Origin: Chloranthus sessilifolius
Lineage: Eukaryota; Streptophyta; Magnoliopsida; Chloranthales; Chloranthaceae
Assembly: GCA_021018995.1 (NCBI GenBank)
Contig: CM037588.1
Span: 92,912,765 to 92,976,764, forward strand
DNA: 64,000 nt
Direction of reading: 5' to 3'
The notes beneath the pieces are model-generated. The model had not been told where the DNA came from and did not search any database. It worked only from the letters and a program-made list of their open reading frames with translations. Positions 1-64,000 of the stretch are shown piece by piece; the stretch's first letter is position 1, and each line of letters begins with the position of its first letter. A program made the position numbers and the translations under genes.

Positions 1-811
1 ACTTTCCTTTCCACTCATTGACTTCATAAACTTTCCTCTTGTGAATTGGGGATTATTCACCTAGCTGGATTCTCGGTCTCTTGACAGGATTCCCGGGTTG
101 AATTTTCTCCAATCACCTCAAAGAGGTCCCAAACCTCTTCAACTGTTTTTGTAAGTAGGTACCTCCACGAGGCATCCACCATGTTCTTGTTCTTCCGATC
201 AATTCCTTGATAGAAGCTTTGAACAAGTCGCCATTTAGGAATTTGATGGTGAGGGCATTGTCTTATCAGCTTCTTGAATCTTTCCCATGCCTCATGGAAA
301 GTTTCATTGAGTTTTGGGAGAAAGAGATGATGCTTTGTCTTAGTTGGCTGGTTTTAGTCATTGGGAAATATTTTGACAAAATTGACATTGCAAATCATTC
401 CATGATGTGATGTCGTTTGGTGCTAACATAGATAACCATGCTCTAGCTTTGTCCTTTAATGAAAAGGAAAGAGCCTAAGCTTGGTTGCCTCTCGACCAAG
501 TCCAATATGTTAAATGTTGTGCACAAAGCCGTAAATTCATCAATGTGCTTGTAAGGATCTTCTTTACTTAATCCATGAAATGAAGGCAGCATTTGGATGG
601 TTGATGATTTGATCTCATAATTTCCCTCCACTGTGGGAAATTGAATGCAGAAAGGGGAATTATAGGCACCAGGAGCAAAGTAGTCTCTTAACAATCTAGG
701 TTCGTCACCCATTGTAGCAGAACTCTGTGGTGTATGTCTGTTTCTTAGGAGTCTTTCAACTTCTGAATTAAAAGGGAGAATCTCAGGGTTGAGAGTTCTC
801 CTACCAAACAT
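1..811 (-). pseudogene. Athila-like gag, 5' part, decayed and cut by window edge
   Basis: This is the N-terminal part of a Ty3/gypsy gag (capsid precursor that packages element RNA). It starts MFGRRTLNPEILPFNSEVER at 811 and reads through the conserved gag block IKSSTIQMLPSFHGLSKEDP and YKHIDEFTALCTTF. Near residue 108 the frame breaks; capsid-like sequence resumes in other frames down to about position 100, where a CPHHQIP block is visible. The same start and block occur in the better-preserved gag at 42430-43757, so I assign it by direct comparison. The start lies 166 bp inside the primer site, as expected for gag. pol would lie beyond position 1. Lineage call is Athila-like from gag plus the tRNA-Asp primer site. 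Confidence 0.85.
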
Positions 812-976
812 ACAACGCAGAGAGAATTTGGTACCGCAAACCTGTCGAATTAGGTGCTTTCCTTTCCTTTACGCAGCTGTATTTGTAACCTGCACAGAGA
901 TAACAACAGAAAAAATGAATTAATAAATAATAAATAAAAGAGAATAAAACATAGGTCTATCTATTTTAGAACAAAT

Positions 977-994
977 TCCCCGGCAGCGGCGCCA
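977..994 (-). other. Primer binding site (tRNA-Asp type)
   Basis: The minus strand reads TGGCGCCGCTGCCGGGGA, complementary to the 3' end of plant tRNA-Asp except one base. It lies six bases (AGTTTT on the minus strand) inside the LTR end. The copy at 44051-44068 has the same spacing. Reverse transcription of the minus-strand element would start here. Confidence 0.9.
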
Positions 995-1000
995 AAAACT

Positions 1001-2815
1001 TGTTGTCGCTCTAAGTGTGCCATAATTGTGTGCATTATGAATAAAGAATTAAAGAATTGAAGAATGTTTAAGTTATATGGATGTTAACTTATGAAAGGAA
1101 TATCGGCAGCACATTGGGGCTAACATTGGCCTGCAAGATCAGGGCCAATTGTAGCAAGTTTTAAAAGTGAGTATATTAAAGATCGTCCACAGAGAATTTG
1201 TCTGAAATATGAGATAGACCTCCAGATCTGTGCTACCAGATCTGGCTCTATATTTATCTAGAAAGCAGATGAAATAAGAGAGTTTGGGTTTTGTCACGTT
1301 TAACTAAAAGCAAATAAAGAAAAGATTTAACTAAATGATCCAGATCCGAGTTGGGAAAGTGTTTGAAATAAAACAAATGGAGAAGTAATAGCTTCATGTA
1401 TTTTAGCCTTTGAATTTTAATGGAGAATCAGATTCCAATAGAGCAGATTCAATCTTCATCCGCTACCAAAGACAGATGTAAGAGAAATAAATCGAATTAA
1501 GGAATAGGTTTAAACTTATGGCTATGATCTGTCCCACTTAAATGGTCACAGATCATCCAATAGTTGTGGCCTGTTCTTTAGTTCGTAACATGAAAATCAT
1601 CGTAAGTGCCGCTTGAATTAGGTTACCAACGCTAATTCGCACAGGACAATGAATTAAGGGAAGTTGGATGCGGTGAGTGAATCTAAAGAAGTCTAATGCA
1701 CTAAGGTGAACATTCGTAACCTCGACATGACTCCAATGGAGAAGACACAAATTACAAGAACCTTTTAAAATCCAAAATTACAATTACAAAGCGGCTTAGA
1801 GAGCCCTCCGACTTACAGGCCTTGAATGAACTCCTTGGAGTTACAAATCACTCTCAACAACTCTCAAAAGCAAAACAAAAGAATATTACAGGAGGTACAG
1901 GCTATCTCGACCAAGGTAGGGAAATAGAAATGAAAACTCAAAACTGGATGCCACAATTGGGCAAATGTCTTCTATTTATAGCTTTCCTTGATCCTAATTG
2001 ACCAATCGAAGTGTTCAGATCCGATTGCCCAATGGCGTTGAGCACGGAGATCCAGATCCGTTTCGCCAATGAAAATGCTCGATCCGTTCACCAATCAGCG
2101 CTTAGAAGCATCAATTGCTTATGGAATTCAAAAATCTGTTTGAGTTCTAGAAGTTCCCGCCAAGTGATTTCATCTTTGAGCGCCACATGGGTTGGAATAT
2201 GCTTTTGGATCTTGATTGGAATCTAAATGTCCTCGGTCAAATGCATTGGGCGGCAGAGATTACCGAAATGCCCTTTAAACAAGTCGTAATTCCCCGTAAT
2301 GTCCTTTCAGAGTTTAAGTGCCTTTTCGCAAAGTGTTTTGGCTCCGTAAGTTCTTTCGCAAAGAAATTTGGCTTCGTAAAGTCTTTTCGCAAAAGACTTC
2401 TCCCGCATCTTCTATTCGAAAAGGAAATTTCAACTATTCAATGTAACATGGTTCTTTTCGAGTAGTTCATTACAGCTCCGTAATCAATTCAGAACTTTGA
2501 CCTTTCGAAAAGTACTTTTTACTTTATGAATTGAGCTTTAACTTGATTCTTCTTCTTTAATGGATCCTTTTTCTTCTTCAGGTCTTTGCTTCTTCTTTTC
2601 AGTCCTTTTTAACCACTGCTGAGGCTATTTCTTCACTCCCTTTTTTAGCTTGACATGAATTGTCAGCTTTTTGATCATTTTAGGATGCTTTTCGGACTTG
2701 GACCTGTCTAATTGGTTAGCTGTAAAATGCACACTAAAGCACTTATTTAGTCTTCTCAAGGGTCTTTCAAAGCTCATGTTTAGGGGTGAAAAATGGTATT
2801 TTTCACTACTTAACA
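1001..2815 (-). mobile_element. 5' LTR of Athila-like element (family A, about 1.8 kb)
   Basis: Read on the minus strand it starts TGTTAAGTAGTGAAAAATAC at 2815 and ends AGCGACAACA at 1001, next to the primer site. It is the same family as the solo LTR 34409-36253, sharing both termini and the block around 1526-1560 (CACTTAAATGGTCACAGATC). The LTR holds the polymerase II promoter and polyadenylation signals of the element. It is inserted into Tat-like pol; the five bases beyond it (ATGCC, 2816-2820) are one copy of the presumed target duplication, the other copy being outside the window. Confidence 0.9.
2285..2520 (-). repeat. Cluster of CTTTTCGCAAAG/TTCGAAAAG palindromic motifs in LTR
   Basis: At least five spaced copies of a 10-12 base self-complementary motif of the form CTTTGCGAAAAG or CTTTTCGAAAAG occur, about 20-45 bases apart, in this part of the LTR. 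The solo LTR of the same family carries the matching cluster at 34670-34920. Function unknown. Confidence 0.7.
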
Positions 2816-3640
2816 ATGCCACCTCCCAACAACAGCAAGGAATTATGAAGCTTGATAGGAAGGTTGCAATTCATTAGGAGATTCATCTACCAGCACTCAG
2901 ATCGATGCGATCCTTTCTACAAACTACTTAAAGGAGGAGCCGAGTACAGATGGGATGACCAGTGTCAGCAGGCTTTCAACGGCATCAAGAAGTACCTCCT
3001 CAACCCACCAATATTATCTCTGCCAGTTCATGGAAGATCCTTAATCGTCTACCTCTCAGCGAACGACAAAACAATGGGAGTAATTCTTGGACAATATGAA
3101 GAAGACAGCAAGAGGGAAAAGGCTATCTACTACCTCAGCAGAACGATGGTCAAGTACGAACAAAAATACACGCAAATGGAGAAGACCTACCTCACACTAG
3201 TGTGGGCCTCGATGAAACTACGACACTACTTTGAGGGGCATAAAATATTAGTACTAGCACGAATGGATCCATGGATCAAAATGCTAGAAAACTGGTACGT
3301 ATCGTCAGAGTTGAAAACCGATACGTATTAGACAATATGTACCGGAATAGTAACATATCGGACGATACATTAAATGTATCATCTGGTATTAGCCATATAA
3401 AAAAGTGATACCGGACGATACATTTATTAGCCATATAAAAAAGTGATACGGTACATTTAATGTACCGTATCGTCCACCTCCGATCCCGATATGTATCGTC
3501 CGATACGCATCGATATCAGATGATATTTTGATCCATGCATGGATCCTCTAAAGTACATCTTTGAGAAGCTCGCTACCTACAGGAAGATCGCCCGATGGCA
3601 CATGTTACTACAGTAAATTAACATCACCTATGTCACATAG
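2816..3640 (+). pseudogene. RT thumb/RNase H of Tat-like pol, interrupted by a MITE
   Basis: The reading starts MPPPNNSKEL, then (after a stop at about 2846) IGRLQFIRRFIYQHSDRC, the connection after the RT fingers/palm typical of Tat-lineage pol. It continues AFNGIKKYLLNPPILSLPVH and AIYYLSRTMVKYEQKYTQME, the first RNase H domain, where the AMG/GVILGQ region is recognisable. At codon MDP (3263-3270) it is split by a 268-bp insertion and resumes LKYIFEKLATYRKIARWHML at 3547. Stops follow at about 3613 and 3640. The RT catalytic core is missing. Nonfunctional. Confidence 0.85.
3263..3546. mobile_element. 268-bp MITE-like insertion with 8-bp target duplication
   Basis: ATGGATCC occurs at 3263-3270 and 3539-3546 and flanks a 268-bp insert (3271-3538). 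Removing the insert and one copy restores the RNase H reading, so the insertion point is firm. The ends form an imperfect inverted repeat: ATGGATCAAAAT at 3271 and its complement at 3525-3536, then two extra bases. The inside is made of repeated GTATCGTCC/CGGACGATAC motifs that can fold on themselves. An 8-bp duplication fits a hAT-type non-autonomous element, but the ends are not typical hAT, so the superfamily is open. Confidence 0.8.
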
Positions 3641-4250
3641 AAATCCATCAAAGGACAAGCGATCGCTGATTACCTCACCGACTTATCCCTCCCAGACGAC
3701 GAGCTTGTGCACGTAAACTTCCCTGATGAAGACCTATTCTCGATTCACAATGAAGAGCTCGATAAGACGTCATGGACCTTATACTTCGATGGCACTCTCA
3801 ACCATAAAGGGAAAGGCATCGGGATAGTCCTACTAAGCCCATAAGGAGTTGTCATACCAAAAGCTTTCCAGCTTGACTTCCCAGTCACTAACAACGTTGT
3901 AGAATATGAATCTTTCATTGCCGGACTACGAGCAATGCTACAGCTAGGAGTCAAGTAATTAAAGACGATCGACGACTCTAAACTTGTGATATCGCAAGTT
4001 ATCAGGGAGTGGAAAACCAAAGAAAGATGACTGATGGCCTACCTAGAGACAACTCAGTTCTTAATAAAAAATTCAAAAGAATCTCCTTCATGCACATTTC
4101 GAGGTTAGAGAGCGCGCTTGCGGACACTCTCGCCACACTAGCCTCAATCATTCATATACCAGTCGGACAAAATACAAAGTCCTTTTTCATTGAGAGGTTG
4201 ACAATGCCAGCACACAGAGTCGCTTAGCAAGTGAAACTGAAACTACAGAT
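3641..4250 (+). pseudogene. Second (plant-type) RNase H domain of Tat-like pol
   Basis: After AIADYLTDLSLPDDE the sequence reads WTLYFDGTLNHKGKGIGIVL, then VVEYESFIAGLRAMLQLGVK and DSKLVISQVI. The YFDG, NNVVEYE and DSKL blocks carry the acidic residues of a cellular-type RNase H. A second RNase H acquired behind the retroviral one is characteristic of Tat-lineage plant elements. There are stops at about 3841 and 3957 and frame changes near 4020. A short open stretch at 4009-4227 covers the tail (LADTLATLASIIH). Confidence 0.8.
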
Positions 4251-4389
4251 CATGCAGAAAGCTCACAAGAATGAAGGGCAGCCTGCCCCAAACACTTCTA
4301 CGAAGAAAGAAGCCATCATCGCCATGTTCAGAATCGAGAAATCACCAATCGACGACGGGCGACCGTGGTACTTCGACATTTGGAATTTC

Positions 4390-5611
4390 CTAAAGCATTA
4401 ACATATCCCTCCTTATATTACATAGATTGAACAGAAAATCATAAGGAATCGATATGTGAGATTTTGCATACTCGGCAAAACCCTATATAAAGGAGCCTTC
4501 ACCAAAGGAATACTATTGCGATGTGTCACGAAAGACAAAGGTCAATACATCATTCGAGAAGCACACGCCAGTGCCTACGATGCCCACACTGGTAGACAAA
4601 GACTCGCAGATCAGATCATACGACAAGGGTACTTTTGGCCAACAATGATAAGAGATTGCCACATCTACATATAATTTTGTAAGCAATGACAAGAACATAT
4701 TGCCCTCATAAAAGCCTCATCAGTTGCATTGAATCCTATAACCTCACCATGGCCATTCTCAATGTGGACCCTTCATAGACATAGTTGGGAATACTCACAA
4801 GCATGCGTTCATACTCACTGCCATCGAATACTACACAAAATGGGCAGAAGTTGAATCCTACATCAGAATCACTGCTTCGACACTCGTGAGATTTATCATT
4901 TGGAACATCATCACTCCGTTTATAGTACCCAGGATGTTCGTCACCGATAATGGACCACAATTCATCGGAGAGAAGACGAAGAAGCTATGCAAGAAATTTG
5001 GCATCGATCTACACCACTCATCACTGTTCTACCCTCAGGGAAATGGACAACCAGAAGCTATAAATAAAATGCTAATTTATATTTAAAATAACAGTAGAGA
5101 CCAGCAATGGAGCCGACTGGCCTGAACGATTACCAAAAGCACTCTGGGCCTATAGGACTTCTATTCACACGACCACTGGCCAAACTCCTTACCTCCTCAC
5201 ATATGGATGGAAGCAATCCTATCCTATGAAATACAGATACCATCATTATGAATTCAACTCGATTATGAGCTATCCTTAGGTGAAAGGAGAATTGCTTTAC
5301 TTGCCGAGCTAGAGCAACTTGATGAGATGCGTCTAAGGGCAGTTGATCATACTCAGGTATATCAAAGGAGAGTGGCTAGGGCCTACGATAAGAATTTCCT
5401 CGAGCGAATCTTTGATATTGGAGAATTAGTCTTGAAGAAAATCATGCCCTCCAAACACGCTCATCCCAAGGAAAAATTAAAATCAAATTCGGAGGGCCCG
5501 TATGTCATAGCAGCCGCATATGCAGGGAACGCATACAAGTTGGTGAATGAGGATGGGGAAGAACTCCCCAGCCCTTGGAACACCATGTACCTTAGAAAAT
5601 ACTACCTTTAA
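4390..5611 (+). pseudogene. Integrase of Tat-like element, decayed
   Basis: The zinc-finger region is visible as AHASAYDAHTGRQRLADQII and GYFWPTMIRDCHIY. The catalytic core has the first Asp in a FIDIVG-type block near 4780 and the second in MFVTDNGPQFIGEKTKKLCK (from 4934). The presumed Glu follows in YPQGNGQPEAINKM. The C-terminal part runs from MRLRAVDHTQVYQRRVARAY (5327) to a stop at 5611 after PWNTMYLRKYYL. Several stops and frame changes separate the blocks. Integrase would insert the cDNA into nuclear DNA; this copy cannot. Confidence 0.85.
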
Positions 5612-7169
5612 CCATGTGATTATCACATCTCATAGTCAGATACTATATCTATCACCCCCGTAGTTATCATGACCCATTCGTTGATCATACATCTTTAATT
5701 CCCGGAGTATCCTTGAGACTTCCAATTTACTACCTACTTTCTTAATCGAGCGATTTGATCAAAGGACTAGTGACATACCTGACCTCTTTCAAAGCATAAG
5801 AAACACATGATTTTCATCTACCTTCCCCCGCCGTTGGAGATGTTGGAGTGCAAAAAATAAAGATGCTAGGCTCAATCAAAACTCACCAATCTTGTGTTAG
5901 TAGGTTGCTTTCAAAAAGAAAAAATATACATCTACAAAAAAAATCGAGTTTGAGCAATAGAACGAATGAACCAGTCAATGAGCTCAGGGAAGCATAAGCA
6001 GGTCGTGAGGACATATCTGGTAACTCTACTAGAAATGTATAAGCAAGCTGCGAGGGCATCCCTGATGCCCTAATACTACTAGATGTCGTCGTATGATAAA
6101 ATCATGCTAACCATATAATGTGAGATTTTGATGGTGTCAAACCATGACAGAGAGCTCAATCATGGCACCCCATATCCACTCTGAGAAAAAGACTGTTACT
6201 CATCCCTTTTAGAAAGCGTCAGATACAGACTATTCACTCACATCACTGAGCCTTATCTCTCTTTCACCCTTAATTTTTTATTTTTAGACAATGAGTTGAA
6301 ACCCTTTTAGGATATTCCTAGAACTGAAACCGAAAATTGATGAATGACGATTGATACAATCACCTATTATGCCTACCGCATGCCCCTATAACAATGACCA
6401 TGGGATAGGATGACCACTATCAAAGATAGACCCCCAATATACAGATGATATGATTAGACAATCCCCCTCTGCTTCGATGACAGTCTCAGAATAAGCTTTT
6501 CTTTAAAACTAACTCACCAAATACGCATGGCCACACATAGGCCCAAAGTAGTTATCAAAAACCCAGAGAAGCTCCATTGCACCTCGATACTGGGGCATTT
6601 TTTTTATAATCACATTAAAGGCTCCTGTTTGCCCATGAAGAAGAGGCGGAACGACGAAGTCACCACCCGAGGAATGTCACTCAAGACATCACACTGCTTA
6701 TTCCATCACGCTCATACACTGGGGCATTTTTTTTAGTAGAGTTTTCTTTCAGTTATTTACTTTCCCTGTTGCATTATTTTCCTTCCCTTGTAATAAAAAA
6801 CAAATAAAAAGAGAAAAAAAAATGCTCCTCTTTACCAGACTTCAGTCTGAGACACCTCCCCCCTTGACAATCAGCAAGGGAGAATAAAATTACTAATGCC
6901 TTTTATCCTCATGTGCGGATATGAGATAACCTTCGACTATTATCGGGCCAACTCAAGGAGCATCCAAGTCCCAATAATAGACGACGGTGCAAAAAATAAG
7001 ATGACGCGAGGTAACAAGAAAATGAAGTAAAGCCAGGTACATCAAAACGACAAGCTCTTTTTATATTTCAAAAATCTCTTTTACATATGTCACCGGGTGC
7101 ATACCCCCTACATATACAACAAAAAGAGAGAAGAAATCATAAAAATGCCCTACTCCCTTCGCTGCCTCT
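5612..7169 (+). other. Gene-free 3' region of the Tat-like element
   Basis: No coding region is recognised. The sequence is AT-rich. The block CACTGGGGCATTTTTTTTA occurs near 6718-6737 and a close relative (ACTGGGGCATTTTTTTTATA) at 6589-6608, a local duplication of about 130 bases. A purine run at 6805-6821 and a TC-rich stretch follow. I take it as untranslated 3' sequence between pol and the antisense accessory gene. Confidence 0.5.
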
Positions 7170-9784
7170 ACCAAGGGTGATCACTACCATCTCTTACATC
7201 TCATCCCTCGACAACTCAATACTAGCACTCGGAGTCACGAGACACTCCCTATGAGGAGAAAGCCTAACAACAGAACCTCCCTCGCTCTCCTGGCTAGAGG
7301 CCCGTCGAGAATGAGAATGCAGAGGACCAAAAGCAAGCATAGGCCCTAGGGCCTAGTCTGCCTATGCATGAGCCCTCATGTGCTCACAAACCTCTGGACG
7401 AATCTTTACCAGTGAGCCACTGGCCCTCGACCCCAACCCTGGAAAATGGTCAATCATCCCTCGCACTCTCCCACCAACTCTCGTCAACTCATGCTACAAA
7501 AGATCTATCGTCAACTGCATCTTAGCACTAGCCACCGCTCGGGCACCCTCCAACTCCACTGTCTGAGTCCTCCACTCAACCAACAAGTCCATGGTCACCT
7601 CCTGGAGATGGCGCTCTACCATATCAGAAGGAATCTCACGGATCTCCTAGCGAGCTAAGACGTGCTATGTCTCTATACTTGACTACTCCAACTCACGGAC
7701 ATGTACAAGTCAAAGGCTAAGGAATAGCATGACGGGTAACAAGACAAAGAGTAAAGACAATAAAGACATACCAGATCAGCACGCTCCCATAGAAGATGCT
7801 CTACGGTGGCAGCAATGGCCCAATTTGCTGTAGGAACCTCGAACGCAGGAGGCTATAAGAAGCAGAGAAAGAACATCAGAGATATAATGGTGCCACATAA
7901 TCAAGAATGAAAAATAATCAAGCTAACCAAATATACCTGGGAAGGAGTGGGAGTCGACCCGTGAGGAGGAGCCTCGGGAGCAGAGTCAGGAATGACCTGC
8001 ATGAGAATCAAAATAAACATAAAACTCATCAGATGGAGCTAGTTAGCAAATAAATAAAGTAAAAAAAACTATACATAAACAAAGTATACCTAACTCTCTG
8101 GACATAGAGAAGCAACAGTTGCCTCCCTCTCCTGGAACTCCTCGGTAAGGTGGCACTGAAAAGACATCGCACGACATCAACAAGCTATCGAAAGCACAAG
8201 GCCGGATAACTCAAAAGAGCTAAGGAAACTTACCCAGTGCTCAAGCTCTGCCCAGAGCTGAGCCATCGCCGGATCCTCCTGACTGGAAGAGGCGACTAAA
8301 GACGGATCGAATGGTGGAGCAGCAGCCCCAACGGCGAAAAGCTCCACTCTCTGCAAACATCAATAAACACATCAAACCTGACGACATCAACAAAACACTA
8401 ATGATTAATAAAATGAAAACAAAACAAGTGCTTACCAGTCGGTCAATCTCTAAGCATAGGCTGGCCTCGACCTCATGACCAGCCCGCTGCTGACCTCGCA
8501 ACAACTCAATCATCGCCGCCTGGCTAGCGATCTCACCCTCCCTCTCAGTCTGACAAACAGGAACCAAATAAGACCATTAAACTAAAAATGATTAAAAATA
8601 GGAATAAACAACACTTGCAAATAAGTACACTCACTAGAGATTGCCATGTCTCTGCGAGCTGAACCCTCAGCTCATCCATTGAGGTCCTAGATTAGAAGAT
8701 TGAGTCCATCAAGGATTGCAACATCTCCTCATCTAGAGCACATCCTGTCTGCTCCATCGCCTGTGCAGTGTGTCCAGCGCCCCATGGAGGCTCGCACCTA
8801 AGTGGCCCTGCTCTAATGCAGCCAGTCTCTCTCTCAAGGCGGAGGTCGACTCAAGACCGCCAACAATAAAAGAATCGCTCCCATGGAAAGGGCGAGTAAA
8901 TAGTCGAACGCCGCCTATATCACGAAACCACCTTTGGAACTCTCAGGCGTTTGCCTCATCACGTGCCTTGGTAACCTTGGTCCCCCCGGCTCTAAAATCC
9001 TCAATCTGAGCCACCATCCTCGACGAAAAGACATGACCAGTCATCCTCCTCACCACTCGGTGGCGAATCTTTGAAGGGACTCCCTGAGGGAGTCCCAACT
9101 GACGAGTCACTCGAGAGACGTGGATGCGTTCCACCTTCTCAAAATAATGGATCCAGATGTCCACATCAAAGAAGGACCGGCAGGACTGAATCACCGGCTG
9201 CCCTGAGTCCTCCTCTGCACCATAGGGCCTCCAAATCACCTGTGACCAGAAGTAAACAAAACAGCCCATCAAATTCATAACCTAAAATGCGTAAAATACT
9301 ATTACAACACAAACACATACCTACCTTGCGTGCATATCCTCAAATAAACCCCACGTGTTCTGTAGATCTAAAGACCAATGGCGACATCCCAATGCCTACC
9401 GCCACACATGCATCCGAGGGAATGTAAAATTAATCTCCCTTGGGACCCGTGAGTGCAAGAAGGAGAAGTGATCGTGCGCCCAAAACTAAACACACGATGT
9501 TAGAAACCATTACTAAAATGAACACAAAAAAAATCACTAAGACATTACCAATGAAACTATAAGTCAACCAAACTCACCTGAATAAAAGGGAGGAAACCTT
9601 CGATCGTCGCACTGCCTCTCCCTCTACGATAAAGCTGCTCGTAGAGGTGTGCCAGCACCGCTGCCCCCCAAACATTGGTAGGCACCTGATCTAGGTCCCT
9701 TAACAACGTGAAGAAGAGACGCGTCACACAACCCCAGGTCAAAGACGAGAAGAGGACCGCCCCAAAGAAATGCATAAAAAACAC
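7170..9784 (-). pseudogene. Antisense plant-mobile-domain-like gene, spliced, N-terminus lost
   Basis: Read against the element, the exon 9784-9578 gives TLLRDLDQVPTNVWGAAVLA and HLYEQLYRRGRGSATIEGFL, then a CAG|GTGAGT donor. A TTTAG acceptor opens exon 9485-9325 (FWAHDHFSFLHSRVPREINF) with a CAAG|GTAGGT donor. The third exon, from about 9282, holds SQVIWRPYGAEEDSG and VSRVTRQLGLPQGVP. These blocks match the plant mobile domain (aminotransferase-like domain of MAIN/MAIL proteins and of many transposons). Downstream short exons (8900-7300) encode Glu/Leu-rich, probably coiled, segments. In-frame stops occur in the second exon (about 9390) and third (about 8946). The N-terminal exons are replaced by an LTR piece. 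Confidence 0.75.
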
Positions 9785-11411
9785 TCGGAGTACTCAATCT
9801 AAATATTTAAATGTAAAAAATTGGGGGGAAAGTTACGTCAAATTCTAAGTTAGCACAAACTTGTCCGTTTTTGCGTCTTTTTGAGAAAACACTTAAAAAT
9901 GTCTAAGTTATAGATAATTACTGTCAATCCTTCATATATCGTATATGTGTAATGTAGATTGAGCACGGGAAGTCATATGTGAGGACCATTGGGTCACTTT
10001 GAACCGCTCCGAAATTAAGGTAGGGAAAATTCACTATCTAATTGTATTTTTGATTTTATTCATAGATAATGTGATCTAAGCGAATACTTTGTAACTGTTT
10101 TAGAAAAAATGAAAGATTGAAGTATGAATTTGTAATTAAATGCATGTGAGTCTGTTTCATTTATGTATTAGTTTTTTTGTTCCGTTTATGTATCCGTTTG
10201 TGTTTCATTCTGTATCCATTTGTGTTCCATTTCATTTTTGAATTCGTTTTTGTTTCCGCATGGGAATTTGAATTGAGAGCTATGTGAATCTAAAATCAAG
10301 TGGCAAAGAGGGGTTGATGCCCCAGGGTTTTTACTTTATTCCCACTATGGGATGCTTTGGCCCAATGATATGTTATGCTCATGATATGTTCTAACTTTGA
10401 TATATTTTATTCCCTGAATACGAGATGCCTATATGATTGTGCTTTGGTTATACGTTGTGTGCAAAGAGGGGTTGAATCCTCGAGGTTATGACCTTGTTCC
10501 CGCTATGGGATGCTTTGGCCTTCTGATACATATGTGTTTTTGTTCCCCGCTTATGGGATGATTCTGTTGTACTTTGTGTGCAAAGAGGGGTTGAGTCCTC
10601 GAGGATTTTACCTTGTTTCCACTATGAGATGCTTTGACTTTTAGATATGTATGTTTAATTCCTTTATACATTCTCGTTTCTTATGTGCTTCGAGTTGATG
10701 ATATGTTGGTTCGTTTTGTTATGTTCTCATCTTGATATGTCTCCATTTCTAACATGTCTCTGTTTTGATATATTTTACTTCTGATTTGCTTCTGTTCCAG
10801 CTAGGTTTTGTTCTGATCTATGTTCATCTCCAATATGCTATGTTTCCGCTTCGCTTTGTTTTGAAAATGAAAATATAATATTTGCAAATCTTTTTTATAC
10901 GAAATTGTTTTAAAATTCTGTCACTGAATCTATGTATTTCAATGATAAGATGTGAATTGTATTTGAATTTCTTCTACTGAGCTTAGATGTTAGCTCACCC
11001 TGACTATTCGTCACAGGTGTAGGTTTGAGGAGGGCCCAAGCTACATACTAGAAGAAAAGTAGCTTCCGCATAAGGATTTGTACTTTGTTCTGGGATTGTA
11101 GAATTAGTGCCTTGCGGATTTGGTGAGTTAAGGTTTGGTACATTGGTACTGTTGTACATCACTGTTGGTGATGGTTGGCCATCACTGGTGTTTGTTTGGT
11201 ACTGTTCATAATGGATATTGGAACTGGAGATTTCAATTCTGCTATATGTATTATATGCTTTGATTTCCCATGTATGTGGATGTACCAAGTATTCTGTATC
11301 AGATTGTGATCTACGATCTGGCAGTCCGGATTTTCCCATTTTGTTTTGGTATAAGTTGAGCAAAAAAAAAATATCTCAAAAATTCAAGTTGAAAAAATCT
11401 GGGCTATCACA
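9785..11411 (+). mobile_element. LTR fragment of family C (3' half), plus orientation
   Basis: This is the reverse complement of the LTR sequence at 24715-25960 and reaches further, to an LTR-like end GGGCTATCACA at 11411. Shared parts include CAAATTCTAAGTTAGCAC (9840), the CGTTTATGTATCCGTTTGTG region (about 10150-10260) and the repeat block at 10300-10650. Near the end, 10976-11030 has the conserved LTR motif TTAGCTCACCCTGACTATTC. The 5' half of the LTR is missing. No primer site follows. Confidence 0.75.
10296..10645 (+). repeat. Three tandem units of about 110-140 bp within family C LTR
   Basis: GCAAAGAGGGGTTGA occurs near 10303, 10459 and 10569, each time followed by CCTCGAGG-like sequence, TATTCCC or TGTTCCC, and CTATGGGATGCTTTGGCC. 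The reverse-oriented copy at 25160-25500 also carries three units (TTGCCAC/CAACCCCTCTTTG), so the triplication is a family trait. Confidence 0.7.
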
Positions 11412-14400
11412 AACTCCATAGAATATATGGTAGGTCATATGCTTGCCTGAGTTCTTTGGTGTTTATATACTGGGACCGAAGAGTCTCTGACTTCTGTCTT
11501 CTAAACATGCAACTCAAATTCTCTACAAGGACCATGGTGTTAGATAAATCATTTTAAGATGTAGTTACTGAAGAAGTAAACTTACAATATTGAAAATTCC
11601 ATGGATTAATAGTTAATAGAATGTATTTTCTCTTTCTATATGAGGGGAGTGATGAATTCTAATTAAGGAAATTATCAATAGCCTGGATCTTTAAAGAAAA
11701 ATGCCGCTCATAAAATAGTCTATGCATGGCGAACTTGATTTCAGATGGACTTGAGCAAGCAAAAGGAATATATAGATAGACCGCACTAATTTTCACAAAA
11801 TTGCTTGGAAGTAATCACTCTTCAGAACATGATCAATCTTAAAGCTAAATTAACAGAAACAACAGGCAACCAAGGACAAGGCAGTAATGAAAATTTGAAC
11901 ATATAAGAAATGTTTTCTAGCAAAAACTAAATCATTTAAAATGGAGATAAACTATAATTATCAACAAATATACAATGAAAACAGCTAGCTATGTCATGAG
12001 CAATGATATTCCATATGGTGACTAAAAGCAGAGCAATGTTTTGTGTGTGTGTGTATGTGTTGCACACCACAATGAGGCATGCAATTCGGACCATAGCAAT
12101 AAAGATTACTTGTTCAGTGGAGTCCACCAATCCAAACATAGCCCTTGCCACAGAAACCCAGAACATGTTGGATTGGTGATTCATCTTACAACTACGTCCA
12201 GGCCCATCTACCAAATTTTGCTATTATTTTAAACTGGATCATACCACTTAATTAAAATAAGTACATAGTAAATGCCATTGCAAAAATGTATTTTCAAATG
12301 CCCTTTCTTCTCACCTTCACACATGCCCAATATAGCAATCTCTATTGTAGACAACCAACCCAAAAAAATTTTGTAATAGAAATAGGTCTTGAAAAGATTA
12401 AAATACCTTTATCACCACGTCGTTTCCTGATAACACTGCTGCAAGCATAGGATTAAATATATTATGGAATGGATAATTCCAAGAAACAATAGCACCAACC
12501 ACCCTAAGTGAACTTGCATCCCTAATTAAGGTAGAATAATCTTTGAGGTTGTACACATTGGGATCAATACAAAAGATGTTAAGGATATATGCCTACAACG
12601 TATACAATAATATGAATGGATGCAAGTACAGGTGCATAGAAATATAGTGAACTTTAGTGGTGCAAATGTACCAGAAGTCCAATCATTGTAGAATGGTACA
12701 AAGAGTTACAAATAGAGACATAAAAGTGCTTATAAATGATGGTATGAAGGGCCTCTACTTCACAGTAGAAGTTTTTTTAGACTTAATTCACCTACTACCT
12801 AGTCAAAAAGAACAAAGAAACAAAAAAAATAGAATTCCTTTTTTTCCAGTATCTCAAGAACAAATTCTAGTCAATACAAAAATATAAATCAATGCATATA
12901 TAGGTATTTAGAAAGATTGTCCAATAGGTTGACAGATTTCAAAAAAGCTAGCCATTTGTCCTTGAACCCACAAAATCTAACTACAAAAAAATTGGAAATA
13001 TTGCTAACTACTTATATGAATAATTGGAAGCAATTGTCATTTTTATTTTATATATTGATGTCACAATTATCTAACACAATGATTCAACTGAATAAAGGAT
13101 CTCTTGATAAAAATCAAACATGAATTTACAGTTCTATAATTTACCTCCTAAAAATAAAATCCACAATACAGAGTGAAAGAAGGACAACACATCCTACACA
13201 ACAAAACTGTGTGTTAGATCTTTATTTAAAAAATTACTTTTCTCACAAGTTGATGTCACTGTGTGTAAACTGTAAATTATAAACTCATAAGCCTGTTGAT
13301 ACAAATAAAGGATCTTTCATTTCAAATTTAATAGGAGAACCTTGGACATTCAAATCTCCTCCACAAAGTGAGATCAAATTCTTCTTCTATAGTATCCTTA
13401 AGAAGCTCCTAAACGAAATATTTGGTCTCTATTTTTTTAATTAAGCAAGATATAATTGTCGATTTTTTTTTTATAGGTAAGCATGGGATTTGAAGTTTTG
13501 AACCCCTGACCTCAATGCTACACACTTGAGGACAATATAATTGTCTATTCTCACGTACTTGGTAAGTTTTGGTCAAATTTTAAGAATTCCAAAGTGGTTA
13601 TGATTTCAAAGATGTAGTTCTTACTTGCATATAAGTTGCTGATGCTCAATGATATACTTAAGAAGTACTTGCAGAAACTGGCGTCTCTGCTTGAAGCTAC
13701 TCTTTGCCCATATCTTTTGTGCCTTCTTGGACAGTCTCACATGCTCCTTGACCTGGCCGAGTGTATTTTATTTTCAATATAAGATAACAATGTAACCTTC
13801 CTTGTGCCGCTATTGTCCTTAGTGTTGGAAGACAATGACTCCACTAAGGACCTGATTGAAATTGAAATATTTGAAGATTCAACATGATAGCAATTGATCA
13901 GACAGACCACAAGAAGCACATTTTATTTCAAATAAAAGGAAACAACATTTTCTACTTCAATTTTTAGATTCTAGCTATAAATTATGATTACTATATGAAG
14001 AATATTAAGGCCAGGCTAGTCACACAACAAGACCATCTAGGCATTTCAAGAGCAATCGGTAAGGACAGATTGATGCGCTGGTGCTCAGGCTCAATCAATA
14101 TTGGATTCTCTAATCCCTTGTTAGTATGTATCAGCTTTGACCCATCAAGCGCTGACTTCCACTAAAAGGAACACCATTGAAATCTGTATCACTCAGCTCT
14201 TGACACATAGTGGGCAGCCAACATGGACACGTCAAAGCTGATCAGCGAAAATAAAGATTTCAAAGGATTGAACGGCTATAAAAGCATCCATTCATTTCCA
14301 TTTATAAGACCGGTACTAACGCACAACAAAGGGATGACTAATGGATCGTCACCTGCATCATCCAGCAACCAAATTTGAACCACCAGATCCCATTGAAAAG

Positions 14401-14752
14401 CTGACTATAATCAACGATTACTGGGGAATCGAAATCTGGGAAAATCAGCCGCTTTTATAAGGATGCAGGTGATGTGAGCAGATCTCAATTCAAATACTTG
14501 CTACCAAAAATAAATAAATAAAAACTACAAGAAAAGAAACATAGAAAAAGTGTGCATTCATATGAACAAGGGTCTGCTTATATAAGCTATCAATTTAAGC
14601 ATTAGAAAGTTACTTCTATGTACCCAACATGGGCTGCCAATGGGTAGGGTGAAGCCAAAGCCAATGGGTAGGGTGAAACCAAAGTTGGCTGCCCAATGGA
14701 AAAATGAAATGTGTCAAATTGGACCTGACAGTACACCTGACTCGCACCTATG
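11412..14752. other. Host-like AT-rich DNA with ALDH relic and small repeats
   Basis: Apart from the ALDH22A1-like exons listed separately, no gene is recognised. A GT microsatellite lies at about 12040-12060. A foldback of partly matching arms (GTCACCTGCATC at 14350 against GGATGCAGGTGA at 14460) may be a small unclassified element. A 24-bp direct duplication, CCAATGGGTAGGGTGAAACC type, lies at 14637-14684 just before the Tekay-like LTR. The open stretches here have no recognisable product. Confidence 0.5.
12407..13752 (-). pseudogene. ALDH22A1: ALDH22A1-like aldehyde dehydrogenase, isolated exons
   Basis: Exon 13752-13625 is open and reads [20 protein letters not shown] then [16 protein letters not shown], with a CAG acceptor side and an AA|GTAAGA donor. 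It matches the N-terminal region of plant aldehyde dehydrogenase family 22. Exon 12504-12407 reads [20 protein letters not shown] then [11 protein letters not shown] with an AAG|GTATTT donor; this is the ALDH cofactor-binding strand (the family's PWN motif is SWN here). Between them, 13228-13260 keeps only a decayed match to the TTCEKINWLL exon. The catalytic Cys and Glu exons are not seen. The 5' edge of the second exon is either a shifted acceptor or a frameshift. I infer a broken gene or captured fragment. Confidence 0.7.
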
Positions 14753-15336
14753 TGTAATGTCCCAAACAATTAAAAACCTTGATCTGCATGCCTCGGCACG
14801 TGCGCCCGACGGTCCGCACGTCGGGGCCGGTATCGATAGTCGATGTAATGTCTATAGATCAAATCCAATGGATGGGATTAGACATATGTAGGCTAGGTTG
14901 AGGGTTAGTGCACTCTCGTACACCCAACATTAGTGCGGCTGTTTTACGCCTAAGCCTAGGACTCAAGTATAAGAGGAATTAAATGCCTTATTTAGGTTTT
15001 GCATTCAACACCTTAGTAATTGCTGATCATAGGGAGTTAAGAGGCAAGAGAGAGAGATTCAAGGTTAAACGCTGATTGCATGCGAGAACAATCCGTTCTC
15101 GAAGCTTGTGGTTACGTATTTAGAGCGACAAACGAGCCGCTATTCTTCTGGTGAACCCGAGTCAGATCTAGAGGCTAGGATTAGAGATTCGGAGGAAATC
15201 GAGGTATGAAAATTTGGTCGAGATCTTGAAATTATGTCGTTAACTATTTTTACATAAATTTAGATCGCGGGAGCGTAAGAAATCGAGTTTAACTTGATGT
15301 AGAGGGGGGAAACCCTTAAATAGGAGAAATCTGTTC

Positions 15337-15800
15337 ATTTCGACTGATCGAAATTGAGTTCGATCAATCGAAATGGACTTAAAATGTGAAAACTTTGATG
15401 TATGAGGAAATTCGTTCGATCGAAGTCAAATTCGATCGAACGAAATGAGTTCGATCGATCGAATCTCACACTCGATCGATCGAAACGTATATAAATAGGA
15501 ACATGGAAAAACCCTTTGTGAGAACTTGATTGATCAAAATATATTCGATCGATTGAATTAGAGTTTTCGACCAATCAAAGTAGGATTCGTTCGATCAAAC
15601 TGTGTGATAGCTAAATTGCCTTTGGAAAATTCGACCGATCGAAATATTTTTGATCGATCGAATTATAAGTTTTCGATCGACCGAAAGGGTATTCATTCGA
15701 TCGAACTATATTTGATTTTTTGACTTTTGTGAGAGCTCGACCGATAGAATTTAGTTCGATCAATCAAAACATGATTTCGATTGATCGAAATTGGGATTTG
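15337..15800. repeat. CGATCGATCG palindrome cluster in the Tekay-like LTR
   Basis: About 20 near-copies of a self-complementary motif of the form TTCGATCGATCGAA or TTTCGACCGATCGAAA lie 8-40 bases apart, without a fixed period, with single-base variation. The TATA box lies inside the cluster. A second cluster of the same motif occurs at 22240-22665 in the same element. Confidence 0.9.
15487..15500 (+). promoter_or_regulatory. Candidate TATA box of the LTR promoter
   Basis: TATATAAATAG at 15489-15499 is a close match to the plant TATA box, set between CGATCGATCGAAA and a GGAACATGG sequence. It would place the transcript start around 15520-15530. Position inside the LTR is inferred only from the motif. 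Confidence 0.5.
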
Positions 15801-17181
15801 ATCGATCAAAATTCCCAGACTTGGAATTTTGGTAAGTTTTGACTACGAGATTTTGAGGGGAGTTATCCTAACATGTTTAGCACTGTTCTAATGAGTGAAC
15901 ATTGGATTTTATATTTTAGGTGACTTAGTATTGTATGATGATGAGGGGGCTAACCCAAACGGCGGTGTGAGCTAGTGCGGGTTAAGAGCTCGAGGTAAGG
16001 AACACTTGACACCATGTGCATTGTTACGTTAACATGTGTGTGTTATGACATGATTGTTTCTTTGAATTGATCATATGTGTGGTTACGAATAAAATTTGGA
16101 AGGACATGTGCATCCATATGTTTTTGATTCATGCATGAGTTGTGGAATCTTTTGAGATTCAATCTAATGTGTTGTACAAGTATCTTCACACTTCTTTCTG
16201 ACCTTTGATCTAAATTATAATTATTACTTTACACGGCGATGAGCTATATGTACGCACTTCGATTTAAGGTTTTATGTGAATACCCAACTGGTACGGCGGC
16301 TAATCCGTACACCTTTGTGCTATGTGTTTTGTGACTCCTACCGCATGACAAAATATATGTTCGGCCAAGCGTTCAACTTTATGGGACCTTAGATATATGT
16401 GAAAATGGTTCATATGAGCGACGATGGTGGGTATTTCATCGGGGGCTTGAGGCTATAGCTCCTCATTCTATTACTTTAAACATACCATTTTAAGTTTTTC
16501 TTTTCTTGTGTTGGAAGAAGATGTGGACCTTTCTCTTTTAAAATTCGAACAAGCTTTGTACCTATGTTTCATTCCATGACCATACACTGTGCATACGTTC
16601 TGATTACTCAGTTTCATTATGCCATAAGATCTATGTTGCCGTTACAATAAGCATGCTATGAGTTTTTTCTTACTGAGCTTGGATGAAGCTCATTCCTCGA
16701 CTATATGTCATAGGTTCAGGTGAAGACGTTGATACCAGGATTTTCGAAAGGGAGGTTTTTGAGCTAGCTTCGGGGGAGGACTTGGAGGAGATTCACCATT
16801 AGAGCTGGTTTCTTTGTACTAGGCCAGAGTAGGTCCGGCCCTAGGATTCAGGATGTATTGGTTTAACTTTGGTTGCAAAGTCTGTAAATTTTGCAAATAA
16901 TTGTACTTCTTTTGGTGAACCATGTTTCGGTAAGGTACGACCATTTCCGGTGGTTCTTGTCGGTTCTTTTTCCATAAGGTATCATATGAAATTAGAACCA
17001 TCATTTTGAGCTTTTGATGAATAGTACTAGTTCTTTTTTGCTATGATGATTCATTGGATATGGTTCTGCTTTGTTTTCTACTGTACAACTGTATGTTACG
17101 TGCTTCATTCGGGGGCTCGGCCTTGGCGCCAGCCCACTGACGGCGCAAGCTTCGGGGTGTCAAAACCTGGGCTGTCATAGT

Positions 17182-17193
17182 TGGTATCAGAGC
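17182..17193 (+). other. Primer binding site (initiator tRNA-Met)
   Basis: TGGTATCAGAGC is the standard plant LTR-element primer site complementary to initiator tRNA-Met. It lies two bases after the LTR end, and the usual ATGG follows. Confidence 0.95.
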
Positions 17194-17302
17194 ATGGTCT
17201 TAGAGGCGTCTGACAAGTCTTAAATTATTTCGAGATTGAGATTTTGTTGGATACTAGGGACTGTCTGTTAATGAGACTTTGGTTTCATTGTAATAGATTC
17301 CA

Positions 17303-18596
17303 ATGGATGAGCGAGGAAGAGGTAGACCTAGGGGAAGTCGCCAAAGAGGTGAAAGGTGTATGGAGGATATTCCTTCGGGTTTCGAAGGAGAGCAGAGACC
17401 ACCTCCTGAGGTGGAGAGAGGTCACAGAGATGAGTCTTCTGATAGGATGGCCAGGGCTATGGAGGCTATAGCCGCTGCTATGGCTCAGCACACCCATCAG
17501 ACTACACTTTTGATTGAGCAGACGACATTATTAGCCGCAAGCAACATCAGCCATCAGTAGCCACCACCACCACCTCCTACTTTGTTGCCATCCTCATTTG
17601 TGGATTTCAGGAGATTGAGACCTCCTGTGTTCCACAGGCAGATTGATTCGCTTGAAGTGGGGAAGTGGTTGAAACAGATGGAGAAATTGTTGGAGAGACT
17701 GCAAAGCCCTGAGCATGAGAAAGTTGGTTGGGCTTCTTTCCAACTAGAAGGCGACACTGATGCTTGGTGGAAGTTGGTGTTGAGGAAAAGGGAAGCTAAG
17801 GGACCGTACAACCCATGGACGTGGGCAGACTTTGTAATGGCATTTAACAAGGAGTACTTTCCTAAGCAAGTCCGGAATCAGTTGAAGAAAGACTTTACGA
17901 ATCTTGTACAGTGGAGCATGACCGTATGGGAGTACGACAATGAGTTTGTGAGGTTATCACGATTTGCACCAGAATTGGTAGCTACTGAAGAAATGAAGGC
18001 TAGCAGATTCCAAGAAGGCCTGAGACCGAATATACAGGAGAGAGTGTCCATATTTGAATTGGAAGCATATGCTGATGTGATGGGAAAGGCCATCGTTGCT
18101 GAAAGGGACATCAACAAAAGATGAGAGTGGAAGAACAGGCCAAGTCCAGGGGGGGTGAGTGACTATGACTCAGAGAATAACAAGCCGAGGTTGTCAGCAC
18201 CTGCTCTAGTTTCAAGACCATCCTATGCAAATTATCCGAGGTCAAATACTTTCACTTCTACGAGACCATTCCGCAGAGAGGGCCCTACTCAGACTCATAC
18301 GACTAGGGCATCTGTCACACAAGGACCTTCTAGAGCAGCATCTACGAGTCCACAACTAATATGTGCCCGTTGCGGCAAACTGCATAAAACTTTGGTCTGT
18401 AGATGGGACACGGGCGGATGTTTGAAATGTGGGAAAGTAGGCCATATGATACGAGACTGCCCTGAGATGAGAAAGGAGGGCACCGTCTCAACTGCTATCG
18501 CATTGAGACGTACACAATCCATGAGACCTGTTGTTCAAGGTCGTGCCTTTACCGTGACATCAGAAGACACCCAGACAAGCAACGATGTAATGAAAG
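17303..18596 (+). pseudogene. Tekay-like gag with CCHC zinc knuckle, two stops
   Basis: The frame starts MDERGRGRPRGSRQRGERCM. An in-frame TAG at 17558 (Q context) is followed by the capsid domain: RLRPPVFHRQIDSLEVGKWL, LEGDTDAWWKLVLRKREAK, FNKEYFPKQVRNQLKKDF and SRFQEGLRPNIQERVS. A TGA at 18122 interrupts the linker. The nucleocapsid part has CLKCGKVGHMIRDC, a perfect CX2CX4HX4C knuckle, preceded by CARCGKLH. The frame is the same throughout. At 18596 it runs into a GT...AG gap after codon AAA G. gag would form the cytoplasmic particle around element RNA. Confidence 0.9.
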
Positions 18597-18738
18597 GTAT
18601 AACCTTCTTGTTATGTTTGAACTTATTTATTTGTCTTCTAGCTGAAGAAAGTGCATTGATAAGAAAACTTCTAGGTACATTTTTGTGTGGTCATGACATG
18701 CATATCTGAACATAGTGTATATATTAAATGATATATAG
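18597..18738 (+). other. Intron-like 142-bp insertion between gag and protease
   Basis: The upstream frame ends ATG AAA G and is followed by GTATAACC; the gap ends TATATATAG and the protease frame resumes with GT ACG CTA CAA. Taking it out joins gag and protease in frame (MKG then TLQLYRE). The inside is AT-rich with stops. This has every mark of a spliceable intron, though a decayed insertion cannot be excluded. Confidence 0.7.
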
Positions 18739-18962
18739 GTACGCTACAACTTTACCGAGAAAACGACGAAAATCATTGTGTTGCACAAGTTCTGATAGAC
18801 TCAGGGTCTACCCACTCATATATAACTCCAAAATTTGTGAGGATATTAAAGATTGTTCCCGAGGAGTTGGATTTTATTTTGGATGTTTTCGTTCCTACGA
18901 GAAGTACAATGACTACAGACACATGTTGCCAATCAGTCATCGTGCAAGTGGAGGATCATTGA
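18739..18962 (+). pseudogene. Tekay-like aspartic protease, internally deleted
   Basis: The frame after the gap reads TLQLYRENDE then VAQVLIDSGSTHSYITPKFV. The catalytic LIDSG triplet is intact. It ends at a TGA (18960) after VEDH, just before the conserved [15 protein letters not shown] block, which has slipped into another frame, so a short deletion removed the flap and shifted the frame. The protease would cut the gag-pol polyprotein. Confidence 0.85.
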
Positions 18963-20697
18963 TGTACTACTTAGCATGAATTGGCTATGTGCATATCATG
19001 CTAGCGTAGATTGTCTACGGAAAGTTGTCACTTTCCTTCCACCCAGACAAAAATCTTTCCAATTCATTGGCGAGAATGGGAAGGTAGCGCCGATCATCTC
19101 CGCAGTACGAGCTGAGCGGATGATGAAAAATGGATGTGAGGGATATCTAGCATTCCTACAAGAGAAAAAGGAAGCAAAGAACATTATTTCTGATATCCCA
19201 ATTACCTGTGAGTTTGAGGACGTATTTCCCGATGAGTTATCAGGCTTGCCACCTAATTGGGAGATCAAATTTGCTATTGACTTAGCTCCAGGCACTAAAC
19301 CAGTTTCCAAAGCTCCATACCGAATGGCTCCAATTGAACTAAAGGAGTTGAAGGAGCAATTACAGGAACTGTTAGATAAGGGCTTTATAAGGCCAAGTGT
19401 GTCCCCTTGGGGAGCACCGATCTTGTTCGTTAAGAAGAAAGACGAGTCGATGAGACTTCGCATTGACTACCGTCAGTTGAACAAGCTCATGATCAAGAAC
19501 AAGTACCCTTTGCCCAGGATCGATGATCTATTCGACCAATTGTAAGGGGCAAAGTTCTTTACAAAGATCAACTTGAGATCCGGGTATCATCAACTAAAGG
19601 TGAAGGTTGAAGATGTGCAGAAGACAACATTCAGGACTAGATATGGGCATTACGAATTCTTAGTGATGCCTTTCGGTTTGACGAATGCCCTAGCCTCGTT
19701 TATGGGCCTCATGAATTGGGTCTTTAAACAACACCTTGATACATGCATAGTGGTGTTTGTGGATGACATTCTTATTTATTCAAAGACCAGAGAAGAACAC
19801 GAACATCATTTGTGCATTGTCTTACAGACCCTACATGAACACCAGCTATATGCCAAACTCAGCAAAAGTGAATTCTGGCTAGAACAAATGAGTTTTCTCG
19901 TTCACGTAATATCAGAAGTAGGTGTGACTGTTGATTCAGCAAAGATTGAGGCAGTGTTAGATTGGGAACAACCAAAGACTGTGATGGAGATTCGTAGTTT
20001 CCTCGGTCTAGCTAGGTATTACTGACGCTTTGTGGAAGGCTTTTCCATGATTTCAGGACCACTCACCTGACTTACAAGGAAGAACACAAAATTTGAGTGG
20101 ACCAAGGAATATAAAGAGAGCTTTCAAGAACTCAAGAAATGGCTTACCTCTGCTCCAGTTTTGGCTATTCCGTCAGGCAGTGGGGGATTTGCTGTTTATA
20201 GTGATGCGTCATATGGTGGTTTGGGCTATGTACTGAATCAAAATAGTAAGGTCATAGCCTATGGGTCAAGACAGTTGAAAGAACACAAGAAGAACTACCT
20301 GACACATGATCTAGAGTTAGCCGCAGTGATATTTGCGCTCAAAATTTTGAGGCATTACCTGTATGGTGAGACCTTTGAGATCTTCACGGACCACAAAAGC
20401 CTCAAGTATTTGTTTACGCAGAAAGAATTGAATATGAGGCAACGGCGGTGGATTAAGTTTCTCAAGGACTATGACTGCACTATACAATATCACCCAGGTA
20501 AAGCTAACGTTGTGGCTGACACGTTGAGTAGGAAGAATACAACTCAGTTGGCTAGTCTCATTGCGGGACTTCGACGATGGAAATTATTGGAAGACATTTC
20601 GCTATATGATAAGAACATTGAAGTCAAGGATACCGGGGTACTGTTGGAAAATCTCACGATCAGACCAACTATTTTTTATCGCATTTATGAACCCTAG
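18963..20697 (+). pseudogene. Tekay-like reverse transcriptase and RNase H, several stops
   Basis: The RT begins after [20 protein letters not shown] and shows [55 protein letters not shown] and, after a TAA at 19543, [20 protein letters not shown]. The catalytic box is [15 protein letters not shown] at 20023 follows LGLARYY and another lies at 20068. RNase H reads [20 protein letters not shown] and [20 protein letters not shown], ending [10 protein letters not shown]. All pieces are in one frame. The frame closes at a TAG at 20695. RT copies the element RNA into DNA, and RNase H removes the RNA strand. Confidence 0.93.
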
Positions 20698-22091
20698 ATG
20701 AAAGACCTAGAGCTTGTGAGGATACGTCAAAAGGTGACTATAGATGAAAGGGGGGATTTTTTTGTCAAAGAAGATGGATCATTACTATTCTGTGGCTGCT
20801 TATGCATACCTGTGGATGCCGAGCTGAGGTAGACCATATTGGACAAAGCTCATAAGTCTAAGTATGCCATTCATCTTGGTGGTACTAAGATGTACCAGGA
20901 TTTGCGAAAGTGTTATTGGTGGAGAGGATTGAAAAAAGATATCATGGAATATGTGTCGATGTGTCAAAGTGTCTGGTGTGTCAACAAGTAAAGGTGGATC
21001 ATAGATACCCAGCAAGTCTATTACAACCTCTACCAATACCGGAGTGGAAGTGGGAGTCCATTTCTATGGACTTCATTGTGGGATTACCAAGGACGATGAG
21101 ACACCACAATGCAATATGGGTGGTAGTGGATCGATTGACGAAGTCGGCTCATTTCCTACCCTACAATACGACATACACTGCAAGCAAGTTGGCAGAGTTA
21201 TATATGAAAGAAATTGTGCGACTCCACGGTATTCCTACGAACATTGTGTCCGATCGTGATACATTGTACACATCAATATTCTAGCAAAGATTCCAAGAAG
21301 GTATGGGCACGAGATTGGACTTTAGTTCCGCATTTCATCCACAGACCAATGGTCAGACAGAAAGAGTCAATCAGATTATTGAAGATATATTGCGTGCATG
21401 CATGATTGATTTTTAGGGATCATGGGATCAGCACCTTCCGATGATAGAATTCGCATATAACAATAGCTTTCAGCAGAGCATTGGGATGGCTCCATATGAG
21501 GCTCTTTATGGACGGAGATGCGGGTCTTCGATCAATTGGGAGGAAATGGGTGACAGATTAGTGTTGGGACTGAAAGTCATCAAGAAAAATGTTGAGATCA
21601 TCCGTATTATACGAGAAAGAATCAGGACGGCATAGAGTCTCCAGAAGAGCTATGCGGATATTAAGCGCTCAAGTGGCAGATCACATGTTTATAAAGATGT
21701 CCCCATGAAGGGTGTGATGTGCTTTGGAAAGCGCAAAAAGTTGAGTCCTCACTTTATTGGACCATTCGAGGTATTGTGGAGAGTGGGTGAAGTTGCATAT
21801 AGGGTCGCATTACCCCTACAACTTGATAGAGTGCACGACGTATTTCACATTTCAATGTTACAGAAATACATGCGAGACCCAACTCATATCCTCGATGCAC
21901 CACCTGTGAAAGTCTATAGGGATTTGACGGTCATTGAAGAACCAATGCAAATTTTAGACCGAACCGAGCAAGTGTTGCGCACAAAACGGATTCCTTTGAT
22001 GTTAATCCAATGGAAAAATCACTCTAGAGAGGAAGCAACGTGGGAACACGAAGCTGAGATTCGCACCCAACATCCTTCATTGTTTGAGTAA
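20698..22091 (+). pseudogene. Tekay-like integrase with C-terminal chromodomain
   Basis: The zinc-finger part spans 20845-20985 ([18 protein letters not shown]) and is shifted by one base near 20972, resuming [20 protein letters not shown]. The core has [11 protein letters not shown] (first Asp), [13 protein letters not shown] (second Asp) and [20 protein letters not shown] (Glu). Stops occur at 20830, 21282, 21414 and 21633. The open end from 21705 carries the GPFEVLWRVGEVAYRVALPL module and the chromodomain ILDRTEQVLRTKRIPLMLIQ then WKNHSREEATWE, closing at 22091. The chromodomain assigns the element to chromoviruses. Confidence 0.92.
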
Positions 22092-22894
22092 TCATGAGAA
22101 GGAGAAATTTTTTGTAATAGTCCTTTGTGGTCAAATTATATGTAAATACTTTGAATGATCAATGACAAGGATGAAGTGGATGTTGAAGCATGAGAACGAG
22201 AAAGAAAATTCAAAAACACAAAAAATTCTGTTGTTCTGCTGATTCGATCGACCGAAGTTCATTTTCGTTCGATCGAATATGATTTTGATCGATCGAGGTG
22301 TAAATCGACCAATCGAAATATCTTGGTAGAAAGTCAATTTTTTTTCCTGCATTTTAAAGCTTATTGAATTTGTTCGGTCGAATTTAATTTCGATCGATCG
22401 AATTTCTTTTTGACTGGACGAAAAAATTTTCGTTCGATCAGAAATTTCTTTAGGCCTGACAAGCTCGATCGATCAAAAAATATTCGTTCGATTGAATTTG
22501 AACGTTTCGACCGATCGAATTAAAATTTGTTCGATCGAAATGTGAGGCCCATTTTCCGTAACGCTAATTTCGACTGATCGAAATGAGTTTCGATCGATCG
22601 AAATCGAAGTGAATTCTGTATAAGTCAGATTTTGACCGATCGAAATGAATTCGATCGATTGAATTTCATGTATATATATATAAACCGAGTATTTAAGTTT
22701 ATTTTTTTTCAAAATTTTGGGGTTTCCGTTAAGGTTTTTGAGGGTTTTTGTATTGGAGGATCACTAGATCCTTCGAGGAATTGAATCCAAATTGCCTCAA
22801 AGCGATAAACCTTTAAACCTCGATTCTTGATTTCTTGCCTTGGGTTGAAAATTTTCTGATTTGATTAAAACCCTAGTTTTGGTTTTCATAGACT
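22092..22894 (+). promoter_or_regulatory. Inter-gene region with palindrome cluster and TATA box, upstream of ORF3
   Basis: Between the integrase stop and the ORF3 start lies about 800 bp without coding capacity. From 22240 to 22665 it holds some 18 near-copies of the CGATCGATCG motif found in this element's LTR. It is directly followed by TATATATATATAAA (22671-22684) and then a T-rich leader of about 210 bases to the ATG at 22895. I infer a separate promoter for ORF3; the sequence shows only the motifs and the layout. Confidence 0.55.
22240..22665. repeat. CGATCGATCG palindrome cluster upstream of ORF3
   Basis: Irregularly spaced variants of TTTCGACCGATCGAAA and TTCGATCGATCGAA, about 18 in 430 bases. 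They are the same motif type as in the LTR at 15337-15800, but the two regions do not align as a simple duplication; only the motif is shared. Confidence 0.9.
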
Positions 22895-24307
22895 ATGGCA
22901 CCTAAGAAGAAGGCTGCCACTTCTAAAACACCTACATCGAAGCGACCCAAGATCACTTCGGGTCCTTCGCAGCCACCTATTCCACCACCGCAACCACCTG
23001 CCAAGTAACCCGTTGCTCCGCAAACTCCCCAGCACGACCAACCAAGCGAATGGTGGGTTGAAAAGGGTTTTGCCCATGAGTAAACCATCGATCCAGCCTT
23101 ATTCGAAATGCCCAATGTGCCCGGCGTTGACGCTTGGGCACTTGACTATTTAAGCAAGGCGCGATTGGATAATCTTCTCAAACCCCTTCATCAGTACTAT
23201 TACCCACGCCTCGTGCACTTGTTTTACCAAAAAATGTTTGATGGCCCTGACCCTAATACCATTTGCACCAAAGTCGATGGGAAGATGTATGTTTTTACCC
23301 ATGCAATGGCTTGTAGAGCGTTGGAATGTTTTGACTGGTATGGCGAGGGGATTGACTTGTTACCCCCAAATCCCCCAAATTTGACCCATACTTTTGTCAT
23401 CGAGCGGATGACTGGGGGACGAGTTGCACCAGGTCAAGCCATTAAGCGAGCCCATTTGCCGAGCTATATGTGGATGCTCGACACAATCTTCAAGTGTAAT
23501 CTCTACCCGATCCGCCACAAGACTGAGAGATTAGGGGTGTTGATGGAAGCCCAATTCGTGGCTTTTCAGGGTAAATGGTTCGATGCTGCCACTGTGGTTT
23601 TTGTGGGAATCAAGCATGGGAGGAAGAAGCTATGGGCAGGGGCGGAAAAGCCCAAGGAGTATATATCGTATGCTAGTTTGGTCTCGGCTATGTTTGATGA
23701 GTACGCCATGACCTCCATCCACAAGATCTCCTCCAGGGAGCCTAAGTCCTCTGACAATGTGGTGTTCTACACCTTTAAGTATTGGAGGAAGACTTATAAC
23801 CAGTTGAAACCACATCTACAGCCAGCCCCTCAAGCGCCTCCTATCCCTCCTCAACCACAAGATGCACTTGCTCTGGACACACCACTACCTTACCAACCTG
23901 CTCCTGAGGCTCCTGTCCCCGAGCAGCCTGAGGTTATCCCTCCAGTTCACCAACATGTCGACTTAACGATGTCGCCAATCCATCAAGCAGTTCTGATAAG
24001 CAATGAGACGTTGGCTGCTCTCATCCAAGAGAGCAATCGCCAACTCAATCAATGCCTGAACTACTACGAGCTCCTCGTGGAGGACGTGTTGCACGCCATG
24101 TACCCTACTGACTACGCCCAGAGGATGGCGGCCATGCGTGCGCGGGTATTTGGCACTTCTACATTAGACACTGCTGCTGAGGATCCATGGCCTGATGAGG
24201 CGGCCAGTGGGGATCACGCCGACGAGGAGCCGGAGGATGTAGCTGATCCTACTAGTCCGACGGATGCTACTGAAGCAGCTAGAGGAGCTACTGTTGAGGG
24301 ATCATGA
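22895..24307 (+). pseudogene. Accessory ORF3 (Transposase_32-like protein) of Tekay-like element
   Basis: Read from ATG 22895, the product starts MAPKKKAATSKTPTSKRPKI, a basic Pro-rich tail like a nuclear signal. Two in-frame TAA stops follow (23006, 23081), then 399 open codons. The core has LVHLFYQKM, MYVFTHAMACRALECFDWYG, SYMWMLDTIFKCNLYPIRH and EYISYASLVSAMFDE. A Pro-rich linker (about 23820-23960), a Leu-rich helix region and an acidic C-terminus close it. The same layout occurs at 30973-32298 and in the Athila-like element (33511-37070). It resembles the plant 'putative transposon protein' domain (Pfam Transposase_32). Function is not known; it follows pol in the same sense. Confidence 0.8.
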
Positions 24308-24622
24308 GCTTGAGAGTGTTTCTTTTTGAAAATTTCAATTTTTGGGCAATGTGTATAAATTTTTAACTATTGTGGCATGGTTGCCACTTTTATTTTTACT
24401 TGTTAGAACTATGGTGGCATGGCTGCCACCATGATCTTTTTACTTAATCATGCTCACCTTTCATTGATGATGTACCTGAATTTAATCTATTAGAATTTAT
24501 TGTGTGGAGACTGTGCGTCTGTGTGTCTGATGCGATCTTATAGCGACATGGACTATTTAGCCATCTGTGGTACCTTACAAGGTAACCCTTCTTGTGTCGT
24601 GCCGCGCACTAGGACAATTTTT

Positions 24623-24651
24623 GAGGATGAAAACTCCTAAGATGGGGAGGA
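24623..24651 (+). other. Polypurine tract and preceding conserved box
   Basis: GAGGATGAAAACTCCTAAG followed by ATGGGGAGGA abuts the 3' LTR start TGTAATG at 24652. The purine run is the expected plus-strand primer. The GAGGAYGAAAAYTC box recurs before other 3' LTRs in the window (30365-30395, 27517-27545, 48277-48305, all minus). Confidence 0.85.
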
Positions 24652-24714
24652 TGTAATGTCCCAAATATTTAAAAACCTTCATCTGTATGCCTCGGTACGC
24701 GCGCCCGTTGGTCC
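24652..24714 (+). mobile_element. 63-bp stub of the Tekay-like 3' LTR
   Basis: TGTAATGTCCCAAATATTT through ATGCCTCGGTACGCGCGCCC matches the 5' LTR start with about ten differences, then stops at GGTCC. The next base belongs to an oppositely oriented family C LTR. The remaining 2.36 kb is missing. Confidence 0.9.
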
Positions 24715-27516
24715 TAATCAAGTAGAAGAAGTTTGAACACAATTCACATCTTATCATTGAAATGCATAGATTCAGTGATAGAATTTCAAAATAATTTTGT
24801 ATCAAACAAAGTTGCAAATATTATATTTTCATTTTCAAAACAAAGCAAAGTGGAAACAAAGCATATCGGAGACAAACATAGATCAGAATAGCACATATCG
24901 GACAACAAATACATATCGAGAACAAAATATATCTAAAAAAAGGATACTTACAAAAAATAAAACATAGCTAGAGACAGAAGCAAATTAGAAGCAGAATATA
25001 TCAAAACAGAAATATGTTAAAAACAGAGACATATCATGATGAGAACATAACAAAACGGAGCAAACATATTATCAAATCAAAGTATACGAGAAATGAGAAC
25101 GTATCAAGGAACAGAACATAAATATCCGAAGGCCAAACCATCAAACACATATATATCAGAAGGCCAAAGCATCCCATAATGAGAATAAGGTTGTAACCTT
25201 GGGGACTCAACCCTTCTTTACACACAAAATATAACAAAATCATCCTGTAAGCAGGGAACAGAAACACATATATATCAGAAGGCCAAAGAATCCCACAGCA
25301 GAATAAGGTCGTAACCTCGGGGACTCAACCCCTCTTTGCACACAAAGTATAACCAAAGCACAACCACATAAACGTCCCGTAAGGGGAGAACAAAACATAT
25401 CAGAGTTAGAACATATCAAACATAAATATCATTGGGACAAAGCATCCCATAGTGGGAACAAAGTAAAAAACCTTGGGGGCTCAACCCCTCTTTGCCACTT
25501 GATTTCAGATTCACACAGTTCTCAATTCAAATTCCTAAGCGGAAACATAAACGGATTCGAAAATGGAATGGAACACAAATAGATTCAGAATGAAAACCGA
25601 CACATAAACGCAATGGACACACACATGCGTGCAATTACAAATTCATACTTCAAAGCATTCATATTTTCTAAAATAGTTACAAATCATTCGTTTATATCAT
25701 ATTATCTATGAATAAAAATAAAAAATGCAATTAGATGGTGAATTTTTTTAACCTTAATCTCAAAGTTACACGAATCAAAACAAAGTTTTAGCAATGGCTT
25801 CCCATCCTCAAACTACATCACAAATATATGATGTAATAAGGATTAACCCTAATTACTAATAACATAGACATATTTAAGTGTTTTCTCAAAATCGAGGCAG
25901 CAATGGGCAAGTTCGTGCTAACTTAGAATTTAGCCCAACTTCCCACTGAATTTTAACCTATAAAATATTTTATTTATGAATTTTTTATTCACCAACATTG
26001 TAGAGCTCGTTGTCCTCTTTCCAACTCCACAAGAATCGCATCAATAAGAGTTTGGAGGAAAACGTTACGGCCAAAATACCGAAGCTATATCGGCACTTCA
26101 GTCAAGACATGCTAACTCGAAACTTGACCCAACTTCCCGCACAATTTTGACCCTTAAAAAATTTGATTCATAAGTTAGTTAATTCATAAAAGTTTTATAT
26201 TTCGTTCTCTTCTTTCCAACGCCATGAGAATTACGTCAATCGGAATTTGGAGTAAAACGTTATGGCCAAAATACCGAGGCAATATCGGCATGTTCAGTCA
26301 AAATCGACCGATCGATTTCCAAAATCGATCAATCGACTTCTCCAGAAAATTTTCACGTTTCAGAAATCCTTCGGGCTTCTTCTTCATCAATCCAAAACAC
26401 CCAAAATTTAATGCACGCATCCCCATTCATTCATACATCAAATCTAAACAATATTCACACTATAACATATAAATCTTACATTCTAAAACTCACAAAATCA
26501 GAGCACACGATGTACGACACCGATCACGCCAAAACCCACGCTTCTCTCAAATCTGTGATTTCAAAACCCAATCTTCTCCCAACCAAAAGGGTGAAATCAA
26601 GGGTCAAATTCCATGGTCTACACCCAATAAATCCGTGATATCCTTGCGATCATATGGCTTTGGAAAAGAGGGATGCAAATCAGGATTTTGGAGAAAACGG
26701 CACCCTTTTGGTTATTATCACATCGATGATCGTTGGTTTTTCACGGCACACAAACACTAATAAGCAAAATTCATCATAAATAAACGGTGCCGATTCGATG
26801 TTCAGATGGTTCACGGCAGCGATTTCTCAAGTTCCTCTTTTTCTCTCTCTCTAGAAACCCAAAACCCCTAAAATTGTAAACAGGTGTTAGCTTTCAAAGC
26901 TTTGCTTATTTTTTTTTTAAAAAAGGGATCTTTTTCCTTGCGAAACCCATACACCCATTCGGTTGTTAGCCTTATCCATTTGGTTTATTCCAGTGTGGAA
27001 CCTATACACCTAAGCAAGGTGTTTCTTACAACCAAAATAATCTTTGATTCAGTGTTAAGCACATACACCTAAACTAGGTGCTAACTATTATACAAACTAA
27101 ACTTTTGGTTTGGTGTGGGGCTTGCACTCCCAAACCCCTTATCCAATGGATTCGATGCTAAGCTATAACACTAAAGTAAGGTGTTAATCTTATCCACTTG
27201 CTTTAACTCAATGTGAAGCTCTAACACCTAAGTTGTGTATTTGTCACACATTCTAAGGTCGGAGTTAAGACCCAAAGTCGGCCCAAATAGTCAACCTAAA
27301 TGGTCTGCCCAACTGGTTGGCCAAAATAGTCGGCCCAATTGGTTGGCTCAAATAGTCAGCCCAATCAGTCGGCCCACATAACTCAAGCAAGTTTTAATCA
27401 TCTCTACTGATTATTCTCTACATAATTTTGCCTCTAGGTACACACGCCCACAGTGTGTCGTCCTAGTCACCCACACTTTGTCAGTGCGTGCCGGTTAGAA
27501 ATTTGGGGAAGTTACG
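24715..27516 (-). mobile_element. Family C 3' LTR, minus orientation, end truncated
   Basis: On the minus strand it starts CGTAACTTCCCCAAATTTC at 27516 (TG has become CG) and runs to 24715, where about 430 bases of the LTR end present in the copy at 9785-11411 are lost. Family copies lie at 46555-48276 and 49048-51175. It contains three tandem units near 25160-25500, a short CGATCGATTTC cluster at 26299-26345, spaced ACACC...GGTGT inverted motifs at 26940-27240, and a 26-bp tandem repeat at 27280-27385. The short open stretches inside have no recognisable product. Confidence 0.85.
27280..27385. repeat. 26-bp tandem repeat near the start of family C LTR
   Basis: Imperfect units of the form GGCCCAACTGGTTGGCTCAA plus ATAGTC. 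The same array at 48112-48190 and 50930-51020 differs in number; the last has two identical adjacent units. Confidence 0.8.
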
Positions 27517-28211
27517 TTCTTCCCTCCTTGAAGAATTTTCATCCTCGAAAATTGATATACCGTATTCCATTTATACGGACATTGGGTAGCTCCTAACGAA
27601 GGCAGTTACGTTTTCCTTGGGAGTCAACGATTCATCACAATGAACAACCAGGGTCATTACATTCACCCCACCTTAAAGGAATTTTCGTCCTAAAAAATTC
27701 AGCAAGGATCTCTACAATTTGTTTGGATAATTACATCTACGACTAATAATCTTAGTCATTAAACCCTTAACTATTAGCATACCAGTACCCTATCAATGTT
27801 AACCATCAAGTAATAAAAGTGATCCCTTCATCAAGGTATGTCGTTACCAAAAATTCAAATCGATGTCATTACATCCAATTAAAGTTACTAACCGTTCCTA
27901 AAAAGCTTATCAATTTGGTACGACACGAACAATCAATCAAGACCTAATGTAACTCATTCCCAAATAAAATCATTGCAAAGTTGAATAGACAGCTAAAGTC
28001 AGTTACCCAATTCTAGATCCATCAAAACACATGCCTTAATTAATAAGGTATCCAAAGTTGAATAGATTACTATGCTGACATATATAGGTAGGTGCGCTTA
28101 AAGTGATGCGATGGTATGCATGAAGTGTCATAAAAACAAATGATGTGTAAGAATTTTCATGAATTGAGAATAGTGTAAAAGTTGACAATCAGTGAGGAAT
28201 TATACCTCGGC
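27517..28211 (-). mobile_element. 3' UTR of a family C element
   Basis: Non-coding. On the minus strand it leads into the LTR at 27516 through GAGGATGAAAATTCTTCAAG and GAGGGAAGAA. A second, similar box with GACGAAAATTCCTTTAAGG precedes another TGTAATGACCC at 27661, 145 bases upstream. It aligns with 48277-49015. It is interrupted at 28212 by the minus-strand Tekay-like element; the matching uninterrupted copy reads through CCTCGAGCGACTTC. Confidence 0.75.
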
Positions 28212-30364
28212 TGTGACGACCCAACTTTTCCAATCCTTTCGGTGTGGGAAAGGCCGGTTCGCCAACTTATTGATTTCTCAATAAGTCGCATATCAAACAA
28301 AAGCCGGTAGCATAACATAGATCTAAATAGAATCCAAACGAGAAGAAACAGGTACGAAAGCTCATACAAAAATATATCACCAAGAGGAACCACCGGTGAT
28401 GGCCAATCCGATCACCTAAACAATGGTTCCTAATGATGGTTGCTCAAGTGATATCCAAAATATGCAAAACAAGGCCTTAGGCCCATAGTTCAAAATAATT
28501 CCAACTCAAAAAGTACCAAAAGGCAAGACTAGGTCATGGAAAGAACTCCTCTGCTGGGGTCTTAAGCTCGTCCTCAAGGATATAATCAGAGTCCTCTAGA
28601 TCGAGATCGTCTGAGCCTAAATCAGTCCCTGCACCTGTGATGTATAGTCGGGATGAGCTAATATTGAAGCTCAATAGGGGAAACTCATCTAAATTATATT
28701 TTATCGTAAGTAAAGGTTTCCAAAGACAAGAATCAGATCAAATATGGTTTTCAAAAGATGCATTGTAGACTAAATTCCAATTCTGAACAGTGTTTCAAAA
28801 GAAAAGTTATCATGTCCAATATTTTGATGTTTTTAAATTCAGATTTCATGCATGCATCTCATCTTAAAATTATAACTTAATTGTATCTCTCAAATTACAT
28901 ACTAGCATGAGAGCACGAGTATCACCGATGGGAAACCCTACTGACCATCGTCATTCATGAACCCTTTTCCGAAAAGTGCAACAAGCCCCTACGTAGTGAG
29001 GGAAACTTGCACAAGGCTGAAATACTATCAACACGGTTAGCAAAATTTAGGGTTTCGTTCTAAGGAACATCAAATCAAATGCGAATGCCAAACATATCAG
29101 ATTTTATGTACTTAATACATATTCGGATTTTCTCAGTTCTAATACAAAATTCTCATTTAAAGATGAGGTTCAAATTTTCCAAAAGTTATGAGTTCTTATT
29201 TATGTCACAGTTCAAAGTTCTTATTAATATTGGGTCTAACAAAATTCCAGAATTTAAGCTTAACAAAACTAACCAATACTTAAAATAAAATGCAAACAAG
29301 TCTTAGGGTTCCCCTACCTTAACTTGACTTGAAAATGGTCAAAAACATACCAAGAGATCCTCATAGTGAACTTCTAAAAAGGGCCTACAAACATTAACCC
29401 CATAACAGTGTCAAAAGGGTCTATAGATCCAAACAAAAACTAACATAAACAATTCCAAGACAATTCCAAAAACCAGAAAAATAGGGCAGAATTTGAGCAT
29501 CAAATTCACCCAAAGTGCATCTGTCAGTTTTTTCCAAATTCGATCATTGAATTTTAATTCGATGGTCGAATTTAATTTCGACCCTCGAATTTCTCCAGTT
29601 CTGTGTTTTTCAAATCTTGTCTCCTTACTTGATTTCTTTTATTCAAAACATTAACCTGTTGATCTATACTATCTACACCATTTATCTAAACTAATCAGGG
29701 CAAAAAAAATAAAATAACTTTAATCAAAGGTGTTTAAAAGCCTACTTCTTGAAGTTAAATCCTTCGGCTCCTGTTGCTCCAAATTCAAGCACCGGAACAA
29801 ATCCAAGCTTCAATCAAATGGACTCCAAAAATCAGTCCATCTCCAACCTTGCTATGAGAGCAATGATTGCCCAAACTATTCACCAAAGAACAGTCCACTC
29901 TCCCCTAGCCTTCCTTCTCAATACCTTAAATAAATCAAAAGCAAGGCATTAGGCTTATCAATGGCTAAGATGGGGAGAGGGATTATAACAACAAAAGGAT
30001 CTAACAAAGGAGCAATGGGTGCAAAGGCTTCAAATTTAGGGTTCACACGAGAGGAAGAAGAGTGAAACATCTCCTCTATACTTCTCTTTTTATAATACTA
30101 ATAAGTAAAACAAAAATATCTAGATCTTTATGTTTACAATTTTATCCACTTAACTTGCAAGTATTTCCAGTGTTAAGTGCAAACACACAACCTAGTATAT
30201 AAGTCATTAAAAATTTAACTTCTACAAGTCTAAGCCAAAAATCCTTTGACCAAAATTATCATCATACATTAACCTACTCAAATCAACCTGATTTGTCCCG
30301 TAACTTTTTCGGGCATGCTTACCGAGTTAAATGAAATCAGGCCAAAAATATCTGGGATATTACA
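28212..30364 (-). mobile_element. 3' LTR of the minus-strand Tekay-like element
   Basis: On the minus strand it starts TGTAATATCCCAGATATT at 30364 and ends GGGTCGTCACA at 28212, with intact TG...CA ends and about 2.15 kb. It has the conserved 3' motif TTAGCTCATCCCGACTATAC (28680-28627) and a GGCCATCACCGGTGGTTCC block near 28400. A TATA-like TATTATAAAAAG lies at about 30098-30087. A small cluster of TTCGA..TCGAA motifs lies at 29537-29595. Confidence 0.9.
29537..29595. repeat. TTCGA/TCGAA inverted-motif cluster in LTR
   Basis: ATTCGATCATTGAATTT, AATTCGATGGTCGAATTT and TTTCGACCCTCGAATTT lie head to tail. The same motifs (GACCCTCGAATTTCAATTCG) occur at 32565-32655 upstream of this element's ORF3. 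Confidence 0.85.
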
Positions 30365-30972
30365 TTCTCCCCTCCTTAGGAATTTTCGTCCTTGAAAATG
30401 TAAAATAGGTCACTAAGAAACCCATCCTAACAGAAAGGTCGGGAACAAAACAAAAACCACAAGTTTAAAGCAAAAGGACATGGGTCCCAGTGCGATGGCA
30501 TCACAAGGCACACAAGTCAAGGGACGAGATCCATAGTAGCCTTGATGTTCTGCATGTGGCACCCAAAGAGCCATAGTGGATTGCATCCGTACATGGATGC
30601 CTACACCCCAAGTGTCACGTGCCGGGAAACAACCTCACTGTGACTCATGGTGATCAAAGCGAGTTTTCAAAGGACACAAAACAGATTTTCTATCAGATAG
30701 GGTGAAGAGACAAAATCACCAAAATAATACCGAAACAAAAGAAAAAGGAAAAACCAAGACTAGAACCACATGTAAATCCATATGCTAAGCATCCATATAT
30801 CTATAAAACATATACAAAAAGACCAGAGCAAATCATCAAAAGAGAACTAACTAAAAAGTTATAAAGTGTAGCAAAAGTAGAACCACTAGGTTCTAGATAA
30901 TCCATCGACAGGTAATAATTACAATCCATAAAAAGACTACAAAAATAAACCCATAGAGTCACCACAGTTGCA
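30365..30972 (-). other. 3' UTR and polypurine tract of the minus-strand Tekay-like element
   Basis: No gene seen. Next to the LTR the minus strand reads GGACGAAAATTCCTAAGG then AGGGGAGAA, the polypurine tract. The rest is AT-rich sequence between the ORF3 stop (30973) and the tract. Confidence 0.8.
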
Positions 30973-32298
30973 CTAATCCGTCCTATCTGCACCAAATCCA
31001 GTAGCCTGATCAGCTGGAACCTGATCATCATCAGCACCATCATCATCCTCGCTGTCATCCCCCGCATCTGGAGGCACCTCATCACCTGGTCTAGAAGTAG
31101 ACACGTGATGCATAGACGCTCGAATATTTTCCATATAGGTCACGTAATATGCTAGAAAGACATGCCGCATTAGATAGGTCAGTGCTCCCCCGTGTATCTG
31201 CAACTTCCTGCTCATGGAGTCCGTATGTCGAGTCAGCTCCTGAATCTGCTGACTCATAGCAATCATCTGGCTTGTGAACTCCACCAAGGTGAGCACATCA
31301 GTAGGTGGGGGCTGGTCGGTCTCAGGAGCGACATGTTCCGCAGCTAGTTAATCTTCCTCCTCATCATCATCATTAGGAACGACCGCGCCTCGAGGAGCCT
31401 TTACCAATTTATTGTAGGTTCGTCCCCAATCGACCAGTTTATAAGTCTTCAAACTGGCAGTAGACTTAGGCTCAGTAGACAGAATTTCATAGGCTGGACC
31501 TGCACGATAATCCCCAAGCATCAATGAAATCAATCGTGCATAGGGGATGCCTTTGGCCGGGGTCTTTATCTTTCTACCCATTTTCTCATGGGCCTTAATG
31601 ATACCTTCAAATATAACCACCGGGGTGTTTAACCATCTCTCTTGAAAGGCCAAAAATAAAATCTGTTGGATGGGGCCCCTTCATTCCGATCAATGTCCAA
31701 AAGGATATAGGGTTGCTTTAAAGATCACGTCAAGCATCCACATCGTATCCGGCATTTGAGAATGGGAAATAGCTTTGCCGGATCCATGATTACCTTGGCT
31801 CATCTGAGCTATAACCTCATGAACCAGTACAAGTTTAAGGTGTGGTAGAGCCAGGTCCATGGTGTTGGAATGCTTGGTTGGACACCACATTGCCGAGGCA
31901 ATGTTATCGATATCAAAGGCGTAGTCGCGCCCATCGATTGTGGTATAAATCTTCTTTCCATCCTCCCGTCGCATACGCTTATAAAAGAAGCGTACCAAAC
32001 AGAGATAGAAATGGGTGTGAAAGGGCTATAATAGTGGTGTTAATTGGGCTTTCTCCAAATAATCCAAAGCCCATTGCGTAGTGGCCTACTGATCGAGGAG
32101 TTCGAGATCGAAGATCCACTTGTCAGCGAACCCCTTAGCACCCCAATATTCATTGGGTTGCTCACAGACCTGTGGGGGTGGCACAAGGAGTTGAACCGGT
32201 CGTGGAGGTGGTTGTGGGGGTTGGCTTGAAGACCCAACTTTAGAGGCTGGCCTTTTAGAAGTTGGAACCCTTGTGGTGGTTTGTTTCTTAGGCCCCAT
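30973..32298 (-). pseudogene. Accessory ORF3 of the minus-strand Tekay-like element
   Basis: It starts MGPKKQTTTRVPTSKRPASK at 32298, the same basic start as the ORF3 at 22895. Core blocks are CLVRFFYKRMRREDGKKIYT, MWMLDVIFKATLYPFGH and IPYARLISLMLGDYRAGPAY. After an acidic stretch comes a helix-rich tail (IAMSQQIQELTRHTDSMSRK) and an acidic end with DDDGADDDQVP. Stops and frame changes occur near 32086, 32030, 31690 and 31345. Overall length fits the 470-codon plus-strand ORF3. The tail suggests self-association; function unknown. Confidence 0.78.
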
Positions 32299-33012
32299 AG
32301 CAAAAAGGAAAAGAAAAACACAGAATTGCAAAAAGAGAATCCACAAACCCACAAGAAGAAAAGCGTTTTACCTCTTGAAAAGCGCACAATCAGTTTCTTA
32401 GCAATGCAATTCAATCCCTATGAAAAACCGAGTTGAATCCACTTGATTTCGGCCAAAAAAATGAAAGAAAACTCAAAGGAACCTAAAAACCCAGAAACCC
32501 TAAGCTCGACCCTGTTTCCAAAGTGTGAAATGGCAAAAGAACAAAACCCAACCGACTTAAACTCGAAAAATTTGACCCTCGAATTTCAATTCGATGGTCG
32601 AATTTAATTTCGACCCTCGAATTTTGCAAAAACCTGTCAGTGTCTACACAAAATTCAACCTTCGAATTTTACAGTGACTGTGTACATCTAAATTTTGAAA
32701 AATTTTACTTTCTCAAAGTGTTCTCCGTTCTATTTTTTGACCTCCTCAAAGCCCGTATATGTATAATATCGAACCCAGACTATAACCCAGTGCACAACTA
32801 TACTTTTACTAGTGCAATTGACCAACAAAATTAAGACTCAGTCCGATTGATCGCATGTCTTTTAGGTAAAGTAAACACAAACAAGTAGGTACAAATTTCT
32901 GAAATTTGTATATCAGTTTGAACTATGAAATACATTGCAATCCCAATTTCCATACATTGTTTACACCCTCATAAGTACAATTTCTTAACAATTACTCAAA
33001 CAAATGTGAAAA
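32299..33012 (-). promoter_or_regulatory. Gap between integrase and ORF3 with motif cluster
   Basis: Non-coding. The cluster at 32565-32655 repeats the TTCGACCCTCGAATTT and AATTCGATGGTCGAATTT motifs of this element's LTR. No strong TATA box is seen between it and the ORF3 start. A promoter role is inferred by analogy with 22092-22894. Confidence 0.45.
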
Positions 33013-33511
33013 TTAGTCTCGGAGCTCAGCTACACGCACCCAAGTGGCTTCCGCCGGTGTATGATTCCTCCATCTTACGAGAACCAAGGGAATCCTCTTA
33101 GTTCATAGGATCTGCTCCTTGCGATCCAAGATTTGTATCGGGTCCTTGATCACCATCAAACCATCCTGAAGCACGATGGGTTGGTAATCAAGTACGTGTG
33201 TCGGGTCACGAATGTATCTCCTCAGCATAGACACATGGAAGACATTGTGCATGCTAGATAATTGCGGCAGTAGTGCCAATCTATATGCAACCTCTCCAAC
33301 TCGGCCTAATATCTCAAAAGGCCCAACGTACCCAGGACTCAGCTTCCCTCGTTTGCCGAATCGCATAACGCCTTTCGTAGGCAAGATTCGAACAAACACA
33401 TTGTCGCCAACCTAAAAATACAAGTATTAGCAACAATTCCATCACATAGAGACGTAACAGGTGTTTAAAGCAATGAAGCTCACCTAAAAATCCACATGTC
33501 TCCTCTTGAGA
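33013..33511 (-). pseudogene. Integrase C-terminus and chromodomain, with intron-like gap
   Basis: After a GT...AG gap at 33483-33412 the frame reads VGDNVFVRILPTKGVMRFGK, LSPGYVGPFEILGRVGEVAY and VFHVSMLRRYIRDPTHVLDY. The chromodomain follows: PIQILDRKEQIL, a TGA in Arg context, then TKRIPLVLVRWRNHTPAEA and a TAA at 33013. It matches the plus-strand element residue for residue in most positions. Upstream only a few codons (RRHVDF then TAG) remain before the junction. Confidence 0.88.
33412..33483 (-). other. 72-bp intron-like gap inside integrase
   Basis: On the minus strand GATTTTTAG is followed by GTGAGCTTC, and the gap ends GTATTTTTAG before GTTGGCGACAATG. Joining its ends links HVDF to VGDNVFV as in normal chromovirus integrases. 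The T at -3 is probably a mutated C (CAG|GTGAGC). The plus-strand element has no gap at this point. Confidence 0.6.
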
Positions 33512-34403
33512 TTGACGTAGCTCTTCTAACGACTTTGATGGTGGGAAGGTATGAAAATCAGGAGGGAAGTCTGTTTGGGTTTCTTTGTCAGTGGACAGGA
33601 CCAGGGGGGTTGAAGTGGATGGTGGAGGGATAGGTGGAGTGGTTAAGGTGTGTAGGGTGGATTGGATGGAGCTGAGTTCAGCCTGCATTTGATCCTGTTT
33701 TTGGGTATTGGTGGATAATTGGGCTTGTATATCTTGGATAAGGGGTAGGATGAGGGTTAGTGTGTCAAAGCTAGGAAGTTGGGTTTGGGAAGAAGAGGGT
33801 ACTGGTTGGAAAGGGGAGGAAGGAGCATGATGGAAAGTGGAGGGAGGGGAAGAGTGGGGTTCTAAGGAGTGGTGCTGTGAGGTAGTTGGGGAGTCTGGCA
33901 AAGGAGTGTAGTAGGTAGGCATTGTTTCAAGGAAGGTAGAGATGAAGGCTTGGAAGCCTATGGATGTGTTAAGGGTTAAGTCAATGTCTGGGAGAGGGGA
34001 TGTAGTAGATATGGCTGGGGTGGTAGTTTCTTCAAGGTGGGGTGGGTCAATGGGGATAGAAGGTATTGAGGGTGGTGTCTGGGAGATGGTTCAGATGGTC
34101 TCAGTTGTTTTTCATTTTTTGTAGGAGATGAGTGGGGGGCTGGCAGGCTTAGGTGGAAATGAGTGGGGGATTGTGGCTGTGTACTGAGGTAAGGTAGGGG
34201 ATGGTGAGTCCTCCCATGGACCAAGCATAGGTGAAGGAGGAGTGGGCATGGAGAATGGAAACAAAGGGGGGTGAGAGATGGATGCAAGAGGGGTGGTGGA
34301 TGGTGAGGTAATAGGTGCTACTGTAGCGATGGAAGTGATAATCTCTGGACGCACCTCCTTTATAGCAGGGGTAGACCCTGATCTGGCTGCTGCTTCTGTT
34401 TGC

Positions 34404-36258
34404 TTGGGTGTTGACAAGTGAAAAATACCATTTTTCACCCCTAAACTTAAGTCTTGATAGACCTTTGAGAGAACTAAATAAGTGTTTTAAGTGCCTATGT
34501 TGCAGCTAACAATAAAGACAGGCTTAACCATAAAAGCAGCTCAAAAGTGCTAAAAAGATGACAATCCATGTCAGTCCAAAGGAAGGAAGTGAAGAAACAA
34601 CCTCATCAGCTGTGGAAAGGTCTAAAAGGAAGAGGCAAAGATCTGTAAGAGAAGCAGGGAACAATTCGAACAGAGAATGCACTCTGAGTTCTTTTCAAAA
34701 GAACTGCACTTTCAGAAGAACGGAACTCTGCGAAAAGGACTAAACCTCCAGGCTTAGTTTTCGAAGAGCATCTGAACTCTTCGAAAAGAAGATTGAACTT
34801 TGCGAAAAGGAGAAAACACAATTCGAAGAGAGATTGAACATTGCGAAAAGAGCTTCAGAAGTCACAGTACTTTGTGAAAAGGCCCTTAAGCTCTGCGAAA
34901 AGGAATTATGGAGATTCGCAGCTTTAACAAGGGCAATTCAGTAATCTGTTGCATGCGTCCCAATGCATTTTAAAACCCAAGGACATTCCGGAAGATTCTG
35001 AGCACGAACCAAAGGCATATTCCACCCCATGTGAACACCCAAAGATGAAATTTCTTGGCGGGAACTTCTAGAAGCTCAAACAGATTTTTGAATTACATAA
35101 CAGAATTGATGCTTTTATCACCTGATTGGCTGAACCAGATCGAAGAATTCTGATTGGCCAGAATAGATCTGGATCCTCGAGCTCGACCACCATTGGTCAA
35201 TACATTCTGAACACCTCTGATTGGTTGAAACACATCTGAGCTGGACTTGGGGAAAACTATAAATAGATGAACCATTTGCCCAATTTGGGCATCCAGATTT
35301 TGAGTTTCATTTCTAATCCCCCATTTCCCGACCAAATGACTTATGCGCAATCCTTGTAATAGCCTACTTTGTACTTGCATTTGAGAGCTGTGAGATACTG
35401 CTGTAACTCAAAGGAGAGTTTGCATCCAAGACTGCAAATCCGAGAGCTGTTAAGCCGTGCTCTATAAATTGTAAGGATGAATTTTAAAAGGTTGCTGTAA
35501 ACTATGCATTCTCCATTGGACTCATGTCAAGGGTTCCCTCTGATCTCCTCAGTACATTAGACTCCTTTAGATTCATTATTGTGCATGCAATTTCCCTTGA
35601 TTCATTAATCCTGTAAGAATTAGTGTTGGTAACCTAGTCTCTTACAGCATTTGTAGTGATGTTTATTGTTCTGAATTGAGGATTTGGATTAAAGACTATT
35701 GGATGGTTTGTGGCCATTAAAGTGGACAGACCATAGCCATAAGCGTAAGCCTAATCCTTGAATTAGATTTATCTCTCTTACATCTGTGCTTGTAGCCAGA
35801 TGAAGATTGGATCACCTCTGTTGAGCTGCAGTTATTCTCATTAGATTTCAAAGACCAAATCAGATTTAGATATTACTTCTCCATCTTTGTTTCAATCACT
35901 CTCCCAACTCGGATCTGGATCATTTAGTTTAAATTTTTCTTTGTTTTTAGTTTGTTAAACGTGACAAATTCAAACCTCTTATCTTATCAGTTTTCTAGAT
36001 AGGATAAGAAGCCAGATCTGGTAGCTCAGATCTGGAGGTTTATCTTACATTTTAGATAAATTCTCTGTGGACGATCTTTCACTCACTTACTTTTAAAACT
36101 TGCTACAATTGGCCCTGATCTTGCAGGCTAATTCTCTTCTAACTGTGCTGATATTTCTTCATTTGTTTATATAGTCTAGAGCCACTGTAATTTAGCAGCT
36201 ATAAATCTGTTTTCAAAACTCACATAAATCAAGCACACTAAGAAGCAACAACATTGGG
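34404..36258 (+). mobile_element. Solo LTR of family A with TTGGG target duplication
   Basis: TTGGG at 34404-34408 and 36254-36258 flanks an LTR (34409-36253, 1845 bp) starting TGTTGACAAGTGAAAAATAC and ending AGAAGCAACAACA. It matches the LTR at 1001-2815 in reverse. No primer site or polypurine tract adjoins it, so two LTRs recombined and the body was lost. Its CTTTGCGAAAAG cluster is at 34670-34920. It interrupts the accessory ORF of the Athila-like element and is therefore younger than it. Confidence 0.95.
34670..34920. repeat. CTTTGCGAAAAG/CTCTTCGAAAAG motif cluster in solo LTR
   Basis: At least eight copies of the motif (for example AACTTTGCGAAAAGG, AACTCTTCGAAAAGA, CTCTGCGAAAAGG) at 20-45 base spacing. 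The motif core is a palindrome (TTCGAA or TTGCGAA with flanking CTTT/AAAG). Confidence 0.85.
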
Positions 36259-37070
36259 CAGGACCTGAGCCTCAGCTTTCTTCTTTTTCTGGCCCCCCAT
36301 CAAGCTCCTGTTGATTCCCCATTGCCTCTTGGCAAAGGTAGTAGGGGTAAGGGTGGTGGTCTGCTCAGTCCTTCCTATCTTGTGTCCCCCTTTGATCAGC
36401 AGCAAGGTAATGATTCTTGCATAGGGTAGAGTGTGAGACTTCTTGTTTGATCCTAACTTCTCCACTGTGTCTTTCATTGCCTCAAAAATTAGCCAGGCTG
36501 CATGGAAGCCATGGCCCATGTGGAAGGAGTAAACAACATCCGCAATGGGGGTCCTCCTCTCCTGCTGATGTCCTGAGCAATATATGTTCTTTCGCAGGAC
36601 TTGGTCAATGAATAGGAGTTCAGGTTCCAATTCTCTCCTTCTGATCGAGTCTCCTGTGGCTTTTAATTCTCTAGTTAGGGCCCGTGCAATTGTGTCAATG
36701 GATGCACGCAGAGGGGGGCCATATCCACAGCTAGGATTGAATGCTGTTGGGATGCCCAACACTTCAGCAATCATCTTAGGGCCCACTAACATATCAAAGT
36801 CATCAATCATCACCAGCAAGCACCCTTGTCCATCGTTGTCCTTCTTGACCTTGATGTGCTGATAAAACAGCTAGACTAGCCTGGGGTAGGTTAGTGCTGG
36901 GATTCCTCCATGAGCTCAGAAGGGGTAGAGAACTTAGTGGTTGGTACCGCCTCCTCCTCAACCACTTCCTTTATTTTTTTGGGGGACTTTGAAGTCTTGG
37001 CCTTTTTAGGGGTGGTCTCTGCAGGGTCTTTTTCCTTTCCTTTTCTCTTCTGTGCAGTTTTTAGAGCCAT

Positions 37071-38126
37071 TTCTAACTCTGTCTTCACGTTTGAGAAATG
37101 GGGGCTGAGATCTAGGGTTTTGTTTAATTTGACGCACATGGCACCTCAAAATCTCTGAGCAGAGGGCAATGGATGGGGATGATGAGCCATAGGAGTGATG
37201 CTGGAGGGGAGAGGGGAGAGCGCCAGAAGCTAGGGTTTCACAGAGGGAAGAAGGAAGAAAATAATGAAAAAGGGACAAAGCGCAGGGTTGAAATACTTAT
37301 CGCGAAGCTCAGCGCACTTTGGAACATCTGGTCATGGGTTTGGAAATGAACCTAGTGAAGGTGTTGAGTAAATCTGGATTGCGCGACAATCTCTCAAGTT
37401 GTCTTTGGAGCGCGCAACAGAGTGAGATTAATTCATGTGAATTGCGCGAGCGGCTCCTAGGTCTCTTTTGGATTGCGCAAAAAGCTCTGAGGTTCATTTT
37501 GAATCTCGCGACAGACTTAGAATCTCACGATAGTAAATGAAGTATGTCTGTTGAATTGCACGAGAGTCTCCTAGTTTACCTTGTGAACCTCGTGACAGCC
37601 TGATAATCTCGCAATAACTACAGAATAGCTCGATGTGGACCGCGCGAGAGGTTGTCAGGTACACCTGAATCTCACGATAGGCTTTGAATGTTTTTATGCA
37701 AACTGCGCGACATGCTCCCAGGCTTCCTTTTTAGCCTCACGATGGCTTTTAAATCTCGCGATAGTCTTTCAGACTGTCATTTTGGACCCAGCGACAGTAA
37801 GGTATTAAACAGAGAGCATGTGCTCTCTGTTCTATCCCTTTGCCTGTTTGCTTGTGGTTGGGTCCTGGGCATGACTCTCTCCTATGACTACCTCTAGACA
37901 CATGTAAACTCGATCATCCAATCAAAAAAACCTCCCACATTAGGCATGCAACAGAAGCTATCAATTAAAAAATAGTAAGAATGAAACCATGCATCAAAAG
38001 TTTAAAACAGATTGGTCCAGATTCAGATAAGACCATGAACAAATCCTAAAGAATAGAAACAAAAGAAAGCAAGATAAATCAACCAAAAACAACATACATA
38101 TGATACAATAATGACACACCTGTGGA
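37071..38126 (-). promoter_or_regulatory. Gap between Athila-like pol and accessory ORF, with palindrome cluster
   Basis: About 1 kb without a gene. From 37290 to 37800 it holds some 15 motifs of TCTCGCGATAG, TTGCGCGA and GCGCGAGAG type, matching in kind the cluster in this element's LTR (45790-46310). A perfect palindrome with 10-base arms lies at 37809-37830. No clear TATA box. A promoter for the accessory ORF is an inference. Confidence 0.5.
37290..37800. repeat. TCGCGA/GCGCGAG motif cluster upstream of accessory ORF
   Basis: Motifs such as ATCTCGCGATAG, GGATTGCGCGACAATC, GGACCGCGCGAGAGG and AATCTCACGATAGG recur every 25-45 bases in otherwise AT-rich sequence. Some show CG to TG or CA changes (CTCACGATAG), as expected from methylated CpG decay. 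Confidence 0.85.
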
Positions 38127-41100
38127 TCAGTTTGAAGAGGGATCTCCTTGAAGGTGAATGGTGTCCATGAGTTCGGCAGGTTTTTCAAAACAAGGCTTAT
38201 GCCTCTGACCATTCACTTTCAAGGTTCTCTCAGACTTGAGATCCTTGATTTTCACAGCACCAGATGGGGAAACATGCATGACAATGTAAGAACCTTCCCA
38301 TCTGGATTTTAATTTGCATGGAAAAAATTAAGTTTGGAGTTAAACAACCAAACCTTATCACCAGCAGTGAATCTCTTTCTTAACAGCCCTTTGTCAAAGA
38401 AAGTTTTGGACTTTTCCTTGTAGATCCTGGCATTGGAATACGCATCCATCCTTAGTTCTTCCAATTCCGACAGCTGCAGCAACCTGTGGAGACCAGTAGA
38501 AGTTAGATCTAGATTTAAATGTTTAATGGCCCAATAGGCCCTGTGTTCTAACTCCACTGGGAGATGACAGTCCTTGCCATAGACCAGTCTGAATGGGGAC
38601 ATACCAATGGGAGTTTTATAGGCAGTCCTATAAGCCCACAGTGCATCATTAAGCTTGTCAGCCCAATCCTTCCTATCAGTCCTCACAGTCTTCTCAAGGA
38701 TATGCTTGATCTCCCTATTTGAAATTTCAACTTGCCCATTGGTTTGTGGGTGGAAGGGAGTAGCAATCCTATGAGTGACAGAATATTTCTTGAGCAAGCT
38801 CTCGAAATTTCTATTGCAGAAATGGCTCCCCCATCACTGATAATAGCTCTAGGGGTACCAAATCTGGAGAAGATATTCTGCTTTATGAACTTGAGGACAA
38901 CCTGATTATCATTAGTTCTAGTAGGAATGGCTTCTACCCATTTGAAAACATAGTCCACTGCCACTAAGATGAAATGAAAACCATTTGAAGGAGGAAAGGG
39001 GCCCATAAAATCAATACCCCACACATCAAACAATTCTACAACAAGGATGGGCTGTAAAGGCATTGAATTTCATTTGGACAGCCCTCCTAATTTCTGACAT
39101 CTTTCACAGGCCTTGCAGTGTGTATGGGCATCTCTGAAAAGAGAAGGCCAATAGAAACCACACTGCAACACTTTGTCAGCTATTTTTCTCCCACTAAAGT
39201 GACCCCCACAGACATTTTCATGGCACATGGCCAGAATACTGGGGATATCACTTTCGGGAACACATTTCCGAATGATTTGGTCTGCACAATACTTGTACAA
39301 GCAAGATTCCTCCCAGAAAAAGAATTTGACCTGTGAGAAAAATAGGCCTTTGTCCATTTTTGTCCAATGGGCAGGAATCTTACCTATAACTAGATAATTG
39401 ACAATATGTGCATACCAAGGAACTAAAGATTGGATGGCAAACAATTGCTCATCCGGGAAGACATCATTTGTTGCAAGGTCATCAACACCTTTCTCCAACA
39501 TAATTCTGGACAAGTGGTCAGCCACTACATTTTCTACACCCTTCTTGTCCTTGATTTCGATGTCAAACTCCTGCAACAGGAGTATCCATCTAATCAGTCT
39601 GGGCTTTACATCCTTCTTGGACAGTAGGTACTTTAATGCTGAGTGGTCAGTGAAGATGACAGTTTTAGACCCGAGTAGGTAAGGTCTAAACTTGTCCATA
39701 GCAAAAACCACTACCAGAAGCTCTTTCTCAGTGGTTGTGTAGGTCAGTTGAGCTTCAGCAAGTGATTTGCTGATATATGCAATGACCACAGGCAGCTTAT
39801 CCTTTCTCTGGCCCAGGACAGCACCTATTGCCAAGTCAGATGCATCACACATCAACTCAAAGGGCAAGGTATAGGCAGGTGTTTGGAGTACAGGGGCAGA
39901 GGTGAGGCAGACTTTTAAAGTTTCAAAAGTCTTCAGGCATTCAGCAGAGAAGTCAAAAGGCACATCCTGGCAGAGAAGGTGGCACAATGGTTTAGCAATT
40001 TTACTAAAGTCTTTGATAAACCTCCTGTAGAATCCAGCATGTCCAAGGAAGGATCTGATTTGCTTGACTGTTCTCGGAGGGGGCAAATTTTTAATGAGGT
40101 CAACTTTTGCCTTGTCTACCTCAATTCCATCTTTAGAGACTACATGGCCCAACACAATTCCCTGTGTTACCATGAAGTGGCTCTTCTCCCAACTTAAGAC
40201 CAAATTGGTCTCTTCACATCTTTGTAAGACCTAATGGAGGTGTTGTAGACATTGGTCAAAGCTATCCCCATAAACCGAAAAATCATCCACGAAAATTTCC
40301 AAGAATTTGTCAATCATATCAGAAAAAATTGCATACATACACCTCTGAAATGTGGCTGGGGCATTACACAGTCCAAAAGGCATCCTTCTGTAAGCAAAGG
40401 TGCCAAAAGGACAAGTAAAAGTAGTTTTCTCTTGATCCAGAGGGTGCACAAGGATCTGATTGTACCCTGAGTACCCATCAAGAAAACAATAAAAAGCCTT
40501 CCAAGCCAACTTATCCAAAATTTGATCAATAAAGGGGAGAGGGAAGTGGTCTTTTCTGGTCTTGGAGTTGAGTTTTCGATAATCGATGCAAACTCTCCAG
40601 CCAGTGATTTCTCTGGCTGGTCTCAACTCTCCAGAGTCGGTTGTGATCACTGTTATGCCATATTTCTTGGGTACCACCTGGATTGGTGCCACCCATTCAG
40701 AATCAAAGATGGGGTAAATTACCCCAGCATCCAGCAACTTAATGATTTCTTTCGTAACCACTACTTACATGTGAGGATTCAATTTCCTCTGCATTTTCCT
40801 GGAGGGTGATGAGCCCTCCTCTAGATGAATCCTATGCATACAAATTGATGCATCAATCCCTTCTAGATCAGCAATGGTCCAGCTAATTGCTTTCTTGTGC
40901 TTCCTCAAAACTTTTAGCAATTCCTCCTCTTGCTCACTGGTAAGAGAAGAGGAGATGATCACAGGAAGTTTCTTGTCATTCTCGAGGAAAGCATACTTCA
41001 ATGTCTCTGGAAGCTTCTTGAGTTCCAGATCAGGGGCTTGTTGGATGGATGGCAGGATTGGTGTATTATTGGTAGGGGGAAGGGGCAACAATGTAGGTTT

Positions 41101-41739
41101 CCAATTGGAATGCTGCACTAAGCCCACAGAAGACCTCACTAGGGATACGTCTTCTGGCATTAAAGCTAGGCTTCCTTCCTTCACTATGTTCCAAACTTTA
41201 GTTAAATTAGTGACAATGTTGCTCCACTCTAGCAGAGTGGGCAGTTCTTCTTCAACAATTTCTTCTAGTACATCCACTGCAAAGCATTCCTCATTGTCCA
41301 GCTGAGGGTGCTTTGCACTGTTGTACACATTAAGCTCAACTTTCATATGTTCGAAAGTGACCTCCATGATCCCAGACCTGCATTGAATGCATGCATTGGC
41401 AGTGGCCAAGAATGGTCTGCCCAGAATAATAGGTATCGGGGATGTACTCTTGTTGCAGCCCATGTCCAAGACAAGGAAGTCTGTAGGGTAGAAGAAGTTG
41501 CCTACCCCCACTAGGACATCCTCAACCACTCCCATGGGTTTCCTCTCGGACCTATCAGCCATCAATAGAACAATGGGGGTGGGCTTTAGCTCCCCCAAAC
41601 CTAGTTGTTGATACACACTGTATGGCAGCAGGTTAACACTGGCTCTAAGGTCCAAAAGGGCTCTCCCAATCGTGTGGTCTTCAATAATACAGGGAATAGT
41701 AGGTATCCCTGGGTCTTGCAACTTCTCAGGCATTGTCAT
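38127..41739 (-). pseudogene. Athila-like pol: protease, RT, RNase H, integrase
   Basis: The protease block reads ALLDLRASVNLLPYSVYQQL; the catalytic D is kept but the G of DxG is R. RT starts in PEKLQDP...HKKAISWTIADLEGIDAS and goes on WRVCIDYRKLNSKTRKDHFP, MPFGLCNAPATFQRCM and IFVDDFSVYG (the YVDD box). After a stop near 40231 come [20 protein letters not shown], RNase H ([15 protein letters not shown]) and the integrase finger [16 protein letters not shown]...[10 protein letters not shown]. The core shows [22 protein letters not shown] and [20 protein letters not shown]. The end (KSRWEGSYIVMHVSPSGAVK) stops at 38127. Only a few breaks (40762, 40231-40203, 39064, 38800) spoil it. Confidence 0.93.
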
Positions 41740-43757
41740 GGTTAATACAGAATTAACTGTATCAGTCGCAAAGACCTTTTTGGAGAAATGGCCTCAGACC
41801 TTCCTTTTTTGAGTACTGAGGTCTTTCATAAACTTTGCATAGGCTGGGACCTGTCGGATTGCATCAAGCAGGGGTAAATTTATTTTGACCTGCTTAAAGG
41901 TCTCCATCATTTCCTCGATCTGTGCCTGAACCTTTTCAAAAAGGGCAAGGCCACTCAAAGCTTGAGGAAATGGCAGCTGAGGTACTGCTAGTTCCTCAAC
42001 TGCAAGCCTATGGCTGAACCTTTGTTTTTTTCTTTTATCTATTTTTATCTCCTGCTGAGGCTCAACTACAACTTCTTTATTTTTCCCTTGTTGAAGGGTA
42101 ACAGGTAGTTCTTGATTATGTGCCCTAACAAAGTCTTTATTACTTTCACTTGATATTTCCTTAGGGTAGACCTCTCCTTGTTCCTTTCCCACCTGGTTGT
42201 CTACCAGCCTACCAAACCTTAGGGCAGTTATGGCATTGGCCCCCTCAAAATTGGAGCAGCCTTCTCCGATGGAATACTGGCCCTTAGGGTTGGCTATTGG
42301 TTGGCTTGACAACCTGCCCTCCTCTCTTTTAGCCAGAGCATTAGCTATTTGGCGAAGCTGCTCTTCTATTTTCTTAATGCTTTGATTGTGAGAAGTCACA
42401 GTCTGATTCAAGGGTCCAAGGCTTTGCAATTAGGCCAAAACCTGGTCCTCGAAAGAAGCACTTTGGGGCTGAGGTGGGGAAACTACCAATTGATTTTGTT
42501 GCTGAGGATGCTGCTGTTGGAAATTCAACCTTGGGGCATAACCCTGGTTAAACTGCTGCTGTGGCCTTTGAGGTAAGGCCAACATCTGTTGTGGCTGCAT
42601 ATAATTGTCTTGCCTCCACCTCAAATTCGGGTGGTCTCTCCATTGGTAACCAACATTTTGGTGCTGGTATCCATATGATTGTTTATTGTAGCCACCAGAT
42701 TGTTGCTTTCCAAAAGATTGGGTAGCAGCAGCCTGCTCCATTACAAACTCAGGGTATTGCCCCGCAGATGGGCACTCTTCTACTGTGTGTTGTGGAGATT
42801 GGCATATCAGACATGTCTCCATCACTTGTGCAGCCATTCTGGGCTGCACCACAGTCAGAAATTTGTCAAATCTTTCAGTCAGATTGGTCATCTGCATTCT
42901 CAGGTCATCATTTCCCCTAACTTCATACATTTTTCCTTTAGAAGTCTCAGCAAGCCCCAGCTTAAGAGGAGGCTCCTGAACAGTTCTAGATGAGGACATC
43001 TTCTGGAAAGCATTTTCATTTATGACCTCGAACAAGTCCCATGCCTCATCAGCTATTTTATGCATGTACGTTCCACCACAAGAGGCATCTACCATGTCTC
43101 TGCTCTTCTCATCAATCCCATTGTAGAAGCTCTGGACAAGCTGCCAGTCAGGGATCTTGTGGTGGGGACATTGTTTGAGCATCTCTTTAAATCTATCCCA
43201 GCATTGGTTAAAATCTTCAGTTGGGGACTGGGCAAAAGAAAGTATGCCTTTCCTCAATTGGTTGATCTTGGTCTCTGGGAAAAATTTAGACAGGAATCTT
43301 GTCTGAGGTCTTTCCAAGAAGTGATGCTGTTGTTTGGGAGAGTAGATAACCAGGTCATGGCCCTGTCCTTTAGGGAAAAAGGAAAGAGCCTTAACCTAGT
43401 GGCTTCTGGTCCCAAACCAGCAATAGAGAATGTCGTGCATAGGGCCAAGAACTAGTCAATGTGCTTGTAAGGGTCTTCCTTGCTAAGCCCATGGAAAGAG
43501 GGAAGCATTTGGATGATGAAAGTTTTGATTTCATAGTTTCCTTGAACATCAGGGAATTGGATGCTGAATGGAGAATTCTAATCATCCGGAGCATTCAATT
43601 CCTTCAATGTTCTAGGTTGTTCTTCACCCATAACTGCTATCTCAATTTCAATAGGGGGCTCAACTGTGGTGTGTCTATGCCTTCTCGGTCTTCTACCCCT
43701 TTCTATCTCAAGGTTAGCAGGCTCTAATATAGGACTGAGGGATCTCCTTCCTAACAT
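41740..43757 (-). pseudogene. Athila-like gag with zinc knuckle and gag-protease linker
   Basis: It starts MLGRRSLSPILEPANLEIER at 43757, with stops near 43578 and 43446. The capsid core reads MLPSFHGLSKEDPYKHID, RAMTWLSTLPNNSITSWKDL, INQLRKGILSFAQSPTEDFN and MLKQCPHHKIPDWQLVQSFY. The knuckle is CLICQSPQHTVEECP (CX2CX4HX4C). A Gln-rich stretch follows to 42430. The linker 42429-41794 ends VKINLPLLDAIRQVPAYAKF, the usual lead-in to the Athila protease. The first gag at 1-811 is a diverged homologue. Confidence 0.9.
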
Positions 43758-44050
43758 GCACACACACCAACAGCAGGGAAGACTATTCACAAGCACATTG
43801 CACTTAACAAAAATTACAATTATCCTAATCAACTGCTATGGAATCTTCAAAGGAGAAATAGACTGAGTTTTGAGGGTTAGAGAAGTGCAAACAGAGGTAG
43901 CTAAACTCCCAGTGCAATTCTACTCTCCTCTGCTACGGTTCAGCTCTGACTGAAAAATTCCAAATGTAATTCAGCAGTATCAATTATTCACAAGTACAAC
44001 TACCAAAGAATAAAGAATCAAAAATCTAGAGTCTACTAAAAGATCAATAT

Positions 44051-44068
44051 TCCCCGGCAACGGCGCCA
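44051..44068 (-). other. Primer binding site (tRNA-Asp)
   Basis: The minus strand reads TGGCGCCGTTGCCGGGGA, complementary to the 3' end of plant tRNA-Asp. Six bases (AGTTTT) separate it from the LTR, exactly as in the element at position 1-2815. Confidence 0.95.
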
Positions 44069-44587
44069 AAAACTTGTTAGGCTATTTTGAGTGCTTGCTA
44101 CTGACTTTATTGAAGACAGTGATAAGAATGGGGTGAATAAAAATGAATGAAAGGTAGAGTGAGGATTACGAAGCAGCAAGCCTAAAATATGCACAGTCCT
44201 ACAAGATACAGGGCTTGTTGTAGCAAGTTTTAATAAGTAAGAGTTTGTCCCATAGGGAAGTTGATCTAAAGCTCCAAGGGAGCTATCCTTAGTAGGCTCT
44301 CCAGATCTGACTACAGATCTGGCAATCCTAAATGGAAGGGGATTTAGGGTCACTATACTCTAAATTCTAAGGTATCCTAATGTCTAAACTATAGAAAGGG
44401 TTAAGAAAGATGATGGAGTGAGAAAATAAATATAAAAGGGTGAGAAGTATGCTATTAGGTACAGATCTGATGGGTCTTGCAACTCAGACTCAGATTTGTG
44501 GCTATAGAAATCCTGTCCAATGGCTACATTATCACCAAAGAGGAGAAAGGATCCAACTCACCCCTGTGCCATGATCCAATCCCTTAA

Positions 44588-45230
44588 GGCTATAACCTGT
44601 CCACTTAAATGGTCACAGACTATCCAATAGGGGAACCACAATGCAGAGATGGGTCAGAACAAGCTTATCATTGTAGGCACTACTTCATCCAGGCTACAAG
44701 CTCAAGAATCCATAGGAACCTCATCCTCTAAAGTTCTGTGTGTGGGGCTAGGCCTACAAAGTGCACGAGCCTAGACACACAGGACCAGTAAGAGTTTGAA
44801 TACTAGCTTTTAAGCATGGCTGTTCACTGCTTTAGAAAGTCTGCAGTGATCCAGTCACAAGCCTACAATCTCTACAGCCAAATCAGCTTTGCAATCTGAT
44901 GGTGGGCCTATACAAATATAGGGGAGTCTGTCTCTGCACAATCTCTCACAGGGCTACAAGCACAAGTGCAGAGAAGAAGGATCTGTCTTAGGTATGTGGA
45001 TTGGCCTCACCCTAGGGCTATAACCTGTCCACTTGAATGGTCATAGACTATCCACAGAGGCTATCCTCCTCACAAAGGTCTAAGACAGAACAAGAGAATT
45101 GCTGCCGCCACCATGTTCACAAGGCTACCAGCTCAAGCTCCCATGGGAAATCAGATTTAGTGAATCCTGTGGTGGGGGAAGGCCTGCAATGGGCCTAACC
45201 TAGACACACAGGTCACTTAGATCTAAATAA
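44588..45230. repeat. Direct duplication of about 430 bp inside the Athila-like LTR
   Basis: GGCTATAACCTGTCCACTTA at 44588 recurs at 45019; GGCTACAAGCTCAAG at 44692 recurs as GGCTACCAGCTCAAG at 45122; CCTAGACACACAGGACC at 44771 recurs at 45201. Offsets are constant at about 430 bases. Confidence 0.8.
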
Positions 45231-45567
45231 AATATTAAAAACAATCCTCCATTGCTTACGATACAACTTATCAATGGAGGATCTCAAGGCAGCAGCCTTG
45301 TACAGAACAACTCAAAACAAAAACATCATCCCATACATGCTATAAATCCTATTGCAAAACTCCATTACAATCTATACCAAATAATCATACAAAAGGCATA
45401 GCCAGCAAATGCTGGACTATGGAGAGAAAGAAAAAGGAAAAAGAAAACTCCTAAACCCTAACCTTAGCCTACAGTAATTCTATAGTTGGTTTTAGGAAGA
45501 AGCACAGAAGTTGAGAAAAAGAGAGTCCTTTCCAAGATGATCCCCCTAAACCTAAGCTAGGCTTAGG

Positions 45568-45575
45568 CTTATATA
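45568..45575 (-). promoter_or_regulatory. Candidate TATA box of the Athila-like LTR
   Basis: The minus strand reads CTGCTATATAAGCCTAAGCC. It lies about 980 bases from the LTR start and downstream of the TCGCGCGA cluster in the direction of transcription. Confidence 0.5.
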
Positions 45576-45789
45576 GCAGTCGGTTCTCTCTCAATTAGGG
45601 TTAGGAAAACCCTAATTTCTCAATGTAATTGTGGCTCATTCCTGTCCCTTGGATGCCTTGGGGCGCATGCACGGAGATTGGAGCATTGGAGTGCGTGCCC
45701 TAATTGCTAGAGATGCTCAGATTGCCCTTACAGAAGTGGGGAGAAGTTTAGAACCCGATCCTCACTGGATAGAAAGGATTTGTAGATCT

Positions 45790-46310
45790 TGTCACGTGGT
45801 AGATTTGGCGTCGCGAGGTTGCTTTGACTTGGAGTTCATGCAGTCGCGGGGTTGGTGCTTTAATCATCACGGGAATGCTTTGGGAATCGCGGGGTTGGTA
45901 TCTTGCATTTGAATGGCGCGAGAATGGCGCGCGCAATTTGTTCCTTGTGAATCCTGCGGCGATCCTCACGAAGAGAATAATATTTATAGGTTTCTGGATC
46001 ATGCGAGCAGTTCCTTGAAAGTGTGTGCCCCACGACTACTACGCGACAACTGCGCGCGAGAGTGCCTGGAGCTCTCTCTCCTTAGTGAATCGTGTGACAA
46101 TTGAAGACTCCTTTCTTGAGCTGCGCAAAACTGCGCGAGCACTTAAGACTGAGCCTCGCGAAGTTTGCTTTTCAATTCTTTCTGGCACCAAATCGCGCGA
46201 GAATGGCGCGAAAACTGCACGACTAGTTTTGTGCCGTCTTCAGAAGCCCGTGACGTCTGCGCGAAGGCATCATCTCTGGTTCAATTGAACCTTGCGACAT
46301 CTACGCGAGG
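45790..46310. repeat. GCGCGAG/TCGCGA motif cluster in the Athila-like LTR
   Basis: Motifs such as AAATCGCGCGAGAATGGCGC, GCGACAACTGCGCGCGAGAG, GCGTCGCGAGGTTG and CCTCGCGAAG recur every 20-50 bases. The motif type matches the cluster upstream of this element's accessory ORF (37290-37800). Confidence 0.85.
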
Positions 46311-46554
46311 CATTCTTCTTGGTCTGTTTCTGATTTGCTGTGCCTATGCTACAGCCAACTCTCTGTTTGGGTTCTATCTTCACATTTCTGAGGGGCCTCT
46401 GGGTCAATAGTGAGCTCCTTGGCATGGTTAGGGGGTTATTTTCAGCTGCTGCTTATTACCTATAGAACAGACTCAAAACACATTTATTAAATGATTAAGG
46501 GTCTAACAGAGATTAAGTTAAGGGGTGAAAAGTGGCACTTTTCAGGTCTTAACC

Positions 46555-49500
46555 GTTGCACGAATCAAAATAGAGTCTTATCGATTGCTTTCCACCCTCA
46601 ATCTACATCACAAATATACGATGTATTAAGGGTTGACCTTAATTACTAAAAACTTAGACATATTTAAGCATTTTTTCAAAATCTAGGCTGAAATGGGCAA
46701 GTCCATGCCAACTTAGAACTTAGCGCAACGTCTTGCTCAATTTTCACCTTTAAAACATTTGATTTATAAATTTGTTCAGTTACCAAAGCTGTAGAGCTTG
46801 TTGTCCTCTTTCCAACTCCATAAGAATTGCGTCAATCAGAGTTCATTGTAAAATGTTACGGCCAAAATACCGAAGTTGTATCGGCACTTTAGTTAGAACG
46901 TGCTAACTCGGAACTTGACCCAATTTCTCGCTCAATTTTGACCATCAAAACATTTGATTCAGGAGTTGGTTAATTCATACAAGTTTTATATTTTGTTTTC
47001 CTCTTTCCAATGCCATGAGAATCAAGTTAATTGGAATTTAGAGTAAAACGTTATGACCAAAATATCAAAGCAATGCCAGCAAACTCAGCCAAAATCGATC
47101 GATCGATTTCTCCAGAAAATTTTCACTTTTCTATTTTATTAAATCCGATCAATCGATTTCGAAATTGATCAATCGGTTTTAAAAGTTTCAGAAACTGTTC
47201 GGGCTTTTCTTCTTCAATCTAAAACACCCAAAACTCAATGCACGCAACCCCATTCATTCATACATCAAATCTAAACAATATTCACACTATAAAAAATAAA
47301 TATTAGCTTCTAAAACTCGTGAAATTGGAGCACATGATGGACGGCACCGATCATGCCAACACCCACGCTTCTCTCAAATCCATGATTTCGAAACCCAATC
47401 TTCTCCCAATCAAAAGGGGTGAAATCAAGGGTCAAATTCCACGGCATACGCCCAATAAATCCGTGATATCCTTGTGATCTTATGACTTTGAAAAAGAGGG
47501 TTTTAAATTGGGATTTTGGAGAAAATGGCACCCTCGTTCTTCACGGATTACAATCATGTCGATGATCGTCGGTCTCTCACATCACACAAACACTAATAAG
47601 CCAAATTCATAAAAAATTAACAGTGCCGATTCGACGTTCAGATGGTTCACGGAGGCGATTCCTCAAGTTTCTCTTTCTCTCTCTAAAAACCCAAAACCCC
47701 CAAAATTGCAAACGGGTGTTAGCTTCCAAAGCTTTGCTTCTTCTTTTTTAAGAAAAGGGATATTTTCCCTTGCGAAACCCATACACCCATTCGAGTGTTA
47801 GCCTTATCCATTTGTTTTGTTCCAGTGTGGAACCTATACACCTAAGCAAGGTGTTTCTTACTATCCAAATAATCTTTGGTTCGGTGTTAAGTAGATACAC
47901 CTAAACAAGGTGTTAACTATTATACAAACTAAACTTTTGGTTCGGTGTGGGGCTTGCACACCAAAACCACTTATCCAATGGATTCGGTGTTAAGCTATAA
48001 CACCAAAGCAAGGTATTAATCTGATCCACTTGCATCAACTTAGTGTGAAACTCTAACACCTACGTTGTGTATTTTTCACAAATTCTAAGGTCCAAGTAAA
48101 GACCCAAAGTTGGCCCAAATAGTTGACCCAACTGGTAAGCCCAAATAGTCGGCCCAACTGGTTGGCTCAAATAGTCGGCCCAATCAGTCCTCGAAATAGC
48201 CTAGGATGCACAGTGTGTCATCCTAGGCACGCACACTTAGTTAGTGCGTGCAGGTTCAAAATTTGGAGATGTTACATTCTTCCCTCCTTGAAGAATTTTA
48301 GTCCTCGAAAATTGATATACCGTATTCCATTTATACGGATGCTAGGTACCTCCTAACGAAGGCAGTTATGTTTTCCTTGGGAGTCAACGATTCATCACAA
48401 TGAGCAACCAGGGTCATTACATTCATCCCACCTTAAAGAAATTTTCGTCCTCGAAAATTCAGCAAGGATCACTACAATTTGTTTGGGTAATTACATCTAC
48501 CACTAATAATCTTACTCATTAAACCATTAACTATTAGCATTCCAATACCCTATCAATGCTAACTATCAAGTAATAAAAGTGATCCCTTCATCAAGTTATG
48601 TTGTCACCACAAATTAAAATCGAAGTCATTACATCCAATTAAAGTTAAATCATTTACTGACCATTCATAAATAGCTTATCAATTTGGTATGACACGAACA
48701 CTCAATCAAGACCTAATGTAACTCATTCTCAAATAAAATCATTGCAAGGGTCATACCTAGTATGCAAAGTTGAATAGACTGCCAAAGTTAGTTACCCAAT
48801 CCTAGATCCATCAAAACACGCGCCTTAATTATCAAGGTATGCAAAGTTGAATAGACATATTACTACGTTGACATATATGGGTAAGTGCGCATAAAGTGAT
48901 GCGATGGTATGCACGAGCTGTCATAAAAACAAACGATGTGTAAGAATTTTCATGAATTTAGAATAGTGTAAAAGTTGACAATCAGTGAGGAATTATACCT
49001 CGAGCGACTTCATTGGTTGCACGGGCCCCGCGTGCCCTGATGGCATAGGTTTAACCCCTCTTTGCCACTTGATTTCAGATTCACACAGTTTTCGATTCAA
49101 ATTCCTAAGCGGAAACATAAACAGATTCGAAAATGAAATGGAACCAAACGGATTCATAACTGAAACCGATACATAAACGGAACAGACACACACATGCCTT
49201 CAATTACAAATTCATAATTTAAAGCTCTCATATTTTCTAAACCAGTTACAAATCATTTATTTATATCACATTAGCTATGAATAAAAATCAAAAATGCAAT
49301 TAGATGTTGAATTTTCCCTACTTTAACCTTGAAGTTGTATGAATCAAAACAAAGTCTTATCGATGGCTTTCTGCCCTCAATCTACATTACAAATATACGA
49401 TGTATTAAGGATTGACCTTAATTACTAATAATTTAGACATATTTAAGTGTTTTCTTAAAAATGAGGCGGAAATGGGCAAGATCGTGCTAACTTAGAACTT

Positions 49501-51175
49501 GGCCCAACTTCCTGCTCAATTTTGATCTTCAAAGCATTTGATTTATAAATTTATTCATTCACTAACATTGTAGAGCTCGTTGTTCTCTTTCTAACTCTAT
49601 AAGAATCACATTAATCGAAGTTCAGAGTAAAAAGTTACGGCAAAATATCGAAGCTGTGCCGACACTTTAGTTAAAACGTGCTAACTCAAAACTTGACCTA
49701 AATTCCCACTCAATTTTCATCCTCAAAACATTTGATTCATGAGTTAGTTAATTCATAAAAGTTTTATAGTTCGTTGTCCTCTTTCCCACGCCATAAGAAT
49801 CGCAATAATCGGACTTTGGAGTAAAACGTTATGGCCAAAATACCAAGGTAATGTCGGCAAGCTTAGTCAAAATCAACCGGTCAATTCCCAAATCCGATCG
49901 ATGGATTTCCAAAATAGATTGATTGATTTATCCAAAAAAATTTCACTTTTTTGTTCTATAATATCTGATCAATCAATTTCTAAATCGATCGATTGGTTTT
50001 GACAATTTCAGAAACCCCTCGGGCTTCTTCTTCTTTAATCCAAAACACCCAAAACTCAATGCACGCATCCCCTTTCATTCATACATCAAATCTAAATAAT
50101 ATTCACACTATAAAATATAAATCTTACCTTCTAAAACTCGCAAAATCGGAGCACACGATGGACGGCACCGATCTCGCCAAAACCCACACTTCTCTCAAAT
50201 CCATGATTTCAAAACCCAATCTTCTCCCAAATAAAAGGGGTGAAATCAAGGGTCAAATTCCATGGTCGGCGCCCAATAAATCCGTGATATCCTTGCGATC
50301 ATATGGATTTGCAAAAGAGGGTTTCAAATAAGGATTTTGGAGAAAACGGCATCCTCGTCCTTCACGGATTACGAGCACGTCGATGATCATCGGTCTCTCG
50401 CGGCACACAAACACTAATAAGCCAAATTCATCATAAATTAACGGTGCCGATTCGACGCTCGGTTGGTTCACGGCTGCGATTCCTTAAGTTCCTCTAGAAA
50501 CCCAACACTCCCAAAATTCCAAACTGGTGTTAGCTTCCAAAGGAAGCTTTGCTTCTTTTTTTTAGAAAAGGGATCTTTTCCCTTGCGAAACCCATACACC
50601 ATTTGGGTGTTAGCCTTATCCATTTGTTTTGTTCCAGTGTGGAACCTATACACCTAAGCAAGGTGTTTCTTACTATCCAAATAATCTTTGGTTCTGTGTT
50701 AAGTAGATACACCTAAACAAGGTGTTAACTATTACACAAACTAAACTTTTGGTTCGGTGTGGGGCTTGCACACCAAAACCACTTATCCAATGGATTCGGT
50801 GTTAAGCTATAACACCAAAGCAAGGCATTAATCTGATCCACTTGCATCAACTTAGTGTGAAACTCTAACACCTACGTTGTGTATTTTTCACAAATTCTAA
50901 GGTCCAAGTAAAGACCCAAAGTTGGCCCAAATAGTCGACCCAACTAGTAAGCCCAAATAGTCGGCCCAACTGGTTGGCTCAAATAGTCGGCCCAACTGGT
51001 TGGCTCAAATAGTCGGGCCAATCAGTTGGCCCACATAACTGAAGCAAGTTTTAATCATCTTTATTAATTTATTCTCCACAAAAATTTTGCCTCTAGGTAC
51101 ACACACGCACAGTGTGTTGTCCCAGGCACGTGCACTTAGTCAGTGCGTGCGGGTTCGAAATTTGGAGATGTTACA
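46555..51175 (-). mobile_element. Family C element, internally deleted, minus strand
   Basis: In minus order: a 5' LTR from 51175 (TGTAACATCTCCAAATTTCG) to about 49048, a short internal remnant (49047-48277, aligning with the 3' UTR at 27517-28211), and a 3' LTR from 48276 (TGTAACATCTCC) to 46555, where the Athila-like LTR cuts it. All coding sequence is gone. Both LTRs have the ACACC...GGTGT motifs (47780-48065, 50580-50885), 26-bp repeats, and short CGATCGATTT clusters at 47085-47185 and 49875-50005. The 5' LTR lacks its last 770 bases or so. Confidence 0.85.
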
Positions 51176-53708
51176 TAAGCATTCAAATAAGTCTATCAAT
51201 CAACTACCACATGCACCCTGACAGCAATAAACAACATAAAATCCTCAACCACTGATAGAAAATTTAACTCGCAGCCTCAAGCAAGAAACATATATATCCA
51301 CAAAAGACTTCTCAACTATTAACCATCAACTGTTAGTTTGGGCTCCAAAAAAAATACTTAGCTACGAAACATTTGAGGCATAAATAGCAGTAAATGTTTT
51401 TTTCAGCACGCAACACAAAATCTTCCTAAATGAAGTCGCTTCAGCCATTATTGCGTAAATCTACTAGGGGTTTCTTTTAGTTCTAACATATAATGAAATG
51501 AATTTTTTTTTAGTTCTCCAAACATTATGAAGAAAATATTTTTCAAAATTTCGCACCAACTTTAGTGTATATATTTCATTTGCAATTGCTCTGTATATAT
51601 AATTGATTTACTAAGCAACAAATAAAAAAGAGTATGTTTTACAATATTTTTTCCTGCCTACCTACATTATTAAACAGTATTTTCAGTTATACATGTGGAC
51701 AGAGAACACCATTTAATGAAATGACTCAAAAGTCTCTTTTTAGGTTTTAGAACTGTCCAAATAGAAGTAACTTTTGAAAGTTTTGCCTTCAACTCCACTT
51801 GTTATTGCAATTGTAATTTCTATATATAGCTGATTACGGTTAATCATCTTTTCTGCATGTTGTTAGTGAGTCCGTGAGTCTGTGACTATGAAACTTTGGA
51901 TTGTAACATCTATTTAGATTTACTATTTAGGTTTCATATATCTTGGGCCAACTGCAAAATAAAGTTGCTTCTATTGCCACATTTATGCAACACATATTAA
52001 ATGCATGAACTGAACTGAACATGAATGGACAAAAATACTGGAGCTGAGCATATATCGAGTAAGCTAGATGGGCAATGATTCTTTTGCTAACAATTCACTA
52101 ATGAGCACAACCATTGATGCAGGGCATTTACCAAATCCAATACAGCTCAGAAATTCTAATACATAGGGGTGGACCCGAGCTAAAACTTGGGGGGATTCTT
52201 TGGGCCTTAAACCGGGCAACAACAAGGGGTTAAAAGAGGGATAAGATTGTGCTTTAATTGGATATAGTTTTAGGAATGGGAAAATGAAAATATGAGCTTA
52301 CATCTTGTATTTTTAGACACAAAGCACAATGAAAGTTGTTTTAGGTAGGACCTGAAACAACTTTAATTGAGATTTACTTACACTCTGACTAACATGGCTT
52401 GTTAAACTAAACGCAACCCAAAAGAAGGGAAAATCCAAGTGCATATATAAACAAATATTATGTAAGATGGATCTTCACAAAGTTAATAGCATAGAAGTAT
52501 ATTTCAATATTTGCATACAAAAAACAGGAATCTTAGTCATCAAAATGTCTTATGAGAGACTCAATGTCCCCAATAGTAAATTATAATTTTTTTTTTTTCG
52601 AAAGGTCCCCAATAGTAAATTTTGTATTATATGATTGATGAAATAATTCTAAAATTTAAAAACTCTTATGAATACAGTACAAAATTTTGACACTGTTTTT
52701 CATCTTAATTAGCCAACTCAACTTTCCAATCAGATTCAAGTTACCAATTTAATCCAGCTTGCCTGTTGAACCAAGTGGAACCTTTGGTATATTGATAACA
52801 ATAAAAACCTGGCATGTGATGTAGCAATGGAAGTTAAACTAATTCTATTTCCAAAACCCTCCATCATGTCCAACTACAAAAGCCCTAATTCACACTACAA
52901 AAGCCCTAATTCGCACTCTTCGAAAATCTACAAAATTCATTAATTCTTTCAATGCATAAATAAGATCAAACAAAAGAAAAACAAGTAAAGTTGAGAAACC
53001 ACAGATCCTAGCAGTACAAAGCAACCAAAAAAAATCATAAAAATCCTAACCTTGGTGAAAAAAATCGTTGGGGATTCGTTCTTGTGAATACAACAACGGC
53101 GGTCGTTGAGGATAAATCAGAGGAGAGAGACTCAGGTCGAGCACATCTCTCAATGACCACATGATCCGTATGCCACACACACCTTTTTAATATGCGATTT
53201 GAATATGCCTAAATGTCCTTCATTTCACTCGATTCCGCCATTAACGAACTGATCGAGGTCAAAATTGGGTGAAATTTTGAAAAGAATTTGAAAATTAGGT
53301 CTTTAGAATCACAGAGAAGTGGAGATTTCAAGCAAATTTTTGAGAGATTAGAGAGAGCAGAGATGAAGTGGAGATTTCAAGCAAATTTTTGAGAAATTAG
53401 TGAGAGTGGGAGATTTGAAAAGTGATTAGAGAAAAACACCCACATACAAATAACTGTAATAATTCAATTTCTTCCATAGTTTAAATTTAAAGTAAAAATT
53501 ACTAATAACAGCCTTAAAAATAAAAATAAAAATAAAAATACCTTGGTAGTCATCCTTATTGGACACGATCCACCTCCCTTAAAAGGACTCATAGAACGGC
53601 TCGTTAAAAATCTACAACAAATAATCAAATTTTTTTGGATAAAATCATCTAAAAAAAAAAACACTACTCTACTCGAAATCGCTAGAAGAGAATAGGTGAG
53701 GGATTTTA
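51176..53708. other. AT-rich DNA without recognised genes
   Basis: I see no coding region. Local duplications are present: ACTACAAAAGCCCTAATTC twice at 52872-52918, CCCCAATAGTAAATT twice at 52567 and 52605, and GAAGTGGAGATTTCAAGC twice at 53308 and 53368. A TAAAAA run at 53512-53540 is low complexity. It may include 3' parts of the gene whose first exon is proposed at 53709-53790, but no exon could be recognised. Confidence 0.45.
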
Positions 53709-53790
53709 CCATATCCGATGCGCAGAGCTTGAACGCAAGACATGCAATCAACATCCATAGAAATTGCATTGAAATTCGTGTCCCTTCCAT
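53709..53790 (-). CDS. Possible first exon of a host gene with signal peptide
   Basis: The minus strand opens MEGTRISMQFLWMLIACLAF then KLCASDM and meets GGTAAAATCC, a possible donor. The hydrophobic stretch followed by LCAS fits a secretory signal peptide with its cleavage site. Upstream, in the leader, lie three telo-box repeats (AACCCTAACCCTAACCCTAG, 53807-53826), common in plant promoters and leaders. I do not recognise the protein and found no second exon, so it may be a captured or dead fragment; a CACTA end lies 295 bases upstream. Confidence 0.35.
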
Positions 53791-54034
53791 GAGAAGGATC
53801 GATCAAAACCCTAACCCTAACCCTAGCTCCGTGATTTGTAATCTAAAATAGGGGAAAAACCCTAATTGGTGGGATCTTAGGGGTCGGCGATAGCAATTTA
53901 GAGATCTAATTGGGAGAGGAATTTTGGGTTTATAGAAAAACTGGGTTTGAGCGAGATGGGTTTAGGGGAGTGAGAGAGGCAGAAGAATTTGAGGAGAAAT
54001 TTTTTTCACTTTAAGATATATACTCTTTCCTACA

Positions 54035-54085
54035 CCGACGGCTTGCAATATTAGCCCGTCGGCATAACCTCTTTTTCTTGTAGTG
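54035..54085 (-). mobile_element. Terminus of a CACTA (En/Spm) DNA transposon
   Basis: The minus strand begins CACTACAAGAAAAAGAGG at 54085, the usual CACTA end, followed by a subterminal hairpin CCGACGGGC...GCCGTCGG (54063-54035). The element should extend to lower coordinates. The other terminus is not certain; CACTACAAAAGCCC at 52889 is a weak candidate. If it is right, the possible exon at 53709-53790 would lie inside the transposon. Confidence 0.6.
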
Positions 54086-54164
54086 AGATAAAATTAGAAT
54101 AGGAGAAAAATAAAAAAAGAGATTCTAATTAGATAAAATATACTAATAAGTAAACAATAAACCT

Positions 54165-54568
54165 GCTTCGACTTTACCAAAATTGCTTCTTTTTGTAAGA
54201 TCATTCATGAGCTCCTTCAACTTAATCTTGAAAACTCGAGCAATTATATCAGGTCTAGAAGTGAAAACATCATGTAAACCTTGATACAACTCTAAATGCA
54301 ATTTCTTCTAATTTTCTCAGACCTATGATAGGCGATTCTCTTCATTTACTACATAAAAATAAACTACAAATTGGTGGAAAAGATGACCACCTTGTAGCAA
54401 GGTTTTTCCCTCGATGTTGCAATGTTGTAATCTAAAAGCATAATACTCACGTATGCTAATTGTATTTCGAGATGAACGTTTATTCAAGCAAACATTTCGA
54501 TAAGATATGCCAATTCCCCATCTATCTTCACCATATGGAAATAGTGAAAGATATTGTAACGCCATATA
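54165..54568 (-). pseudogene. Helitron transposase N-terminal domain fragment
   Basis: The frame reads ALQYLSLFPYGEDRWGIGIS, TISIREYYAFRLQHCNIEGK and LFHQFVVYFYVVNEENRLS, then in another frame LYQGLHDVFTSRPDIIARVF and KELMNDLTKRSNFGKVEA. These are the conserved Helitron-like N-terminal blocks (LFPYGED, REYYAYRLQ, LFQQFVVD). The Rep HUH motif and helicase are absent. The upstream side is cut by the LTR starting at 54569. One frameshift lies near 54325. Confidence 0.85.
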
Positions 54569-56729
54569 TGTAATATCCCAAGAATTTTGAACCCAAACAC
54601 GTTCACCTCGGTATACGTGCCCCGATGAGTCGCACAATTTTTTCTTGAATTTTTGGGCTAATTAAATATAAAGAATATTTAAGTGAGGAGATTTGAATTA
54701 GATATGGTAAAGGCCATTAGCCAATAACATGTACACCGAATCGTGTATGCGTGCTCAACACCCAAGTAAATTTAAATTTAAATGGATAGAATTTATAAAG
54801 CAAATATCATGATATTTTGAGTGGGCTTTTACCTTATAAGAAGAGAAGGAAGAATGAGCTAACTCCCACTTATCCTTCTTTCGTGAGAACCAAGTTTGAG
54901 ATATTGCTAACTTTCTTCATTCCCTCGCAAGGATCACCTAGGTTTTCGACTGCTCTCGCGATCCCAACCGTAGAGAAGCAATGAAATCTACTATGAATTA
55001 GATTGAGGTTGTTAAGGGAGAGTTTTCCGACATTGGTGAGAACTGTTCTTGATGAATGTGTGATCTATAAATCCACGTAACGAGGAGATTAGACTCTATT
55101 TGTGATAATTAAACTCGTTCTGGAATCTGCCGGCTAGAGGCTTCGCAAGATTCAATCCGACGCTTAGGAATTGGATCAACGGAAGCTGCGGGAGTCAACC
55201 TTGAGAGGTAGGCTCTTAATTTCATCTTATTAGTTATTTTACCTAAATTTAGGTTAGTTTATATGTGAATTTAGAAATGGAATCAGTCTGATTTTGGAGA
55301 AAATCAAGTCTTGTGAAAGAAACCTGAAAATAGCAGAAATCTGTAAGAATCGAACGTTCGAATCCATAATCGAACGTTTGAAATTGAAATCGAACGATCG
55401 ATTTTGGAATCGAATGATCGATTTTGGCATAGACTAACAAGCTCGATTTATGAAGAAATCGAACGTTCGAAAATGAAACAGAACGTTCGAATTTCCCCTG
55501 TTTCTGACTTTATTTATTTTTCTTTGAAAAAACTCTAGGAAACTTTTATCTATCAGTTTTAGATACTATTAACACATTATATGGTGTTAATTAAATATAG
55601 GTTAAGTGTGGAAAACCTTGGTGAGGTATCTTAGATAAACTCTAAGGGAGGGAAACCTTAATATTTATTGCATTTTCTAAGATAATATGAAATTGTTTTG
55701 ATCATGAATTCCAAATTTGATTTAAATCTGACATAATTTTGATTAGCATGAACTCTGAACTATGAATTCTGAATAATTATTGAATTTGCATATGAATATG
55801 AAATTCTGAAATCTGAATCTGAAACTCTAAAATCCCGAATTTGAAACTCTGAATCCTGAATCTGAAAATGCATTAAAATACATTCTAATTATTTGATTAG
55901 CATTTGCACTTGATTTAAGGTCCATTAGAATGAAACCCTAAATTCTATGAACTGTGTTGACGGTAAAACTGCCTGGCGCAAGTTTCCCTCATAATACAGA
56001 GGCTTGTTGCAATTCCTAAAAAAGGGTTCATTGAACTATGATAGTTAGTAGGGTTTCCCATCGGTATTATTCCTACTCTCATGATATAGTAACTTGAGAA
56101 AACTTTAAGTTATGATTTAAGTCATTTAATAAAGGAGCATGCATGAATTAGAATCTGAAACAATATGAACTCTAGACTAGTTTGATTTCCGTTCATAACA
56201 CGTCACCTGATTTTAGAATTAGAATTTGGTAAATGAATCTGTTTGAAATACCTGTTTTGAAAACACATACATTACTTCGATTTCAATCTTTGAAAACATC
56301 TTGATTGAAATGTAATAAAAATGAGTTTCTTCTGCGGAGCTTAGACTGTTAGCTCACCCTGACTATACGTCACATGTGTAGAGACTCAGGCTTAGGGTTA
56401 CGAGAGTGATCCATACTACGAGCCAGAGGAAGAGTCAGAAATCCTTGCTGACCAGTTCTTTCCTTGACTTAGGGTTGTGAGCTTGGTATAATTCTTTTTG
56501 GTATATATTTGTGTAGGACTATTTTGAATTATGGGCCCAAGGCCTTGTTGTGTGATGGTACTTATATAATTTTGAGAAACCACTATCAGGAACCATTATT
56601 TAGGTATTGGATTGGCCATCCCCAGTGGTTCTTCTTGGTTCCTTTTTTACATATGATTTATGTGAGAGATCTCTTTAGTTGATATGTTTAGTTGTTTGTT
56701 TTACTTCTATGCTTGCTTTTATTGGGTTT
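54569..56729 (+). mobile_element. LTR of a Tekay-related family, plus orientation, 3' end truncated
   Basis: It begins TGTAATATCCCAAGAATTTT. Near its end, 56343-56390 has the conserved motif TTAGCTCACCCTGACTATAC, and 56580-56640 has GGAACCATTATTTAGGTATT then GGCCATCCCCAGTGGTTC, both shared with the LTR at 28212-30364 (minus). It contains an AACGTTCGAA cluster (55345-55490). No LTR end or primer site is seen before the next LTR piece at about 56730. It interrupts the Helitron fragment. Confidence 0.8.
55345..55490. repeat. TCGAACGTTCGA motif cluster in LTR
   Basis: AATCGAACGTTCGAATCC, AATCGAACGTTTGAAATTG, AATCGAACGATCGATTTTG, AATCGAATGATCGATTTTG, AATCGAACGTTCGAAAATG and CAGAACGTTCGAATTTCC follow at about 18-25 base steps. 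Cores are palindromes (AACGTT, CGATCG, TTCGAA). Confidence 0.9.
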
Positions 56730-57076
56730 AAAATTGCTTGTGCTATTATTTTATTATTAGGAATGCGGTAAAAATATGGCTACAACATAAATAAGAAAAA
56801 GGGGAGCAAAATGGAAGAAAACAACACAAAAATATCAATCAATACACACAATCTTGCAAGATCCAGGGCTATTGTAGCAAGTTTTGATAAGTAAGAGTTT
56901 GTCCCACAGGGAGTGATGATCTAAAAACCTAAAGTTATATAGTAAATATCCAGATCTTGCTATAGGTTTGGCAACTGTAAACCTAAACTTGAAAGCAAGG
57001 TAAAGAGAGGGTGTTTTAGGTGTCACATAATTAAACTAAACTAAAAACAAAAATAAAAACTAAATCTAAATGTGCA
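56730..57076 (-). mobile_element. Fragment of an Athila-like LTR, minus orientation
   Basis: TCCAGGGCTATTGTAGCAAG and AAGTAAGAGTTTGTCCCACA closely match 44208-44255 of the Athila-like LTR in the same orientation, and the downstream GATCTTGC...GGCAACTG block matches 44310-44330. It is only the primer-proximal 350 bases, joined to the Tat-like sequence at about 57077. Confidence 0.7.
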
Positions 57077-57128
57077 ACCACAAGATTTTTGATGGTCCCG
57101 TCGCGACGATCCGCTCACTCGAAAAGAT

Positions 57129-57140
57129 ATAGAGTCGCCA
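57129..57140 (-). other. Primer-binding-site-like sequence (tRNA-Arg type)
   Basis: The minus strand reads TGGCGACTCTAT after CTCCGGG. TGGCGACTC is the primer site reported for Ogre/Tat elements. The LTR end before it is not a clean CA. Confidence 0.5.
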
Positions 57141-57765
57141 CCCGGAGCTTTCGGTGTCCTAGGATATCGAAATCAATTTTATAAGCACCGAAGTACCAAA
57201 AATATAACTCTGATCCAGTCTACGCCAAAGGCTCTTGGGTAGGGGCTTCGGTTATCGATCGAGAAGGTGTTAGGCACCCTATCAACCTGCTCTAAAGCAA
57301 TCTCTACTTATGGCCAAAGATAAAAAGAAAATGAAAATAAAAGAGCACTTCCTCTTGCCCGAAGGCACTATGATCCTATTTGTGCCCCTCCACTACTATC
57401 GAGATTTTGATGGCGTAACGACACAAATTCAAATATAGAGCAAAAGTTAAGAAGGCAGAGGAGTAGAGGAGAGAGCCGGAGCTCTCAGGCCCTTGTAGCA
57501 GCCTTGTGGACCTTCGTGTAAATGCACTTAAGGAGCTTCCGATGGCTTGCATGATGGAATGGTGGGTTCTAACCTTTAAAGCTTGTTAGCTAAGGGGTAG
57601 CTCACACCTAAACTAAGGGATCTATGATGGAATATAGGGCTCAAAAGAGGTTTTCGAATTCTGGAATTTATATGGGAAATGGTGCACCAAAGGGGAAGAA
57701 AGCTTTCTTACTCTTTTCTCTCTTCTGGAAAAATTTTCAAGCCCTTAATCCAGGGGGGGTGCCTC

Positions 57766-57777
57766 TCTATTTATAGG
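57766..57777 (-). promoter_or_regulatory. Candidate TATA box of the Tat-like LTR
   Basis: CCTATAAATAGAG on the minus strand is a near-consensus plant TATA box, about 800 bases into the LTR and about 270 bases after the palindrome cluster. Confidence 0.55.
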
Positions 57778-58044
57778 AAAAGGGTAGGTTAGGAAGTTGA
57801 TTAAGGGCTAATTGGGATTAGCAATTAGGTAACCTCCTAATCTAAGGTTTCCTAGGATTTTGAGAGCTTGGAAATGTGGGCAAGGGACTTCAATGGTGGA
57901 TGATAGCGTAAGGTTTCAAATGACTAAAGGATTGCAAATAGAGTAAATATGGGTGCAACAGTCCTAATGAAACCCATCCCAAATATTGAGATAGTCAACA
58001 AGTCAAACCCCAGAAATAAAATTCGAGCAAAAAACCAGCAGTTA

Positions 58045-58215
58045 CTATAGCTAAGCCTAGCGCATGTACTAGATGCGCCAAGCATAGCTACAGTGTCTGG
58101 AAGTCTAGAGCCCAAGGTGGGTCCCATAGATGCTTGGCGCGTGTATTAGATGCGCAAAGCCATTTTTGGAGAAAAATGGCTTGACGCATGTAATACATGC
58201 GCCATATATGCCCTG
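58045..58215. repeat. GGCGC...GCGCC long palindromes in Tat-like LTR
   Basis: CTAGCGCATGTACTAGATGC then GCCAAG (58058-58083), CTTGGCGCGTGTATTAGATG then CGCAAAG (58133-58161) and GGCTTGACGCATGTAATACA then TGCGCC (58178-58204). Each is an imperfect palindrome of 26-30 bases. The same motif is at 59600-59790. Confidence 0.9.
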
Positions 58216-58578
58216 CCCTAGCCAAGTGTGGTTTCTTGGCGTTGCTCGGATTGCGGTAACTTTTGGCGTACAACTCTGATTGAGATGATTTTTGGTTTGT
58301 TAGAAAGTTGAGAACCTCTACTTTTCAATGGTACAAAATTCAGTCTTAGTAGAGGTCCTTGTCAGCTCTCGTTCATCTCTCTTTAACCAATGCCCGGGAG
58401 GGTTAACTAAGGGTTTTAGAGAGGTTCCTACAGGTTGGGGATAATTTCTAAGGGTATGGGAAAGTTCCTAAGGGCTTGGGAAGATTCCTAAGGGTTTGGG
58501 AGAAGCATTAGAAGCTCGGGGGTGTGCCTCTCTCGAAGTATATTCGATCGGGCCTTGGGCCAAATTTGGGTGTCTACA

Positions 58579-59595
58579 GATGCCTCTCTTTAGTATCCGA
58601 TGATTAATGATCGAATGCCAAAGATAAGAGACACCCAAAGAGGCCCAAGGCAACACTGACGGGCCCGTTGCATTTAGAACGAACCTCAAACATCAGGTGG
58701 ATAACATGGGGAGTAAACGAAAGCCTTGTATGTTAGGAAAAATATCCGTTTCTCAAGGCGATCGGTCCCCAAGCACTTAGCGACATTACTGGGCATAACC
58801 GAGATGGATCAAGTTGCAAAAGCTCAATATGCTAGAAAAATGTCTGCTTCTCGAGACGATTGAAGATATTTTATGCTCAAGTTTCATTCTGAATAAAATA
58901 GCTCCGTAAGTGAGAGGGTAATCGACCCATACTCAAAGATAGGCGTGAAGTAAATATGCGAAGGTCTATAGTTTGTGTCCAACATTGTGAGGCATTGATT
59001 GCCCCATTTGACTGGCCACGGGTGCCCCTGCGTGAAGCAAGGCTAGAGATCTTTGGGGCGAACCCATCCGTCTCGAAATTGACTTAGCATGACTACCCGA
59101 GTGGAGCGAGTTGATCTCGCAATGCTTTTTGGGAGTATATGCCACTTTTTATTTATTTCTACGTAGCATTTTTTGTTATTCTACGTGGGGTTTTATGTGG
59201 AATTTTTGTTATTTTATGTGGTTTTTTTTGTATTATTTTGTGTGAATTTTTTGTGATCTTATGTGGATTTGTATGTGGAAATTGTTTTGTTATTTTTTGT
59301 GGATTTTTATGTGGACAGTTTTTGGTATTTCATGTGAGTTTTTCTAGTATTTCATGTGGAATTTTTTTGTACTTTTTTATGTGAATTTGTCTATTATTTC
59401 ATGTGGAATTTTTTGGGACTTTTTATGTGAATTTTTCTATTATTTCGTGCGGAATTTTTTAGATTTTTTATATGAATTTCATGTGTGCTCCGGATGCTTA
59501 TTGATCCCAAGCCACTTATTCTAGCACAACTTCTTGGGCAGATCAAATGGAGATCGACGTGCCGCTTTAGGGGCGTATGCACCCTTAGAGCCAAG
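58579..59595 (-). other. Gene-free internal sequence with T-rich minisatellite
   Basis: No gene seen. From about 59150 to 59480 lies a degenerate tandem array of TTATTTCATGTGGAATTTTT-type units of roughly 20-35 bases. The remainder is unique-looking sequence between the array and the LTR. Confidence 0.6.
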
Positions 59596-59599
59596 AAAC

Positions 59600-59790
59600 G
59601 GGATCAGGCTAGGCGTGTTTAATACACATGCCAAGTTAAATCCTAGCTAACAATGTCTTGGCACATGTATTACACACACCAGTCCAGATCTGGCAAAAAA
59701 TAGCCTGGCGTGTGTAATACATGCGCCAGGCCAAAAGGGAGGGCAAAATTGCTTGGCACGTGTATTAGATGCGCCAAGCAAAACCTGGGG
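59600..59790. repeat. GGCGC...GCGCC-type palindromes upstream of the plus-strand remnant
   Basis: CTAGGCGTGTTTAATACACATGCCAAG, CTTGGCACATGTATTACACACACCAG, CCTGGCGTGTGTAATACATG then CGCCAGG, and GCTTGGCACGTGTATTAGAT then GCGCCAAGC lie within 190 bases. They match the long palindromes of the adjacent LTR in form and length. Confidence 0.9.
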
Positions 59791-60644
59791 AGGGGTTTTA
59801 AACACCCGAGCCCGAGCAAAATGGGTATTTTTTTGAAAATTTCTCTCCCTCCCTCTCCAAACCGAAACACGGCTCCTTCCTAGGGTTCTTTTGGATTGAT
59901 TCTAAGCGTGCTTCATTGCCGGTGTTCACTCGCATAGATTAAGCACCCGCTCTACTCCGGATCAAGGATCTAATTTCTTTTGAAAGTAATCACTTTAAAC
60001 CCATTTTTATTTGATTTTTCTTGAAATCTTTTGCAATGTGGTTATGATTCTTGCTCTTCTAGATAATAAGTAAATGATATTACTTGCAAGTGTGATTATC
60101 TATGATTGGTTTGATCCTATTCCATGTATTATGAGTGATCTTTTTTTGAAACCTTGCATTTATTATTATGTAGTTTTTTTTTTCACATGTTATTGTGTAT
60201 GCAAAATGTATTTTTTTTGGATTTTCGTTTGTTGTTGTTTTCTCTTCTTTTTTTTCTTTTTTTTTTGGTGTTCTTTTTTAATATGTGGATGATTTTTTTG
60301 AAAATGATGGGTGGTTTGTATTATTATATATATATATTTGGCTGCATAAATGCACATGCATGTGTATATATTTTTTTGTTTTTTTTTTGTTGGTTCCCTC
60401 TCCTCCTTTGAAAATGTGGGTGATTTGATGATGTTTTCTGAAAATGATGGGTGATTTTTTTTATTTTTTTTTTGTGTTCTCTCTTTTTCTTTGAAAATGC
60501 GGGTGATGTGATGATGATTTTTTTTGAAAACGATGATCATGATTAGGAAAGAAAAGGGTCCTACTTACCTCTCTATTAGCATGTTTAGCAAATGATTTCT
60601 TGCTACTGATATGTCTTGATTCTATTACTTGTATCCGTCTCAGA
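59791..60644 (+). other. Leader/intron-like T-rich region before the plus-strand remnant
   Basis: 59820-59960 is CT-rich and leader-like (TTTCTCTCCCTCCCTCTCC). 60160-60540 is T-rich with repeated GAAAATGATGGGTGATTTTT units and a short TATATATA run, and looks like intron sequence. The open stretches here encode only low-complexity residues and are rejected as genes. Confidence 0.5.
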
Positions 60645-61014
60645 ATGTCGAGCGAGGAGGAGCACGTGCAGGAGGAGGGGCAGGAACAAGAAGAGGGGTC
60701 ATAAGTGGTCTATGGAACCCGAGGGGAACAATTTTTTATAGTGCAATGCTCCTTCCGTCCCTGGTACGAAATGCAGGGTGAGGCTGCCCGTACCGGTCTC
60801 CTTCATCAGCAGTAGGTTCATGTCTCCAACTTTGGTATTGCCGGCAAGTTAATAAAATAGGCTTTGTTGTTTTATGTGAGCTTATTATATCTTCAGCATC
60901 CAACACCTCTTTATTTGGATGCAGGACTTGCCTTCCATCACCTTTTGAGGAGGCTGGCTGGACCTCCAGCGCTTCTATCTCTACCTCCCTCCGGTCGTGT
61001 GACTTGGTTGTTAT
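60645..61014 (+). pseudogene. Remnant of a spliced accessory gene, antisense to the Tat-like element
   Basis: Exon-like frame MSSEEEHVQEEGQEQEEGS, a TAA, then VVYGTRGEQFFIVQCSFRPW and GEAARTGLLHQQ, a TAG, and VHVSNFGIAGK up to about 60848. A gap ending TTTGGATGCAG precedes DLAFHHLLRRLAGPPALLSL, which runs into the solo LTR at 61015. An acidic start, short exons, and position antisense to the element and 3' of where pol would lie parallel the plant-mobile-domain gene at 7170-9784, but I see no diagnostic motif, so identity is a guess. Confidence 0.4.
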
Positions 61015-63577
61015 TGTGACAGCCCAAATTTCGGCATCCCAAAATTTGTGCCATCAGCACGACCCTCGAGGCCGTGCCCCGTACAATAAGCAGAACACCT
61101 GGCACAACACAACCATACAGAAAATATAATAAGAGTATAATGCAGAACATATCTCCAGTTCTACTATATACCACATCAAAATGTTAATCCAAAAGATAGT
61201 TCTAATCCCATACCTCTGTATGGACAAAAGAACTAATCCGAAGCATCAGTGCCGTTATCACGGTCACCCAAGATGGTTCGACAAAAGAATATTACAAGTA
61301 TCATAATTCTTACAAAAAGAACAAAACATGGCTGGACATGCCAAGCCTTAATCTCTCCCTTATATAATTCAAAGTACGCAACAAAACTCCTAGAAGAACT
61401 TCTCGGGAGGAGGCTCAGATTCTTCCCTCGGAACATAATCTAAGTCCTTAGGATCAACCTCCCCAGCCGCAGCTCCTAACTCTGAACCTGTGACGTATAG
61501 TCAAAAGAGGTGACCTACATCCTAGCTCAATAGGGATAATATCTGATCAGGTAAATCTTACTTACTCACATACATTCAACAATATGTATAAAGCATGAAT
61601 TCATCGATGTACTTTGAATTAAACAATTTAAAGATGCAATAAAATAATAGAGTACCTTTACCATTCTATTCATGACATCAGTTATTCATTAATGCTTATG
61701 ATTTCAACAAGGCTAACCCCATGACTTAAAACAGTAACTTAAATAATTCCCGAGCAATATAGCATTGAGCTTCGATGGAATACCCTCCATCGTCGTCTAA
61801 TCAGACTATTTTTACTATTAACTTGACCCACGTCCCTTTCTCATAGGCGACGGGTACATCACTACAATACACCCCTGGGATGTCTACTGGTGTACGAATT
61901 CGCCGCCATACCGGTCACGGATATCTTGCCGCGTCAGTCACGGATATACCGTCGCGTCGGTTGGGTATTCTCCAAACCTTAAATCAATTATGTGCTACAT
62001 ATAGTTATTCATCGTGTGATCGTGCTAAATAAATATAAACTCCCAGCCTGTTTAACCTCACTTACATATGTTCAAATTCCGTGGTTCCTCACATCCACCG
62101 TACATCGCTGGGATGTCACACTTACTAATGCACCCTACTGATGCACACTTTATATTAACATCCCTAGGATGATTTAACCCTTTTTATTAATACACTTATT
62201 CACATCCTCATAGCATTTCACATTTTTTGTATACTACTTCACATTTTACATTTTCAACTATTTTTGAAAGTGAACACATTATAATTCAACTCAACTGTAA
62301 GGAAATATGCATTCATAGCTTATCATTATCTATATGATATCGTAATTAAGGGTACGAGATCAGATATTCCCCTACCTCACTTGCATTTACACATTCGGAT
62401 TCTCTAATCCATGTTAGCATTCAACCATCACAAAGTTCGGTTCAAACTAGACCTGACCAAACACATATATTTCATCAATACCAGTGTAAGAACATTGGGT
62501 TATAAGCTTAACACCAATATACAACTATTTGTATGCAAAAATCTAATAAAATCTGAATTTCTTCCAAATCGATCGAACGATTTCTGAATCGATCAAATGA
62601 TTTGCAAATCGATCGAACGAATTCAAATCAATCGAACGATTCTCAAAATCGTTCGAACAAAAATTAAATTGATCGAACGAAACTCTAAAATCGATCGAAT
62701 GATTTCTATTTCGTTCGATCGATCCCACCATTAGTCATTCTACTATGCCTTTGTCAGTCAGCAAAATCGATTGAACGATTTGAAATTCGTTCACACCGGT
62801 TCCAACAAATCGATCGAACAATTTCTAAATCGATCGATTGATTTCTTCAGAATTCGAATCGATCGAATGATTTCACAATTCGTTCGAACGATTCCCCTCA
62901 GAACTCATTTGCTTTCTTCCCTATCTTTTCTTTCGTCAAATTTGATTGAACGAAATTTAATTTCGTTCAATCGGTTTCACCCATTTCCAGATCTAAGCAC
63001 TCTTCTTCTCATCTCTTCATCATTTATCCTCATCATCTATCCTATTAATCACACATTTAACTAATACACAACACATTCTAGTTTCTCTAGCTAACAATTT
63101 AAACAAAACACATATTTTAAATTCTTACCCCAGTCGAACGGTTGGATCTCCTTCACTAGGGTTTCCCCAAACCCCAATTCTTTTACTCTCTTCATTCCGA
63201 GATCGATCCCTTAACTTTTCGAGCCCAACACTTGCATTGAATACTCCTCTCTAGGTTTCATAACTCTCTTCTCTTTCTTATTTATTCTCCTTAAATTCTT
63301 AACCAACAAACATAAGAGAAATAACTTCTCTTCCTTTTTCTATGGTCTTATAATCTTAACACAGATTTAGTGTGTTAAGCACTTACAACATACTAACTTA
63401 TATGTACGTACATGCCTTTGCCTGTATCCACTACACCTCCCTCGCATAATACATCCATCACCTACTAATTTATTTGAGTCAACCAAGCCTAAGTTGACTT
63501 GGTCAAATGTTTGACTAATTGGTCCTCTTACCGAGGTGAACCGTTCAAGTACCGAATTTCCGGAAAGTTACAGTTAT
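61010..63577 (-). mobile_element. Solo LTR with GTTAT target duplication
   Basis: GTTAT at 61010-61014 and 63573-63577 flanks an LTR of 2558 bp (61015-63572). On the minus strand it starts TGTAACTTTCCGGAAATTCG and ends GGGCTGTCACA. The conserved motif lies at 61537-61482 (GACTATACGTCACAGGTTCA). A CGATCGAACGA cluster lies at 62565-62990. Termini resemble Tekay-type LTRs, but it is a family not otherwise present here. The open stretches inside are not genes. Confidence 0.95.
62565..62990. repeat. AATCGATCGAACGATT motif cluster in solo LTR
   Basis: About 16 near-copies of AAATCGATCGAACGATTT and TTCGTTCGATCG variants, 10-40 bases apart. It is of the same general type as the Tekay-like LTR cluster but with a CGAACGA rather than CGATCGA core in most copies. 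Confidence 0.9.
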
Positions 63578-64000
63578 TGTGTATTATAATTATATTAAAT
63601 TTAAAACTTAACATATTGCAAGCGCGCAATGGAAATTATAGCATAGCATAGGATCATTCTCACGAGGAAGTTCATTATCTTATTAATTCCTATTTCTATC
63701 TTCTATCTAAATTCCTATCATAAAAACTTCTATTTATCTTTAAGATTTTCTAATCTACTGGAGAAATATGAATACAAGAATGGATTTCTAATCTAAAGTG
63801 CATAAAAATCAATCCTAATCCTCCTCCTTCAGATTAATGTCGTCAATCTCAATCTTCAGCTTTCAGATATTTATGAAAATAAATAATATCGTTATACCAT
63901 ATTTCTAGTCTCCTAGCATTGATCGTCAATCAAGACTAAGATCCTTTCAATACAAATTTAATCTAATCATCAATCAATCAGAAATTTGAGCGTCAATCAA
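63578..64000. other. Unassigned AT-rich sequence
   Basis: TATTGCAAGCGCGCAATGGA and GATCATTCTCACGAGGAAGT near 63620-63670 look like the primer-proximal part of an LTR (compare the GCAAG... and CACAGGGA blocks of other LTRs here), but no terminus or primer site is seen before the window ends. Confidence 0.3.

What the first reader, a model, noticed from the sequence alone, without database searches (positions are those of the whole stretch)
15337..59790. Same palindromic motif cluster occurs in the LTR and again just upstream of the accessory gene, in four elements
Seen: Tekay-like plus element, CGATCGATCG clusters at 15337-15800 (LTR) and 22240-22665 (before ORF3). Tekay-like minus element, TTCGA..TCGAA at 29537-29595 and 32565-32655. 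Athila-like element, TCGCGA/GCGCGAG at 45790-46310 and 37290-37800. Tat-like element, GGCGC..GCGCC palindromes at 58045-58215 and 59600-59790. The motif differs between elements but matches within each, and the pairs do not look like block duplications. Inferred: the accessory gene has its own promoter, sharing regulator sites with the LTR, and motif identity is kept matched inside an element. Alternatives are RNA hairpins for packaging, or gene conversion of repeats. I know of no description of this pairing.
Basis: partly seen in the sequence, partly recalled or inferred. Interest (0 to 1): 0.88.

Follow-up and report, generated by a model that had tools for sequence, protein, structure and literature searches.

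The report
Shared operator arrays at two promoters
Several plant jumping genes (LTR retrotransposons) carry evenly spaced copies of an element-specific, mostly palindromic DNA site in the repeats that drive them and again in front of an extra gene; the arrangement looks like one control switch for two promoters, was described in 2010 for a different retrotransposon group, and is here seen in Ty3/gypsy-type elements.

Summary
All four cluster pairs are real, and each LTR cluster matches its own internal cluster far better than random windows do (0 of 1000 in each of eight tests). Sampled genome copies repeat it: element 1, internal array in 9 of 10 and LTR array in 10 of 10; element 4, LTR sites in 13 of 13 testable copies; element 2, 2 of 2; Athila-like LTR, 6 of 7 testable, one counterexample. 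In element 1, sites are helically phased, more conserved than linkers and end 7-9 bp before a TATA box; C-to-T and G-to-A changes do not differ significantly, against an RNA stem. Best reading: one DNA operator array serving the LTR promoter and an internal accessory-gene promoter. Another lineage without ORF3 shares element 1's motif, so a host factor is at least as likely a binder as the accessory protein. New here: Ty3/gypsy elements, helical spacing, an apparently antisense case. No expression or binding data.

The parts
14753..17180 (+). Element 1 5' LTR (approximate ends, by reading; PBS-like TGGTATCAGAGC at 17182)
15339..15810 (+). Element 1 LTR operator array: 18 sites near TTCGATCGATCGAA; TATA-like 15488 inside the array
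22243..22663 (+). Element 1 internal array: 16 sites, same motif and phase
22671..22684 (+). TATA box 8 bp after the last internal site
22895..24307 (+). Accessory ORF3 of element 1 (start codon by reading; open frame 23084-24307; weak Transposase_32 PF20167 match, E 0.078)
28213..30363 (-). Element 2 LTR (approximate ends, by reading)
29536..29592 (-). Element 2 LTR array: three sites AAATTCGANNGTCGAATTT, 19 bp apart
32568..32669 (-). Element 2 internal array: four sites, spacing 19, 19, 45
30973..32367 (-). Element 2 ORF3, broken; two pieces 36% and 35% identical to element 1 ORF3
36238..37085 (-). Athila-like ORF3, first part (PF20167 E 3.5e-4, below cut-off; copies show a basic NLS-like N-terminus); the rest lies beyond an inserted LTR at about 34409-36253
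37290..37800 (-). Athila-like internal array: 15 sites in one orientation, 19 or 30-33 bp apart, and one reversed
45790..46315 (-). Athila-like LTR array, CGCG-cored sites, irregular; TATATAA at 45575 (-) behind it, a further TATA match at 45988 inside it
58057..58205 (-). Element 4 LTR array: three 25-bp inverted repeats; LTR start about 58578 on the minus strand
59610..59777 (+). Element 4 internal array: four inverted repeats, 47-48 bp apart, left of a putative, unconfirmed antisense ORF (about 60645 on)

Best explanation
Each element carries a cis-regulatory operator array in two copies: one in its LTR and one in an internal promoter before the accessory gene (between pol and the 3' LTR). 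A sequence-specific DNA-binding protein, probably a dimer or a cooperative oligomer because sites are mostly palindromic and, in element 1, lie on one face of the helix, occupies both arrays, so the gag-pol transcript and the accessory transcript are switched together. The site sequence has diverged between families, but both copies inside an element follow. Shown: the paired arrays, their presence in other copies, site-over-linker conservation and helical spacing in element 1, its fixed TATA box. Inferred: protein binding, transcription from the internal promoter, coordinated control. Whether the protein is the host's or the element's own is open.
For: Matched motifs. Replication: element 1 in 9 of 10 internal and 10 of 10 LTR stretches; element 4 in 13 of 13; element 2 in 2 of 2; Athila-like internal cluster in 29 of 30 loci, the window's own included, and LTR cluster in 6 of 7 testable. 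Site v linker columns among element 1 copies: identity 0.843 v 0.709 (internal) and 0.866 v 0.703 (LTR); purine/pyrimidine identity, blind to CpG decay, 0.978 v 0.849 and 0.980 v 0.858. Phase in the two window arrays of element 1: all-pairs distances peak at 10.5 bp, R 0.59, 0 of 2000 jittered sets as high, linkers about as unlike as chance; R is 0.59 without the weakest site and 0.52 with the three flanking hits added. Of 77 adjacent spacings in ten window arrays, 50 are 19-23 and 11 (all Athila-like) are 30-33 bp (element 4's five spacings and the irregular Athila LTR array were not in this count). Element 2 double sites: 39 of 68 listed places at 19-20 bp and 16 at 38-39. TATA box 7-9 bp after the internal array in 9 of 9 copies that have it.
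Against: No transcript, methylation or binding data. Some spacings are not whole turns: element 4 47-48 bp, element 2 46-47 bp in 12 of 68 places; the ORF3-less family has R(10.5) of only 0.18. Among element 1 copies the internal arrays peak at 20.0 (R 0.53) above 10.5 (0.40), so plain 20-bp periodicity is not excluded. In element 1 part, and in element 2 all, of the LTR array lies downstream of the likely TATA box, not in a classic enhancer position; in three of the ten copies no strict TATA match lies in the LTR stretch. No strict TATA match precedes ORF3 in element 2 or the Athila-like element. L073 breaks the matching. Copies are related and not independent trials.
Confidence: 0.75

Rival explanations
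1. A host transcription factor family binds the arrays; each lineage has adopted arrays for some member, and the accessory promoter uses the same factor so that both genes are on together.
For: The element 1 motif is also in the LTRs of a separate lineage. The one copy read inside has gag-pol over 4.7 kb, no tblastn match to the three ORF3 queries beyond a chance six-residue hit (E 0.86), and one 3-mismatch site only; its RT is 33-48% identical to element 1's. LTR repeats read by host factors are the usual case (Tnt1 and ONSEN, recalled; Sirevirus RM boxes resembled stress-factor sites, PMC2829016).
Against: Motif varies between elements while adjacent spacing near 20 bp recurs, which would need several host factors with one geometry. 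Half-sites look like small steps (TTCGA-TCGA-TCGAA in element 1, TTCGA-NNN-TCGAA in element 2) between elements whose ORF3 pieces are 35-36% identical; this is an inference from two elements.
Confidence: 0.5
2. The accessory protein itself binds both arrays and acts as transactivator or anti-silencer of its own family (foamy-virus Tas or VANC-like).
For: Internal arrays lie right before the accessory gene; the one ORF3-less element read has none. ORF3 is well preserved in copies (150, 102 and 150 places scored for three queries, 68-93% identity apart from the window's own; first looks of 39100, 44454 and 22278 candidates were not verified) and the Athila-like protein has a basic nuclear-signal-like N-terminus. 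Dense short motifs in non-coding DNA, co-oriented and different between related families, are the VANC target pattern (PMC5735166).
Against: No DNA-binding or VANC domain found (PF20167 below its cut-off, otherwise only chance-level hits); no homologue in the protein search; structure prediction did not finish. The same motif is used by an element in which no ORF3 was found.
Confidence: 0.35
3. RNA hairpins in the genomic RNA for packaging, export or small-RNA production.
For: Element 4 repeats could form strong stems (by reading; not folded here); maize Sirevirus palindrome clusters attract small RNAs (PMC10760457 passage citing Bousios 2016).
Against: Element 1 sites: C-to-T 61 v G-to-A 76 (internal, p 0.23) and 75 v 87 (LTR, p 0.39); G.U 43 v A.C 57 (p 0.19) and 43 v 74 (p 0.005, the wrong way round), so pairing in the sense RNA is not favoured; helical spacing has no obvious RNA meaning; Athila internal sites are directional. 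Not tested for elements 2-4.
Confidence: 0.07
4. Passive repeats: short tandem or duplicated blocks spread and homogenised by replication slippage or recombination between LTR and internal region, with no function.
For: 149-bp block 75% alike in element 1; 37 of 38 bases alike in element 2.
Against: Linkers in the window copy are about as unlike as chance while sites are held, transversions included, across copies whose ORF3 is 69-86% identical to the window's; TATA distance is fixed.
Confidence: 0.1

Closest known systems
Sirevirus (Ty1/copia) RM boxes in LTR and 5' of ENV (Bousios et al. 2010, PMC2829016; abstract, sections 9 and 19 and found passages read)
   Same: Element-specific palindromic repeated motif, 8-32 copies per element, in the LTR; extra copies before the accessory gene (77 of 79 linker copies upstream of ENV in nine ENV elements, none in four without); spacer varies between elements; no common binding factor identified.
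   Different: Superfamily (copia v gypsy); CGG-CCG core there, TCGA, CGCGA or TGGCGCA here; no helical spacing in the parts read; no antisense accessory gene in the parts read.
VANC anti-silencing in VANDAL transposons (PMC5735166, parts 1-2 of 6 read; PMC10398659 passages)
   Same: Dense arrays of a short family-specific motif in non-coding regions that change between related families.
   Different: DNA transposons; VANC protein shown to bind; no VANC domain found here.
Foamy virus Tas with LTR and internal promoter (starts of abstracts of PMC4929722 and PMC8670036 in a search listing; three passages of PMC7828637)
   Same: Second promoter before accessory genes, driven together with the LTR.
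   Different: Animal retrovirus; Tas binding to both promoters stated there; no palindrome arrays known to me.
Grande gene23 and Retand antisense accessory ORFs (PMC7264820 and PMC11963269 passages)
   Same: Accessory gene between pol and 3' LTR, antisense, with its own promoter in Grande; resembles element 4's layout.
   Different: No motif shared with the LTR is mentioned in the passages read.

Membership tests
Sirevirus RM-box system | Ty1/copia Sirevirus polyprotein | tested here: not met
   Element 1: gag, RVP_2 and RNase H domains precede the integrase-end domains (Tf2-type SH3; chromodomain below cut-off), the gypsy order (the integrase core was not scanned). Athila-like: RNase H then integrase H2C2 in one frame. 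Elements 2 and 4 not tested
Sirevirus RM-box system | Palindromic repeated motif clustered in the LTR | tested here: met
   (Athila-like only partly palindromic)
Sirevirus RM-box system | Extra copies just 5' of the accessory gene | tested here: met
   elements 1, 2 and Athila-like; element 4's gene not confirmed
Sirevirus RM-box system | Extra copies absent when the accessory gene is absent | tested here: inconclusive
   true in the single ORF3-less element read
Sirevirus RM-box system | CGG-CCG core | tested here: not met
   cores TCGA, CGCGA and TGGCGCA
VANC/VANDAL anti-silencing | VANC protein with DUF1985/DUF287 | tested here: not met
   Pfam scan of nine ORF pieces up to E 5 finds PF20167 below cut-off and a few unrelated hits of E 0.04-0.25
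VANC/VANDAL anti-silencing | Protein binds the motif and lowers methylation | not testable with these tools
   no binding or methylation data
Foamy-virus-like internal promoter | Promoter before the accessory gene | tested here: inconclusive
   TATA at a fixed distance in element 1; none by strict pattern in element 2 or Athila-like; no transcript data
Tekay, Athila and Tat labels | RT phylogeny | not tested

The most novel reading that the evidence does not exclude
The accessory ORF of these Ty3/gypsy elements encodes a family-specific DNA-binding regulator that occupies helically phased operator arrays in its own promoter and in the LTR, giving a self-amplifying, silencing-resistant loop, and protein and operator coevolve so that related families stop recognising each other: a VANC/Tas-type system in plant LTR retrotransposons, possibly shared with Sireviruses by convergence.
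Probability: 0.3. Interest if true: 0.85.

Novelty: new variant of a known kind. Interest (0 to 1): 0.6.

Why it matters
The function of accessory ORFs between pol and the 3' LTR of plant retrotransposons is an open question. A paired operator array suggests that these genes are made from their own promoter under the same control as the LTR, and supplies an exact DNA probe (the array) with which to find the binding protein. The same design in Ty1/copia Sireviruses and in several Ty3/gypsy types would make it a recurring rule rather than a quirk of one genus. The genome holds more than 30,000 copies of three of these sites (14,269, 2,128 and 17,973), a large pool of potential binding sites.

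Tried and rejected
Rejected: block-free origin; RNA-stem selection in element 1; plain inverted-repeat density as a detector. Two variants of the element 4 repeat were first taken as separate families for a swap test, but sites of both kinds mix inside elements, so the test was dropped. In the family-level matching test I used the window copies plus 9 of 10 element 1 copies, 4 of 7 testable Athila copies (the four with strong LTR clusters; the two weak ones and the counterexample L073 left out) and 9 of 13 element 4 copies; 25 of 26 LTR clusters and 26 of 26 internal clusters then matched their own family best, so that test only confirms. In one search element 4 and the Athila LTR array were left out; two longer matches starting at a place already counted were left out, and the list covers only the first 100 rows, all on C1.


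Full report
WHAT WAS CHECKED. The window lies in a 2.17 Gb genome of 32 contigs (G000:C5:92912765-92976764); that it is a plant's is my reading of its retrotransposons. I read all four cluster pairs and compared the eight clusters by strand-symmetric 6-mers: apart from a cluster with itself, the own-element pair scores highest in every row, and in all eight directed tests 0 of 1000 random windows of equal length reach the observed score. Elements 1 and 2 also resemble each other, because their sites share the half-site TTCGA...TCGAA with a four-base or three-base spacer. Pattern scans show how exclusive the sites are inside 64 kb: the element 4 repeat (<=8 of 25 mismatches) occurs only at its seven places, and the element 2 site with <=1 mismatch only at six, two in the LTR and four before ORF3.

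REPLICATION IN OTHER COPIES. Element 1 ORF3 finds 102 scored places of 44,454 first-look candidates, 68-86% identical besides the window's own. From ten plus-strand places over the identity range (86 to 69%) I fetched the stretch before ORF3 and the 3' LTR side: arrays of TTCGATCGATCGAA are in 9 of 10 and 10 of 10. In the tenth the place of the internal array is taken by other sequence, LTR-like by reading, with GGCGC-type inverted repeats of its own. Element 4: of 30 loci with an exact site, the LTR boundary was recognised in 14; 13 of these hold an internal site, and LTR sites were found in 4 of 4 loci that reached far enough and in 9 of 9 others after fetching the missing part. In 16 loci the boundary was not recognised; four of them show two clusters 1.3-1.5 kb apart. 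Athila-like: the CG-rich cluster lies before ORF3 in 29 of 30 loci, the window's own included; L019 has none. Of ten stretches aimed at the 5' LTR, the relevant part was covered in seven and the cluster present in six, two of them weakly (9 hits against 21-25); L073 apparently has a different LTR without it, a counterexample to matching; L077 and L080 show no LTR hit and L081 misses the region. Element 2: two more copies fetched, both with LTR arrays (seven and four sites) and weaker internal sites (three and two; shuffles reached the observed number in 0 or 1 of 300).

SPACING. In element 1, adjacent sites are mostly 19-23 bp apart, and the longer gaps (35, 42-44, 52-54, 65) are mostly near multiples of 10.5. 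All-pairs distances in the two window arrays peak at 10.5 bp (R 0.59; 0 of 2000 gap-jittered sets as high), above 20-21 bp; linkers are about as unlike as chance (0.33-0.37 v 0.31), so this is not a recent 21-bp tandem repeat. The value is 0.59 without the weakest site and 0.52 if three flanking weak hits are added. Over the copies the LTR arrays again peak at 10.55 (R 0.48), with 21.35 close (0.46); the internal arrays peak at 20.0 (0.53) with 10.5 second (0.40). Other arrays in the window with other motifs (element 2; 55349-55491; 62567-62976; 47092, 49891, 26301) also mostly have adjacent sites 19-22 bp apart; the Athila internal array uses 19 and 30-33 bp. Element 2 double sites in the genome, with any spacing of 17-47 allowed, fall at 19 (19), 20 (20), 29 (1), 38-39 (16) and 46-47 (12) of 68 listed places. 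Against whole turns: element 4 at 47-48 and the 46-47 class are about 4.5 turns, the Athila LTR array is irregular, and the ORF3-less family has mostly 20-21-bp steps but R(10.5) 0.18.

SELECTION AND STRAND. Among element 1 copies, site columns are more alike than linker columns in both arrays, also when only purine/pyrimidine differences count (0.978 v 0.849 and 0.980 v 0.858; Mann-Whitney p 1.7e-17 and 4.3e-15; columns of related copies are not independent, and sites were labelled by their own match to the motif, which favours them). C-to-T and G-to-A changes in sites do not differ significantly (61 v 76; 75 v 87), and G.U pairs do not exceed A.C (43 v 57; 43 v 74), which speaks against selection for stems in the sense RNA. 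Sites have a polarity: left-half variants outnumber right-half ones 63 to 7 and 80 to 9, in the same direction in both arrays.

PROMOTER CONTEXT. The element 1 internal array ends 8 bp before a TATA repeat in the window and 7-9 bp before one in 9 of 9 copies with an array (in one copy I leave out a stray site behind the TATA box). In the Athila-like and element 4 LTRs a strict TATA match lies 215 and 282 bp after the array (other matches exist: one inside the Athila array, two further down in element 4); in the element 1 LTR it lies inside the array; the element 2 LTR array is about 500 bp behind its only strict match; before ORF3 of element 2 and of the Athila-like element there is none.

THE ACCESSORY GENES. 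ORF3 pieces of element 2 and of the Athila-like element are 36%, 35% and 20% identical to element 1's in the alignment and weakly like Pfam Transposase_32 PF20167 (best E 2.5e-7 among the frames scanned, always below the curated cut-off; one element 2 piece has no hit). PMC11728184 (passages) reports the same domain and a nuclear signal in a sunflower Athila ORF. Element 4's supposed gene is on the strand opposite to its LTR direction and broken; no convincing domain was found. The layout matches the antisense ORFs reviewed in PMC7264820 and PMC11963269 (passages), where maize Grande gene23 is stated to have its own promoter.

WHAT COMPLICATES THE STORY. The motif of element 1 is also present in LTR-like stretches of another family, mostly in 20-21-bp steps and about 107-117 bp before a TATA match. 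Inside one such element I read 4.7 kb: gag-pol pieces, no ORF3 by tblastn with three queries (only a six-residue chance hit), no internal array (one 3-mismatch site), RT only 33-48% identical to element 1's. So an LTR array does not need ORF3. Either a host factor reads the motif, or such elements use ORF3 in trans. I hold the host factor slightly more likely.

AGAINST WHAT IS KNOWN. Bousios et al. 2010 (PMC2829016; abstract, sections 9 and 19 and found passages) describe for Ty1/copia Sireviruses palindromic, element-specific repeats in the LTR before a TATA box and, in ENV-bearing elements only, further copies upstream of ENV, and take them as support for an internal promoter. The pairing is therefore known in kind. 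I found no description for Ty3/gypsy elements, nor of helical spacing, in the listings, which cover open-licence papers only. Working analogues are VANC (PMC5735166) and foamy virus Tas with its internal promoter (starts of abstracts, passages). Membership in Sirevirus, VANC or foamy virus systems is not claimed: superfamily, core motif or protein domain fail, or could not be tested.

VERDICT. Real, replicated in the copies sampled and, in element 1, apparently under constraint; best read as one DNA operator array serving two promoters (0.75). New variant of a known kind. The identity of the binding protein is the question worth an experiment.

Noticed in passing
window 55349-55491: Array of six ATCGAACGTTCGAT-like sites, gaps 20, 20, 20, 49, 20 bp, in an LTR-like stretch that starts at about 54570: a further motif variant with the same spacing.
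   Followed up: partly
window 62567-62976: Array of 15 AATCGATCGAACGATT-like sites (up to 5 mismatches), ten of 14 gaps 19-22 bp.
   Followed up: partly
window 26301, 47092, 49891: AAATCGATCGATCGATTT-like sites, mostly 20-21 bp apart, in three related repeat copies.
   Followed up: partly
G000 genome; L093, L111-L116: Palindrome TGGCGCAACTAATAGTTGCGCCA occurs 17,973 times (<=1 mismatch) v 0 for the reversed control; of 69 gaps between the 70 listed clusters from 48.0 Mb on C1 (earlier listed places left out), 14 are 1.3-2.8 kb, as if paired within elements.
   Followed up: partly
L039, L071, L040: Element without a detectable ORF3 that has element 1's motif arrays in both LTR-like ends and none inside.
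   Followed up: partly
window 34409-36253: An LTR-like stretch of a related Athila type, with TGCGAAAAG repeats, is inserted in the Athila-like ORF3; L073 shows the same type at the place of an element's own 5' LTR.
   Followed up: partly
element 1 arrays in L091-L110: Sites are near-palindromes with a polarity: left-half variants outnumber right-half ones 63:7 and 80:9, same direction in both arrays.
   Followed up: partly
window 37290-37800: The Athila-like core resembles the vertebrate CGCG element TCTCGCGAGA (abstract of PMC6192621 in the listing); no link tested.
   Followed up: no
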